From contig JALQBC010000023.1 of the NCBI GenBank assembly GCA_023375675.1, positions 588,062 to 652,061 of the forward strand: a DNA stretch of 64,000 nucleotides, in the 5' to 3' direction. The translations under genes were made by a program, and so were the position numbers. Under the pieces are notes generated by a model. The model did no database searches, was not told the DNA's origin, and worked only from the letters and a program-made list of their open reading frames with translations. Each line of letters starts with the position of its first letter. The first letter of the stretch is position 1. Positions 1 through 64,000 of the stretch are shown here, in pieces. The DNA comes from Cytospora piceicola (Eukaryota > Ascomycota > Sordariomycetes > Diaporthales > Cytosporaceae).

Positions 1-38
1 AAGACTGAGGCGCCGAACACGATCTCTGGAGTCGTCAT
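1..38 (-). CDS. 5' end of a gene leaving the window, possibly aldo/keto reductase
   Basis: An ATG on the minus strand at 38 opens a frame that reads MTTPEIVFGAS before the window edge. This short start resembles fungal aldo/keto reductases, which often begin with a few residues and then a KIVFGA-type first strand. Only 12 codons are visible, so both the existence of the gene and the family are inference; the sequence left of the window would settle it. Confidence 0.35.
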   Translation of the reverse strand, partial: MTTPEIVFGASV

Positions 39-1156
39 GGTTGTTATGTACTAGTTAGGTGGTGTTTATGTATATCTAGGTATGAGATAAAGGCGTGAAA
101 GATGACCAGAAAACCTCAGCGGTTCAGGGAAGTTGTGAGTACTCTCGTCTACAGTAGCTAAACAGTCTTGAGAGCCTCAGAATTTCATATCTATTTATAA
201 TTGATGCTGGAGCCAGTAATCGGCGTCAGAACTATCCGAACATTGAATGTCTCGTATGTCAACTGGTCTGTTCAAGTCCGTTCACATGTCAGCACATCCC
301 CAACCCTACAACAATTGATTTGAAATCTATATCTCCGCGATGCGGATGTTATAGTTTCGTATAATTTGTAATATCCCTGCGTGCACGGAAGCGCAGGTAC
401 AATTATAACGCCGACCGTCACCCAGAGTTGATTGTAAATCCACCCGTCACCCAGACTGTACCGTAATCAACCCGTCACCGCGTTGTGTGATCCATTTCGA
501 AGGTATTCTTTGAGCTAAAGACCGAGCTGGAATCGTCAATCTACTTAAAAGATTGATGAGAATGCTCCATCTCAGAGCTTTTGTACATGGCCATCGACCC
601 AACCCCTTTCCAACTCCGCAAGTACCCAACCACATCGTCCAGATCTCCATGATGACGACTACCCGACTGCTCATTATTGAGTGCCGGAGGTTTCTTATTC
701 AGTGTTCGAACACCCCGTACGTAAAGTATGGTTTGAGCCTCATTACCCTGGACATTGAAGAAGTCTTGTTCAAACTTGTCCTGCCTTCCTAAAGCCACCC
801 TGTCTCTCAACAAAGTATGCGTCCATCTCCCTTTCCGACGCGTGCAACGTCTCGATGTTCACGTCCGCTTTATCGTCCAATGTGGATATTTGTGCATCGT
901 GAGAATAGTTGGTAGTGCAACAAAAGTAGGAGAAGGATTACAAAGTGTACTATCTAATACCGTTTATGAACTCCTCACCCTGTACCCAAACAGTCGCCGT
1001 TGATCAGGCGCAGTGCTATCCCATATCCACATACGATAAATAAACACAACCTCCCTCACTTCTCGTAGATGTTACTGTCACTGGGAAATGTTAGCTTACC
1101 TCCATACAGCTCACAAAAGGGCCAGAGCTGGGGGGCACATCACGGAAAAGGCAGAC
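39..1156. other. Intergenic, no gene seen
   Basis: Short overlapping frames on both strands have no recognisable domain. The left part is presumably the promoter of the gene leaving the left edge; the right part lies 3' of the amylase. Two near-identical phrases around 'cacccgtcacccagactgta' occur at 415-480, a small local duplication. Confidence 0.5.
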
Positions 1157-2809
1157 TTACAACTTCTCTCCGAACTTCTCCCTCCCCTCCGCATCCCTGT
1201 TCACAAAGATGCTCACGCTGCACTGCCCACACACAAATTCCCCGAACCCGTCCTCCCCGATCTCCACCTCCCTGTCGCTCCACCCCAGCACGTCCGTCCA
1301 CGTCTCGCCGGCGTGCACCTCGCCGACGTGCATCCTCTTGGACCCGGCGCCCGCGTTGGACAGGACCACGGCGCACCCGGACGGCCGGTCCCAGGTCCCG
1401 TAGCGCACGAAGCCGAGGCAGGTCGCGTAGTCGAAGTAGTCGGCCTGGGCGCCGTAGGCGTACAGCTTGCGCGCGAGGGTGACGCGGGGCAGGAGGCCGC
1501 CGCACGAGGGCGGGAAGGACTGCTTGTCGCCGTTGGGGTCCACGCCGTAGAGGTCGCCGTACCAGACGCAGGGGTACCCCGCGTCGCGGAGGAGGATCAG
1601 CGAGTAGGCCAGGGGCTTGAACCAGTCGGCTATGGGGGCCTCGAGGGCTTGGTAGGGCTGGGTGTCATGGTTCATTACTAGTGTCTGTGAGAGAATGGAG
1701 GGTGAGCTGCAAGTCTTGATTCACAGAATTGAGGATGTTTGAGTGAGGAGGATGGCTTACCACGGCGCAAATTGGCGCGACCTGCACCAGCGTCTGGTCG
1801 AATACTTGCCGCATGTCCGCATTGCTGGCCTGGCTGATCTGGCTGAAGTTGTACACCAGCGGTGCGTCGAATAGAGCGAATTTCCGGCCCATGCGGTCCA
1901 GGTAGTGTTCCATGTCCTCTAGGCTGTCCTTCCAGAACTCGCCGACGACAAACCAGCCTTCTCCGTAAGTTTCGTCCATCTGGGTGATGAACTTGCGTAG
2001 AAATGTCTCACTGTAATGCTTGACGGCGTCGAAACGGAAACCCTTGAGCGGGAGCTGTGCGGCCAGCCATTTGCCCCAGTTCAGGACGTCCTCTTCGACT
2101 TCTGGGTGGTCATAGTCGAGATCGGATCCCATGAGGTAGTCACTGTGGGTCGAGCCTCAGCATGATGCCGTCTGGCTTGGAGGGAACCGACTTACTAGTT
2201 GCCCTTCTCGCTATCAACATCTCCGTTGTCAGCCCATCCCTTGCTTTTGTCGCCCATGATCTTGTAGATGGAGCTCTTTCCATTCTCCGCGTTGAAATCC
2301 ACCCCACTGAAGTGGTACCAGTGATACTTCAATGAGCTGTATCTGTCCTTTCTCCCGGGAAAGTCGTAGCCAACCCATGCCTCGATCTCATACACATCAC
2401 TGATGTCCTTGGTCCGGTCATCCTGATCGACCTCCTTCGCCTCGCACTTCTCCTTGTGGTCAGCCGCAAACTTGTGGTTGAGCACGGCATCCCAGTAGAT
2501 ACCAACGCCGTTCTGCTTGGCAGTGACGGCCATGTCAACCAGTTCCTCCTTGGAGCCCCATTTGGTGACGACGCTGCCCTTCTGGTCGAATTCGCCCAGG
2601 TCGTACAGGTCATAGATGTCATAGCCGTTGCCCTCCTTGGAGGACCCCTTGCATGCCGGAGGGATCCAGATGTTGTCAATGCCCCAGTTCTTGAGCTGCG
2701 GAATGTGCTTCTCGAGGCGGGCCCAGTGTTTCTGGTCGGCAGGGACATACCACTCGAAGCCCTGCATCATGGTCATGTTCTCCGCCGTTGGCTGCTGTTC
2801 TTCCCCCAT
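1157..2809 (-). CDS. Intracellular alpha-amylase, GH13 subfamily 5
   Basis: Hydrolyses internal alpha-1,4-glucosidic bonds; fungal GH13_5 enzymes without signal peptide are cytosolic and have been linked to alpha-glucan and cell-wall metabolism rather than starch feeding. Exons on the minus strand are 2809-2196, 2142-1761 and 1684-1157, joined at GT-AG introns of 53 and 76 nt, giving 507 aa. Motifs: MMQGFEWY near residue 14, WDAVLNHK at 106-113, nucleophile D243 in GFRFDAVKH, acid/base E273 in VVGEFW and transition-state D339 in MNHDTQ. The ATG at 2809 begins MGEEQQPT; the frame stays open upstream only from a GTG. Homologues often carry a further 10-20 N-terminal residues, so a small upstream exon is possible. 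No signal peptide is seen. Confidence 0.9.
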
Positions 2810-3451
2810 CTTGACGGGTTCTGGTGGTGGCACAGAGGAGGGACCTGAGCACGCAATTTGATGAGTTTGAATGAGATGGAGGAACAGGTGAGATCAGCGA
2901 CTTTCAAAACAGGCTCAGCATTTTCTCTTGTACTATAGAAACACGGGCAAATCAGGTTTCCTCCCTGCAGTAAGCATCCCAGCTCACCACTCAGTAGCTT
3001 TGTGCTTATCAGGCCGAAGATGGAGGGGAAGGGTAGGAAAGTCGTGCGCGCTGAGGCGTCTCTTCCCATGGCCTCGTCTAGAACAAGCTGACACCTTGTA
3101 AGGTTCCTATGTCCTGGAAGCTAACCAGGTTGCCCATGCCTACTGTTTCCTAGCGGTTCCCGGGCATCTGTGAGATGACTGGATATGACTGAAGATGGAG
3201 ATGAAGATGCAGCGGCTAGAAGTGAGATGGAAGTGCCGACTGCCGTTGGAAGAAGGTTGGATGGAAGCATCCGAATATTGTCTGGGTATTGAGGGTGCAT
3301 ACGGGATGACGTAGTCCGTATCTGATATATTGATTGGGACACCTCAAGTGCTTGGTGATCTCTTACTGCCAAGTGGTAATAGCTATATGAAGTAGCCGGT
3401 CACAATACAATATACTTGACACGACATTTCTGGAGCAGCCTCACAGACCAG

Positions 3452-3473
3452 TATATATATATATATATATATA
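3452..3473. repeat. (TA)n microsatellite
   Basis: Eleven uninterrupted TA units in the amylase upstream spacer. Confidence 0.9.
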
Positions 3474-4013
3474 CATAGATTCGTGCCCAGTCTCTCCTTG
3501 CGGCTTACAGTAGACTACTTAAGTACTTAGTAGGTTAGCAAATGGTGTCAAACATGAACAATAGACGTTGAATCACGGTTGTTGCCAAGAACTGGTGGTG
3601 GTACCAACCCCAAACCTCCCCACCGTTCTCCCCAGGCCCAGGAACACCAAAGCAAGGTACCAGTAGCGTCAAAGCGCACAGGCGGGCGCACGGCCACGAG
3701 ACAAAAGCCGAGACCGTTCAAGTATCTCTTCAGTGACGTCACGTGTTCTCGAGGTGTTCTGTTCTCTAGTTGGTGCACAGTACCTAGGTACATGCTAAAG
3801 TAGTAAAAGCACCCTGGCAGCCTGGCAGTCTGGGCACTCATTCAAGGTCATCATCCGGCAAGCCAAAATCCGCATGCCGATGAAACTCAAAAACGACATC
3901 ATCGTCTCAAGGACAGGAGCAAAAGAGGATTCGCGCCAGAACCGTACAGAGACTCCATATATTTATTATGTACTAGTGTATATACATCACTAATCCATCA
4001 ACTGTAGCCATTG

Positions 4014-4062
4014 TTCCTTGGTTCCTTGGTTCCTTGGTTACTTGGTTACTTGATTCCTTGGT
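4014..4062. repeat. TTCCTTGG-type imperfect tandem repeat
   Basis: About six units of an 8-bp word (TTCCTTGG, later units TTACTTGG and TTCCTTGG), ending in GGTAACC. It lies in the spacer about 700 bp before the next start codon. Confidence 0.8.
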
Positions 4063-4750
4063 AACCAATGGTTGTTGGCGGCAGTCGATTGTCGAACATG
4101 CAGGTCGACCATATCCCGTCACATTCCCAAAGACAAAGTTCCCAGCCCCACTGATCAGCTCATGCACTTGTTCCTGCTTGGCTGCTTGGTTCTCGGTCAA
4201 GCTGGTGGCACGGTGCAGCGGGCAGGCTGGGCTGGCTGGTGTTGAATTGGTGGAGATATGGGTGGATATAGTGGGTAACATAGTGGGGATCGGTGGAGAG
4301 CTCCCCCGTCTCTTTACCCAAACAGGCATTTCCCAGCCACCGCGTCTCCTGGCAACGACCTGCATCGACGTGTGTAAACAGCGGACGCGAGTCTCGAGGG
4401 CCAGACCTTCAGACCAGTGACAGTTGTCCACGATCCGCTTCAGCGACAAATCCACCATCGTTCCAGCCTCTGCATGCACCTGATTGCTTCGCTTCGACAA
4501 ACCTTCTCCATACTGCCCGGCGGGTACACAGTATTATGTAGACTGGTAGCCACAGTTTTTTCCCGCTACACCGACTGACAACCAGGATCTACAATCTCTC
4601 TGGCACTCACTCTGACACGCTGGAACGCTCTAACATTTACACTAGGTACCAGTACGCTGCTTAGGTTTAATTGACTCCTAGGTCGCAGTTATCAATCCGA
4701 CCTGAGGCCCTTTCTTCTCCCTTCCTGCCTTCCTCTCGACCATCTCTCAG

Positions 4751-7700
4751 ATGACCAGAGCCCCTCCTAGCTTCGACTTTGATATCCACGTCGACCGAGA
4801 TTGTGTGAGTCCAGCCATGGAGGGTGATAGTTACCTCCGAAGACCAGATGTCTCTCTGGATGAGACTGCCGATCACCACGAGGGAGGCTACATTCCAGCC
4901 GACTATCCAAGCATCGAGATAACCGAAGACCCCGAAGACGACGACTTTCTCAACGGCCCGGCTGGCGGTTCCGAATTCGGCTCCCACGACGATGACCTTG
5001 ACCAGACTGTCCACCCCGACCCGGATGACCACGATGCTCCGGGCAGGCCATACTCATCCGCCCAGTCCATGCAATCATTCGAGGGCGATGGCACCGAGTC
5101 TCACCGCGGCACAGAGGACGATGTGTTTAGCGACCGCAGTCCCCGCAGTTCCATCCACTCCGCTGATGAGCACTGCGGTGAGGATATGACCGAGAAGGGC
5201 GACGAGACCCCAGACGTCCGCTCCCGCGTTACATCTGGTGTCTCCATGTCAGGCGTATCAGCCATTTCTGATATCTCTCAATTGTCTCGCTATGATAAGG
5301 AGGACTTCATGCCTCCCACTCGGAACAGCCGACCAGCATTCCGAAACCAATCTTCCGTTCGAGCCATGCAAATGTCATCTCCTACACCTTCCATCTACTC
5401 AACCTCCACTCGCTCGGCGAAACGACAGTCTGGTCTGACAAGTACCTCAAGGGTCGGCAGCCCATCACTCTCAGCACAATACTCGTCTAGGGGACGAACG
5501 CCCTCGCACTTTAGGCGCCCAGAGCCAGCACCCCTGGTCTTGCTTCATGTTACCTTGCTTCCACCCCGCTGGGTCTATGGCGATATGGTCAACTTCTTCG
5601 AGAGCAGGAAACTTCAGCCCATTGCCTTCTCCGGCGAGGGTCTCAAGAACCTGCGCAGTGTATGGCGACAGCTCCAGGACCGTCTTGGCGACACCGAGAT
5701 GGAGCGAGGCATCCTCTTGCCGCACCCTCAGAATGACTACGAGGTTCTCGAGGAACGGCTACTGGAGGCTCTCGAATTGCCACTACGACGTCGAGCTCGT
5801 ATCCTCGAGTGTGGACACTACCTCGGTCCTTCGAACGAGATGACCATCAATGACTACATCGAGGATGACTATTCAGACCTTAGCGAGGATGAAGAACTCG
5901 CCGCTGCCCCCAAAAAAGAGAAGAGGCACTGGTGCAAATCCTGCAAAGGGGACATCAAGTACCAGGAGCTCGGTGCGGAGCGCGTTTTCCGCATCAAGGT
6001 GTACGCCAGCAATGGTCTGATGAGTGCCGGTGCTTGGGAGGCTTCCTGGAGAGAGATGGAGCGCATTGACATCGAGGTCGAACCCATTGTCACACAAGCT
6101 GTCCAACAAGACCTGGCCAAGCTCGCTGCTTCGTACGAGCAGGAGCAGCGCAAGCAGATGGATCAGCAAAGCGAAGCAGGGCATCGCCAGCGTTTCGAAG
6201 AAGAGCGCCGTCTGAAATTCGAAGAGGAGCGGCTAATGCTGGAAGCGCAACGCCGGGAGTTTGAAGAGCAACGACAGCAGCTTGAGGCACAGCGCAGGAG
6301 CATCGAAGAGGAACAGCATCAGCACCTCGGCGGTGCTCGGCGCCAGGAACTTGAGGAAGAACACAGACTTCTCGACCGGCAACGGCAACAACTTGAAGAA
6401 TCGCGACAACAGTTCGAAGAGGAGCGTCGGCAGCGGCTCGAGGAAGAGGAACTGCGTCGGATGCAGCGGGAGGAAGACGAACAAAAACTGTCTCCGTCAC
6501 CCCGCTCTACATCTCGCGCATCATATGCCGAGGATGACCTTGCCTCTCCGGTACCCGAGAACACCGCATCCACGGATGCCGATGAGCGAAGCAACGACAC
6601 CGATCGTCTTCGAGAGATCTACGGCGATAGTCGGGCTGATAGCGATGCATACTCGGGCCAGACTCAAACCGAGACTCACTACTCAGAGCCTTACACCTCT
6701 CCTACCCCGCCTCCGCCTTCTGAGCCGGTCTATCAGCGATACGAAAATCGCCGCAGGTCGTTGGATAATGCCTCTCTTCCGGAGCTGCTTGGCGAGACGA
6801 TCCGAGTCGCCTTGCAGGATCCGAAGAACGTGGCCATCGCCGTTCTGGTTGTCTTGATCGCACTGCTAGCTGGACAGTTCTCGAGGCCTGACGAGCGTGG
6901 AGTCGAACTCTACAAGCCGCAGCCACAACAAGCCGCGTACCAGTACCACGAACTTGAAGGTCGGGAGCCCGTGCCACAGTTGGCCATGAATACGCCGCCC
7001 ACCATCGACTACACATCGTCCCAGTCACAACTTGTCGAGACTGTCTACCAGACAGTGACCCAGTCCTCTGCCGAAAAGGCACCATCCCGTGTTGTTGAGA
7101 CGATCTTTAGCACGGTGACGGAATCTTTGGTCGAGCCTCCTGCTCACCCGACGACCGAAGCTTCTGACCACACCGCGGCGACTGAAGTTGCCAGTGAGTT
7201 AACACCCAACAGTGCGGACCCCAGCGTTTGTTTATCCCCCGATGTATACCCCTTGCCTTTCTGTTGGTGGGCCGACGAGGAAATGTACCGTAACTCTTCT
7301 TCTGCCTACCCTCTTATTCGTGTTGGATTTGATACTTTTGTCCCGTCCCCAACACCTGAACTTGAACCCGAGACCGAGACCGAGACCGAACCCGAACCAC
7401 AATCTAACGAGGTTACCCTCAAGACCACCTCTGAGGATGCTGAGATTGACACTGAAGTCGATCACATCATCTCAATCTTCAACCCGACATGCTTGGTGGA
7501 TGGGGAAGAGGTCGAGAGTGAGCTCGACACAATAATTACACCGCCCGAGGCGTTCAACGAGGAGCCCGAGGCGGCAGCCAATGCCCTCCCAGTACAAGAG
7601 GAGGGCACTAATAGGAGGGAAGCGGCTTGCACAACAGCAAGCACGACCCTCAAAATCCCAACCCCCCAAACACCTGTCGTCTCGACGATGACGACAAGCA

Positions 7701-8026
7701 CCAACAAGGAGAAGCGAATAGTCAGGGTTCGCGAGTTTGTCACCGAGACGATCCTCGTCACCGCCACGCGGACACGCTCTGCGCTCGAGATGAAGATGAC
7801 GTCTCGGCGCACCGCACCTGAGGACGAGGAGGAAGTCCTGGAGGACTTTGACGACGCGGTGGATGGCGAGGACGAGGCCCTGCGGGAGACGCTGGTCGAG
7901 ACGGTCAAGGTCAAGGTCACGTCCACGGTGGAGGTGGACTGGCCGGAGAACACGTGCGGTGCTTTTGCCCCTTATTCCCCTGCGATCGGGCTACAGGAGA
8001 ATAATTATGAGTTGGTGGTGCTGTGA
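4751..8026 (+). CDS. Large acidic coiled-coil protein with one membrane span
   Basis: A single-exon frame of 1091 aa. Residues 1-250 are acidic and Ser-rich, probably disordered. Residues about 260-350 form the only compact-looking block: it begins with PLVLLHVTLLP, has an ERGILLPHP motif and ends with RILECGHYLGP. Fungal proteins with this block are often labelled 'pathway-specific nitrogen regulator', a label from homology that should not be taken as function. A CKSC pair follows. Residues about 455-580 are a long Glu/Arg/Gln coiled coil with repeats of the type EEERR and LEAQRR. One hydrophobic helix (NVAIAVLVVLIALLAGQF, near 698-715) could anchor it in a membrane. The C-terminal third carries spaced VETVYQTVT-like repeats and a short run of E-T dipeptides. 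Function is not known to me. Confidence 0.8.
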   Translation: MTRAPPSFDFDIHVDRDCVSPAMEGDSYLRRPDVSLDETADHHEGGYIPADYPSIEITEDPEDDDFLNGPAGGSEFGSHDDDLDQTVHPDPDDHDAPGRPYSSAQSMQSFEGDGTESHRGTEDDVFSDRSPRSSIHSADEHCGEDMTEKGDETPDVRSRVTSGVSMSGVSAISDISQLSRYDKEDFMPPTRNSRPAFRNQSSVRAMQMSSPTPSIYSTSTRSAKRQSGLTSTSRVGSPSLSAQYSSRGRTPSHFRRPEPAPLVLLHVTLLPPRWVYGDMVNFFESRKLQPIAFSGEGLKNLRSVWRQLQDRLGDTEMERGILLPHPQNDYEVLEERLLEALELPLRRRARILECGHYLGPSNEMTINDYIEDDYSDLSEDEELAAAPKKEKRHWCKSCKGDIKYQELGAERVFRIKVYASNGLMSAGAWEASWREMERIDIEVEPIVTQAVQQDLAKLAASYEQEQRKQMDQQSEAGHRQRFEEERRLKFEEERLMLEAQRREFEEQRQQLEAQRRSIEEEQHQHLGGARRQELEEEHRLLDRQRQQLEESRQQFEEERRQRLEEEELRRMQREEDEQKLSPSPRSTSRASYAEDDLASPVPENTASTDADERSNDTDRLREIYGDSRADSDAYSGQTQTETHYSEPYTSPTPPPPSEPVYQRYENRRRSLDNASLPELLGETIRVALQDPKNVAIAVLVVLIALLAGQFSRPDERGVELYKPQPQQAAYQYHELEGREPVPQLAMNTPPTIDYTSSQSQLVETVYQTVTQSSAEKAPSRVVETIFSTVTESLVEPPAHPTTEASDHTAATEVASELTPNSADPSVCLSPDVYPLPFCWWADEEMYRNSSSAYPLIRVGFDTFVPSPTPELEPETETETEPEPQSNEVTLKTTSEDAEIDTEVDHIISIFNPTCLVDGEEVESELDTIITPPEAFNEEPEAAANALPVQEEGTNRREAACTTASTTLKIPTPQTPVVSTMTTSTNKEKRIVRVREFVTETILVTATRTRSALEMKMTSRRTAPEDEEEVLEDFDDAVDGEDEALRETLVETVKVKVTSTVEVDWPENTCGAFAPYSPAIGLQENNYELVVL

Positions 8027-9314
8027 GGGGGAGGACGTGGAATGAGCCTGGAGGCAAGCAAGCAAGCTACGTGGAATATGTCTCTGTTGAACGAAAAAGA
8101 TTCATCTGTATGGAAGGACGTTGGGACTTTCGTGTGTTCTCTCCGTGGAACCTTTTCGGTTCTCTCTTTATCTGGGATGCTTTTTCTTCTTCTTGATCTT
8201 GGTGGCTCTGGGAGTAACAGCGAAAAGCGAAGAAAGCGAGCGAGCGAGCGAGCAAACATGTGTGACCTGACTGATGGCTGATGCATTTGGGATGAGAATC
8301 ATGAGAGGGATCACGTATTGTACATATGTAAATAGATATACCTGTTCAAATTATTGGATCTACGGAAGAGTGATACCTATATTCGTTCTTTTCATACCGT
8401 CTGTTACCTGTGCCGCCTACTTAAGTACCTAGGTATGTTCTTTACTATAACTGTGCTAACGATATCGTGTCTATGTCTTTCCCTTTTGTTTGTCTTTTTG
8501 TGACAGGTGGCTACCAATCACTTTCACATCTTCGAGTAATAGCAGAGCCTGAACTTTCCGGCCGACTCTGGGCTCAGGCACCGGGCACGTGGTCCTATTT
8601 CGGGTTCCAAGGTTGCCCGGACGCCGAGGATCATAAACCCTGGACTTGATTGATCAGTGCCGATATACGAACCGCCCAACCGAATACGACGCTCGACCTG
8701 GTGTGTTAAATACCTAGGTACTTGTTTAAGCAAGTGCCTACCTCAGTAATTACTTGAACATGTACATAGTAGTACTGGGCTGCACAGATGGAATTGGTCA
8801 CCTGGCACTTTCAGCTCGTTGCTGTGCGACCGCACTTTGCCCCTTACTTCGTGCCCTCTATCTGCAAGTTTCATATGCTACAGATACAGTTAGTCTCTCA
8901 CCTTGAAGGTGGGCAGGAGATTATCCAAAGGGGTTGAAGTAACAATTATGGCGATATGGAAGATACAGAACAGGAGAGCGGGGGAAACGACCAAAATAGA
9001 TTCTTTATCACCCATCTTCTGTTGAGCAGGGATTGAGGTGTGTATCAATATGCGTTACATTACAAGAGTGAGAGCTGTGGGAGACGGGATGCCGGGGACA
9101 GTACTGTTCACATGCAATGTAGCATGAGAGATGCCGGTGCAAGTTACCTAAACCATCATTCATCCTTCAACATCTTCGACTTCCCCGGCCCAGCCGGCTC
9201 CGGCACTGGGGGATACTCCATATTCTGTAAACTCTCTAGCATCGAGGACTGACAACTCCACAAACAAACCAAGTCAACCAACCAGTCATCATCACTAGAT
9301 GTCGAGCGAGCAAT
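8027..9314. other. Intergenic, two TACCTAGGTA palindromes
   Basis: No supported gene between the coiled-coil gene and the HET gene. A GAGC tetranucleotide run lies near 8238-8252. Exact TACCTAGGTA palindromes lie at 8426-8435 and 8711-8720. Confidence 0.5.
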
Positions 9315-11314
9315 ATGGCCAGCCCGAGATTGATGCCTATACAGCAACCCAGTCAGGACTTCATCCACGCGCCGCTCAGCTCTCCCCGGTCCTTCCGAGT
9401 GCTCAACTTGCTGCCGTCCCGCGATTTCGACGGCCCCGTCTTCTGTGAGATCCGGGAAGCAAGCCTGGACGACTGCGTGAGGTATGAGGCGCTCTCATAT
9501 GTTTGGGGGGCCCCCGCGCTCGGCCACTCCGTCTTTGTCGGCAACAGGACCCTCCGCGTGACGCCGAACTGCCTGGAGGCGTTGAGACACTTGCGCTTCA
9601 GGTACAGACGCCGAGTCCTCTGGGTCGATGCCATCTGCATTGATCAGAGGGAGAGCTCGCAAGGCACCAAGGAGAGAAACCATCAGGTTGAAGTGATGGG
9701 CGATATCTACTTGAAAGCTCGTACAGTCCTTGTATGGCTCGGCGCTTCTTATCCGACTACAGCGCAGTCGATTAGAAGATTTAGACTCATCAGCAGAATC
9801 AAGGTGGTTTCTGATATGCTTCACTTGCCCTTGAGTGGGCTACAAAGACGGTTATGCGAGCCCATGGACCAGTCTTGTCAGTCAATCTGCTTGATATTAA
9901 CCTCGAATGACGCGCAATTAGCTGCCTACTAGGTAGGTACACGAGGACTGTTACTAACGTACTTACTTTGAGTATAGGGAGGAAAGGCTATAACAACTCT
10001 AAATATTGGGCCATGAACAAAATTCTAAGGAACTTCTGGTGGCGCAGAGCCTGGACGTTTCAAGAGCAAGCCTTGGCTCGTCGGTGTGTGCTTCTTCATG
10101 GTCGGTGGAGCATCTCTATGAAGGACCTAATGAGAGCGATCTGTTCAGCTTCTCTCTTGGACCCAGATGCTATCGACCCTACGAGGAGGAGGATCCAATC
10201 CTCCTTGGCTTTGCAACACCGTTTCAAATATGAGACCTTCAAGCCGCAGGATGCTGCCAGGTCCACCCAAAAATCAAGAAGCATAGCAAAAACAGTATTG
10301 GCTGGTGCGTTCTTCATGGATGCCACTCTGCCAGTGGACCGTATATACGCATTGCATTCCTTGTTGGTCAGGTGCGGTCTCCCTTTGCCAAAGCCAGACT
10401 ACGACAAGGCTTTAGAAGTCGTGTACGAGGAGGTGGTCTGGGCCTGGATTCACAGCCAGCAAGACCTCAGCATCATCCAGACAGCGGCAAGACCAACACA
10501 TGTTCCAAACCTGCCGTCTTGGGTACCGGCATACCACCTGGCCTTTGATACATTTGTCACAGATTGGCCCGCGTTCCACCACTTCTCCTGGGGCTTCATG
10601 AAAACCGAAGGCAACCCCTACGCAGGTCGTACAGAAGCGGAGCATTCCCCAAAGGTTCTCCGGGTGAAGGGCAAATATATCGGGAAGATCACCTTTAGCT
10701 GGTCCGACATCTGGACCAGCGTCACAAGGCACACCACGCAGCACAGAAACTGGTGTCGGCATGTCCACGTCAACAATGCTCACGCACGGGGCCGGGGCTC
10801 CCCAGGCTACGATGACGCGTTGCGCGAGATGTTCGAAGCAATCATGTTTCCGGGCTCCTCTACACCTGCTGTGCCAGACGGTTATGATGATGCGTTTTCT
10901 ACCTTCAAGATGTGGTTTGACGTTATGATCGACCAAGACCTGGGACCTGCAAGTCCGTGGGCAGCTGAACTCCCAGCAACGCCGCCGCTCAAGGGCCGGA
11001 AAGCAGATTATATCAGTCAAGCCGCCAGCAGGATCAAGCATGTAGAAGCTGCTTTGACCTGGATGGAGCCTTCGCTTCAAGAGCTCCGGTTTTTTGCCTT
11101 TTGCGTGCTCGACAATGGCATGATGGGCATGGCGAACCATTGGTGCGAGGTTGGCGACGAGGTGTTTCTCCTACGCGGCGCGGACTGCCCCTTCGTGCTG
11201 CGGAGGGATGGGGAGGACTATCGTCTGGTAGGGCCGACATATGTCCCACGGTTGTATCAGGCGCAGCCGTGGCGTTTTGACGGGGAGGACGTGTGGACCA
11301 TTACGCTGGTTTGA
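9315..11314 (+). CDS. HET-domain (heterokaryon incompatibility) protein
   Basis: HET-domain proteins take part in non-self recognition and regulated cell death in filamentous ascomycetes. Two exons, 9315-9876 and 9978-11314, are joined by a 101-nt intron with a CTAAC branch site near 9953; the junction rebuilds a TGG codon and keeps the frame. The HET core is clear: YEALSYVWG near residue 57, LWVDAICIDQ near 101, and after the junction W-RRAWTFQEQ. The rest, ending about residue 632, is the usual poorly conserved C-terminal region with a late VGDEVFLLRGADCPFVLR segment that recurs in this family. The partner or allele specificity cannot be read from sequence. Confidence 0.88.
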
Positions 11315-11700
11315 GCCTTGAATGATTACATCAACGAACCATGGCGTCTGGGAAGTCCGCTGCTGGCGTCGCGCTGCAAGAGCGCCCACATCTCGGTCGA
11401 CTGTGCCTGAATATTCCTCAAGCTGCAAATCCACAGATGGGTTGTGAATCCTTAGCGAAATGGGGAACGATGTTCGGGTAGTGAACGGGAGGAATTCACT
11501 TTGTATATATATCTCAGATGAGAACGCAAGGTAATTCAGTACCAGTGGTTGGAGGGAAGATGTATCACCTCCGATGCATCCTTGCAGATGCTGTTCTATA
11601 TTTTTGTTTTCGCTTCGACATGGATCAACTCGAACTTCCTGTCTCTATGCCACTTATTTACGCCATCTTTTTATTTTCTATCACCACCATCCCCTCCGTC
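11315..11700. other. Convergent intergenic spacer
   Basis: 3' regions of the HET gene and of the chorismate synthase face each other here. No gene is seen; the long plus-strand frame that starts here is an antisense shadow of chorismate synthase. Confidence 0.6.
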
Positions 11701-12983
11701 TCACTTCAGGGGCGGCAGCAGGCTCTTGGCCATACTCCTAGACTGCTGCGCGAGCACCATGTCCATCACCACCAGCGCGGCCATGGACTCAACGATGGGC
11801 ACCGCCCGCGGCACCACACAGGGGTCGTGCCGCCCCTTGGCGGCCAGGACGCCGTTGCCGGAGCCGTCGTACATGGCCGTGGTCTGCTCCTGGCCGATGG
11901 TGGCGGCGGGCTTGAAGCCGACGCGGAAGTAGATGGGGGCGCCGTTGGTGATGCCGCCCTGGATGCCGCCGCTGAAGTTGGTCTTGGTCGTCAGCCTGGG
12001 CCGGGGCAGGCCCGCCCTGTCGGCGCCCGTCTCCATGGTGTGGGCCGTCTCGGCCGCGATGAAGGGGTCGTTGTGGATCGAGCCGGGCACCTCGCACCCG
12101 CCGAACCCGGACCCGATCTCGAAGCCCTTGGTCGCGGGGATCGACAGCATGGCGTGCGCGAGCATGGCCTCGATCTTGTCGAAGCACGGCTCGCCCAGGC
12201 CGGACGGCGCGTTCTTGATGACGCACGTCACCGTGCCGCCGATGCTGTCCGCCCGGTCGCGGAAGTCGGCAATGTACGCCTCCATCTTCCTGGTGACCTC
12301 CTCGTCGGGGCACCGCACGGGGAGGAACTTGTCCACCGTCTCGCGGTCGATGGTCTGGAGGAGCTTGAGGTAGTCGGGGTTCGTGCTCGGGGACGGGTGC
12401 TCGGCCGAGGGGGGGAACAGGTGCTGGGAGCCGACGCTCGAGACGAAGGCGACGATCTCGACGCCGTAGGCCAGCTTCAGGTACTTCTCGGCGATGGCGC
12501 CGGCGGCCACTCTGCCGATCGTCTCCCTTGCGCTGCTCCTTCCGCCACCGGACGAGGCCTTGACGCCGTATTTCTCCAGGTAGGTCCAGTCTGCGTGCGA
12601 GGGTCGGGGGAACATGTCCATGGTCGAGTTGCCGTAGTCCTTGGGTCGCTGGTCCTCGTTCAGGACCAACATGCCGATAGGTGTGCCCAGCGTCACGCCG
12701 AACTCGGTGCCGGATTGGATCTGGACACGATCTTTCTCGTTACGAGGGGTGGTAATTGCGGACTGGCCGGGGCGACGTCTCGTCATCTGGGGCTGGATAT
12801 CGTCTTCAGTCAGGAGCATGCCAGGAGGGCAGCCGTCGACTATGCAGCCGACTGATTTGCAGTGGGATTCACCATAACTATGGGAACAGAGGTCAGTCTT
12901 CAGGGAGTCCTTGAGCGGACGATAAGTTGTTGGAGGGGCAAAGCGTACGTGGTGACCCTGAAGTACTCGCCAAAGGTAGACAT
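11701..12983 (-). CDS. ARO2: Chorismate synthase
   Basis: Converts 5-enolpyruvylshikimate-3-phosphate to chorismate, the last shikimate step, using reduced FMN. Fungal enzymes are known to be bifunctional with their own NAD(P)H:FMN reductase activity. Exon 1 (12983-12949) encodes [11 protein letters not shown], the intron is 71 nt, and exon 2 (12877-11701) continues [16 protein letters not shown]; total 403 aa, the normal length. Family signatures visible are [10 protein letters not shown] near the N-terminus, [20 protein letters not shown] in the middle and GSGFGGCEV plus [12 protein letters not shown] near the C-terminus. All regions expected to bind FMN and substrate are intact. It is a cytosolic housekeeping gene. 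Confidence 0.97.
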
Positions 12984-13599
12984 GGCGGGCTGCTAGTCTG
13001 AGGAATACTATGGGTTATTTGAAGGGATTGAGTATTCTCTTTGACAATAGGGACGATTGGGATGAAAAAGAGGGCGTTAGATGTTATTTGAGAGACAGTA
13101 CAAGTTGGAAAAGAGCTTCTCCTGCTTACGTCGTGACTCAGCCCACGATCCTCGACTGACTTTCTTGCGACTGACTGACGTACTGGAAAATTTCTTATCC
13201 AGCGAATCAGAGACCCAATTGATAATGGTCGAGGCCCCACATTCCGCTATCGGCGCGATCCGGGTGGTCAGTCTACGTTGTATCGGGTTTTACCACGAAT
13301 GTATCATATGTCAATTGATGCACGACAACACCCTTCATATATCAATCTCCATATATCAATCTCAATGAGATGTTCCCAATGGGTCGGAATACTTGGTCGG
13401 AATTTGAGTCTGGTACAATGCAACTCTATATTGAATGTATCGTAATATAATGCTACCTTCTTCATTCCCTGTGGGGCGATGTCTGGTGCTTACATGCCGA
13501 CTCGTCATGCCCTCCCCCATCGAGCTCGAAGGAAACAAACGCCAGTAACGGGAATATTAATATATTCAGCAGCCATTACGTTTCTGTCAAATCACGCTC
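12984..13599. other. Intergenic, chorismate synthase promoter side
   Basis: No supported gene. Repeated CATATATCAATCTC phrases occur at about 13337-13363. The region becomes AT-rich near 13555. Confidence 0.5.
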
Positions 13600-13922
13600 T
13601 TAGGTCGCTGGCTCGCCTTCTACATTAACAACCGATCTCACGTACTGCCAGTACCCTGCAAAATACCCTTGACAGCTAGGTACATGAAACAGACAACATC
13701 CGTATACCACCGCCACCATGCTCGCGAAATTTCCACTGTCTTCGGCCGTGTAATCACCGATCGACAGCCTGCCATTCCTCGGGTATCCCAAGCGGCATCG
13801 ACAAGGCTGCCAAAGAGCTCGGTTTGCAGTGGGAATCACTTAAGACACGGCCGTTAGTATTTATCGGGTATTATTGCTGACAACAATTCGCGAGAAGTCT
13901 CTGGTACTTTCTGTCAAGCCCT

Positions 13923-14935
13923 CTACAGAGGTGGCCACTCTTGCGACTCCCCCCGACCGTTGCAATACGATGTCCTACGCCTCTTACAGGCGCAAATATC
14001 GAAAGGGGAAATATGAAAGATGAGGCCGGTGATCCAATTATTCTCCTGGAGCCTCACAAAATCGTCAAAAACACCCTCATCATCCCTCCCAGGAAACAGC
14101 CGCTCCATCCCCGTGGTCCCCTCGCTATGCCGACCGAGATACCCGCAAGGGACGCCATATCCCAAATAGTCGAAAACTCCTTCTGCTTCGAGTACAGTTC
14201 AGACTATCACTTGAACCAGCAGACGTTCCGAGAAACGTCAGCTTCTTTTGCCTCCCGGGCCGAGGTGTCGACAAAGGACGAGCAGTTGGAGTACGCCATG
14301 ATCATTTGCTCAGTATAGCCCTAGAGGGGATCTTTTAGAGGCAGATACCTCTCACCGAGCTGCTAACACACCCGTCCGCCGGCGGTTGGCAACGCCCATG
14401 AAGGGCCCGCTGGTCCATCTTTTGGGCCTTTTCGTCTTTTCAGCCCAAAGGAGGATACGCTTGGGGTCGTTCGCCTGGAGGAGCGTCTGGTCCTGTTCCA
14501 GAAGCTCATGCAGCTCAAAGAACCAGGGATTGGTCATTTTGAGGCGTTGCTGCCAAAACGGGCGGATGTCACGGAGGCGTGCATGGACAAGCCAAGACGC
14601 GCCCATGAGATTGAGGAGGTCTCCATCTTCGAATATGCTCGAGACCATGCAAATGAGATCGTAAGGTAACCTTATGAAGGGTCGCTCCTGACCCGTTGCC
14701 CGAGATCAATCTCGGAATACAGTTGTTCGAATTTTGCTCCACTCAAGCATGGACAGCGCAGTCTCCTTGGCTCCGGGCATGTCCCTTGACACACTTGCAT
14801 CGTCGGTGAGGTTCATCTTGCGACGCTGCTTAGCCTTCTTCGCCCACTTCCTGCGCAACCGAGCGGTCTGGGTATCGGCGAGACACTAGGAGCCGAGAGA
14901 GGTCCTCCACATATTGCACAGAAGCAGTCCCACAT
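13923..14935 (-). pseudogene. Decayed F-box-family gene
   Basis: Read on the minus strand, an ATG at 14935 opens MWDCFCAICGGPL, a start I associate with a large uncharacterised fungal F-box family. Collinear pieces follow in shifting frames: a basic stretch (RLRRKWAKKAKQRRK, about 14870-14820), an in-frame stop just before an F-box (RLPYDLICMVSSIFEDGDLLNL, about 14680-14610), then a WFFELHELL segment, and further down EGVFDYLGYG and WITGLIFHIS (about 14180-14020). At least two frame changes and several stops separate the pieces, and no set of introns I tried restores one frame. Decay beyond 13923 may continue to about 13600. An intact multi-intron gene is less likely but not excluded. Confidence 0.5.
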
Positions 14936-15334
14936 GTGCAATCACCCAGATGACTCCGAATGACTATTAGAGCACAAGATTGTACTGTACCACCCGCATG
15001 TAATGTCAAGCTTCAAGTATTTGATGGCCCGGACTTCTTTTCCTCGGAGGCAAGGACTGAGAGCAAGGGTCGCTGAGTTCTGGAAGGGCGCAGTAGAATG
15101 AAGCTTATCAATGTCAGTGCGACATAGAAAAATATTATATGTCCCAGAGAAGCATTATGGTCTTATAAGCGAATAATGAACCCGCTTTGCTGCTCCCAAG
15201 GTCTGATCAAGCTGGACTCGGTTGAGCTCGAGGCTGCTGCCCGGTGGGGTTAGGGTTTCAGGGGAAAGCAAGCCAAAACTCCTCCCCCTCCTCTCCCCCC
15301 CCCCTCCTTCCTCCAGAATATTCTCACCACCCAC
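14936..15334. other. Intergenic, with telomere-like motif
   Basis: No gene is seen. GGGTTAGGGTTT lies at 15247-15258 (reverse complement AAACCCTAACCC), and a pyrimidine-rich CCCCTCCT tract at about 15282-15312, just 3' of the transcription-factor gene. Confidence 0.5.
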
Positions 15335-18014
15335 TTAGGACAGCCCGTCCCTGCCTTCAAAATCCATGAAGGGCATTCCAAAATCAAATCCCAGCATATC
15401 GTTATCGAGCGAGATTCCCGAGCCCCAGCAGTGCCGCCACTCTGTCCCAAACAAGGAATCTGAAGCCACCCCGCCGGCCTCAGCGCGACCGCCACCGTCA
15501 GGCCCTGCAGGTGTGGGTGCAGGAGTGTTGGTTCCCGTCATCGACATCAGAGTTGCTGCAAGCCTCTCTGAGGTCTTCTCGTGTCTCGTGGTAGCGTCTA
15601 CATCCATGGCTTTCTGCAAGAGCTTGGCGGATTTGCCTGCTACGATGCACTCGTCTGCCATCGTTTCTAGGACTTCGATGGCCATGCTGACTAGCTTCAG
15701 AAGTGGCTGGATCTCGGTTTCAGAGGCTTCTTGGTTGGTGTAGACAAGAATTATGGAGGCGGCGAAGATTGTGTAGGTGGTGTTGTAGAACCTATATATA
15801 CAGATGAATTAGCCAAAGATCCAAGGTTGGCGGTCTCATGCACCGTTACTGAGCTGTACGTCGTGAACTTAATGGACTCACCATGTTCGGAAGAATTCCT
15901 GGTGCTCGTATGTCTCGTATATGAGCTCGATGGTCTTCTTTGCGGAATCTAAGCATTTGCGAATGCCCTCGTACGATCCTGGGACCATGGATCTCTCAGA
16001 GGGCGTGGACGTGAGGAGTATGGAGCCAAAGAGTAAGATTCTGAGGTTGAGATATCCTGGAGCGACAACTGATTAGCCTCTGTCTCACTACATATCACCT
16101 GTGATGACTCAAGCGGCACTTACTTATGTTGATTACCAGCTTTTGTCTCTTCATCCATATTGCCTCTTTATTACTGCCGAGTCTGTGTGTCTGTTCCGAT
16201 TGATGTTTTGGCCGGATGCACTCAGGCAGTCCCAGTAACCAAGCAGCCAGTCTCTCATCCAGCTGATGTGCCAGCTCGACCGTCCTCGCGGCAGCATTCT
16301 GAGGCAGATACATTTCCACACAGACCTGGCGAGTAAGCCTGGAGAAGTGCACCATGTGCTCGATTATGGCACAGTGAGGAGGATCCAAGAGCGGAGAAGT
16401 CAAACTGGACGACTTTGAGAACTCGGTAAGGGGGAATTCGAGGTTGTGATATTCGTCAGCTCCGAGGCAGCTTGGCCTTCCCAACGCAAACGACAGTTCT
16501 CTGAGATGAGTTAGTGGACCATCACTGGGACACTGGACAGGAACTCGGAAATACTTGCTCCTCTAGGGAGTATATGCCCCACCATGTTCTAGCCTGCGCT
16601 CTCAACTGAGCAGAGCCCTTTTTCGAGTTCGGACCGGGTTGTCGGTTGATCCCCATGGATAATGCGATTCGGACAGCGAGGCCGATGTAGAAGTATGACC
16701 CTGAATGGCGTCAGAGTTTGTATACACGGACTAGGCAAGGCTGTTACTCACAGTGAGCATTGAGCTCATTCTGACAGACCTTGGCCTGATACAGAGGATA
16801 GAACGTTAGCGAGAAGTACCAACCGATGGTATAAAGGTACGAGGGATGACCTTACCATGAAGAAGTAAGCTTGTACCATCTCTAAGTCAGTCACTAGTTC
16901 GAGGCCGTTGAATCTTGCTCTTGCCTCATTGAAGAATCTCCTGCTCCATCTCTGGTTACTAACCCCACCAACAGGCTCGACATCTCGGTAGCCTATCAGC
17001 GCACCAATGGATAGTATACTGTAATACAGTGGCACAAAGCTCGAGTGTAGCTTGATGGCAGCCTCGTCGCCGGACCAAAGTATCTCGCACCTTTGCAAGA
17101 AGGACGTCTTGTCAAGAATAGGGTGGATACAATGTAGAGTCGAAAAGAAGTTGTGCAGAAACACACTGCACTGTCTGAAGTTGGTGGGTTCCATAGCAGT
17201 GGCTTGCGCTTCTGCACCAGTCAACACGGTCGTTTCGATCCTGGGACTGGAGACATCCGGTTGAGGGGGCGAGAAGGCCGGATTGTGCAGATTTGATAGC
17301 AGGGCCGCCGCGGCAGCATCTGACTCTGTGTGCTCGGTGGTCCCGGCATCAGAAGAGGCCGGTGACCTCTCCCCGCCTCGCTGGACGTGGGAGAGCAATG
17401 CGACTGATGAGGAGCTGCCATAAAACTCGACATTTCGAGTATGGCTGTTGATCCCGGTGACCTCTTGTCCAAATACATGGCGAGGCCGAGATGTAGAATT
17501 CGATAAAGATGTCACACTGACCCCTGATGGACTGTTCAGGCCCGGGGATTGGTTGCTGTTCGCGTAGTCGTTGTGGGCGGAAAAGCCTGACTTGACTGAG
17601 TACGGGTTCTCTGCTGATAGGGACTCAAGTCTGGCTGATAAGCGCTCTACCTGTTCTTCCAGGTTCCGGACATATCTGAGTAATGGGGTTGTCAGGAATC
17701 AAACCGAGACACGCTAGATAAGCCCACGCAAAGGGGCGACATACTCTGGCGTGTACCTCCTCCTCGACGAGTCTTGTCCTTGGTAGACGCATTCGACGTT
17801 GCGATCTGAAGACACCAGTCAGCAACTCTGTGTAATAGCCGATGGCGCGCACGATGCGCAGGGTGATGGACGTGCTTCTGCAATATGTGCAAGGGTACAA
17901 CTCATCACACTTGTTCTTCTTCAGCCTGCACAGGTTGCAGGCCCTTGCGGCTCTCGGCCGACGGACCTTGTGGCCCGAGTTTTGTGTGTGTGCCGTTGGT
18001 TCGGTGGCCTCCAT
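15335..18014 (-). CDS. Zn(II)2Cys6 transcription factor, fungal-specific
   Basis: DNA-binding activator of the Gal4 class with the fungal-specific middle homology region. Eight exons on the minus strand: 18014-17876, 17805-17745, 17675-16856, 16785-16752, 16700-16559, 16500-16124, 16056-15882, 15791-15335; 734 aa. The zinc cluster is C-x2-C-x6-C-x5-C-x2-C-x6-C; its last Cys lies in exon 2 (NVECVYQGQDS), followed by RRRYTPEYVRNLEEQVERL, a linker and dimerising helix. The middle region shows YFYIGLAVRIALSMGINRQ and TWWGIYSLE-E-ELSFALGRPS, classic fungal_trans motifs. Two introns (17806-17875 and 16501-16558) need GC rather than GT donors to keep the frame. It lies on the same strand as a bicupin, a flavoprotein hydroxylase and a small membrane protein, which it may control; that is inference. 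Confidence 0.88.
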
Positions 18015-19017
18015 GATGACAGTGTCAAAGATGGATCCATGAAGGTGGTGGCCGGGGGAAGTCAGTTAGAGGCATGGCATATTCCGTGGTGGAAGTGGGT
18101 TGACGTTGGCAGGTTGGACGCTCGGGCCCTGAGGCTCAAACGGGAGCCAACGGGCCGCCAGTACCGGCTCCCAGATTCACGGATTCATACCCGCAGAAAT
18201 TGGATAAACCATGGACGGCCCCAGGTTATTATGTAAGACCCGAGTGGGGCGGGGCATTGATTGCATACTTAAGTACATTATGAATTAGTCCGAACCATTT
18301 TTAACACGTTTTTAGGTTCTCAAGTAAGCACTAGGTAACTAGCCTGGATGTAGTTCCCCCTCCTTTACCAAGAAACTCGAATGTGGCGTCACACGTGCGG
18401 TCTCCAACCCTAACCCTTGTACCATCTTGTACTTTGTATCTATGTAGATCTATTTTTGAAAATAGGTACCTAGTTACAGTACATATATACCTAGGTAGTT
18501 CTGAACTACCTGGGCAGTTGACACCAATCTCGGAGTGCATGCACCTTGACATTAAGACAAATAGCCTACTTATTGCTTTTTGCTGTATTCCCAGCCTCGA
18601 TTGCCAAGACAAGAATGTTGCTAACAGTAAGATGTCTAGGTGATACTACCTTCTACAATTCCACTGGTTGTTAATACATATAAGATTTTCCATCATCTGG
18701 CCCTTTTTCGATATTGTTCTTCGAGGACGCGACTTTGGCTTTCAGGACTACTATTCTCATTGACGTGGATATCATAAAGGCTTGAATTCTCCTATTTAGT
18801 GTGTTTTTATATTCTTCCTTTTTACCTCATTCCCGGTATCATTGTGAGACCGTTCGAGAAAGATATTTGCCCAGGAATGTTGAATGTGATTTTTGCTATG
18901 ATTATATTCACTCTTGCAGGGAAGTTCCCCCAGGGTTCGCACCAGACTCCAGGCAAACTTATATCCGGCCAAAATATTTAAGGACTTTCCCATTGAATCA
19001 TTGATTCAAGAGCTTCC
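18015..19017. other. Intergenic, promoter of the transcription factor
   Basis: No coding frame supported. It contains AACCCTAACCC at 18406-18416 and an exact TACCTAGGTA palindrome at 18488-18497, both about 400-480 bp upstream of the transcription-factor start. The right end is the 3' flank of the bicupin gene. Confidence 0.5.
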
Positions 19018-20128
19018 CTACGAAGTCTCCAGCACCACCTCAACCTTACCCGATGCCTCCTGGAGTTTTGTAGACTCATATGCAGCGGCCTTTTCCGGCA
19101 ATACCACACTTGGACAATCAGAGCCCGCAAGCTTGATCAGCTCCTCAAGTCCAGCTCCATTGGTAAACGTAACGGCCCTCACGTAGCGGCTTCCAAAGTC
19201 CAGAGTAAAAGCCTGCCCGGCTGGCACGAGCACAGTCTGGCCCTCCCTGACCTCGTTCCACGCAGAGCCCTGCTCTCGCAGCTTGACCTTGAGGATGCCC
19301 TCCTGCACACAGAAACAGTGGTCTACACTCTTGAATGTCAGCCACTTGTCAGCGAGGGCTGATGGGCCATAATCTTTCGACGACTCGATGCTCGAAATGG
19401 CAAACTTTCCGCTGCACTGTGAAGCCAGTATAAATGGCCTGGACAGAATCCCACCAAGTATGTGCCTCGGTCCGGTATTCGCTCGCAGGAAGTAAGGCTT
19501 CAGAGGCTCAGGGAGGACGTTCTCCGAGTCAAGCCACTCTCCGACTTCGGGCGGCTGGTAGTCCCGCACAAAGTTCACATCGAAGCGGTCTTTGGCCGCC
19601 ATGACCTTGGGAATGAGCAGGCTCTTCAGGTCACGGTTGTCGTCCTCGGGCACGATGACCCCATTGTACGTCTCACCGACGTAGCGGAAGAAGTCCACCC
19701 AGTCGCCAGGCGCCACCAGTCCGAGGGTCTCGGTATGTGGGCCTAACAGCTCAGGGTTGTGTATAACCGTCTATTGTCAAATGTCAACGGAGGTCCAGCA
19801 AGCCATGAAGGATGAAGACACTGACGGGTGGGACGTAAGCAAAGTCGCCCGGGCCCATGATCCGGCACTTCTCGCCGTTCCATAGCTTCAGTTGACCCTT
19901 GGTCACGAGGAAGACATCGTGTGCTTCGGCGTGCCAGTGGAAGCCGGGGGCATCTGACAGCACTGCACCGCTCGAGAAGACAGCAATGCCTCCGTTCGTC
20001 TGCTTCGAGGAGGCCAAGATCCTGAATACTCCTTTGCTACCCGGGATAGTCACGCGCTCGCCTTCGAGCTGGTCGATGATGTAGGCCGTCCTTGAGTCAG
20101 GTGGTGTTGCTTGGACTGGGATGCTCAT
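19018..20128 (-). CDS. Quercetinase-like bicupin dioxygenase
   Basis: Fungal quercetin 2,3-dioxygenases are bicupins that cleave the flavonol C ring with O2, releasing CO. Two exons, 20128-19826 and 19770-19018, give 351 aa, matching the length of mature Aspergillus quercetinase. In the first cupin the metal-site string is HWHAEAHD (H64, H66, H70, D71) and the intron junction rebuilds VPPTVIHNPEL (H105). By spacing, the canonical ligands H-x-H-x4-E plus a later H are present except that the Glu position is Asp (D71). The C-terminal cupin has KSVDHCFCVQEG and VLVPAGQAF. No signal peptide follows the ATG at 20128; the frame upstream is open only from a TTG. True substrate is unproven. It sits 426 bp from the flavoprotein hydroxylase on the same strand. 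Confidence 0.82.
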
Positions 20129-20554
20129 TGTGAAAAAGGTATGGATATCGATTGCAGATACCAAGATGAAGAGGGACGTCAACTGGTAGTCAAGTTCGCG
20201 TCTTCGAAGGTATATTGGATAACTGTGTCGTCAACGGCATAGGGATATTAGATACGAGTTTCTACGACTGAGGAATTGACTGCCTACCGTGACGGGATAT
20301 GTGGAGAGTTGGTCATTAGGCCTCCGGGAATTCCGGGCGTTAAAGGAGGCCCGGGGTTAATTGGTTTCCGAAATTCTACGGCCCCACCATTGTACGCGGA
20401 CGGTATGGTCGGATGCACGTGAACTTGATTGTATTTTTTGTATATCAAGATTCCATATATTATCCTCAAGGCCGTATACCACTGTCGTGTTTCCAATATT
20501 GTATATATATCTCGGCGGCCAACAAGGTGCCCTCAGAGGGAGGTGTTTATGTAT
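20129..20554. other. Promoter spacer of the bicupin gene
   Basis: Intergenic between bicupin start and hydroxylase stop, with GCC/GGC-rich and CCGGG blocks at 20315-20410, including a GGAATTCC-like palindrome near 20328. No gene seen. Confidence 0.5.
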
Positions 20555-22174
20555 TCAGAACGGCTCGTTCTTGACAGCATTCTCTACTTCTTTGAAAGCA
20601 TCATAGCCGTACAGCCATGGTTGAACCTCCGGGCACGTCCACCTGCTTGGAAATGGCCCTCTGAGATCTTTGCCTAATGCAGAGAGGAACAAAGCGTCCC
20701 GAGCTTCCTGCTCGGGCCCGTTTAGCATGTGAAAGTCATGTCGCTGGTAGTCCCCCATTAGTTTCCAGTATTATTCATTGACATCCCACATCTCGGTCCC
20801 CAAGTGCTCACCTGTTTGAACGTCTCTTTGACAACGGCCTCTCCTCTGGTTTTCCTCAGCTTCTCGTACATCTTGAGGGCCTGAGCAATCTGGTCCCTAG
20901 ATTTGACATGGCCGAGTAGTAGCCCTAGAACGGCACCGTCCTCGACCGCGGAGTTCGCGCCTTGGGCGAGATATGGCAACATTGGGTGGCATGCATCACC
21001 ACTGCGTAGGAAATCAATCAGCAGAGTACATCCGTACACAACACTGTATCTGGCCACTTACACGAAAACGAAGTTCGACTGGTCATTGACCCACGAGGGC
21101 AGTTCCTCTCCTATACACAAGTGTAGTCAGCTGTTATTCAACTCTCGTTCCGGTCTGGAATTTGGGAAACTGTAAAGGGGCTTACTATGCATAAGTCTCC
21201 ATTTGTCGACCTTATCAACCTTTTCAAGGAACCGCCCTAAGATGGGATCCCAGTCCGTAAACAGAGCTTTCATCTCCTCAAGGTCGCCAGGCTCCCGACT
21301 CACTCCCTCGGGGAGGTTATCGGGGCACAAAAGAACAAGATTATACATCGTTCCTCCTCTCATAGAGTACCCCACCACATGGGTACCAGGACCTATCCAG
21401 AAGTGCACCGTGGGATTATTCACCCACGCGATCAGTTCCGGATCATCCGCAACGTCATCTAGGTTTAGCACAACTCGATATGCCAGGTCCCCAGTTGGCA
21501 ACGGTGCACTTTTCTTCCCACGAAAGCATGCCGCGGTTTTTGACCAAAGACCGTCCGCAGCAATGATTATGTCAGCCTTTGCCTTGTGACCGGACTCTGT
21601 CGTGAATTCGGCTGCATCGACGTCTATAACATCAACCTTCTCGCCAAGGCGGAACTGCACTCCCAGCTGCCTCGCTCGCTCATAAAGGGAGAGCTGCAGG
21701 TCGACGCGGTGCATATCGAGGAATGGTGCCTGGTACTTTCTGCGAATATTTTTGTGAAATTTCTCCTCGTGCGCAAGGAGTTTGCCTGTGTATCGGTGAA
21801 CACTAAGTGAGCTTGGCTCCGCTGCTGCGTGCCAAAAGTGTTCTGGTAGACCCCATCTCTGAAGTATACGAGTTGCATTGGGTGTTACTTGAAGGCCCGC
21901 GCCGATCTGTTTGTTTGATAAGCCAACGATTACCTCACCTTTAGACCGTCCAGTCTTCACCGGTTGGCCTTACCTCAAGAAGCTCTTTCGCTGACTCGAA
22001 GACTGTCACGTTGTGTCCAGACCGAGCCGTCGAGATAGCAGTTGCGAGCCCGCTGATTCCCGCGCCCACGACGATCACATTCAATTTGACCAGTGACTTC
22101 GGCTGATGAGCATCCATGTTGACGGAGCCTCGCCCATCTGAGGCTGCCACATCAGGTTCACCTTTCACCGCCAT
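20555..22174 (-). CDS. FAD-dependent monooxygenase, salicylate-hydroxylase-like
   Basis: Class A flavoprotein hydroxylase (UbiH/PHBH fold) using NAD(P)H and O2 to hydroxylate an aromatic ring. Exons 22174-21974, 21906-21186, 21110-21062, 21001-20812 and 20743-20555 give 449 aa with GT-AG introns of 60-75 nt. The N-terminal FAD motif is VVGAGISGLATA near residue 35, preceded by about 30 polar residues. After junction 1 the frame reads EIGAGLQVTPNA, typical of salicylate hydroxylases. DIIIAADGLWS carries the DG region, and GDACHPMLPYLAQGANSAVEDG is the second FAD-binding motif, rebuilt across junction 3. No membrane anchor is visible. With the bicupin and the Zn2Cys6 factor it suggests a plant-phenolic degradation or modification group; the substrate is unknown. 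Confidence 0.9.
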
Positions 22175-22724
22175 GACCTTGTGAGTAGCCTAGGTCCCAC
22201 AAAATACTGTTGCATATGGACTTTTCTTTGGCTCGTTGTTCAGAACCCGAGAAGCAGTCTCAAATATATACCCCAGGTCCAACCCCGGCCCGTCGGGCTT
22301 TCGAGTGTGCGGCAGCGCAGTGTGGCCACGGGAATTCCGGATTGGTTTTGGGATTGATCGGGTTCTCCGGAACCCACATCCCGCATCCATTTGGACTTTG
22401 ATCTGCCATGCAGCCAGGTCATCCCGAGGTCCCCAAGAGGTCCTCAACAAGGTCGGTGGATACTGACACGTGCGGCAAGTCTTAATCCACTTCGGGCACT
22501 ACGGGGAAGTAAGATTTGACAACCTTGGAAGGAACTATATTCGAGCCCACCGCGAAGACCCCTAAAGTAACTGTGAACTCCATGAACGTTACAACTCAAG
22601 AAAGCAGTGCTTCATAGACGCTACCACTAGGCGTGCACAGTGTGCCTCATTAGCCAACTCTTGTCTGCGAGGGACATGGCTACACGCCACACCACATCCA
22701 CGGTCTCCTCCTGCTGGATGGACT
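22175..22724. other. Promoter of the monooxygenase gene
   Basis: No gene. CGGGCTTTCGAG and CGGGAATTCCGG blocks (about 22290-22340) include half-sites of the CGG type that Zn2Cys6 factors bind, but no clear operator can be assigned by eye. Confidence 0.4.
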
Positions 22725-23300
22725 CTAGAGTTGTTTCCTCACAACCTTAAAAACGTGCTCACTAAGCACATACATCTGTAATTCCCAGGCGTAACGGGAC
22801 TCGTTGACGGACAAATGTTTTCTGAGAGGCGGTGTAAACACGATTCCATATGCGAACAAAGCTCCGATACCTGCGGCCACTGGCGCGTAGTCTGTCCCTA
22901 TAATGAAAGACGCCGGCATGTTACGCAGCGCGTCCATCAAACCGGATGAAGAAGTAGATATTGTCGACAAGGCGCGAAATCAGCTCGTCCCAGAACGCAG
23001 GTTCGATGAAAGGGATTGGCTGTAACGTCAACACCCAAGCAAATATACCCAATAAGAATGAGGGGCAAGCATAACTGCCGTAGGGATGATGCAGTACCAT
23101 TGCTGAAGTATAACTTGTCAATACATAGCATATGAGAGAGAAGGGACACACAGAGATGCAATGTCCCTGTAAGCCCAAGATCCCCTTCGTCAGAATGTTC
23201 ATATGTTGCATTGCTTGCTACCTACCTTGATCCCTTGAGCCAGTCCACTGCCCAGGGATAGGCTGATCGGCCATGGGAACTCAGAGGGTGACGACAACAT
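22725..23300 (-). CDS. Small hydrophobic protein, exon structure uncertain
   Basis: An ATG at 23300 encodes MLSSPSEFPWPISLSLGSG up to a GTAGGT donor after 23226. A good acceptor at 23167 continues with GHCIS in frame. The following frame is hydrophobic (SFLLGIFAWVLTL, then NIYFFIRF) to a stop near 22921, and a further frame (22725 to about 22960) reads PVAAGIGALFAYGIVFTPPL and ends VVRKQL. At least one more intron between about 23060 and 22960 must join them; I could not decide it. Two or three membrane segments are likely. The family is not recognised. It is the outermost gene of the same-strand accessory group and may share its regulation. Confidence 0.5.
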
Positions 23301-23938
23301 GCTTATGTAGGAGTTGTGATACTGGTCAATATACCAGAAGGTAATTGTATGCAACAACAAGGCACGAAGCCATCATTGTTTGATGGTTGACCAAGTAAGG
23401 CAGCAAGGCTAAATGGCTCCGAGTGCCGAGTTGACAGTGCCCGGAGCTATCGGATCAGGGTCTTACTTCGCCGTGGGATAGCCGAAGGCAGACGATGGGA
23501 ACCCCACGAGTGTGACAACCCAAACTTTCCGTGCTTCATGTTGCGTGCTGCAGATACATCGGTGCAGAAAAAGGACTTAGGGTGGTAGTGCACTTGCAGC
23601 AAGCTAATGGCGCGGACGGTTGGCCTGTTGAGAGGTCATTGTTCCCCAGGCCTGGAAGTCAATGGCAAGGCCTCAAGCTTCGAGGCAACTTCAACGCAGC
23701 CCAAGCCGCGTTCTTAGACCCCGGCTAGAATCGCAACCTATTGAGTAATTGTGTGGAAAATCCGTGTGAAAGGTGCTCAAGTCCATTCAGTCGAATCAAT
23801 AGGTCCCGCGAATAATCGAAAATTGCTGACAGGGTTGGCTGTGAAGAATCTGTCCTGCCCAGCTCGAGCAGAAGGTGTATGAGAAGTCATCATTCTGACG
23901 AGCATGCTTTCCAAGGCTCTTTGAATATTTTGCTTTTC
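23301..23938. other. Intergenic, no gene seen
   Basis: Between the small hydrophobic-protein start and the metallo-beta-lactamase-fold stop codon. Short frames on both strands have no recognisable motif. Confidence 0.5.
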
Positions 23939-24931
23939 TCAGCCTGCAACTTCGGGGTCCCCATCAACCCAGATAACGATGTTGGAAGGGGGATCTTGCA
24001 TCTCGGCGAAGAAGCGCCTGATATCGTCGTCACTGTAGCGAAGACTGAAATGCATGACTACGAAAGTCGTCTTGGGCCATTTCCGCACGACCTTCTCCAG
24101 ATCTGCCCAAATTGTATGCTTCGTCTTCTCGGCCTGCTGCCTATGTTCCTCGTACAGGAAGCTGCACTCGGTGATGACCACGGGTATTCCGTCCTTCAGC
24201 CATTGTGGCTCTGCGGCCAGCGTGGCGGCGGTCGTGTCGCCCAGGAACGCAAAAACGGGCGCAGCTTGTGGCGCGGTGATTTCGACGCCGGCCTCCCGGA
24301 GCGCCTTGAGCTCGGGGCCCTTTCTGCCTTTGTATTCTTCCTTCAACTTTTGCGAGTTGATTTTGAAGACGTAGCCCACGCAGGGGATAGTATGGTCGCA
24401 GGCAAAGGCTTCGGCCGTGAAGTCGACGGTTCGTCGCAGCGGGATTGTATCGCCAGCTCGAACGCCGTAGGAGTTGTGCTTGTGTAGCCAGTTTCTCTTC
24501 GGTGGGGCAGTCGTCTGTTCGGGGGCTTCAAGATCGTCGACAACTTCAGGATCGGAGGATTCGGCATCATCGGTTGTGACCAGCCCACCAGCATTAAGCA
24601 TGATCTTAGCAAGCAGAAAGTCGTCGAGTACCTTCTTCATTTCGACCGGACAGTAGATATCTGGTGGGTCGGTGCTTGTAATAAAGGCTGGTGTCAGGAG
24701 TGTGTGGTCACTGTGGCCGTGGGTGAGGAATATATGCTTCGGACGCATCTTGTTGACGCACAGCCCGGCATCGAGCAACAGATTGAGCTGCGGTATGACG
24801 AAGGAGGTGTACCATGCTGCCCTTGACGTGCCGGTGAGGACGTATTGCTTGTGTTTGCCGGGGAACCGCCACTCGAGGACCTCGGAATGTGAGGATTGCG
24901 GGAGGGGAGTTGCGAAGCTTGGCCTCGTCAT
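23939..24931 (-). CDS. Metallo-beta-lactamase-fold hydrolase, RNase Z-like
   Basis: A single-exon frame of 330 aa from the ATG at 24931 (MTRPSFATPLPQ); the longer frame starts only at TTG. The metal-binding signature THGHSDH lies near residue 71, followed by CDHTIPCVGYVF in the middle, FAFLGDTTAATL with the bridging Asp, and a late VVMHFSLRYSDDDI that supplies a C-terminal His. The order and the CVGYVF strand resemble tRNase Z-type proteins that trim tRNA 3' ends, but the full-length fungal tRNase Z is much larger, so a related hydrolase is as likely. No targeting signal is obvious. It sits about 300 bp from the AT-rich block. Confidence 0.8.
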   Translation of the reverse strand: MTRPSFATPLPQSSHSEVLEWRFPGKHKQYVLTGTSRAAWYTSFVIPQLNLLLDAGLCVNKMRPKHIFLTHGHSDHTLLTPAFITSTDPPDIYCPVEMKKVLDDFLLAKIMLNAGGLVTTDDAESSDPEVVDDLEAPEQTTAPPKRNWLHKHNSYGVRAGDTIPLRRTVDFTAEAFACDHTIPCVGYVFKINSQKLKEEYKGRKGPELKALREAGVEITAPQAAPVFAFLGDTTAATLAAEPQWLKDGIPVVITECSFLYEEHRQQAEKTKHTIWADLEKVVRKWPKTTFVVMHFSLRYSDDDIRRFFAEMQDPPSNIVIWVDGDPEVAG

Positions 24932-25199
24932 TGTTTCAAAGTTTCGAGCCGGGAGGTGGAAATCTTGAAGATGTGCCAGAATGTGCCGTCTTTCTGGATC
25001 CTTGTGAACAAAGGAACATTGGTCTAAGGACTTAGTAGGGTTGTTCAAGTTTTGCCTGTAGCAATTGCGCTGTTAAAAATACAGGTCCTCGTGATAGCAC
25101 GACTCTTGCGACGATTTCTCGTTAGGTTAAAGTAAGTACGGACGAAATGCTTGCGTTACTAAGTCCTACTATCTATATCGTAGCCCGTGCGAGACTAGC

Positions 25200-25560
25200 G
25201 TAGCTGTAACACGTAATTATTACTATTTATTATTTTTTAAAATTCCTTTTAAATATCTAAAAAGATATAATTTTTAGTTATATTAATTTATAAGTTAAGT
25301 ACTTTAAAATAGTATATATATTTTTAAATTAATTAAAATGTAATCTGTATATAATCTTTAAATATTAAAAGTTTTAAAGTATCTTATCTTATCGAATTGT
25401 AATCTAGCTTTAAGAGTTTAAGACGTTATCGATTGTAGATTCTAAGCTAGTACTCTACTCTGCTAGTTTCTTAGCATCTAACAATGCATCGATAACAGCC
25501 TTAGTCGGTTCGTTCTCCTTAAGCAAGCTCGATAAGTCCTTTAAGGGAGGTTTGCTATAG
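25200..25560. mobile_element. AT-rich RIP-like relic of a repeat
   Basis: The block from about 25200 is very AT- and TpA-rich, with few CpA or TpG words, unlike all sequence around it, and ends sharply near 25560, 15 bp before the next start codon. This is what repeat-induced point mutation leaves behind in ascomycete transposons. On the minus strand a 36-codon open stretch remains at about 25559-25450 (contains KDLSSLLKENEPTKAVIDA), perhaps part of the former element's protein; I do not recognise the family. No terminal repeats or target duplication were found by eye. Confidence 0.55.
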
Positions 25561-25575
25561 TGCAAATGCGGAATA

Positions 25576-28500
25576 ATGGCTTTTTGGCCACCGAATGGGC
25601 ATCTAGAGCAGGCTCCGATGCAGGAACGACGACAGGAAGAAAGGCCAACGATGCCGCAAGCTCAATCGACCGCAGCAGCTAGACAACTTCAAGGTGGATT
25701 CGTGGGTAACGGACAGAACTTCTGGGGAGGTTATAATACCGGAGTCAGCCATGCCTTCACTGGATCATTCGAGGCGCAACCGGCAGTCAACAGTCGCTTC
25801 GACGACGCGTATTACGCGAATGGGGATGGCGGCGCGTTCCCTGTCTCGGCCTCGCCGCACCCGAGTGTGCCGTCCGCCGCTACCACACACTTCGGCACCA
25901 ACGACACCACCCATACCACGAGTGCAAGCATCTCGAACGCGTCCCAACCGACAATAAGTCGATTTCCGGATGGAGTGTCTTCGGGCACAGCCGGCCCTGG
26001 GCCAACGTTGGCTTCATCGACCTTCAATGCGCCATCGCCGTTTGCACATACTCATGTTGGGCCGGCTGATTTCCAACGGAATATGACATCTCCAAGTGTC
26101 GCCGTACCCCCTTCAACCAAACATGGTTTACCCGCTGCTTCTGATCCTCCGAAGCCTGTTTCGGTCCAACGCAAACCACTTCCTTCCCAACGACAGCAAT
26201 TTGTACATTCCACAGGAACGCCATCTCGTGGAACCGCAGCAGGCAAGACAGCTACGGCACAGGCAAAGGCCCAGCCCATAGCATCTACCTCTCGCGCAAA
26301 TAGCCAAAGCAGCAGCAATACTCAACGACCAAGTGGTCCGCCGAACGATATTCCTGCTCTGAAACCTGCACTGGCACCAGCTTTGGATAGAAAGCCCAAT
26401 AATGGCAGCAGTAGCACAGCCACAGCTACAGGCACAAACAAGCCGCTCCTAAAGATGAGGAGAACCGGCCAGAATTTCCCCCTCTCCTCAGCTGCATCGT
26501 CTTCGCCAATTCGGATGACATCTTCGTTGCATCAGAGAACCAACTCGGGCTCACCGATTGGAAGGTCCGGTCCTGGGTACCCGAGTACTGCCGTACGAAA
26601 GGCCACTGACTCTGTGCCGGGCAAGGCTGCTGTATCGTCACTCGCAGGGAATGAGACGAGCACCTTGGCTACGAAGCCTCGTGATACGAGGGCAGATCCA
26701 GTTGCGCCCATTAAAGCACCCACTAGTGGTAGGACACATCGTTCCTCTATTGTTCTGTCCGCTTTTGCTGATTTGGGAAGTAGCAAACTTGATATCAAAT
26801 CATGGCGATTCTCTGAATGGGTCAAAAGTCCGACCTATCGAGATTCCCAGTGGATCGAAACCTGTGTTGGACCACGCTCGCGGTGGCTCGAATGTGGATG
26901 GTGGTAGTAGCCTAATTTCCAAGAAGCCCGAGGACGCCAGCGTGGAAAAAGGCAAAGGTTCTGATATTGAAACTGATCAAGATTCAGACGACGAAATCAA
27001 GTACGAGACGACAGACAAAACTACGGGCTTGAATGATGCATTGGAACTCGATGAGGACGCCGCCGCCGACAACTCCTCAGACGACGATACGGAATCCGCC
27101 AGTGATGACGATGAGACAGAGGGGTTGCAGAAGCCGGCTCAGGGCGGGGACGCATATTCATCGTTCCGCCAACTGTTCTTGCCGCCCGAGGAGTCTGGCA
27201 ATGAAGAAGACGATGGGACTGAAGACGACGACGACGCCTCTGTCTCGGAGTCTACAGAGTCTGCGCTTGCTGCAGAGCCCACAGCAGCGTTGCCCTCCGC
27301 TAACATTCAACACCAGATAGATTACCCTGCCAACATCTTGGAGATGGCTAATCCCGGCCGTGCCTATATTTCTTGGTCTGATGAAACTATCTCATTCAAG
27401 AAAAGCCACGGTGCACTCTTTCCTGACGGATATAAGAAATGTACAGTGATCCCAGACCACCCTTGGGTCTGCGCAGTACGTTCTTGTAGACTGGCATACA
27501 AAACCCACCTGGGTCTCTTCAATCATTTCAAGTTCTCGCACAAGAAAGCCATGTTCAATGATAATATGGACGGGACCTTATCCCTGGTGGGTTCCTACAC
27601 GCACAAGAACGAGTCTGGCATGAGCCCCCCGGTCGTGGTATCCAAAAAACCTGTCGACCCCAAGGAGCCGCCAATGCTTGAGCCATCGATACCGGTGAAG
27701 GAGATGCGAAGAAACAAAGATGCGTCTCTCTTACTCAAGACTGTCTTGACTGCTACAAGCCCCACCGAAGAGAGCCTGGTCATGACTGACTTAAAATCCA
27801 TGTCTCCCAAGCCGCCTCAACACCCTAGCCCCCCAGCCAATGCGGACCCAGGCAGTTCTGAGAAGATGTGGGAGTATATCCGCCCCTTCCTCACCGTGCA
27901 TGATTCGATCCCGACCAAAAATTGGGTTCGGCACATCATCCATCTCCCCCGCCTCCGTGATGTCGAGTGGAACGAGGAACGGAACAAGGAGTTCCCATAC
28001 CGGGACTCACACCCAAGAGACATCACGGCTCTCCTCATCTGCGTCACAGGAGTTAGGGCTCCAACGCCGTGCGCCTTCTGTGCAGAAGGCAAAGGGCCCT
28101 TCGTAGGCTGTTTCATGATATCGCCCGACGCAAGCGAGGAAGCCAAGACCGCTGTCTTAGCCTGTGCCAACTGCTACTATCACTGCGGCCAGTCGCAATG
28201 CACCCACAACCGCAATTCGATATATCGCAGGGACCCTCGGTCTCGCGAGTCGCAACAAGCAAGAAACTATAACCTCAAGGCCCTTTCCGACAAGGCGGCC
28301 GGCAGGGTCGCTGCGATGGCAAATGCTCAACAACAAGGTGTAATTCTGAAGACGCCGACTCCTATGATGTCGGCCATGACCTCTCGACCTCCGATGAGAC
28401 TGTTTGAACCATCTGAGATCAACAACATCGAGATGGCGAGTGAAAGTCGTACGTACAAGGTGATTCATGGGAAAGATGGTGAGATGATCCAGATGCATGG

Positions 28501-30125
28501 AGCTCTAATCCCTGAGCATTATGATCTCGACCGCTCTGTACCTGGCTATCCATGGATCTGTCCCGTACGCTCTTGTCGGGGGGTCCACAAGAAAATAGCC
28601 AGTCTAGGGTCCCATTTTGTTGTATGTTGCCCATGGCTCGCCCGGATGTGTCTATGCCCATATGTACTAACCAAGAGACTTGCAGGCTAAGCATCGTGGT
28701 TGCGTTCTCAATGACAACCTTGATGGCACGCTATCCCAAGTTGGGATCTACAACAGACCAGTATCTGGCAATACCTGCCCAGCTCTTGTAATCTCGAAGA
28801 AGCCCCTGGACAAAGCGGAACCACCAATGGAGAAAGCGAGAGTCCTGAGCGACAAGACTGCGAAGCCGGTCAAGACTGTGAAGCCGCCCAAATCCATGCC
28901 TCTAGCTGTATCCCAGCCTAAGGCAAATGCCAATGCTAAAAGGCTATGGGATTATATACTGCCCTACTTGCCGCAACCTCTGACAACACTAGATGACCCA
29001 CTCATCCACAAGATCTTTGAGCACCCGAGGGTCCGGTCGATCAAGTGGCGGAAAACCTGGCTCAAACATACCCTGGACGACGACTGGAGACAAGTCGCCG
29101 GGCTCCTCATCCACCTCGTCGGGGTTGAGTATGAGGGCCCGGTGGCATGCTGCACATTTTGCCGGCGGGGCGAGGGCCCCTTTGAGGGCTGCCAGGTCCT
29201 CCCGCCCGATGTGTCCTACGAGTCTTCCAAGCTTATCAAGAGCTGTGCAAACTGCTTCTTCATCCACCGTAGAGACCACTGCAGCACCAAGTCCAGCTGG
29301 GAAAAGAGGTGCGAATCTCGAGCCGACGCGAGTCTTTTGTCGGCACCACCGATTGACGATTGGGCCGCTGCTACTGCTACCTCGTCGTCCATCACAAACA
29401 ATAAAAGACCGTACGTTGAGGAGTCTGACGACGAGAGGCAAGAGCCAAAGCTGTCGCGCCGACGGTCCGAGAGGATGCGGGTCAAAGTGCCAGAGGTCGA
29501 GAACATGGTTGAGCCTCCGAGGAAGCTCGTCACATTGCCTCTGCTATCCAAGGAGAAGCAGAGTGTTGCGACAGCCCCCTTGCGGAAAAGTAGCACCGTG
29601 GCTGGGGCTTCATCTACGGCGCTCATGTCTTCTGGCCAGATGGATCCCGAAGGCCTTCTCGAGATGGAGGAGTGGGAGATTGCGCCTGGCCGCATTCGCG
29701 AAACAGGCGTGAGCCAGCCCAATAGTAAGTGTGATGCAGTCACTTTCACCGTTTCCCTATACCCTCACCTCCCAATCTTTTAGTCTCCTGTCCCGAGCTG
29801 TACTAACTCGCGTCCACTCATAGACATAGCATTTTCCAAATCCTACCTCGAGGCCCAGCAGATGGTGCGCGTCTCATCAGAGCTCTCCTTCCGCGTCGAG
29901 ACCGTCAAGTCCGGCCGCACGCTCGACTTCGAGGCTGATAAGGCCAGGACGCGATACTGCTCTGTCGCGAGTGGCAAGTTGCGGGTCACACTTGAGGGAC
30001 AGCCCGAGTTCACGATCGGGACGCATGGGCTGTTCAAGATCAGCCCTGGCGTGAAGGGCCGGGTGCAGAACCGACTTTATATTGACTCTGTTCTGCATGT
30101 CAATGCTGTTGAGGGTGAATCTTGA
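25576..30125 (+). CDS. Zinc-finger / Cys-rich (DUF3716-like) / cupin protein
   Basis: Four exons, 25576-26779, 26829-28621, 28686-29724 and 29824-30125, encode 1445 aa. Residues 1-400 are Ser/Thr/Pro/Ala-rich and disordered; about 430-530 are acidic. A C-x4-C-x12-H-x4-H finger lies near 615-640; a second one near 977-1003 is cut by intron 2 and is intact after splicing (SHF-V/AKH). Each finger is followed by a DNxDGTLSxVG motif. Two Cys-rich modules (about 748-862 and 1084-1200) share W-[ED]-Y-I-xP, R-xW, C-x2-C-x2-G-x-GPF-x-GC and CANC-x-(F/Y) motifs, which I match to DUF3716. Near 1325 comes MEEWEIAPGRIR, then IAFSKSYL and a C-terminal cupin (CSVASGKLRVTLEG, IGTHGLFKISPG). The cupin resembles the CENP-C/Mif2 dimerisation fold. 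Nuclear function is an inference. The first intron (49 nt) is the least certain. Confidence 0.78.
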
Positions 30126-30503
30126 ACACGGGAGATTTGTGAGAGGCAAGGCGTTCAAAATGCTGCGGGTGGCACCTGATAGAAGAAATATGCAAGGTTG
30201 ACGAGTGGCGGCGCTTCGACAGATGACGTCCCGAGGTATGATGTGCATATATGTAAATGATGTTCTTGGCACCGATGGAAACCCATACTTGTAATAGGGC
30301 GTTGGAGGTCTAAAAAGGTATGGGCGCAAGATCAAACGGCTGACTTGTCACAGCCTTTCTCCCAGACTTGGGAGCTGAACCATATTTCCACAGCAGGTCC
30401 GTCGTGACATCGCTTTAGATAGTATGACTGAGAGCAATCAAGAAGCAGTGACTGGTGCGCATCTCGGTTACTACCTCGATAGTTCCCCATGCCTGTTTTG
30501 CAG
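30126..30503. other. Convergent intergenic spacer
   Basis: 3' flanks of the cupin-protein gene and the OB-fold gene. No gene or clear signal seen. Confidence 0.6.
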
Positions 30504-31655
30504 TCATGAAGACTTTTCCTTCCACCACCTCATAAGGCCCTCCACATCACACCACGGCACATTCATCGGGTTCTCGAACCACCACCTAGCCCCACTCTTT
30601 GGCTTCTCATTCCCATACTTCTTCAAGCTCCCGCCATCGAACCGATGATTCTTCACCCCCAGCAGAAGAACCACACTCCCAACTTCCGGCGCAAACTCGT
30701 CCGGATCCAAAAACACCGTCAACAGAACCTGCTTGCTCGTAGACGGGTCAGCCAGCCGAGCCGTCCGCTGCTTGCCGACGTACGTCGGCAGGAGCGCCGG
30801 TTCCACGTCCGCCAGCGACGCGACGACGGCTAGGATGTTGACGGCCCAGTTCTGCTTGTAGGGCAGGTTCGGTATGGACTTGAGTGGCGTGAGTCTCAGG
30901 GGCTTGGAGAGGTCGCTGGATGCCCGGTGGTAGTGATTGCTGTCGCTGTTGCTGAGTGAATGACTGTAGCGTTGTGGTTGTTGTTGGAGTAGCTCTGCTT
31001 CTCTGCGGCGGTCGTTGGCTCTTTGCTCGGATATGTTCATGGTTTCGAAGTCGTCATCCTCGTCGACTTCATCCAGAGGTTCTACTATATTCCCCTGAAG
31101 GGGTCCGACGCGAACCTCTGTATTTGGAAGCGCCGTTGAAGCGGCATCTGCTTGAGCTACTACCGCCGCGTCTTGAGTTTTTGGGTATTTCTTGATTACT
31201 GATTGCTCCTTCCCCGTCGTCCCAGCCATCTCCATGTAAGCAGTATTCCACCCCACTGTGGTCATATCCTGGACTACCAGAAAGACCATCTCCGCTGGAC
31301 CCTCGGACCCATCATCGTCTCCCTGTTGATCCGGCCTAAGCGGGATGGATTGTATTTCAAATCTGTTCAGCCGCACGTAGCCACCTTCAAAGAACTGGTC
31401 ACTGTCCACAAGGCGGTGCATCTCTGTGCGGAGCAGCGCCTGTATGCACAGCTCGCCATCGCCTAGGAGTAGCCGGACCGTACGGTACCGTTTTGAAACT
31501 GGGATGGTTGCCTCGATGTTCTCAACGAGTAGTACGGAACCAGGAACACAGTAGCTGGTCCGAAGTATCTCGGAAATCAGAGGACGAGGCGCGAACGGCT
31601 GCGAGGTGTCGGCCGCTACTATCGCGGTGTCAAAAGGAGTGTTGGACACAGACAT
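30504..31655 (-). CDS. OB-fold-like protein with two beta-rich regions
   Basis: A single-exon frame of 383 aa from the ATG at 31655. Residues about 35-105 (SVLLVENIEATI, RTVRLLLGDGELCIQAL, GGYVRLNRFEI) look like an OB fold. After an acidic, Gln-rich linker, residues about 265-370 contain LKSIPNLPYKQNWAVNILAVV, an opening reminiscent of RPA large-subunit DNA-binding domains, then RLADPSTSKQVLLTVFLDP and GSVVLLLGVKNHRFDGGSLKKY. Homologues of the second region are, as I recall, widespread in ascomycetes without known function. Single-strand nucleic-acid binding, possibly telomeric or replicative, is inferred from fold resemblance only. It diverges from guanylate kinase across a spacer that carries telomere-like motifs and an ACGCGT box. 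Confidence 0.75.
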   Translation of the reverse strand: MSVSNTPFDTAIVAADTSQPFAPRPLISEILRTSYCVPGSVLLVENIEATIPVSKRYRTVRLLLGDGELCIQALLRTEMHRLVDSDQFFEGGYVRLNRFEIQSIPLRPDQQGDDDGSEGPAEMVFLVVQDMTTVGWNTAYMEMAGTTGKEQSVIKKYPKTQDAAVVAQADAASTALPNTEVRVGPLQGNIVEPLDEVDEDDDFETMNISEQRANDRRREAELLQQQPQRYSHSLSNSDSNHYHRASSDLSKPLRLTPLKSIPNLPYKQNWAVNILAVVASLADVEPALLPTYVGKQRTARLADPSTSKQVLLTVFLDPDEFAPEVGSVVLLLGVKNHRFDGGSLKKYGNEKPKSGARWWFENPMNVPWCDVEGLMRWWKEKSS

Positions 31656-32096
31656 GAGGTCGACGTCCGCGACGGCATGGTATCAACTCATGGCTGCTGC
31701 TGAACCCGTTTCAAGGTATGGGTGACAAGAGTAGACAGTGAAATACCAGAACGCATGTGCTATGGGTTCTAGTGGTGTTTGAGGGGTCAAATGAGACTTG
31801 TGCAATGTTGTCTTCCAGATGAATGCCCTTTATTCAAGCGCGTAAGGTTGTCATACTCGGGGACGTCTTGTGAGACGCGTCTGCCCTAACCCTACGCGCC
31901 TGCCCTAACCCTAGCAAGAGGGTCAGGCTACGTTGACCGCCTGCCACATTCAGTGCCGCGGGACATTGGACAACCCTCTAAAATACTGCCGGTCGAGTCG
32001 GTCCCACATCGGGGTCCTCCTCGAAACAGTCACGATTCCAGATCTTATGCATCAGACGGCGGCAAGGTTCTTCCCTTCTGTCCCCACGAATTCCCC
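31656..32096. promoter_or_regulatory. Divergent promoter: ACGCGT box plus two telomere-like boxes
   Basis: The 441-bp spacer between the OB-fold gene (minus) and guanylate kinase (plus) has ACGCGT at 31875-31880, the core of the yeast MluI cell-cycle box. CCCTAACCCTA occurs twice in the same orientation, at 31884-31894 and 31903-31913, each preceded by CTG. Such boxes are known binding sites for Myb-type telobox factors in other eukaryotes; binding here is inference. Confidence 0.55.
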
Positions 32097-33045
32097 ATGA
32101 TCTGCCGACTCGCCCGTCCCCTTCTCACAGCAGCAGCCCGCACACCAGCTCTCTCTCAGCAGACCTTCTACGCCAAAGCCTCGACCTTCTCACCCTTCCG
32201 AAGCCTCTCAACGACAACCATCACCATGGCACCCACCCTCCCCCCCGACCGCCGGCCCCTCATCATCTCGGGCCCCTCAGGCGTAGGCAAGGGCACCCTC
32301 TTCAAGAAGCTCTTCGCCGTGCACCCGGACACCTTCACCCTGTCCGTCAGCCACACCACCCGCTCCCCGCGGGCGGGCGAGCAGGACGGCGTCGACTACC
32401 ACTTCGTGACGCACGCCGGGTTCGAGGAGCTGATCGCGCAGGACGGCTTCGTGGAGCACGCGCAGTTCGGCGGCAACCGCTACGGCACCAGCAAGAGCAC
32501 GATCCGCGAGCAGGGCGAGAAGGGCAAGGTGGTGCTCCTGGACATCGAGATGGAGGGCGTCAAGCAGATCAAGAGCAGCAACATCCCCGCGCGCTTCGTC
32601 TTCGTCGCGCCGCCCAGCGAGGAGGAGCTCGAGAGGAGGCTGAGGGGCCGCGGCACCGAGAAGGAGGAGAGCGTCCAGAAGAGGCTGGCCCAGGCTAAGT
32701 ACGTCCTTCGGACCCCTCTTTCTTGGCCCCCCTCTCATCACTCCTATTCCCTGCACATGCGGCCCAGATGGGGGCATGTTGGTTGGTTGAGTGGAGCCTG
32801 TGCTGACTTATGGGTTATAGGCTGGAGCTTCAATACTCTGAGATTCCTGGGGTTCACGACATTATTGTGAGTTCCTGTTCCATTTCTTTGGCCGGAGTTC
32901 GAGTGCCATCCAACATTCGAACCCCCTCGAGCGCAACATCTTGCTACATAATACTGACCCATTGCGACCGTAGATCGTCAACGACGACCTGGACAAGGCT
33001 TACAAGGAGCTGGAGGATTTTGTCTACAAGCCTCTTGAATCATGA
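32097..33045 (+). CDS. GUK1: Guanylate kinase, probably with two alternative starts
   Basis: Phosphorylates GMP to GDP with ATP. Exons 32097-32698, 32821-32866 and 32974-33045 give 239 aa from the first ATG, or 196 aa from an in-frame ATG at 32226. The P-loop is SGPSGVGKGT, followed by SHTTRSPRAGEQDGVDYHF (GMP-binding) and VLLDIEMEGV; the short form has the normal length of a cytosolic enzyme. The extra 43 residues (MICRLARPLLTAAART...) are rich in Arg, Ser, Thr and Ala, lack acidic residues and look like a mitochondrial presequence. The first ATG has C at -3 (weak), the second has CACCATGG (strong), so leaky scanning could yield both mitochondrial and cytosolic forms. Confidence 0.94.
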
Positions 33046-33543
33046 GCTTTATACCCCTAGCATGTAAACCCACAGTGTGAGGCTTCTAGAGATTTCTCAG
33101 CTTCAGGCACAGCCAACCAAGATCTCTCCCAAATGTTTCCCAACTGTCACAGTTCAGATAGATTCGATCAACTAAACATCTTAATATGTATTCCATCAGG
33201 TATCAAGACTAGACTCTAATTAGAGCACAGAAGGGGCTGGATTAAGAATTGGAGAGAAAAAAAACACAGAGAAAAAAGATCTCGATAGAAGGCCGGGAGT
33301 ACTAAAAAGGAAATAAGCGTAATAGTCCAGTCCGTGGGAAGTACGTTCGTCCCTCATGCGCCCAGCAACCGCTTCCAAACACAAAGCATTACGCCAAGGG
33401 GTATGTGTCCAGCGAGCAGCACGCGTAGTTGCGCCACCACCAGCCGAGATTATGTTGGCCCAAACGCGTCGTGTTGGCCCTCATATACCGATGTAGCTGT
33501 TTTTCACGCTGCCATCGATGGTTCGCTTCCGTGGCGGCTCGTC
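33046..33543. other. Convergent intergenic spacer
   Basis: 3' flanks of guanylate kinase and septin. A purine-rich AGAAAAAAAAC stretch lies near 33255-33280; no gene seen. Confidence 0.6.
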
Positions 33544-34720
33544 CTAGTAGCCGTTCATGGTCATGCGTTGAGAGCTGCGGCTCAACTCTCGGTCGGCGGC
33601 GGGGCTGATTGGTCTGCTGCTGTGTCCTTGTGCGCTTCCCTCCTTCAGTGCCAGCAACTGCTTGGCACGGAAGGTCTCGTAGTGGATCTGGGACGTCGTC
33701 TCGATGAGGTCCTGGAGGTGGGTACGCAGCAGGAAGTTTCTCAGATAGACAAACTCGCAGTGGTTCTCGTCCTCAACGTTGATGACTCCCCATCGGTTCT
33801 GACGACCCCGGACCTGGTTACCGTTGACAATGATCGACTTCTCGGAACCAACAACGGCGAAGGGGATCAGGCTCTAAAATCACGTTTTAGCTGATATCAC
33901 ATGCAACAATGCCATAGGTGCGGCGTCGTCTTACCTTGATCTGTGTGTTGACAGCACGCTCCTCGTCGTCAAACTCGTCATTCTCGTAGGGGTACATCTT
34001 AAGGTTGTGGAAAGCGAATTCCTCCTTGATGCGCTCCTTGAAAGCGAGACGCTCCTCCAGAGTCAAGGTATCGGCCTTGGCAATGACAGGAACGACGTTG
34101 ACAACATCGGACAGCTTCTTCAGCACGACAATATCGATGGGCTTCAGGGAGTGGCCGGTGGGTTGGATGAAGAACAAGCAGCAGTGGATGCGGGTGTCCT
34201 GGATGTAGCGCTCACGCTGCGCGGTAAGCTCCTTTCGGAGGTAGGCAGAGTGCTGGTCCTTGATGTACTTGACGATAGGGTCCCAGCAGCGGTCGTTGTT
34301 GATCAGGTCGCCGTAACCAGGGGTATCGACGATGTTGAGTCGGAGGCGAACGCCATTCTCCTCGATGATGTGGGAAACGGGGTGGATCTCGGTAGTAGAT
34401 CGGATGACCTCCTCGGGTTGCAGACGACCCTTGGACTCGATCAGGTGGGAAGCGAAGATGGTGTTGATGAGAGTGGACTTTCCAAGACCGGTCTGGCCTG
34501 TGATTGAGGGAAACACACGAGACGAGTCAGCTAATCATTCCCAAGTTGATGGAATACGGGGCCATAAAGCCCCCAATTGACAAGAGTTGTGAAGCTTACC
34601 GACGCAGATGACGTTGAACTGGAAGCCACGCTTCAGGAGCTTGCGCTCGATCTGGCTGGTGATGCTGTCGAAACCGACATGGCTCTGGGGGTAGATGCTT
34701 GCAGCAGGCATGGCCGCCAT
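33544..34720 (-). CDS. CDC10: Septin, Cdc10 group
   Basis: GTP-binding septin that assembles with other septins into filaments at septa and growth sites. Exons 34720-34600, 34497-33935 and 33873-33544 (introns 102 and 61 nt) give 337 aa. FDSITSQIERKLLKRGFQFN followed by the rebuilt P-loop VGQTGLGKST is typical of the Cdc10 type, which lacks the long C-terminal coiled coil; here the protein indeed ends soon after the septin unique element (FRAKQLLALKEGS). The G3 motif DTPGYG and G4 motif AKAD are intact, as is FLLRTHLQDLIETT. It shares a divergent promoter of about 0.8 kb with the mitochondrial ribosomal protein gene. Confidence 0.95.
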
Positions 34721-35531
34721 TTTCGCAGAAGGAATGGTATCGAAATTAACCGGACAATAATCGAATAGTTGAGAGAGTGTTGGTGAAGCTGGGCGAAGTG
34801 AACAACAAGACCGTGTAACCGATTTCGAGGGTGTCGTGGGATGTTTCGTCAAGCCACAATGGGGGAAAGGAACAGAAGGGAACGAGTGAAAGATGAAAGA
34901 TTGATGGAAGATGGAGATGGAGATGTCACAAACTGCAACTACAAAGTGCTTGCCAGTCAATTCAATTCGAGATTGATGAGGAGGAGGAATTCCTGCCAAA
35001 CAGTTAATTTCCGTCTCTCCAGCGAAGGGCAGAAAGGGGTCGCAGCTCACTGGAAAGGGGCTAAGAGGCGACCCTGTAAGGCCTGTGGCTGTCAATTGGC
35101 CCCGCGGCCCGAAGATGAAGGGCCCGTGCGCCTGAATTGGCGCTCCACACCTGGCCACCCTTGGCGTGCCAGGTCGTGCCTGGCATGCATGCTGGGCATT
35201 TCGCCTGGCCCGTGCTCTTTACGGAATAAGCGTCTGGGGCGGGCTCGCGGGCTCGGCAGGCGCTGGACAGCTGCTGCTACTGCTAGCTGCTGTACCGCCG
35301 CCGCCGTACGGAGAAGAAGTCACGCTAGGAATTTTTCTGGAAGACGACCAACCTCAAACATCCCACGCGACAGCATCCTCAACCACGAACCTTACGCCTG
35401 TCAATTGAATTGCGCCCGCCCTTCGGTCTATACGGACTCGCATATACGACGTCTGTTTCTCTACGGTCACCCCAAGACCGCCCCGGCGACTGCTCTAGTA
35501 AGGGCATTGAACGACCCACAGCCCGGCGACA
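34721..35531. other. Divergent promoter, septin and bL32m
   Basis: The spacer has GGCGTGCCAGG-type repeats (about 35150-35200) and a GC-rich block near 35250-35310. A 251-codon plus-strand frame crosses it but is of low complexity, matches nothing and I do not accept it as a gene. Confidence 0.5.
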
Positions 35532-36008
35532 ATGGCCGGCGCGATGTTGTCCACGCGGGCAGCAAGCTCTCTCTTCCCTCGACTCTCCTCCTCTAGATTC
35601 ACATCGTTGTGCACACGGCAAATATCTCTGCCTTTCCTTTCCAAATTCGCCATCGCCCTGCCTGCGATATCCTTGAACCTACCGTCCATCCCGTCGTTAC
35701 TAGAAGGAATATGGGAGGGTATCCTCAAGGCTGTGCCAAAGAAGAAGACGTCGCATTCCAAGAAGCGACATAGGCAAATGGCGGGCAAGGCGCTCAAGGA
35801 CGTCACGAATTTGTGCAAATGCCCAGTATGCGGAGGAGTCAAGAAGATGCATTACCTTTGCGAGCATTGTATGAACAGTAAGTGTCTCCGTCTTCGTCCA
35901 ATGTGGTATGGTGTTATGCTGACATAGATTCTAGAGATGAAGAAGATGATGGACGAGAAGACCCGGGCTAAGACGGCGGAAATTACGATCAAGAAGGACC
36001 AAGAGTGA
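35532..36008 (+). CDS. MRPL32: Mitochondrial ribosomal protein bL32m
   Basis: Component of the large mitochondrial ribosomal subunit; in yeast its maturation by the m-AAA protease is needed for ribosome assembly. Exons 35532-35877 and 35935-36008 give 139 aa. The N-terminal 70 residues, rich in Ser, Arg and Leu, look like a mitochondrial presequence with a processing region before VPKKKTSHSKKRHRQM, the start of the bL32 core. The zinc ribbon CPVCGGVKKMHYLCEHC is complete, with the second pair just before the intron. It is divergent from the septin gene. Confidence 0.93.
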
Positions 36009-36634
36009 AGACGGTATCTGATGGGATACTGCGCTCGAACCAATTTAGCATCAAGACGAAACGAAGACGAGATTGATAACGGCCAGTGATTTAAGGAGGA
36101 TGATATGGCGAGACGACGTGGTAGTCTATGGACATACTCCACCAGACTATGAGGAAAGCTGAGATATAGAAACTCCCTATCATTCGAAACGGGATTTCTT
36201 GAGTGTCTGGGAAACAAATGTATCATCCAGCAAGCAGCAATGCTGAGCTGCTTGATTGTACTATGCGATCCATCAGAACCGAAGTCATAAGTTTAAACCT
36301 TGGCCCTTATTCTAGGCCTCAAGGTATCTAGGTAGATATCTCATGACCACTTGTGAGGCAGGTGGAGAGGCACCGGTATGCACAATCAAAAACATGTATA
36401 GAAGAAAATAGAAGGATATACTAAGAAGCTTGGGTTTCACTTCAACATGAATAGTATAGCTTGGAGAAGTGAGTTTGTTGTGTTGGCCTTGGTCCCTAAT
36501 TATAAGAAGCCGGACCGTAAGCTCTACCTAGGTACCCTGACATCACTTGGACCCCACCAAAAGTTCCCCAGATTCGCGACTTCCCGAGCTGCAACAATTC
36601 CACCACCAACACACATAGAGATATACCAGTAGCA
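36009..36634. other. Intergenic, Ski8 promoter
   Basis: No gene is seen. An exact TACCTAGGTA palindrome lies at 36525-36534, about 100 bp before the Ski8 start codon; the related TATCTAGGTA word occurs near 36326. Confidence 0.5.
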
Positions 36635-37859
36635 ATGGTAAGGTCCCCAAATAAGGGCAATTTGAGCTTGGCTGACTTGAACCTAGTCGAAACAATACCT
36701 CACCACCCATACGGTGGATAATGGTACGTTCCTGACATCAAAACTCCGTCTGACCCCACCACCACCAGCCAGCCAGAGCTCTCTTTCCTCCATCGTCCTT
36801 TGACGACCACGCTGCTAACGATGCGCCTTTAGCCCACACAACCGACATCTTCTCCCTGGCCACAACACCTACCTCCCTCCTCACCGCCAGCGGCTCCTCC
36901 ACAATCAACATCTACCGAACCAACGACCCCTCCGGCACCTTCCCCATCTCGCAGTCCCTAAACGCCCACAAGCTTGGCTGCCACCACGTAACAACCTCCC
37001 CGCGCGGCGGCAGCGGCGACGTAGCAGTGTCCGTCGGTTTCGGCGGCGACATCAAGATATGGCGCCGCAACCCTGACTCGGGCGACTTCGCCCTCGACTA
37101 CGAGATCACGCCCGCCGACGCGAAGAGCAAGGGCGCGGGCGACGTCTGGGCCGTGGCCCTGAGCACGGACGAGAACTACCTGGCGTCCACGACACACGAC
37201 GGCAAGGTGCACGTGTGGGACATCACGGCCAAGAGCCTGGTACAGACGTACGAGACGGGCGGCAACGGCCAGGGGAGCTTTGGGCTGTGTGTGGACTTGA
37301 GCCCTGACGGGCGCATGACGGCCAGCGGGCATCATAATGGGTCGGTTTATGTGTTCAATAATGATGCGCGGCACTTGAAGTACGCGCTGTCTGGTAAGCC
37401 TTCTACACTGCTTCGAGCTGGCCATTGTCATTGCTCTAGAATGGGCGGTCACTGACATACACTCACTATAAAGGACTGGCAAAACCCGTGAGAGCGGTTG
37501 CCTTCTCACCAGGAAACACGCGCCTGGCAGCAGCCGGCGACGCGGGCATTATCGCCATCTACGACGTCAGGAATGGGGAGCACGTGGGTATCCTGAACAG
37601 CGGCGGTGCGTCTTCGCCATGGATCACCTCGCTCGACTGGTCAGATACCGGCGAGTATCTACTGTCGGGCTCCGCAGACGGGAAGGTCAAGGTGTGGTCA
37701 ATCGATAGCGGCACGTGTGTCGCTACGCACAGCGAGACGGACAAGATATTGTGGAGTGTGAAGTGGTTGCGCAAAGGACCGGTACAGCAGGGAGAGTTGT
37801 TCTGCACGGCGGGTGCGAATCGGAGTCTTGCATTCTACCGTGAGGGTGGAAAAGTATAA
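36635..37859 (+). CDS. SKI8: WD40 protein Ski8 (Rec14)
   Basis: Subunit of the cytoplasmic SKI complex, which feeds mRNA to the exosome; in several fungi the same protein also acts in meiotic double-strand break formation. Four exons: 36635-36637 (the ATG alone), 36687-36723, 36833-37393 and 37474-37859; 328 aa. The spliced N-terminus MSKQYLTTHTVDNAHTTDIFSL starts directly in the first blade, as expected for the family. WD-type repeats end in phrases such as KVHVWDI, IAIYDVR and KVKVWSI, and the late AVAFSPGNTRLAAAGD and TSLDWSDTGEYLLSGSADG segments are typical of Ski8. All junctions follow GT-AG. Confidence 0.9.
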
Positions 37860-38589
37860 TGTTGTGACAGAGACTTTGGCTTTGTTGTACCGTCAAACAA
37901 GAGAGGTTTTCTACTGCAAGACATGGAAAGAGGGAATAAAATGTTGTTCGGTGCGGACCCTCTCCTTCACGGATAGACACATGAGTGGTGGTCATCAGGT
38001 CGTTGAGAGGAGTGTGTTCGGGCATAGAGCCGGAGTCACATTGCTCGGAAGAGCTCATATCATCCTCATAAAATCCGCACAGTATTCCTTTCCCCAGTCA
38101 AGCTTACTAGACTGACATTAATCTGGTGGTCACATTCGATGTCAAGCAGGGGTTACCTTTCTCCCTGTATGAGTGGTCCTAAACCAGATTCCTGCTTGGG
38201 TCACAAGTTTACGAAGTTACCCCTATGAAATAAGAATCACCAAAGCGGCTTTCGTCGCGGCTATAGTAGGATCACGGTCAAGGGTTAGGGTATACTTGTC
38301 ACATGGCTTTCGCGCCGGTTTCGTGTTGCCCGGTCAGCGCTGGCTTCAGGCTAGGCTCCTAAAGTGCCTGCATTACCCCAGATTCCAAGCACCAGTTCTG
38401 TCACCTACTCTTTTACAAGATATTTCTAATCAAGCCGACCAAAGAACCTCTTGTTATTCGTCTTTTGGGACCACACTACATCTTAGCCCAGAATCTCTAA
38501 ATCCCCACCGATATCAATTTCCTACCATCAATCACGCTGTACCTTCCCAAAACCCCTTTCCTTGTCGACGTCATCACTTAAACTCCACG
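37860..38589. other. Intergenic, POLD4 promoter and leader
   Basis: AGGGTTAGGG (telomere-like, reverse orientation) lies at 38281-38290, about 300 bp upstream of the Pol delta subunit 4 start. The frame is open upstream of that ATG but shows no conserved sequence. Confidence 0.5.
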
Positions 38590-39257
38590 ATGCCCGCAAC
38601 CCGCAGATCCACCCGCGGTGCAGCCGCCACCAGAGGTGCCCTCAGCAAGCAGCAGTCGACACTCAGCTTCAACCACCGCGTGACCAAGGGTGGCGCAGCC
38701 AAGACGGGCAAGGACTCTAAACTTTCGTCACCCGCCCCTGTTTCCAAGGTCGAACAGCCCGCCGAGGAAGAAGTCGAGGTGGTTGAGCTAGAGCAACAAC
38801 AGCCAGAGGAGGTTGCGCTGCCAGCAAAGCAAGAGCCAGCAACAGAGAAGTCCGAGGTGCAGGCGAGGGCGGAGAACACCAGTGATGCACAGCTTAAGCG
38901 GTACTGGAAGGGCGTTGAGGACGCACGCTTGGCGAGACGGGTGCATCAGGAGGACCTTGGTCTGCCGGAGAAGGTGCTGAGGTACTTTGATGTTAGCTCT
39001 CAGTATGGGGTAGGTTTTTTCCAGTTTCCGTGTCCATTTGGTTGTTTTGTTGTTCAAGGCAAAAAGAGCTGACTTTGTGACAGCCCTGCATCGGAGTCCC
39101 TCGCATGAAGCGGTGGTACCGAGCCGAGAGGCTTGGCCTGAGTCCGCCCATCGAGGTTCTGGCAGTTCTGCTGAAGGAGGAGAAGAAGGGGAACACTGAG
39201 ATCGAGATGGCTGCTATGGACCGTATCATGGGGTCAACGGCTATTGGAAGTGTTTGA
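38590..39257 (+). CDS. POLD4: DNA polymerase delta subunit 4 (Cdm1-like)
   Basis: Small accessory subunit that stabilises DNA polymerase delta and its contact with PCNA. Two exons, 38590-39009 and 39084-39257, give 197 aa. The N-terminus has basic residues and a PIP-type motif QSTLSF near residue 21, a PCNA contact. An acidic Glu/Val/Gln linker follows. The C-terminal conserved domain includes RYWKGVEDARLARRVHQEDLG, VLRYFDVSSQYG and, after the junction, PCIGVPRMKRWYRAERLGL and PPIEVLAVLLKEE, which are the family hallmarks. The start was chosen because MPATRRSTRG is the first ATG with family-like sequence after it. It is nuclear by role. Confidence 0.92.
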
Positions 39258-39581
39258 TTTGACGCTAGCAAGTTGTCCTCTCGGGTCTGGCCTAATTCTA
39301 GGAAGACTATTTGATTTTCGAGGTTTGATTTGGCTCACTTGGCGGCAGCTAGAAACCAAACACCAGCCCTGGTTTCCGGAATGTGCCACATGCGATTACG
39401 ATGGTGGGAAGGGCTAGGAGTCAAAGGCGTTTGCTGCCAGGATATGCTTCACAAGGGCTGCAATGTAGGCATTGTGGCTGGGTATCCCAAATTCAATGGT
39501 TGTGCTTTGTAACTTGGCAAAATATCTAGGTCGAATTTGAGAGCAGACAAAGTGCTACTCCAAACGAGATTCGCATTTCAA
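39258..39581. other. Convergent intergenic spacer
   Basis: 3' flanks of POLD4 and the queuosine salvage gene; nothing else seen. Confidence 0.6.
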
Positions 39582-40879
39582 TCAGTACCAGATGCTCCTT
39601 GTGCGATGATGCGGGACCGTCTCTTGGCCTCTGGCCTCCATGTCTTTCATCAGATCGTACAAAAAGAAGTCTATCAAGATGGCATTGATCTCGACCTCTG
39701 GGTGGTTCCTCTTGATTTCCCTTCTGATGAGTTCGACACACCAAATACTGCAAGCTATTCCGTGTGTCAGCCGAATCTACCCGACAGCACCGGAAAAAGC
39801 AGCTAACTTACCTCTCATCTGCATCTCCCAATTACTTCCACTCGCAAGAATCTGTTTCTCCTTGATGGCTTCATTCAGCGGCGGGCTGTAGGAGATACAT
39901 CCCATCGTATTCAAGACCTGCGGCACCCGGTAATCCGCAAACATGGTGACCTTGTCAATGTCTCTAAAGGCACCGTAGTCTTCTCCCTGGAAGCATGCCC
40001 AGAGGTCGGCGACCAGGATCTGGGCCCGCTTGAGGAAGCGGACGGGCTTCCGCCGGTTTTGAAACTTGAATTCATCCCGGAAACAAGAGAATTCATTGGC
40101 AAGAATGTTGACTAGTCCGGCTGCTGAGCCGTTGGCAGCTTCGATGCAATTGGAGATTCTGCAATCGTATCTCTGTAGGGACCCGGCGTCAGTCGGTAAG
40201 AAGGGGCAACAGGTGCGCGACGGCCAAAGCCAAGTAATCAGACGCACCTCGTACAAGACCTTTCCAGCCTCACGTAAACAGGCAAGGCGCTCCTCAAGCA
40301 AGGGTATTTCCTCGTCCGTGGTCGACCGGAAGACATGTCTCAGGACATCGAGGGTGCACTCCTCCTCGCTTTGCCAAAAGTCGGAACTCGTTATTGGGAT
40401 ATCTGGCAGGGGATGATAACTATGTTAACCGCCAAAATAAATACGTTGTCCATGTCAAAAGACCAACCTTCGTCAAGAGCCCGTTGCAGGGCCGCCACCA
40501 AGCTCCAGTAGCCAGTCCAAGTCCTGTCCTTGTACGATATGGCAAAACGTTCCTCATCCGGCAACTCCGACCAGAACGAGAAATTCAGAAGGTCCATAGT
40601 GAAGATGAAGTTGACGGTGCTTTCATCCTTGGCCTTAGGATGGAGCTCATGCTCCGACCAAGTTGATGTCGAGTAGCTCTTCTCCTGCATCTGTTTGTAA
40701 ATAGCATTGGCTGCCGTCTTACAGGACCACATGTCCAGGGCGACATCTATGGAATTGTCGTAGATATATTCGGCGCCCTCGAGTACGCCAGTCTCAGGCT
40801 CCGGGTCTGAGCTGGGCTTACCCATAATATGGGCACGGAGGAGCTCCAGGAGCTCGGGGTCGGCTTCATCATCAGACAT
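39582..40879 (-). CDS. QNG1: Queuosine salvage protein (DUF2419 / Qng1)
   Basis: This family releases queuine from queuosine nucleotides so the base can be reused for tRNA modification. Exons 40879-40468, 40402-40248, 40172-39812 and 39754-39582 give 366 aa. Family-typical blocks are NFIFTMDLLNFSFWSE with the following aromatic-rich GYWSLVAAL, the DIDKVTMFADYRVPQVL block, and the C-terminal run of INAILIDFFLYDLMKDMEARG ending PHHRTRSIWY, which is diagnostic. No targeting sequence is apparent. Introns are 57-75 nt with GT-AG ends. It is divergent from the SUMO-activating gene UBA2 across 0.87 kb. Confidence 0.93.
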
Positions 40880-41752
40880 GGCTGTAATAGGCTTTGCTCT
40901 GCTTGTTGGAGGGAAGTTCGTATGCTTGAAAGATGATGGACTTCTAAATTAGGCAGGTTGAAAGGATGAAAGCTTGGTGAAATGCCTCGCTGTCAGGAAG
41001 TTTGTCTTCCTCCAAATGAATTTACTGGAGGGGGGCCCGACATTGATGGTCAAGAGAGATTAGTAGCATTGGCCATCCACATCCAGTATGTCAATTTATC
41101 AGGCGCTCAACCTTATTGTAACTTCCAGCAGAATCGATTCTATTGATATCTTGAGACTCGCAATCTGTTACAACACTCATAATTCAGGTACCAAGCACAA
41201 CATACCAGCACACGACTCATCTCTCGGCCCTAGCCTCATCGCTTCAGAGACCCTTTGCTGTTGGACGATCGAGGGTTTACAGTTGCAAACTGCAGTAAGT
41301 TGCACAGGGTATATCACCCCATTACGTCAGCGTTCAGGGCCTGCCCGACCCCTGCCCCGCCTAAATTTAGTGGCTGCACGAGCCAAGGGCTAAGGCTGCG
41401 GCCTAACACGCTAACTATCCAGGGCTTAGACTGACGCCTGGCACGGGATACGGCCAGTGCTTTCCATCTATCCATGTAAGGTCGGCTGGGGCAACGACGG
41501 AAGCAACTGAAGCATGATGATGCGATTGAGAATCAAGGTTGACATACAGACAAGACGATCTTCACGTTGGTCATCTGGCTGAAACTCTACCCTGCGACCA
41601 TTCGACTCATACTTATTTTCTTACCCTCAAAGCACTCCTCCCTCTTCTGTCGCGGGTTGCGCCACCTTGAACTATTCTTGCGATAACATCAGTTTTACTA
41701 CCACTTTTCCGAACTCGGCTGCATGCGCGTTTGATGCGCCGTTTGCGACACA
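40880..41752. other. Divergent promoter, QNG1 and UBA2
   Basis: No coding frame supported. A GC-rich stretch with repeated CCTGCCC/CCCGCC words lies at about 41335-41420. Confidence 0.5.
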
Positions 41753-44187
41753 ATGAGCGTTCCCACAGGTGAAGCTCCTCCAGCTTCTGCTGCGCCTGCA
41801 GCATCTCAAGCTACGCAATCTACGGGTGCTCAACAACCCTCTCAAGCGACCCATACCATCCCGATTACTCAAGCCCAACCAGCCCCTCCGGCCGGTGTAG
41901 CACGGCAGCCTGCAGCGCCTACCCGGGACATCTTCAATCAACGGTCGCTTGGTAAAGCGCTTAACTCCCAGGTCAAGACGGTGCGTAAACATCCCCAAAC
42001 TTTCTCTGGCTCGAGAAAGACATGTTTCTGTCAACACTCGTAAACCCCTCGCGTCTCATCAACATCACAAGAACCATCATGGCGTCGCAGTTGTCGCAAG
42101 ATGGGCATGCCGTCGCACTGTTCTCCGCGACCTTGCCTATGCTGTCACATTGGTCTTATGGTCCAAGTTCTCCCCGAGAAACCCTACTAAGATGCCTCCA
42201 GTCTCGAGTCCTTATGGTCGGTGCCGGTGGCATCGGCTGCGAACTCCTGAAGAACATAGTCCTCCTCGGCTTTGGCGACATCCACGTTGTCGACCTCGAC
42301 ACCATCGATCTGAGTAATCTCAACCGACAGTTCCTCTTCCGATACGAACACATCAAAAAGTCGAAAGCTCTGGTACGCGACGAAGTTCACCGGAAAACAA
42401 CCCCATATGGGCCGTACTGACGAGGATAATAGGTGGCAAAGGAGGTTGCGCAGAAGTTCAACCCCAATGTCAAGATCGAGGCGCATCATGCGAATATCAA
42501 GGAGACGCAGTTCAGCGTGGAATGGTTCCGTGGGTTCAACATTGTTTTCAACGCGCTCGACAACATGGATGCTAGACGGCACGTAAACAAGATGTGCCTG
42601 GCGGCCGACGTACCACTGATCGAGAGCGGAACCACTGGGTTCAATGGCCAGGTCCAGGTCATCAAGAAAGGTGTGACGGCTTGTTACGACTGTACCCCGA
42701 AGGAGACGCCGAAGTCATTTCCCGTCTGTACCATCCGAAGCACACCGAGCCAGCCGATACACTGCATCGTGTGGGGCAAGAGCTACCTGCTCAACGAAAT
42801 GTTTGGCGCGAGCGAGGACGAGTCCGCCTTCGACCACACACAAGACCAAGACAATGCTGAGGAGATTGGAGAGCTCAAGAAGGAGTCGGAAGCCTTGAAG
42901 AAGATACGGGAGGCCGTCGGTTCGGCAGAATTCCCACAATTGCTCTTCGACAAGGTGTTCAAGGCTGATATTGAGCGATTGCGATCTATGGAGGACATGT
43001 GGAAGTCAAGGCAAGCACCGCAGGCTTTGGACTACAGGACTCTGATGGAGCAAGCGTCTGAGGCAATTGCATCGAAGGACGCCATTCTACAGGATGGCCA
43101 GAAGGTGTGGACCTTAGAGGAGAGCTTGGTCGTCTTCAATGACAGCTTGGAGCGGCTGAGCAAGCGCATGCTGGAGCTGAAGAGTGCACACGACGGGTCG
43201 GGTCCTGCACCTATGATCGAGTTCGACAAGGACGATGAGGATACACTGGACTTTGTTGCGGCAAGCGCCAACATTCGATCGACCATCTTCGGCATTGAGC
43301 GGAAATCTCGGTTCGACACCAAGCAAATGGCTGGAAACATCATTCCGGCCATTGCCACCACCAATGCAATCGTCGCAGGTCTCTGTGTGCTTCAGGCTTT
43401 CAAAATCCTCAAGGGCGAATACAACAAAGTGAAAGAGGTAAAGTTCACCTTTTTGCGGATTCGACCTCACTCACTAATTACATCTAGGCATTCCTTACAC
43501 CTTTCTCGTCGGGCATGCCAGCCCGACTCATCGCTCCTGACCGGCCACAACTTCCAAACCCTAAATGCCCTGTCTGCAGTGTTTTCCAAACCAGCGCGTA
43601 CGTCGACATGTCCCGTGCGACCCTGAATGACCTGGTAGAGGATTTCCTGAGGCTCCAACTTGGTTACGGTGACAAGGAGATTGCTGTCAGCAGTGAAGCA
43701 GGGGTCCTGTACGATCCTGATGAGACCGAGAATCTTTCGAAGAAGCTGTCCGATCTGGGTATGAAATTTCCCAAACTACCACTCCGAATTTCAATGCTGA
43801 CATTCCCTAGGCATCAAACCAGATTCCTTCCTGACCGTCATCGACGAAGATGACGATGAACCGTTTGTCAATGTCGTGCTTAACGTACAGCAATCCAAGG
43901 AAGACGAGCCCGAAAAGCCTGTCAAGGCAGTTTCGGACCAGAGATTCGAGATACCGAAGAAGCCAAAGCAGGAGCTTGAAGAAGCGCCAATCGCTGTGTC
44001 CCAGGTCAATGGAAAGCGTGAACTCGACGGAGACAGCAATCCAACACTAAAGAGATCACGCGAGGACGAGACTGAGCCCCGGGAGGCGAAGAAAGCCAAG
44101 CATGGCGCTTCTGTTCCCGCAGATGAGGGCGTGCTTGTCGTGGATGACGATGGTGCCAACGGCGCCATCTTGATCGACGATGACTGA
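41753..44187 (+). CDS. UBA2: SUMO-activating enzyme subunit Uba2
   Basis: Catalytic half of the SUMO E1 (with Aos1): adenylates SUMO and carries it as a thioester before passing it to Ubc9. Exons 41753-41980, 42202-42372, 42433-43437, 43488-43758 and 43811-44187 give 683 aa. The ATP site [11 protein letters not shown] lies near residue 82; [17 protein letters not shown] follows. The catalytic Cys is C232 in FPVCTIRS. Structural zinc pairs are CYDC (217/220) and CPVC (495/498). The C-terminus has a basic KRSRE/KKAK nuclear-type signal and ends in acidic residues. Odd points: an Ala/Gln/Pro-rich N-terminal extension of about 60 residues, and a 221-nt first intron whose 3' half stays open in the downstream frame. 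Confidence 0.95.
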
Positions 44188-44256
44188 ACTCGACTTCTGG
44201 GTTCGGTTTTGCCGTCACTTTGCAGATGGATTTGCAGTGATGTTGGACTGCATAGC

Positions 44257-45370
44257 TCATGAGAAGGCGGCATTCAGGCCGCCGTCAATCGTGAGGACAC
44301 AATTATTGGCATAAGAATTGGTGGCCAGGAAGGCAGCGGCGTCTGCCACCTCCTCGGCTCTGCCTAAACGCCCAAGTGGGATTTGCTTCGAGAGCTTCGA
44401 CTTGTCGAGGTCTGCATGTACATTAGCATTCGATATCCCCTGTACTGATATGACGAGGCCATAATAGAATGGCCGCCATGCGAGCGACGGAAGGAAGTTT
44501 TGAAACGTTTCAAGGCCTTTCGGATTTAGGGCTTGGGGGATGAAGAGGTTGGTTCTTCTCTCTGATATTGTGGGATGAGATTTGACGAACGGATGAATAC
44601 ATGGAAGGATCTGAGAGATCTGGATTAAAAGAACAGCAATACAAAAGAAGCAGCCATCTTGGTGGTCAGGATCAATACTCACTTTCGATCATCTGGGTCT
44701 CGATATAACCGGGAACGAGTGTGTTCACCCGAATTTGGAACTGTCCCATTTCTTGAGACAGGGCGGATGTGAGACCTGTAAGATTTGGGACATCCAGCGT
44801 TAGAAGACGTCAAATAAAAACAAGAGAGCCTTTCACGATGATCTTACCAAGGATCCCAGCCTTGCTGGCCGCATACACAGAAGCACCAACCCCGCCTCTC
44901 ATAGCCATGACACTTGATACGTTAATGATACTGCACCCCGGGCGCTCCGCCCTCGCCCTCTTCATCATCAGCTTCCCGATGGCCCTGCACCCCAGCACGG
45001 TGGAGCGCAGGTTCGTGTTCAAGATGCTCTCGATCTCAAGGGGACTCGTCTTGACCAGCAACGAGGACTGGGAGACACCAGCCACGTTCACCAGCACGTC
45101 CACGCTGACCCCCTGCTCGCCCAGCCTGCCGACTATGCTGTCCCACGTCTCGGCCTGGCCCACCTCGCCGGGAAGGGCGAGGTGGTCTCTCCCCTGGGGG
45201 AGGGCGGAGCATGCGGCTCTGAGGTTGGCCTCGTGGCGCCCGACTAGGACGCACCGGGCGCCGTCCTGGGCGAAGCGCTGGGCGATGGCCTGGCCTATCC
45301 CGCGGCTGCCGCCGGTTATTAGGGCGGTCTTGCCGGATAGGGCTGATAACATGGTTGTGGATGTGGTCAT
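44257..45370 (-). CDS. Short-chain dehydrogenase/reductase, FabG-like
   Basis: NAD(P)H-dependent reductase of the classical SDR family, most like 3-oxoacyl-ACP reductases. Exons 45370-44848, 44775-44683 and 44411-44257 give 256 aa. The cofactor motif TGGSRGIG begins at about residue 19; NVAGVSQ, the catalytic Ser in IINVSS and the Y-x3-K in VYAASKAG are all present, and the C-terminal YIETQMIENL and LTIDGG motifs fit. The second intron is long for the region (271 nt), but the joined sequence ENLDKSKLSKQIPLGRLG matches the family. Whether it serves mitochondrial fatty-acid synthesis or another pathway is undecided; no presequence is clear. It is convergent with UBA2, 70 bp apart. Confidence 0.88.
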
Positions 45371-46333
45371 GGGTGCACGAGTGATTCGTTGCTGAGATCC
45401 TTTCAGGGGAAAATACCCTGTACCACCATATGGGGTGAATTAACAGACAGACAATATTTAGGATCTTCTCGTCTTCTCGTAAAAGAAATGAGTGACTTGA
45501 AGAGACAATTGACTTGAAACCAAAAGCGATCAAGAGGTGAAGGGATATGTTATGGACTATCCTGATTGGGGTCCTTGGTATACCTATCCTGTATATATCC
45601 TGTATATATCCTGTATATGATGATGTATTGCTGTAGCTACAGGAGCTCCCCCTGTGTCTGAAAGCCTAGTAAGAATGTGCTGAGTAAATACACTGGGCTT
45701 GTCTCTCGGTTCCGCGGGGCCAAACCTTGAAGTCCCACTACCGCAACCCGCGGGGCGCCAGGGTGCCACCGTGCCTGAATACATACAAGCTGCAAGCTGC
45801 ATGGTGTCAGGGATTCTTGGGGCTAAAGAGGTGACGGGCTACGGGCTATGATTGTTGAGCGCACCTTTCAAGGGTCGGTCGGCCATACATGCCCAGGTTG
45901 GATGGTTGGGATGGACATCAACGTCGTCTCGTTTCGTCTCGTCTCGTCTCGTCTCGTCTCGTCTCGTCTCGTCTCTCCTCGTCATATTTCCCACGAAAAG
46001 CATGGATGGAGCTTCGCAGATTCTCAAGTCTGCCGTATCTCGTCCGACCCTCATCTGATAATTATCCACCCACAGAGAACTGCCTGTCGGTTCAAATAAA
46101 CTCCACCGCTCCCGAGAAAGACCTTTCGTCGATTATTCATGAGCGCCGCAACCGAACCGAACGACCGACCTTATCGATAAAATCCCACAGCGCAAGTCCG
46201 CTGCTCTTCGAGTCGAGTCTGCCTGCCCCCGATCCCAGTCAATGCCTCTGCGGTCCGTCCCTGTGGAACTCGAATATCACATTCAGAAGGGCATTGATTA
46301 CATGAGGAGGAGGTCATTGATCCCCCGTGGTCC
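45371..46333. other. Divergent intergenic spacer with tandem repeats
   Basis: Between the reductase and the sphingoid-phosphate phosphatase. It has three near-identical 12-bp ATATATCCTGT units at about 45585-45618 and the GTCTC array described separately. No gene seen. Confidence 0.5.
45936..45975. repeat. (GTCTC)8 pentanucleotide array
   Basis: Eight exact GTCTC units, with degenerate units (GTTTC, TCCTC) on both sides, in the promoter spacer upstream of the phosphatase gene. It reads open in three frames on both strands, which explains several spurious short frames here. Confidence 0.95.
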
Positions 46334-48415
46334 ATGAATCAAACAAATCGTGGCTCTAGCTCCGGCTCAGAGCCTCACGATGCCCCGCAAGGCGCGAAAT
46401 CGTTGAGCCCGGCCGACTCGAACTCGGCCAACGGCCAGGACACCAAGGAGGTCATCGATGCTGGCTTGAGGAGTTTAGACCATTGTACGTCGCCTTGGAA
46501 CATGATTTCGCACGTGCAATCTTGGCCTTTGGCTGGCGTGCTGCCCGCCCGTTTCCTTATCACATGGCTATGTACCTGCGTAGTTGCTGTGCCTGCCATG
46601 GAGGCTGCTAAGAGGAACCCGATATACCTTCACTTTCTTGTATGTGACTTGCACTTGCTGACATGCCTTGCGACCTAGACAAACGAGCCCTGCCAAAATG
46701 GCGCTACGATCTCCGTCAGGCGATGCTGCCGCTGGTGCGGTGGGAAACGCCCTACCTCGCCTACTTCCAAGCAGCGATGCGCACGCCCGCCCTCGATAGA
46801 TACTTCGCCATCACGGCCAACCTCGGCACACACACCTTCTTCATGATCGGCCTGCCTATACTTTTCTGGTGTGGATTCCCGGCATTCGGGCAGGGGCTGG
46901 TACATATACTGGCCGAGGGAGTCTTCTTCACGGGCTTCATCAAGGACATGGTCTCCCTACCCCGGCCACTGTCCCCTCCATTAAACCGGATCACCATGTC
47001 CGGGTCCGCTGCCCTTGAGTATGGCTTCCCGTCTACACATTCCACGAACGCCGTCTCCGTAGCTGTATATGCTTTGCTATGCCTTCGATCCGCCGACAAC
47101 ACCCTTGCGCCGACAACCAAGCTTGCGCTCGAGCTGCTTGGGTACTTCTACGCCGCCTCCATTGTGATAGGCCGTCTGTACTGCGGCATGCATGGCTTCC
47201 TCGACGTCATCGTCGGTTCCACCATGGGCGCCGCCATATCGCTGGTCGAGTTCTACTACGGGCCACCTTTCAACGCATACCTACATGCTAGTGGCTGGTT
47301 TGCGCCTTTCGTCCTGGGCGTGATCATCATCATCCTCGTACGCGTACACCCGGAGCCAGCAGACGACTGCCCCTGCTTTGACGACTCCGTCGCGTTCGCC
47401 GGCGTCATGATAGGCCTAGAGGCGGGGCTGTGGCACGTAGACACGGAGTGGCTCAGGGGGCCGTTCCCGGGCCTAAGCTGGGCCATGGCCATCGTGCGTG
47501 TCGTCTTCGGCGTGCTGACCATCGTGGCGTGGCGCGAGGTCATGAAGCCCACGCTGCTCAAGTCGCTGCCGGCCCTGTTCCGCGTCATCGAGCGGCTGGG
47601 CGTGTCGCTGCCCCGCCGCTTCTTCGTGCCCGCCTCCGAGTACAAGAACATCCCCAACCTCCTCAAGCTGCGCACCGACAACGTCCTCCCCACCATGAGC
47701 GACCTCCCCCAGTTCGTCAAGACCCTGCGGGCGCCGACCAGGGGCCGCAGCGTGTCGATCGGCCCGCAGAGCGCGGCCGACGCGTACGAGGCGCTGGCGT
47801 ACCGCGAGCGGAGGAGGAGGGAGTCGATGGGGTCCAACGGCAGCGTGCGGAGCCACACGGACCTGCGGGGCCGGTTCCAGGCCGACGGGGCCGCGGACGG
47901 CGGCGGTGGCGGTGACGACAGGGACGGGCGCTCGGCGGGCGTGTCGACGGCGCTGGCGGACTACGAGCAGCAGATGGGCCAGGGCGGGGCGAGGGTGGTG
48001 GTCACCCGGGCGTCGCCGGACATCCCGCCGAGCTCGAGGAGGAGGTCGCCGAGCCCGTGCCCTTCTGTGGGTGCGCATGGGATCCGGGAGGAGGACGAGG
48101 GCGAGGGCGAAGGGGAGGACGGCGGGGAGGTGATGGTCCTGCAGCAGCATCGGGAGGACGAGCTTGGCGAGAGGGAGATGTTCTCCCGGCTGGTGAAGCC
48201 GAGGGTTAGGTATGACGTGGAGGTTGTTACGAAGCTGGTGGTTTATACGGGTAAGTCACTGGAATGTTGCTTGTTGGCGTTGGTTGTTGCACTGGAATAT
48301 TGGCTAACATTCGTCCTGCTACGTAGGTATCGCTTGGCTTGCCGTCGAGGGTATACCCCTCTTGCATGAGCTCCTGGGGTTCAATGTTGGGTATAAGCAT
48401 CTAAACGTGGAATAG
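46334..48415 (+). CDS. LCB3: Sphingoid long-chain-base phosphate phosphatase
   Basis: ER membrane PAP2-type phosphatase that removes phosphate from dihydrosphingosine- or phytosphingosine-1-phosphate, balancing ceramide synthesis. Exons 46334-46484, 46679-48250 and 48327-48415 give 603 aa; junction 1 rebuilds DHYKRALPKWRYDLRQ. The lipid-phosphatase signature is complete: KDMVSLPRP near 139, PSTHSTNA near 168, and RLYCGMHGFLDV near 210. Several hydrophobic spans flank these. Residues about 390-560 are a charged Ser/Gly/Arg/Glu-rich insert, longer than in yeast, and a short last hydrophobic segment GIAWLAVEGIPLLHELLGF closes the protein. GC content is high over the insert. Confidence 0.92.
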
Positions 48416-49597
48416 ACTCGGCCGGGATTTCGTCGGATGCATGGGGGGGGGGGGATGTGACCCAGCGTACTAGGAAGTGTTGTTGGGCCGTCGCAGGATC
48501 AGAAACCGAGCACAGAGCTGTTCCTGGTTTTGTACGATGAACGAGAATACGTTTCTATGTCATAATCTTTGCTTTCTTCGTCTAGTCTACCAGACAACAA
48601 GACGACCATGTTAGAGGTATAATACATGAAGATAAGACTGATACAAATCGTGAGTGGATATACATACTTGCAACACCTGTTGGTGATGCCTTAGATTGAG
48701 TGATGTGTGCATGCAGGTGTTAACATTGAATTGAAGCCTAATTAGTGAGTGAAGCGCACGCAGACACAGGTTCCTTGTGTCCGTTCGGTTGCGCTATACT
48801 TGGCTCGAGTTCAGGGCTCTGTATTTGTTTCTAAAAGTGCAAATCGAATGTATAACACAGACTTAATTATCCTAGGGTACGTGGTGGTGGTATTCAGGAA
48901 GTTGTGCTAAAGATTTCTATTACACGTGCCTCTAACATTCTTCACAAATTACATACATTGCATCCTGAAGTAGGCAAGCAACACTGTCTCGTTTCGTAAC
49001 ATTAGTCTACACTATACAGAAAATCATATCTCAATGCACTATTTAGGCTCTTGACTCTAGCTGTACATTCCTAATAGCATATATACATCTATAAGTTTTA
49101 TCCATGGTCCAGGTTAGGTGCGCAATGTAATTGGACATCTATAATTGCAGTTAACTCCAAGAATATGCTGCTTGGCCGTGTATCGCAGCATCGTTATCCA
49201 GCTCTAAAAGAGGAACTTAGCTTGAAAACGTGTTAACAAGGAGTCTGTTTAGTTCGGTTCACATTGACCATCACTTCAAGGGGTTATTCGTATGTTGATG
49301 CACATGTGGAGTTGCTTCAACATGGGCGTAGGAGATATATTATATTTCCGAGATCTTTCGCATGAGCTCTAACATGTCCTTGATGCTCGTGGTGAAACCT
49401 TACTCAGACAGTGAATAGTCCCATAGGACCGGTGTCTTGAGCTTGAGACAACTTTCTCGTCACAAACAAAGCGCATAGAGTTCAAAAGTTGGCTAAACTG
49501 GAAAAGTTCTTCGCTTCCAAGGTTCTGGAAACATCCATGCATTTTGTATGTTCTACTATAACGGCTCAACATCTCCTACCAAGTACTGGTATCTCCC
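48416..49597. other. Convergent intergenic spacer
   Basis: Poly-G run at about 48443-48453, then AT-richer sequence. No coding frame, RNA gene or repeat array is supported in this 1.2 kb. Confidence 0.5.
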
Positions 49598-50395
49598 TCA
49601 CTCACTCTTCGACCGCTTACCAACCACAAGCCGATCCCACCGTCTATAAGCCGGCAACCCCTCGAAGAAACCCGCAGCAACCCACAAAGACCACACCTTA
49701 GAACCCCTCCTCAGTCCAGCCGGTGCCAACCGGCTGCGGTCCAAATAGAAAGACTCAAAGGCGTGAATAGCCAGCACCAGCGCGAGGATCTTCCTCACAA
49801 GCCAGATGTACCCCACGGGGCCGTACGGAAAGCGGACCAACTCCAGCACCTGCCAGGCCCCAGACCCGGGCGTTACGAACCCGCCGTACACCAGCACGCA
49901 GCTGAACCAGTAGAACGCCAGGCCCGCGAAGCTGACCCAGTCGCCCCCGCGCGGCCAGTAGAACGGGATCTCCCCAGCCGGGGTGCTTGCGGCGCCGGCA
50001 GACGGAGGAGCGTGGCCCGGCTCCTCCAGGGCCTTCCGCGCCTCGTTGCTCATGTCGGCCAGCCTGACGCGGCGGTCGTCCCAGGTGTCCATCGGTGGGG
50101 TCAGGGCGACGGTGTGCACGCCCGACGCGGAGCGGATCTTCATGGACGTGAGGTCCAAGTCGAGCATCTCCGCGTTGGCGGCTTCCGAGGCGGAGATGTG
50201 GGCGTGGTGCTGCAGGATGGCGGACATGTCGCCTAGGTGGTCCTTGTTCATGTGGGCGATTGTTCGGGCCTTGGGGTCGACTTCGGTGGCGGTAGATGAT
50301 GGGGTGGACGATGTGGTGGTGGTGGTTGAGGTAGAAGGGGGCTGAGTGGTGGGTGTGTCTCTTTGCGAGCGGGAGGCCGAGCGGGTTACAACCAT
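49598..50395 (-). CDS. DUF2470-domain membrane protein
   Basis: A single exon of 265 aa from the ATG at 50395 (MVVTRSASRSQ); the longer frame starts only at TTG. After a Ser/Thr-rich N-terminus, IAHMNKDHLGDMSAIL near residue 47 is the DUF2470 signature, a fold seen in haem-related proteins such as HugZ and as the C-terminal part of some flavin-oxidase-like proteins. The second half has three hydrophobic stretches (FAGLAFYWFSCVLVYGGFV, YIWLVRKILALVLAIHAF and VWSLWVAAGFF), so the DUF2470 part is tethered to a membrane. Fungal proteins with this layout are common and uncharacterised. Haem binding is an inference. Confidence 0.85.
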   Translation of the reverse strand: MVVTRSASRSQRDTPTTQPPSTSTTTTTSSTPSSTATEVDPKARTIAHMNKDHLGDMSAILQHHAHISASEAANAEMLDLDLTSMKIRSASGVHTVALTPPMDTWDDRRVRLADMSNEARKALEEPGHAPPSAGAASTPAGEIPFYWPRGGDWVSFAGLAFYWFSCVLVYGGFVTPGSGAWQVLELVRFPYGPVGYIWLVRKILALVLAIHAFESFYLDRSRLAPAGLRRGSKVWSLWVAAGFFEGLPAYRRWDRLVVGKRSKSE

Positions 50396-51405
50396 CTTGA
50401 CTGTTGATATAAAGGGAACCAAGGTGAATTATGGTTGGTGTTTTTTTGTGTGAACGGTGTTGAAGATGAAAAGAAAAGCTCCGGATGAAGTCGTCGTGGG
50501 CTGAGGATCAAGAAGGCGAAGTTGACGATGAGGCGTCGTTCAAAATTTGAAAGGCAGCAAAACCCCTGCTACCTTTGTACGGCTCCACAAAATTCACGGG
50601 AAGAAACCTCGGGCCAAAGCGAAGCGTGGGGGTTTTTATGTGGATGTCAGCTTGTCACACCAGCTCGTCGAAACTCTTGACTATCCCAGATTGGATGATG
50701 TCGTGCATGTTGTGGCTTGTAGTTTAAAGTTTGGGTAAGGCTGGGGTAAGAAGGCTGGGGTACTTAGGTAGGAAGGCTGGGAGGGGGAGATCCGGATACA
50801 TATGACCAAAGTGTAACCGGAATGATAAGGAAGGGAGCAACTCAAGGCTCTCTTCAAATTGTCAGAGTTCATATTTACTTAGCTTATCCGTCCGTCCGTA
50901 CGTACGTCTGGTACATATGATAGACTTCCATGTCACCAAGGATCAATGTCAGGCATTCTTTTCTTCTCTTCATTCTCAAGTTTGAAAGGGGACATCTGGA
51001 GTAACAAAGTATAGCCAATGTCAAATAAAAACACATAGGTATAGAGGAACAGCCAGCATGAGCCTCTTTGGTACTAGTACAAGGTGGATTGTCTCAGAGT
51101 TGATTTAGCCTTCATGAGCTGTTTGATTGTTGTTTTCTGATGAAAATATATCAATAGCAATGTCCGGGGTGACATTAACCCTAACCCTCACTCACCCCAG
51201 GCGGGGTACGCCCCTCGACCCCAGAATTTCCCCCTGACGGGAAGACACCCACTCGGCTCTCGCAATCCTGGCTTCTCGTGACATGCCACTCACTCACTCA
51301 CTCACTCACTCCACTCACTCACCACTCATCCACTGACTGCCAGGTGCCTGCTATCAACACAAAATCCCTTTCTCCTGGGCTGCGAATCACGTCCTGCTAC
51401 TCAGC
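50396..51405. other. Divergent promoter with telomere-like box
   Basis: Spacer between the DUF2470 gene and the Cys-rich/cupin gene. TTAACCCTAACCCT lies at 51175-51188, about 220 bp before the cupin-protein start, followed by a CACT microsatellite at 51286-51322. CCGTCCGTACGTACGT lies near 50890. Confidence 0.5.
51286..51322. repeat. (CACT)n microsatellite
   Basis: About nine CACT units with one interruption, in the leader of the Cys-rich/cupin gene. Confidence 0.9.
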
Positions 51406-53351
51406 ATGCCGCTTCCGGGTCTTTCCACATTCCTTGGCAAAAGATATGACGTCTCATTGGTCACCGACGAGGAGGAGGATGTTGAAGGGTACAATCCGCC
51501 TCCGGCTGATGAACATTCATCCGGGGAAGACTTCTCTGGTGAAGGTTATTCCGCCGGAGCGTTGCCTAACGAAATTGGCGCAGAAGGAAGTGAGGAAGAG
51601 GAAAGTGACGAAGAGGAGAGTGGCGGAGGGGAACGTTCTTCCTCTTCTACTGAAGTCCAACCTTCACATACCTCATCAGGGCAACCGCAGACCAACCCAT
51701 TTCCCAGACCTTCACCAGCGTCTGCCCATAATAAGGGCACTGGAATTTCGAAAGGCGCAGGACCTAACGTCTTGCCGAAGTCTGCACGCCGCCCACGAAA
51801 CTCGGCCACCTACAATCTGAAGACACTCAGCCGTCAAGCTGTAGGATATTCTGACTACTCGCCCAAGAAGCGACATTCCCAATTTCTGGACCCAGGCTCG
51901 CGGCGACAGTCCGAGCCACCCACGTATAACCTAAAGGAGCTCATCCAGCGGACTCGTGGTCAGCCCAAAGGCACTCAAAAATTGATCAACAATGTTGCCA
52001 AAAGACCTGCCAAGGGGAACGCCAGTGTCAATGGTCAGACAAACAGTCGCAAAAAGGAGTGGCCTGTGAGTGACGACAGTGACAATGATGGTGGCCCTTC
52101 GAAACGTCAACGGTTCAACCCGGATACCAGCATTGCTGACAGCTTTGCTTCTGAGGGCCTTGACGTGGCCGACTCCGCGACACAACAAAACCTCGACTCC
52201 GCTTCAAAATCTGCCGCCCAAAGGCCGTGGACGGATGGCGCTGTCTCCTCGAAGCTGCAGGCCTCATCAGAATTGCTGCAATATATCATCCCCTGGATTC
52301 AACACGGTGGCGGTGCCTTGGATCCCAAGGGAATTGCAGACGATGAGCGCATGGCGAAAATGCTAACCCTTCCTATGCAGCGCACCATCGAGTGGAATAA
52401 TGCCAGCCGGAACCGTTGGAGTGTCAATAGCAAGATTGACATCGTCGCCTTGGTGATGCAGCTCACTGGAGAAGATTCGCCCTCACCTTGTAACAGGTGC
52501 GCGTCTGATCCCAAGTATGGTCAATGGGTGGGGTGTAAGGTCATGTCGTCAAAAATGGCCAGCGAGGCTTGGAGACTTTACGGTTGTGCCAATTGTGTGT
52601 ATCATGGTAAACAGACATACTGCAGCTTCAAGATCTGGAGCAGAGAACGGGCCACAAGAGAGACAGTATTTCAAGAAAACCCGAAAGAGAAGGGCCGTGA
52701 TGGAGACGCAGAGGATGATTCGTCAGAGTTCCCTGACCAGAGTGAAGCAAGTGTTGCGGAGATCACTACGACCAAGGGCAAGAATGCCAAAAGTTACACC
52801 TCGGGACATCCTGTGTACCAAAACAACAATGGCACCAACCTGCATGCGGAACCAACTCGACATCAGGACGCATCTCTCGTATCCGCTGGCCAAGTTGGTG
52901 ACATGTCGCTTAGGATGGAACCATGGGAGAAGGCTCCAGGCCGTCTCCGTTCTCGAAACTCAGAGGCATTGGAGAGTAAGCTCCCTGGCATTGCACATAT
53001 CCGTTTTCGTTCAAATGCAAAGCCACCAAAACTGACTGGGCTCCAGATATCGCTTTCTCCAAGTCATATCTCGCCAATGGCCATGAGATTCCAGTCTGTA
53101 GACAGGCTGCATTCAGGGTTGAAGTTGTCCGATCCGGTCATTCACAACAATTCAAACCCCAAAAAGACACCATACGCCTGTGCTCCGTCGCGTCGGGGAA
53201 GCTCACCGTCAACATGGATGGCGAAGACCCCTTCAATATTGGTTCGCACGGAATGTTTCGAATATTGCCGGACTCGGGATGCATTATCGAAAACGAGATC
53301 TACGACGACGTGACAGTGCACGTCACGTCCATCAAAGTGGAGGACGATTGA
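51406..53351 (+). CDS. Cys-rich (DUF3716-like) / cupin protein, paralogue of 25576 gene
   Basis: Two exons, 51406-52975 and 53047-53351, give 624 aa. The N-terminal 280 residues are acidic/Ser-rich with two copies of a TYNLK(T/E)L motif and a basic KKEW-KRQRF patch. Residues about 288-412 form one Cys-rich module: LLQYIIPWI, MQRTIEWNN, DIVALVMQLTG, C-x2-C, WVGC, YGCANCVYHG and CSF. Then comes MEPWEKAPGRLR and, across a 71-nt phase-1 intron, NIAFSKSYL and a cupin (LCSVASGKLTVNMDG, IGSHGMFRILPD, TVHVTSI). Order, linker motif, intron position and phase match the larger gene at 25576, so the two descend from one ancestor. This copy has one Cys module and no C2H2 fingers. Function unknown. Confidence 0.8.
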
Positions 53352-56300
53352 GTCAATGAAGTAGTGACAGCTAGTACTTCCGTGAGCACGCTCGTCCACG
53401 ACATCTAGCTATATGTGTTATCGATACACAGCGGGATGAGTTCCAATGGTTTGCCTGAGCCTGTGTCGGTACTACACACCCTGTATGTTTAGACACTGAC
53501 TGCTTGTCAAAGACGCGTCTGGACCAAGGGAAAATTGGGGCAGTGTTATCGCACTCTGGGGCTCCCCAGGTCTCAAGCGGTCATCTTCCGTCAGCCAGAC
53601 GTGCTTGTGGAAACAGGAGCGATGGCTCCCCGACCTGAGGATGCTCAGCGCCAGCATCGCGGCCACAACGGCCTGAACGGACAACAGCGGCCGTTGCGAT
53701 CGCAATCCTCTTGCTAACAATTACCACACAGGCCAGAAAGGGGTATGGCTAAAGATCGAACAATACTGGGACTGAGAAAATTGGGACTCAGCCGACACTG
53801 CGTACGGGATGCATACGCCTATGACCGTTGCTGGGGCTGAAAGTCGTCGGCGTCGAGGATACAATGGTCTCGGTCAAGGCCCGCAAAACCCAGAAACAAC
53901 GAGGAATCTCACGTAGGGCAAAATGTTCAAACTGAGAAAAGCAACACCATCTGAACCTTGCTTGCTGTCGCGTTCTGAAATTGCAGATTTTTTTCACTGC
54001 ATGAGGCTCCACGTCTCTGCCTTCACGGCCTCAACCAAGGCTGGCTATAAAGGTGGTGGCAGTCCCTCTATGCAGTTCGTGTTCTGGTACCATCATCAGC
54101 GGCGTAATTCAGAAACCCAGGCAATACGGCAGCCCCCCGAAGCCCATCGACACGAGGACAACAGCCACATGCCCGTCCCTGCCCCCTCTCCATCGCACAC
54201 ACGGCCTCGGAATGATGTCCCCGATCGTTGACAGGGAGGTTGCTCTCGCTACCATCGAGCACGGTCAAGAAAAGGGGGCGTCGTGGATGCGCATCTACCT
54301 AAATCCGACCTGAAAGGACAACTTGCTCAAACGTATTACATGGTGCCAAGGGAAGTATGGGTATCGATGACGGCGGGCTCACTGCAAACTTGACACCTTG
54401 TTCCAGGCCTCTGTTGGTGCGGCCTCAACTCACGGCAAAGCCGATCCTTCTTTTTTTTTTCTCTCGGGCGGCGTGGTCTCGGCCAAACACTCCTCGGCAG
54501 GCGTGGCGCGTGTCGGCCAATTTCCGCGAGAGCCCTTAGCTGCCCGGGCCGGTGCGATTTTCGAAGCTATTGTGCGAGTGCCGCCGCTTTGTCTGTCCTG
54601 CCAGCCAGTTCGCAGTTGAGTGTAGTGAAGACGAAGCAATAGAGTTCTTTACGTTGTTCATCAAGTCTCCACGGCCAATGGTCCACCACGCAGTCGTGCA
54701 ACTGCCTTGCAAACAGTGCGTGTCGGTGCCGTTATCCGCTGTGCGCCGCTGAAGAATGAAAAAGGGGGTCCAGGGTAGGCTTGTACCCAATATTTCTCAA
54801 GTGACGGGGATTATCATGCAACGCAACGTCGTTATGAGGCGACGGACGTTACATATCCAGTCGCTTGGCCTAGGTGACGAACTCTCCGCATTCTTGACGC
54901 GATCACCGATGAGAATTGAATACCAAATCATGAAGTCCTCAAATCCAGGACGGCATTCAGTTTGTATATCACACAAAACACCAACGAAGACCATGCACAC
55001 ACACAAACCTTGGTTCCTCGGCCGGGTGACAGTGCCGTTTTCAAACACTACCAGCTTTAGATCAACGTGGCAATTGTGTCTCCCTAGTCTCGCCAAGTCA
55101 ACCCCTATATTCGTTTCCCTATGACCAAGCAGGGAGTAACCCGGCTTCGCCCTTGATTCCCCTGTACTCGAAAGAGTCTCAGGTGAAGGACGTGCCATTT
55201 TCGGCCATATTGCGGCTCAAAATAATCCGACCTTCCCGAATCTGTAAACGGGCCGTTTGACGGGTCTGGCCTGTTTATGTGGGTCACCAAGACCATCAAT
55301 CACGGCACTGACAGCCGCTATTGATGTCATCTCGAGATCTCGTAGGCGGAAGCCGCCTGGGCATCGTGGTTGAGACCCACATGCGGCGCTTTGGCTGCCT
55401 GGATCCGGTTTAGATCAGTCGTTGAATCTCGAGCACCCAATGCCCGTCGGCGAGTATCCGAGTCCACATCTGACGACCTCAGGGCAATGCCTTCTGTTCC
55501 TGGCCCTGCCTGGCCTTGCCTGGCCATCTGCTGGCCTGTGGTCACTCCATCCATGGTGGGAATACCAACAGCCTCAAGAGCAGATCCTCCAGACCGGCCA
55601 ACTTGGTCCGAGTCAAGTCCCCAGACTCTGATCTGCTGATCTACTGCTTTGGCAGCCATCACGGAATTCTCCAGCGGCAGATCTTGATTACGTCAAAGGC
55701 TACAGAGGTTTTCGTCTGAGCGCCTCGTGTTTGGACTTGCTGGTTTGCTGATACTAGCAGACTCGTTCGGCGATCCCTAAGTAAGGGCGTATCTGTGTAC
55801 CTTGCCACATTGACTCGTGGCTAGTACCTGAATAGTCTGGGGTCCAGATGAGGCTGAATTCAATCTCGACCGGACACAGGCACCGGTCGCACACAACTAC
55901 ATCCTCGCGGCTCGGACCCATCCTTCGGGCCACGGCACGGATACTAGGCCATGCAAGCCATGCAGCCATGTACATCATTTGTTGATGCATTCCTGATGAT
56001 GTCGTTTCTTGGAGTGAACTTCTTTTTTGGTATCCTCATGTTGGTCGGCAACGACCACTCCTGTTGGCACTGCCTGCTGGATCGATCGTCCGACCGACCC
56101 GGGTTGATTCGGCCGTTCTCTCGGCGCGGACACTCTACGGGGCAATGAGAGATATCCAGAGCCAGATCCGCAAATCTTTCGCCCTTTCCCCACAGGGTTC
56201 ATCGCCGAGACCGTGAGCGACCATTCCAGGCCGCTGGTTTGCCCACCCCGCCAAGCATGGTACCCTACAAGGTATCGTGGCCCTCAGGAGGGCCCCGGCG

Positions 56301-56683
56301 GGGTCTAGGGTTATTCCTGCGATGGCATTGCAGTGCATTGATCGTCACCCCACGCCAGAGACCTGGTCTAGTCACGCTCCCCCAAAGTGATGCACGGCCG
56401 GAGTCTCCATGTCTCCATGCTAGGCCATCATGGGGTCCATGGAGAAGTTTACGGAGAGGTCTGGAGTCACCCTCAAAATGTATCCACAGAAGCCCAAATG
56501 GAATTTTCCCCAGACCATAAAAGGCTCTATTTCCTTTGTTCGTCATGTTTGGTTGGAGTTGTTGATCAGACTTCATCTTCAGATATTAAACCCCCATCTT
56601 CCTTCCCCAGGATTTTATCCAACCAACTCACTACTCTTAATCCTCCCCCAAACACACGTGTAACGCACGACCAATAACACAAT
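53352..56683. other. Long gene-poor spacer upstream of the sugar transporter
   Basis: In 3.3 kb I find no frame with recognisable protein sequence and no clear decayed gene. Base composition is ordinary rather than RIP-like. Local features are a T-run at 54450-54460, repeated CCTGGCC words at about 55499-55540, and several CCCCAG/CTGGGG-type words that match the consensus of the CreA carbon repressor. It may be a long regulatory region, an unannotated non-coding transcript or old debris. Confidence 0.45.
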
Positions 56684-58430
56684 ATGACTTCGTCAGAAGC
56701 ACCGGCCAGTGGCAACTCAACGCCACCACATGGCCAAACCGAGAAGGACCATGTCGCTCACCACGACGACGGCGAGTGGGCTCCCGTCAAGGCCTTCAAC
56801 CTTCGGGTCCTCTTCATGCTCTTGCTCGTCTCTCTCGGTGGTTTCATCTTCGGATGGGAAGGTGGAGCCATCTCCGGTTACACTCAGATGACCAACTTCA
56901 AGGAACGCTTCGGCGATGTCGGTGATGCCGGCTCCAAGTCGCTCGGAAATGTTCGCCAGGGTCTGCTCGTCGGTATGCTTTGCGCCGGCTGCCTGATCGG
57001 TGCTCTTGTCTCTGCTCCCGTCGCCGATAGGTTCGGACGCAAGTACTCTATTACCTTCTGGAACATCATCTACATCGTCGGCAACGTTGTCAGCATCACC
57101 ACCTCCCACCACTGGTACCAGATTGTCGTTGGTCGTCTCGTTGAGGGTTTCGGTATCGGCGCCCTCTCCGTCCTGACCCCCATGTACCAGTCCGAGACCG
57201 CGCCTCGCAAGGCCCGTGGTGCCCTCGTCTCCGCCTACCAGTTGTTCATCACCCTCGGAATCTTAGTTTCTTACTGTGTCAACTACGGCACTGAGACTAT
57301 CCAGTCCACTGCTTCATGGCGCATCACCATGGGCATCGGTTTCGTTGCCCCCGCTATCATGGCTGCCGGCATGCTCTTCATGCGCGAGTCTCCGCGTTGG
57401 CAATACCGCAAGGGCGGAGAGGTTGAGGCCGCTCGCACCCTTGCCCTCGTCTCCAACCTCCCCGTGGAGCACCCCGAGGTTCAGCGTGAGCTCCGCGAGA
57501 TCCGCGAGAAGTTCGAGGCCGAGACCGCCGGTGGTGAGCAGAAGTGGTACGAGATCTTCACTGCTCCCGCTATGTTCCGCCGTGTCTTGATCGGTATGGC
57601 TCTCCAGGCCCTGCAGCAGCTTACCGGCGCCAACTTCTTCTTCTACTACGGCACACAGATCTTCCAGTCTGTCGGTATCTCTAACTCCTTCGTCACCTCC
57701 ATCATCCTGGGTACCGTCAACGTCGTTGCCACCTTTGGTGGTCTCTACGTCGGCCAGAAGTTCGGTCGTCGTATCTCCATGATCGTTGGTGGTCTCTGGA
57801 TGTTCGCGTGGCTCATCATCTTCGCCTCCCTGGGCTCCTTCGCTCTGTACCCCGACAACAACCCCGACGATCCTAATGCCCGCACCAACTCCTCTGCTGG
57901 ATCTGCCATGATTGTATCTGCCTGCCTCTTCATCGTCGGTTTCGCCGTCACTGTAAGTTCCAACTCACCCCCACCCCCACAAACTTATCGAAAGATCAGA
58001 CCCACTAACACGTACCAAACAGTGGGGTCCCCTTGTCTGGGCCATCGTCGGTGAGATGTTCCCCTCGCGCTACCGTGCCGTCGCCATGGGTCTCTGCACT
58101 GCCGCCAACTGGCTGTGGAACTTCCTCATCTCCTTCTTCACCCCCTGGATCACCGGCGCCATCAACTATGAGTACGGATACGTCTTTGCCAGCTGCTGCT
58201 TCCTCGGTGTCGTGGTCACCTTCTTCTTCGTCAACGAGTCCCAGCAGCGCTCCCTCGAGGAGGTCGACTCCATGTACGTCCTCGGCGTCGTGCCCTGGAA
58301 GTCCAAGAGCTGGCAGCCGCTCGATGAGCCCGTCACCACCGACAACATGCACCTTGCCCCCGGCGCCCGCGGCTTTGCTAAGCCTGATGTCCCGGCTGCT
58401 GGTCACCACGACAACGGTGTTACCGTCTAA
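56684..58430 (+). CDS. MFS hexose transporter (sugar porter family)
   Basis: Twelve-helix plasma-membrane proton symporter or facilitator for monosaccharides. Exons 56684-57952 and 58023-58430 give 558 aa. Signatures: GFIFGWEGGAISG in helix 1, DRFGRKYS in loop 2-3, GRLVEGFGIGALSVLTPMYQSE in helix 4, RESPRW before the central loop, QQLTGANFFFYYG in helix 7, KFGRR in loop 8-9 and, after the junction, WGPLVWAIVGEMFPSRYRA. The C-terminus ends in a His/Asp-rich tail. Codon use is strongly biased to C- or T-ending codons compared with neighbours, suggesting high expression. It resembles low-to-intermediate-affinity glucose carriers or sensors; the exact sugar cannot be told. Confidence 0.95.
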
Positions 58431-60390
58431 ACAAGCACAACAAAAATCAACAGCCTGTTTTTTGAGAAAACCTTGATGAGATGAAGATAATAATCATGCC
58501 TGGTTACTTGGGTCACCCCACGAGTCCAAGAACATACACAACATTCACGAATCAAACGAGAAAGAAGAGGGTCAGGGAGGAATGGGCAGGGAAAATACTT
58601 CAGACGAATTGTATATATAAAGCTGGAAGGAGACAGAAGGAGAGAGAGAGAGAGAGATGCGCTATTGTTTTATAATGGTCTCCAAGAGAGCCACACACTG
58701 CCTTCTAGGCATATCAGATACCCCTCCTAAATAATGATATCTGGCATTAAGTCACGAACAAGACAAAATTCTCGCTGTTTTCCTGTGACTGTTTGCTGAT
58801 TGTTTGGTTTCAACTGCAACCCAGCTATCTCGACAGTGGAGTTTCGTTACCACCCAAGCATGCATGAAATTTGCTTTTTATCGATAAGTTGCCATGCCCG
58901 GCCGAAGATGGTTGTCGGTCAGGCAGGTCTTACGAATAATCAGAACACCACCACTTCGACAGTATGATCAGACGACCGCGACCTTGACACCCATACTGAG
59001 CTATCACCAAGTCTTCCACCTCGAACCACGATTCATTCAACATCTACTGTGATTGTCGACCTTCAGGGGTCCAAATGCGGTTTTTCGAGATGTCAATCAG
59101 GCCTACATACAGGTCCGCCACTGCAACAGGTACGCACCGTTAAGGGATGAGATTGCCACATCCATGATCGACCGGCTTTTCCACCACGCCTGCCTGCCGG
59201 CCAGGCGCAAGTCGCGCAAACTCGCCGCGGGAAAAGAAAAACACTGATGGAAAGACGGCCTGACGGGGTTGATTCCCCGGTGCTCGTGATGATGTCAACC
59301 AGCAAGGGAGGGATGGAGTGGCAGAGTGGTTTGTTGACTCGGACACTTTCCGAACATTTCCACTTTGGCCCCCCGTGGAGGACTGGCTCGCGGACATCGA
59401 CCGACTTCCGGGGGAGCCCCATCACCACCCCGATTTACTCCAGGTAAACAAACAGCCCTAGACAACTGGCTAGGATGTGGGGGCCTTCCCCAGCTTGCTG
59501 AAGATTCAGGAACATGAGGGCTTGGTGTGCATGGTACGGGATGATCGGAATGGCTTCATCGAATGACTCAAACATTGAGGTCGACAACACACAAAACCTG
59601 CTCGATCCTAGCGCTTGAAATATTTTTCTCTCTCTTTCTTCAGAATGGCGCAAGAGGCTTAGCACTTCGTATTCTTGGATCTTGCTCAGTGCCACCACAG
59701 TGGCTTGGGTGGGTTGGAAAGGCAGAGAGGTCGACATGTCCCCGGGTGGCAATGAGTACGTCGGCTGACAAAATGTGCATCGAGTGCCGGAACATCAGAG
59801 ACAGGCAGGGTTTTAGTGCTTGAAGCTTGAAAAGAAACGAAAAGAATAACCTGACAAAATCAAGCCCTGTCATCATGCCCCCCTGAGGCATAGTTGGCAC
59901 AGATTACATAGTTGCTTGACCTTCTCCCCTACTGTGTGTAGTACACGTAGTTGGCACGGATTACAGACTTGATCATGAATAAATGAATCCGAGCCGGCAT
60001 GATCGAACATGCGGTTGAAACATCAATTGGAGGGGACTGTGCTTATATTCACCATATCCAGTAAATGGCAATATATGTGGAGTGTGTTCGAAACCCCGGG
60101 ATATGGCAATTGGTAACGATTATAGCACAAAGAATCCGTTCTCAGAAGCACTTTCGCAGTAACTTAAAACAATTCGGTCCCGTCTTGTTTTTATCTTCTT
60201 ATCTGATGCCCGGCCTCACTGCATACACCAGATTACGCCAATATAGCTAGGCCTCGCTCAAAAGCGAGTCTGGTCTGTACTGTGTATCGGTGTTGATCTA
60301 CACTTTGAGCTCAAACCCCCGAGTCCGGTTACTCCACCTATTGTTCTCAGCAATATAAAATCACAACATTGACACGAATCATACAACCTG
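58431..60390. other. Intergenic, no gene seen
   Basis: A GA microsatellite at 58641-58657 lies 3' of the transporter. The rest has only short frames with no motif. The sequence just before the tRNA (60300-60390) becomes AT-rich. Confidence 0.5.
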
Positions 60391-60494
60391 GGCGCCGTGG
60401 CAGAGTGGTCTAATGCGATAGACTAGAATTCAATCTTCGGATTCTAGCTCATCTATTCTCTTCGGAGGCGCATGTTCGAATCATGCCGGCGTCG
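60391..60494 (+). tRNA. tRNA-Ser(AGA) with intron
   Basis: Class II tRNA that decodes UCU, and UCC/UCA after A-to-I editing. Acceptor 60391-60397 (GGCGCCG) pairs with 60487-60493 (CGGCGTC), one G-U. The D-arm is GGCAGAGTGG. The anticodon stem ATAGA (60418-60422) pairs with TCTAT (60452-60456), and the anticodon AGA is 60425-60427. A 22-nt intron (60429-60450) follows position 37 and contains ATTCTAG, able to pair with CTAGAAT around the anticodon, as in other eukaryotic pre-tRNAs. The variable arm CTC-TTCG-GAG and T-arm GCATG-TTCGAAT-CATGC are complete. CCA is not encoded. A TTTT run at about 60500 can serve as RNA polymerase III terminator. Confidence 0.95.
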
Positions 60495-60498
60495 ATAT

Positions 60499-60509
60499 CT
60501 TTTGTTTTT
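60499..60509 (+). terminator. RNA polymerase III terminator of the tRNA
   Basis: CTTTTGTTTTT follows within ten bases of the tRNA discriminator base, the expected T-run for Pol III release. Confidence 0.7.
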
Positions 60510-60605
60510 GACCTATAGGTGTCAGTCAATTAACTATACTAGCTACATACGCAATCTAGTATGTATCTTGATGGCCCTCAACCCCTTTTTTCTTGTCCTG
60601 ATTAT

Positions 60606-61793
60606 TCATCCAATTGCTGCAATCTGGCTGAGCCGGAGATCATCGTGGAGTAAACGAATTCTGAGAGCTAGGCCTGATGATACCTCGTCGAACATGTCTA
60701 AGCCGTCATGCAGGAATTGTCTCGCATAGTGAAACGCCTGCATCCGCTTACAAGTCAAAAAATTTAAGACGTTTGATCTCATGGAACATCTGAACCGCAA
60801 AGACGGCCCACAGCTTGAGGTCGACGTCCTATGCACGTCGCGGAAGCCCCGCGACACTTCATCGACGATGATGAAAACGGGGCCGTAAACATAGTTTCCA
60901 AGCCACGCCAGCTTATAAAACCCATTGTATATCTTTCCCAAACAAGCTAACGCGAACAGCTTCGCGTCTTCTGGGCGGTCTCCTTTGCCCCATCGTCTTG
61001 ACTCGTTTTTGAGAGGAATATCGAGTTTCTCGGTCTTGCTGAAGAACTCCATGCAGTACAATTGAACCAGCTTGTAGGCCCAGCGGAAATGAGCCGGCTC
61101 GGCGTATTCGGAGGTCTTCAAGTCTATCTCCTGGAACTCAGGAGGCATATCGGCCTGTTCAGGGGGTTCACTGCAAAGGAGCACTTGAGCACAGCTCAGA
61201 ACTTCGTCCTGTAGGTCTTGCCGTTGATGTCGCGGGCCCAACCTCCCAGTGAGTAGAGGCACACGGGAAGCTCAAAATCTTTGGCGTCGCGAGACCTTAT
61301 GTATGACTCGATGACTGGTCGGGCCTGGCTCTCGAGGGATCGGACAAGATCAACGGCGGTATTGGTCGTGACGCCAGCGGCAGCCAGGTCAACTGTTCCC
61401 ATCTTGTATCCATGCCAAACCTCATGGACCACCTTTCTGATTGAGATCATGTCCTTTGGTAGGGACCCCAAGACTACGCGTGCCTCCTCATGGCTCGCTT
61501 CAGGGTGGGCTGCAAAGACTTGAGAGGTACCCGCGCGACGTTATTTCACCATGTGAAGACTTGAAACAGCACGACATATTGTAGTGAAACTGATAAGGCT
61601 TACCAAGAGACTTCCTCCACGCATCGGCTTCGGCTTGAGCGTACTCACCAGTTTCAGTTTCCTCAGTTTGAGCATTAGAACGTCCAGTAGATAAGGACGA
61701 ATTCTCAGGGGAGTAAATATTCAACGTGGCGAAGGCGTTGCCCGGGAGCTCACCCAGAACTGATTTGGCTGGAATCCTGGGCAGGGCAATCTT
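60606..61793 (-). pseudogene. Unrecognised gene, probably broken
   Basis: On the minus strand an acceptor at 61794 opens KIALPRIPAKSVLGELPGN, running to a good GTAAGC donor after 61604. A CAG acceptor continues from 61509 with AHPEASHEEARVVLGSLPKD and ends in a stop after GWARDINGKTYRTKF. Seven codons further on, a coherent sequence resumes in another frame (PPEQADMPPEFQEID... FRWAYKLVQLYCMEFF... LGNYVYGPVFIIVDEV) to 60606. The only GT-AG pair that would join them spans 32 nt (61171-61202), shorter than a normal fungal intron, so a frameshift is likelier. No start exon was found, though FEHINSEDVATFLSKS near 61940-61890 may belong to it. The family is unknown to me. Confidence 0.35.
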
Positions 61794-62953
61794 CTAAACG
61801 ACGGCGGCCTGCTTCTCAAATTTCAAGATGAGTGGACCTGACCTTCTTCAAGACAACTTGATAAGATGAATGTGGCCATCATACTGACTCTTGGATAGGA
61901 ACGTAGCCACGTCCTCACTATTGATATGTTCAAAGCAGTCTTGGTGATCCTAAATGTTTTCTCGACGATGCCAATGACCCAGCGAGGGACTCGCGAATGG
62001 ACGCTATCAGACTTTGCAACGATCTCAGCCAGGGGAACGTAGCTGTGAAGCTCGAGCCTGGGCCCTCTCTGGCGCGTACTTGCGTCGATGGCCCCGTCAG
62101 CAGCTTGTTACTACTTTGCCACTCTGCGATCTTTGCCCTTGAGTATCATCGACTTGACCGCAAAAGAACAATCTTTGGTCTTGGTCAGGCTGTTCGGGGC
62201 TCCACAGAGGGTGGCTGTCATTGCGAGAAAGGTTGGGAGGTCATCTTGGTTGACTTTGTATCGACCAGCGAGGGAAGCATTTGGAGCCGAGTTGCGTTGA
62301 AACGAGACGGTGTGCGGTGCGAGAGCTGATCGGCTGCAACATTTCGAGCGAAAATGTACTGGAGGAAAGTATGAGAAGCTATCTCTTACAAAGTGTTGTG
62401 GATGCAGGTTGGGGTAGAGAGGAGAGCTCAGTGTGTCTTGTCCTCGGAATAAATGACAGGCTGCTTAGACCAGATGAGGATGGGTTGAGGGCAGATAGAC
62501 ACGCACCTAGACAACCGGATGAGTATTTTTTAGAAGATTGATGCCAGCTGGCTACCTTGGAGAGCCTCTTTATCTACTGGTTTTGCACATGTGGATGGTA
62601 TGGGATCTGACAAGGCAAGAAAATAAACGAACAACGCAAGATAACTGGTGTGAATACACACCGGGGCTGAGCCCAGCAAGTGTACTCCTGCAAGCTTCTG
62701 TTGATCACTGTGGTCTGATTATCGTTGCCTAGCTTATAACCCAATGCTGGTGCCCCATAGTCTCAGAAAAAGACGGTTGATTTATCAAGACACAAAAAGG
62801 TACCTCATGGCATTGAAGGACCCCATTTCGACGACTGAGTCTGTATTGCCTATAGAGAGAATATGTTACATATTCTCCAAAACAACCCTAAAGGTATAGC
62901 GGCACAGAAACGGACCTGTCCTTCTCTTTCCCATATATCAAGCTACCATTCCG
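61794..62953. other. Intergenic, possible upstream exon remnants
   Basis: A short minus-strand stretch at about 61940-61890 may be an upstream exon of the broken gene. Elsewhere no supported feature; the short plus-strand frames lack motifs. Confidence 0.4.
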
Positions 62954-63522
62954 CTAGCTGCCCTCCTCGACATCACCCGTATAATCTTCAGTAAGAGGGG
63001 TGTATTCCGCTGCCAAGGACTTGAACGGGCTCTCACGAGTGGTAACAATATGCAACGCTTCGGCCGCAGCGAAGTAGAAATGGATAACGCTGTAGATAGT
63101 ATCAGCTTGAGAAATGTCGACAGGTGTCGTGCGGCAGGGCCAACTCACAAGTTCACCATCATGAATATAGAGCAGTAAGTGCCCAGGACGACATTATTAC
63201 GATACTGCCTGGGCAATGATATCCATGTTGGGATGAGGAAGCCCAAGTACCAGACAGATAAGAAAACGTCGGCAAAAAAGACATTGGACGCCGAAAGCGC
63301 CTGAATTGGAGAGCCGAACGCGGCAATGCGCTCACGGAATAGGAGCAAGCAACCAACGACGAACGAGGCAGCAAGAGGGAGGAGCCCAAGGGCGGGAAAT
63401 GGCTCCTCGGATAATATACCGTGAATGAGGAGCATGATGAACGCCGGGGGAAACGTGCATATAGTTATGCGGCGTAGCAACACAGTCAAGCTTATGCCGG
63501 CATCGTTGTTGTAGTGAGGCAT
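62954..63522 (-). CDS. Small four-helix membrane protein
   Basis: Exons 63522-63149 and 63089-62954, joined across a 59-nt GT-AG intron that rebuilds MMVNFVIHFYF, give 169 aa. Four hydrophobic segments are visible: ICTFPPAFIMLLIHGIL, LLPLAASFVVGCLLLF, VFLSVWYLGFLIP and GTYCSIFMMVNFVIHFYFAA. A short polar C-terminus ends DYTGDVEEGS. The four-span layout and length resemble MARVEL-type fungal membrane proteins, but no diagnostic motif proves it. The acidic tail is probably cytosolic. Neighbours give no functional hint. Confidence 0.7.
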
Positions 63523-63984
63523 CTTGACTGAAAGAACCCTTGGGAAGATATGTGTAATGTGTAAACAAATGGCTTGTAAATGGTTGTTATGTACACGGAC
63601 CGACCGACTGCATAATTTTGAGATTCACAGGTATATGGTGGCGAGGCTTTTATATTCTGGTCCTGAGTACGGTTTCAGCAGTATTAACAAATTTGAAACC
63701 CGAAGTACGCCGCCTGCTGCCTTATTTGAGTCAAAGGAATCACTACCGGATTCAGCCTCTTGGTTGTGCGCGCGAACACCTGCAAGTCCACACATGTAAG
63801 TCCTATCCACGCGAGCGCCACAGCTTACATGTCTTCTGGGGATTCGCTTAGGTACTAAGTACCTAGGTATATATGTACCTATCTGTCACGTATCTGGACA
63901 TATCTGGGCCCACTCTATTGTGGAGCTCGCTACTGATATGGTCTATATAAGGGAGCTTCCCACGCCCATTGTAAATAGTGTACA
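63523..63984. promoter_or_regulatory. Promoter of the right-edge gene, with TATA box
   Basis: An exact TACCTAGGTA palindrome lies at 63860-63869 within a cluster of TAGGTAC/GTACCTA words, and TATATAA at 63944-63950 is placed about 35-40 bp before a likely transcription start and before the ATG at 63985. Confidence 0.5.
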
Positions 63985-64000
63985 ATGGCAGTCAAGTTGC
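63985..64000 (+). CDS. 5' end of a gene leaving the window
   Basis: ATG with A at -3 (ACAATGG) opens MAVKL at the very edge, preceded by a well-placed TATA box. Only five codons are visible, so the product cannot be guessed. Confidence 0.3.

What the first reader, a model, noticed from the sequence alone, without database searches (positions are those of the whole stretch)
25576..53351. Two paralogues combining Cys-rich modules with a CENP-C-like cupin
The genes at 25576-30125 and 51406-53351 share, in the same order, a helix-plus-Cys module (C-x2-C ... GC ... CANC), a MExWExAPGRxR linker, an IAFSKSYL motif and a small C-terminal cupin. A phase-1 intron sits at the same place before IAFSKSYL in both. 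Established: DUF3716-type modules are widespread in fungi without assigned function, and CENP-C/Mif2 proteins end in a dimerising cupin. Inference: this is a fungal family of dimeric, zinc-binding, probably nuclear proteins, duplicated within one chromosomal region.
Basis: partly seen in the sequence, partly recalled or inferred. Interest (0 to 1): 0.75.

Follow-up and report, generated by a model that had tools for sequence, protein, structure and literature searches.

The report
Zinc-module proteins with CENP-C-type cupin
Two neighbouring genes of a Cytospora-like fungus, plus a third elsewhere in its genome, encode an apparently unstudied family of proteins that join zinc-finger-like modules to the kind of pairing domain known from the centromere protein CENP-C, which makes a paired, chromatin-bound scaffold plausible but untested.

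Summary
Gene A (25576-30125) and gene B (51406-53351) are as described: DUF3716, WExAPGR linker, phase-1 intron in the same codon, C-terminal cupin. Relatives are widespread in Sordariomycetes (82 proteins at E<=1); 88 of 100 proteins collected carry the cupin. Its model is confident (pLDDT 91.5). Foldseek ranks CENP-C cupins first and fifth, but VIA Z ties them with bacterial cupins. Sequence is more specific: the family profile scores the genome's own CENP-C 20.8 bits against 7.8 for the best of 22 control frames. Yet 0 of 21 members reach Pfam's CENP-C cut-off, a CENP-C motif pattern that finds the genome's CENP-C matches 0 of 103 family sequences, and a true CENP-C exists elsewhere: so not CENP-C itself. 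Best reading: dimeric, zinc-binding chromatin adaptors with a CENP-C-type cupin. An R[RK][ST]xR motif, in 16 of 58 linkers against 1.1 expected, may be a nucleosome anchor. Dimerisation, zinc, location and function are untested.

The parts
25576..26728 (+). Gene A exon 1: low-complexity N-terminal region (proposed start ATG 25576)
   Evidence: Open frame; relative P0020 aligns over 569 of the first 570 residues at 69% and starts MAFW too
26729..26783 (+). Gene A intron 1 (proposed; other acceptors, such as 26780 and 26828, are not excluded)
   Evidence: GTAGGA donor, three acceptors tied; P0020 is continuous at the same place (KAPTS-ENLSS)
26784..28621 (+). Gene A exon 2: acidic region, C2H2-like finger 1, DUF3716 module 1, start of finger 2
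27470..27541 (+). C2H2-like finger 1: C-x4-C-x12-H-x4-H (CAVRSC...HFKFSH)
   Evidence: Pattern position; Pfam lists no C2H2 family for this exon at E<=5
27857..28237 (+). Helix + DUF3716 module 1 (DUF3716 proper 28028-28207)
   Evidence: PF12511 1e-13
28268..28285 (+). YNLKAL motif, shared with gene B
28559..28694 (+). C2H2-like finger 2 (CPVRSC...HFV|AKH), interrupted by a phase-0 intron at 28622-28685
   Evidence: GTATGT/CAG sites and a TACTAAC sequence; gene C has an intron one codon away
28686..29724 (+). Gene A exon 3: DUF3716 module 2, basic linker, WExAPGR linker
28932..29312 (+). Helix + DUF3716 module 2 (DUF3716 proper 29103-29288)
   Evidence: PF12511 5e-12
29460..29474 (+). RRSER: possible arginine-anchor motif
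   Evidence: R[RK][ST]xR in 16 of 58 low-redundancy inter-domain regions against 1.1 expected from shuffles
29664..29699 (+). MEEWEIAPGRIR linker
   Evidence: Conserved in the 21-row alignment A4
29725..29823 (+). Gene A last intron, phase 1
   Evidence: GTAAGT donor, TAG acceptor
29826..30122 (+). IAFSKSYL helix + C-terminal cupin of gene A (exon 29824-30125)
   Evidence: AF2 model pLDDT 91.5; Foldseek, VIA and profile matches
51406..52975 (+). Gene B exon 1: acidic N-terminus, two YNLK motifs (51811-51828 and 51925-51942), helix + DUF3716 (52261-52659), WE linker (52915-52950); no C2H2 pattern found
   Evidence: PF12511 6.4e-14; AF2 model of the module pLDDT 92.9; motif positions
52976..53046 (+). 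Gene B intron, phase 1, in the same codon as gene A's last intron
   Evidence: relatives P0003, P0004, P0005, P0006, P0009 are continuous here
53049..53348 (+). IAFSKSYL helix + C-terminal cupin of gene B (exon 53047-53351)
   Evidence: 43% identical to the gene A cupin, E 9.5e-21

Best explanation
The genes encode members of a family, widespread in Sordariomycetes, that works as a dimeric, zinc-binding chromatin adaptor. Shown by computation: the order C2H2-like finger - helix/DUF3716 (six invariant Cys) - disordered linker - WExAPGR - IAFS helix - cupin; the predicted cupin fold; its nearest relationship, among cupins tested, to CENP-C cupins; lack of the metal-binding motif of enzymatic cupins; and conservation of modules above inter-domain stretches. 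Inferred: the cupin pairs two chains and offers a docking pocket, as CENP-C cupins do; the Cys modules bind zinc and contact DNA or protein; in gene A the RRSER motif may dock on nucleosomes; gene B, which lacks fingers and that motif, may act as a pairing partner that modulates gene A.
Confidence: 0.6

Rival explanations
1. A second, divergent CENP-C that works at the kinetochore and binds CENP-A nucleosomes.
For: CENP-C-type cupin; a WE-containing stretch ELEPWEQGG lies upstream of the cupin in the genome's CENP-C too, in the same order; R[RK][ST]xR motif in some members.
Against: Motif patterns that find the genome's CENP-C match 0 of 103 family sequences. The genome has a CENP-C with motif and cupin on C47. 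The WE match scores -3.1 bits, no evidence on its own.
Confidence: 0.12
2. An ordinary transcription factor: fingers bind DNA and the cupin is a dimerisation or ligand-sensing domain recruited from generic cupins, unrelated to CENP-C.
For: C2H2-like fingers; Cupin_3 matches more members than CENP-C_C (15 against 9 of 21); VIA ties with bacterial cupins.
Against: In the same genome only CENP-C, and none of 22 control frames, matches the family profile clearly (12 of 20 Cupin_2 matches were fetched for it); Cnp3 leads in PDB by two orders of magnitude in E-value.
Confidence: 0.22
3. The gene models are wrong and the cupin exon belongs to a separate gene.
For: No RNA-seq was available; some relatives end before the cupin (for example P0007, P0008, P0011, P0014) or have extra residues at the intron place. 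12 of the 100 proteins collected show no significant cupin, one of them the window's own frame of gene B, P0001.
Against: The same intron, phase and codon in three paralogues; independently annotated relatives join the exons; the cupin ends the protein in 83 of the 88 that carry it.
Confidence: 0.03
4. A domesticated transposon protein: DUF3716 spread with retroelements.
For: One of the 8 DUF3716 hits in the genome (C43:9014) lies near a frame with a weak Tf2-1-like match, 24.2 bits under a cut-off of 30.
Confidence: 0.04

Closest known systems
CENP-C / Mif2 / Cnp3 (PF11699)
   Same: C-terminal non-catalytic cupin; nearest sequence match among cupins tested
   Different: CENP-C motif patterns not found; finger-like and DUF3716 modules instead; the genome has its own CENP-C; 0 of 21 members reach the PF11699 cut-off
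DUF3716 proteins (PF12511)
   Same: Six invariant Cys, C-x2-C-x11-C-x16-C-x2-C-x8-C in gene B
   Different: Of 8 DUF3716 hits in this genome, 4 (in 3 genes) lie in genes with this cupin and 4 do not; in the gene B model a helical part N-terminal to the Cys part belongs to the confident module
Sporothrix bragantina SBRCBS47491_007038 (P0079)
   Same: Relative that a public source already names for a Mif2/CENP-C cupin domain; linker, cupin, DUF3716, finger pattern
   Different: One finger and one DUF3716, not two; its CENP-C_C score is 25.6 for the segment and 20.3 for the whole protein, cut-off 29
Generic cupins (Cupin_2, Cupin_3, oxalate decarboxylase)
   Same: Same fold, tied VIA Z; weak Cupin_3 matches in 15 of 21 members
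   Different: HxH(x)3-5E metal motif missing in 65 of 68 rows; low profile scores for the control frames tested

Membership tests
CENP-C / Mif2 | C-terminal cupin fold | tested here: met
   AF2 pLDDT 91.5; Foldseek top match 7x85
CENP-C / Mif2 | Cupin sequence closest to CENP-C cupins | tested here: met
   with Pfam undecided
CENP-C / Mif2 | PF11699 above the curated cut-off of 29 bits | tested here: not met
   0 of 21 members; best 25.6 (P0079 segment); no match for genes A, B, C
CENP-C / Mif2 | CENP-C motif (R-[ST]-x-R ... P ... aromatic-Trp; pattern recalled and fitted to the genome's CENP-C) | tested here: not met
   Two patterns that find the genome's CENP-C match 0 of 103 sequences: 100 collected, A, B (P0001 is the same gene) and the part of C from its finger on. 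The stricter pattern misses the genome's CENP-C too and is not used.
CENP-C / Mif2 | Centromere localisation and kinetochore binding | not testable with these tools
   Needs microscopy or pull-down
DUF3716 (PF12511) | Curated score cut-off of 22 bits | tested here: met
   A 51.4 and 46, B 52.1 bits
Catalytic cupin | HxH(x)3-5E metal-binding motif | tested here: not met
   Absent in gene A and gene B; present in 3 of 68 aligned rows
C2H2 zinc finger | Pattern C-x4-C-x9..14-H-x3..6-H | tested here: met
   Two in gene A, none in B; one in gene C read
C2H2 zinc finger | Pfam C2H2 family above cut-off | tested here: not met
   None listed for gene A exons at E<=5; P0031 only under cut-off
Zn2Cys6 (Gal4-type) cluster | Pfam or fold match | tested here: inconclusive
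   Six-Cys order looks alike (recalled); Pfam lists no Zn_clus match for the window exons at E<=5; Foldseek returned nothing

The most novel reading that the evidence does not exclude
An ancient offshoot of CENP-C in Sordariomycetes has turned the centromere dimerisation cupin into the core of a non-centromeric, nucleosome-docking zinc-finger scaffold: arginine anchor on the acidic patch, fingers and DUF3716 choosing sites, cupin pairing chains and recruiting partners, with gene B as a finger-less regulatory partner that pairs with gene A.
Probability: 0.18. Interest if true: 0.8.

Novelty: new variant of a known kind. Interest (0 to 1): 0.5.

Why it matters
The CENP-C cupin is known as a centromere dimerisation and recruitment module. 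A broad fungal family, with relatives named from Podospora, Chaetomium, Colletotrichum and, more divergent, Neurospora, that couples such a cupin to zinc modules would show that the module was reused outside canonical CENP-C, and would give DUF3716, a domain without assigned function, a testable setting in laboratory fungi.

Tried and rejected
Fold of the DUF3716 module: the model is confident (pLDDT 92.9, pTM 0.87), but Foldseek returned no PDB match at E<=10, so VIA had nothing to align; among viral models only two hits with E 7.1 and 9.2. This does not show a new fold. A sequence search against PDB gave one chance-level antibody hit, E 0.4.

Catalytic cupin: rejected for lack of the metal motif. 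Transposon origin: one weak neighbouring match only. NCBIfam: nothing relevant for the three pieces scanned. Zn2Cys6 origin of DUF3716: resemblance of Cys order only.

CENP-C motif: my first pattern proved to miss the genome's own CENP-C when I checked it, so it is replaced by the patterns. R[RK][ST]xR as half a CENP-C motif: weakened, since the genome's CENP-C has TRSGR there; the novel reading was lowered from 0.20 to 0.18 for this. A looser [RK][ST]xR is found in 22 of 58 linkers (shuffle mean 12.2, maximum 20) and 22 of 58 N-termini (mean 17.9).

Tree of 80 cupins: A-type (11 rows) and B-type (13 rows) are each well supported, but many forks, the place of gene C (long branch) and the root are unresolved. 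It cannot say whether B arose from A.

Rows left out: alignment A3 for the model holds both window cupins and 66 of the 88 cupin-bearing proteins, picked by hand, gene C left out; A4 holds 21 and A5 28 hand-picked rows. The cupin controls are 22 open frames of 90 residues or more at 15 of 16 loci fetched (L034 gave none); they include overlapping loci and off-frame reads, and 8 of the 20 Cupin_2 matches were not fetched under that family. In some searches hmmsearch reported 985 and 977 of 2000 shuffled sequences, with maxima 5.7 and 7.4 bits. In one search the CENP-C exons were joined one base off; one search corrects this.

Literature (listings of titles and abstract starts, unless said otherwise): 'DUF3716' 0 papers; 'PF12511' 1 paper, one passing mention seen as a passage; 'PF11699' 0; CENP-C + cupin + fungi 13, Mif2 + cupin 21 of which 20 listed, CENP-C + cupin + paralog 10, CENP-C + Neurospora + kinetochore proteins 10 of which 8 listed: no such family in what was listed; Drosophila Cenp-C paralogues are the subject of one listed preprint (PMC12724597). 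The library lacks most subscription journals. PMC6755791 (CENP-C cupin structures) is not held and is known here only through passages of PMC7110144. The search for the HMGN core letters found them in none of the 8 papers listed, so that likeness is recalled.
Full report
What is there. The window lies in a 43.6 Mb assembly (G000, contig C18). The nearest named relatives are Cytospora species (gene B 63% identical to C. chrysosperma VSDG_07615; gene A region 575-1443 81% identical to C. schulzeri VMCG_04124), so the organism is probably a Cytospora or close kin (inference). Gene A (25576-30125) reads as a 1443-residue protein from four exons and gene B (51406-53351) as 624 residues from two. 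The acceptor of gene A's first intron is uncertain; P0020 favours the one used.

Gene A holds a repeat: C2H2-like finger, a DGT...SKKP stretch, and a helix + DUF3716 module, twice. Gene B has no finger pattern and one DUF3716. A YNLKxL motif occurs once between the units of A and twice in B. A third gene on contig C14 has finger, DUF3716, WEEAPGR and cupin, with the phase-1 intron again splitting the Asn codon before IAFS. The cupin has these three matches in the genome at E<=1; DUF3716 has eight at E<=0.1; the tool calls such counts lower bounds.

A family, not a local curiosity. Two searches with gene-B-type queries gave 16 and 9 proteins (the first including the window's own frame); a search with gene A residues 575-1443 gave 82 at E<=1, named from Cytospora, Diaporthe, Coniella, Podospora, Chaetomium, Neurospora, Sordaria, Colletotrichum, Sporothrix, Fusarium, Pyricularia, Biscogniauxia and others; that these are all Sordariomycetes is recalled, and the search is limited to relatives sharing words and length, so other classes are not excluded. 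A profile of 41 cupins (38 of them from these proteins, so partly circular) matched 88 of the 100 proteins collected at E<=2e-12; one more (P0085) is insignificant and 11 have none, among them the window's own unspliced frame of gene B. Of the 88, 50 were not seeds. In 83 of the 88 the cupin ends the protein; the exceptions are four Fusarium models and P0099. By pattern, A-type Diaporthales and many Sordariales have two units, Colletotrichum and Xylariales one (orders recalled). The Neurospora models have only a partial, weaker cupin match and no WExxPG pattern. Gene A and B types form separate supported clades, 11 and 13 of 80 rows. The pair seems old: A- and B-type relatives are listed with the same longest-contig length in C. 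schulzeri, two C. mali assemblies and Coniella lustricola, and in the first three the locus tags are 12-13 apart (that these are the same contigs is inferred).

Selection. Against the C. schulzeri relative, the modules of A are 80-94% identical and the stretches between them 65-75%; against Podospora appendiculata the cupin is 50%, the first DUF3716 module 51%, the stretch between the units 16%. Against expectation, the second DUF3716 module is only 28% at that distance.

Not CENP-C. The genome has a separate CENP-C on C47 with the motif TRSGRTSYQPLKFWRNE and a cupin. Two motif patterns that find it match 0 of 103 family sequences. A different pattern, R[RK][ST]xR, occurs between the last DUF3716 and the linker in 16 of 58 low-redundancy regions (from 72 regions that could be cut out of the 100 proteins), against a mean of 1.1 and maximum of 4 in 1000 shuffles, and is not enriched in the first 250 residues of the same proteins (2 of 58, mean 1.4). 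Gene A has RRSER; genes B and C have none; the genome's CENP-C has it outside its motif. Arginine anchors with a neighbouring serine are typical of acidic-patch binders, CENP-C among the proteins named (passages of PMC10606924); likeness to the HMGN core is recalled and not confirmed by a call. Shuffling does not remove shared descent, and an import or DNA-binding role would look the same.

The DUF3716 module. The model of gene B 52261-52659 on 28 rows has pLDDT 92.9. All six Cys are invariant in these 28 rows, which were picked because they carry the module. No solved fold was returned.

How it probably works. CENP-C cupins dimerise, and in fly and fission yeast they bind partners (CAL1, Moa1) at or near the cupin pocket (passages of PMC7110144). 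By homology the family should pair through its cupin and recruit something, while fingers and DUF3716 provide zinc-dependent contacts; the metal motif of enzymatic cupins is missing in gene A, gene B and 65 of 68 rows overall. Gene B, with cupin but without fingers and RRSxR, could pair with gene A and tune it. These last steps are inference.

Verdict. The finding is real and worth attention: a broad and apparently unstudied protein family with a CENP-C-type cupin. Searches of the open-access library found no description in what they listed, which is not proof of absence.

Noticed in passing
L013 (contig C14:1696000-1702500), cupin at 1700497-1700808: Third paralogue with finger pattern, DUF3716 split by a proposed intron in its first CxxC, Pro/Gln-rich stretch and cupin; long branch in the tree, no clear orthologue among the proteins collected.
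   Followed up: partly
L016 (contig C43:5500-12000): A DUF3716 frame lies near a frame with a weak Tf2-1-like (retroelement SH3) match under Pfam's cut-off.
   Followed up: partly
L015 (contig C25:1016500-1023500): An 856-residue open frame with one DUF3716 and no other Pfam match at E<=0.01.
   Followed up: no
window 19826-19948, minus strand: An unrelated Cupin_2 match (31.4 bits, above cut-off) lies in the same window; it gave no control frame.
   Followed up: no
window 51176-51190 and 51282-51330: Two copies of CCCTAA, then a CACT-rich repeat, shortly upstream of gene B; telomere-like, possibly chance.
   Followed up: no
window 23942-25072 and 30507-31682, minus strand: Neighbours of gene A: a metallo-beta-lactamase-fold frame (27.6 bits, above cut-off) and a frame with a replication-factor-A N-terminal-like match slightly under cut-off.
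   Followed up: partly
P0012 (Discula destructiva): Besides DUF3716 it carries a second six-Cys stretch with Gal4-like spacing (recalled pattern) just after it.
   Followed up: no
P0094, P0096, P0098, P0100 (Fusarium): Finger pattern and cupin without a DUF3716 pattern, in very long models listed with a CorA-like domain; possibly fused gene models.
   Followed up: no
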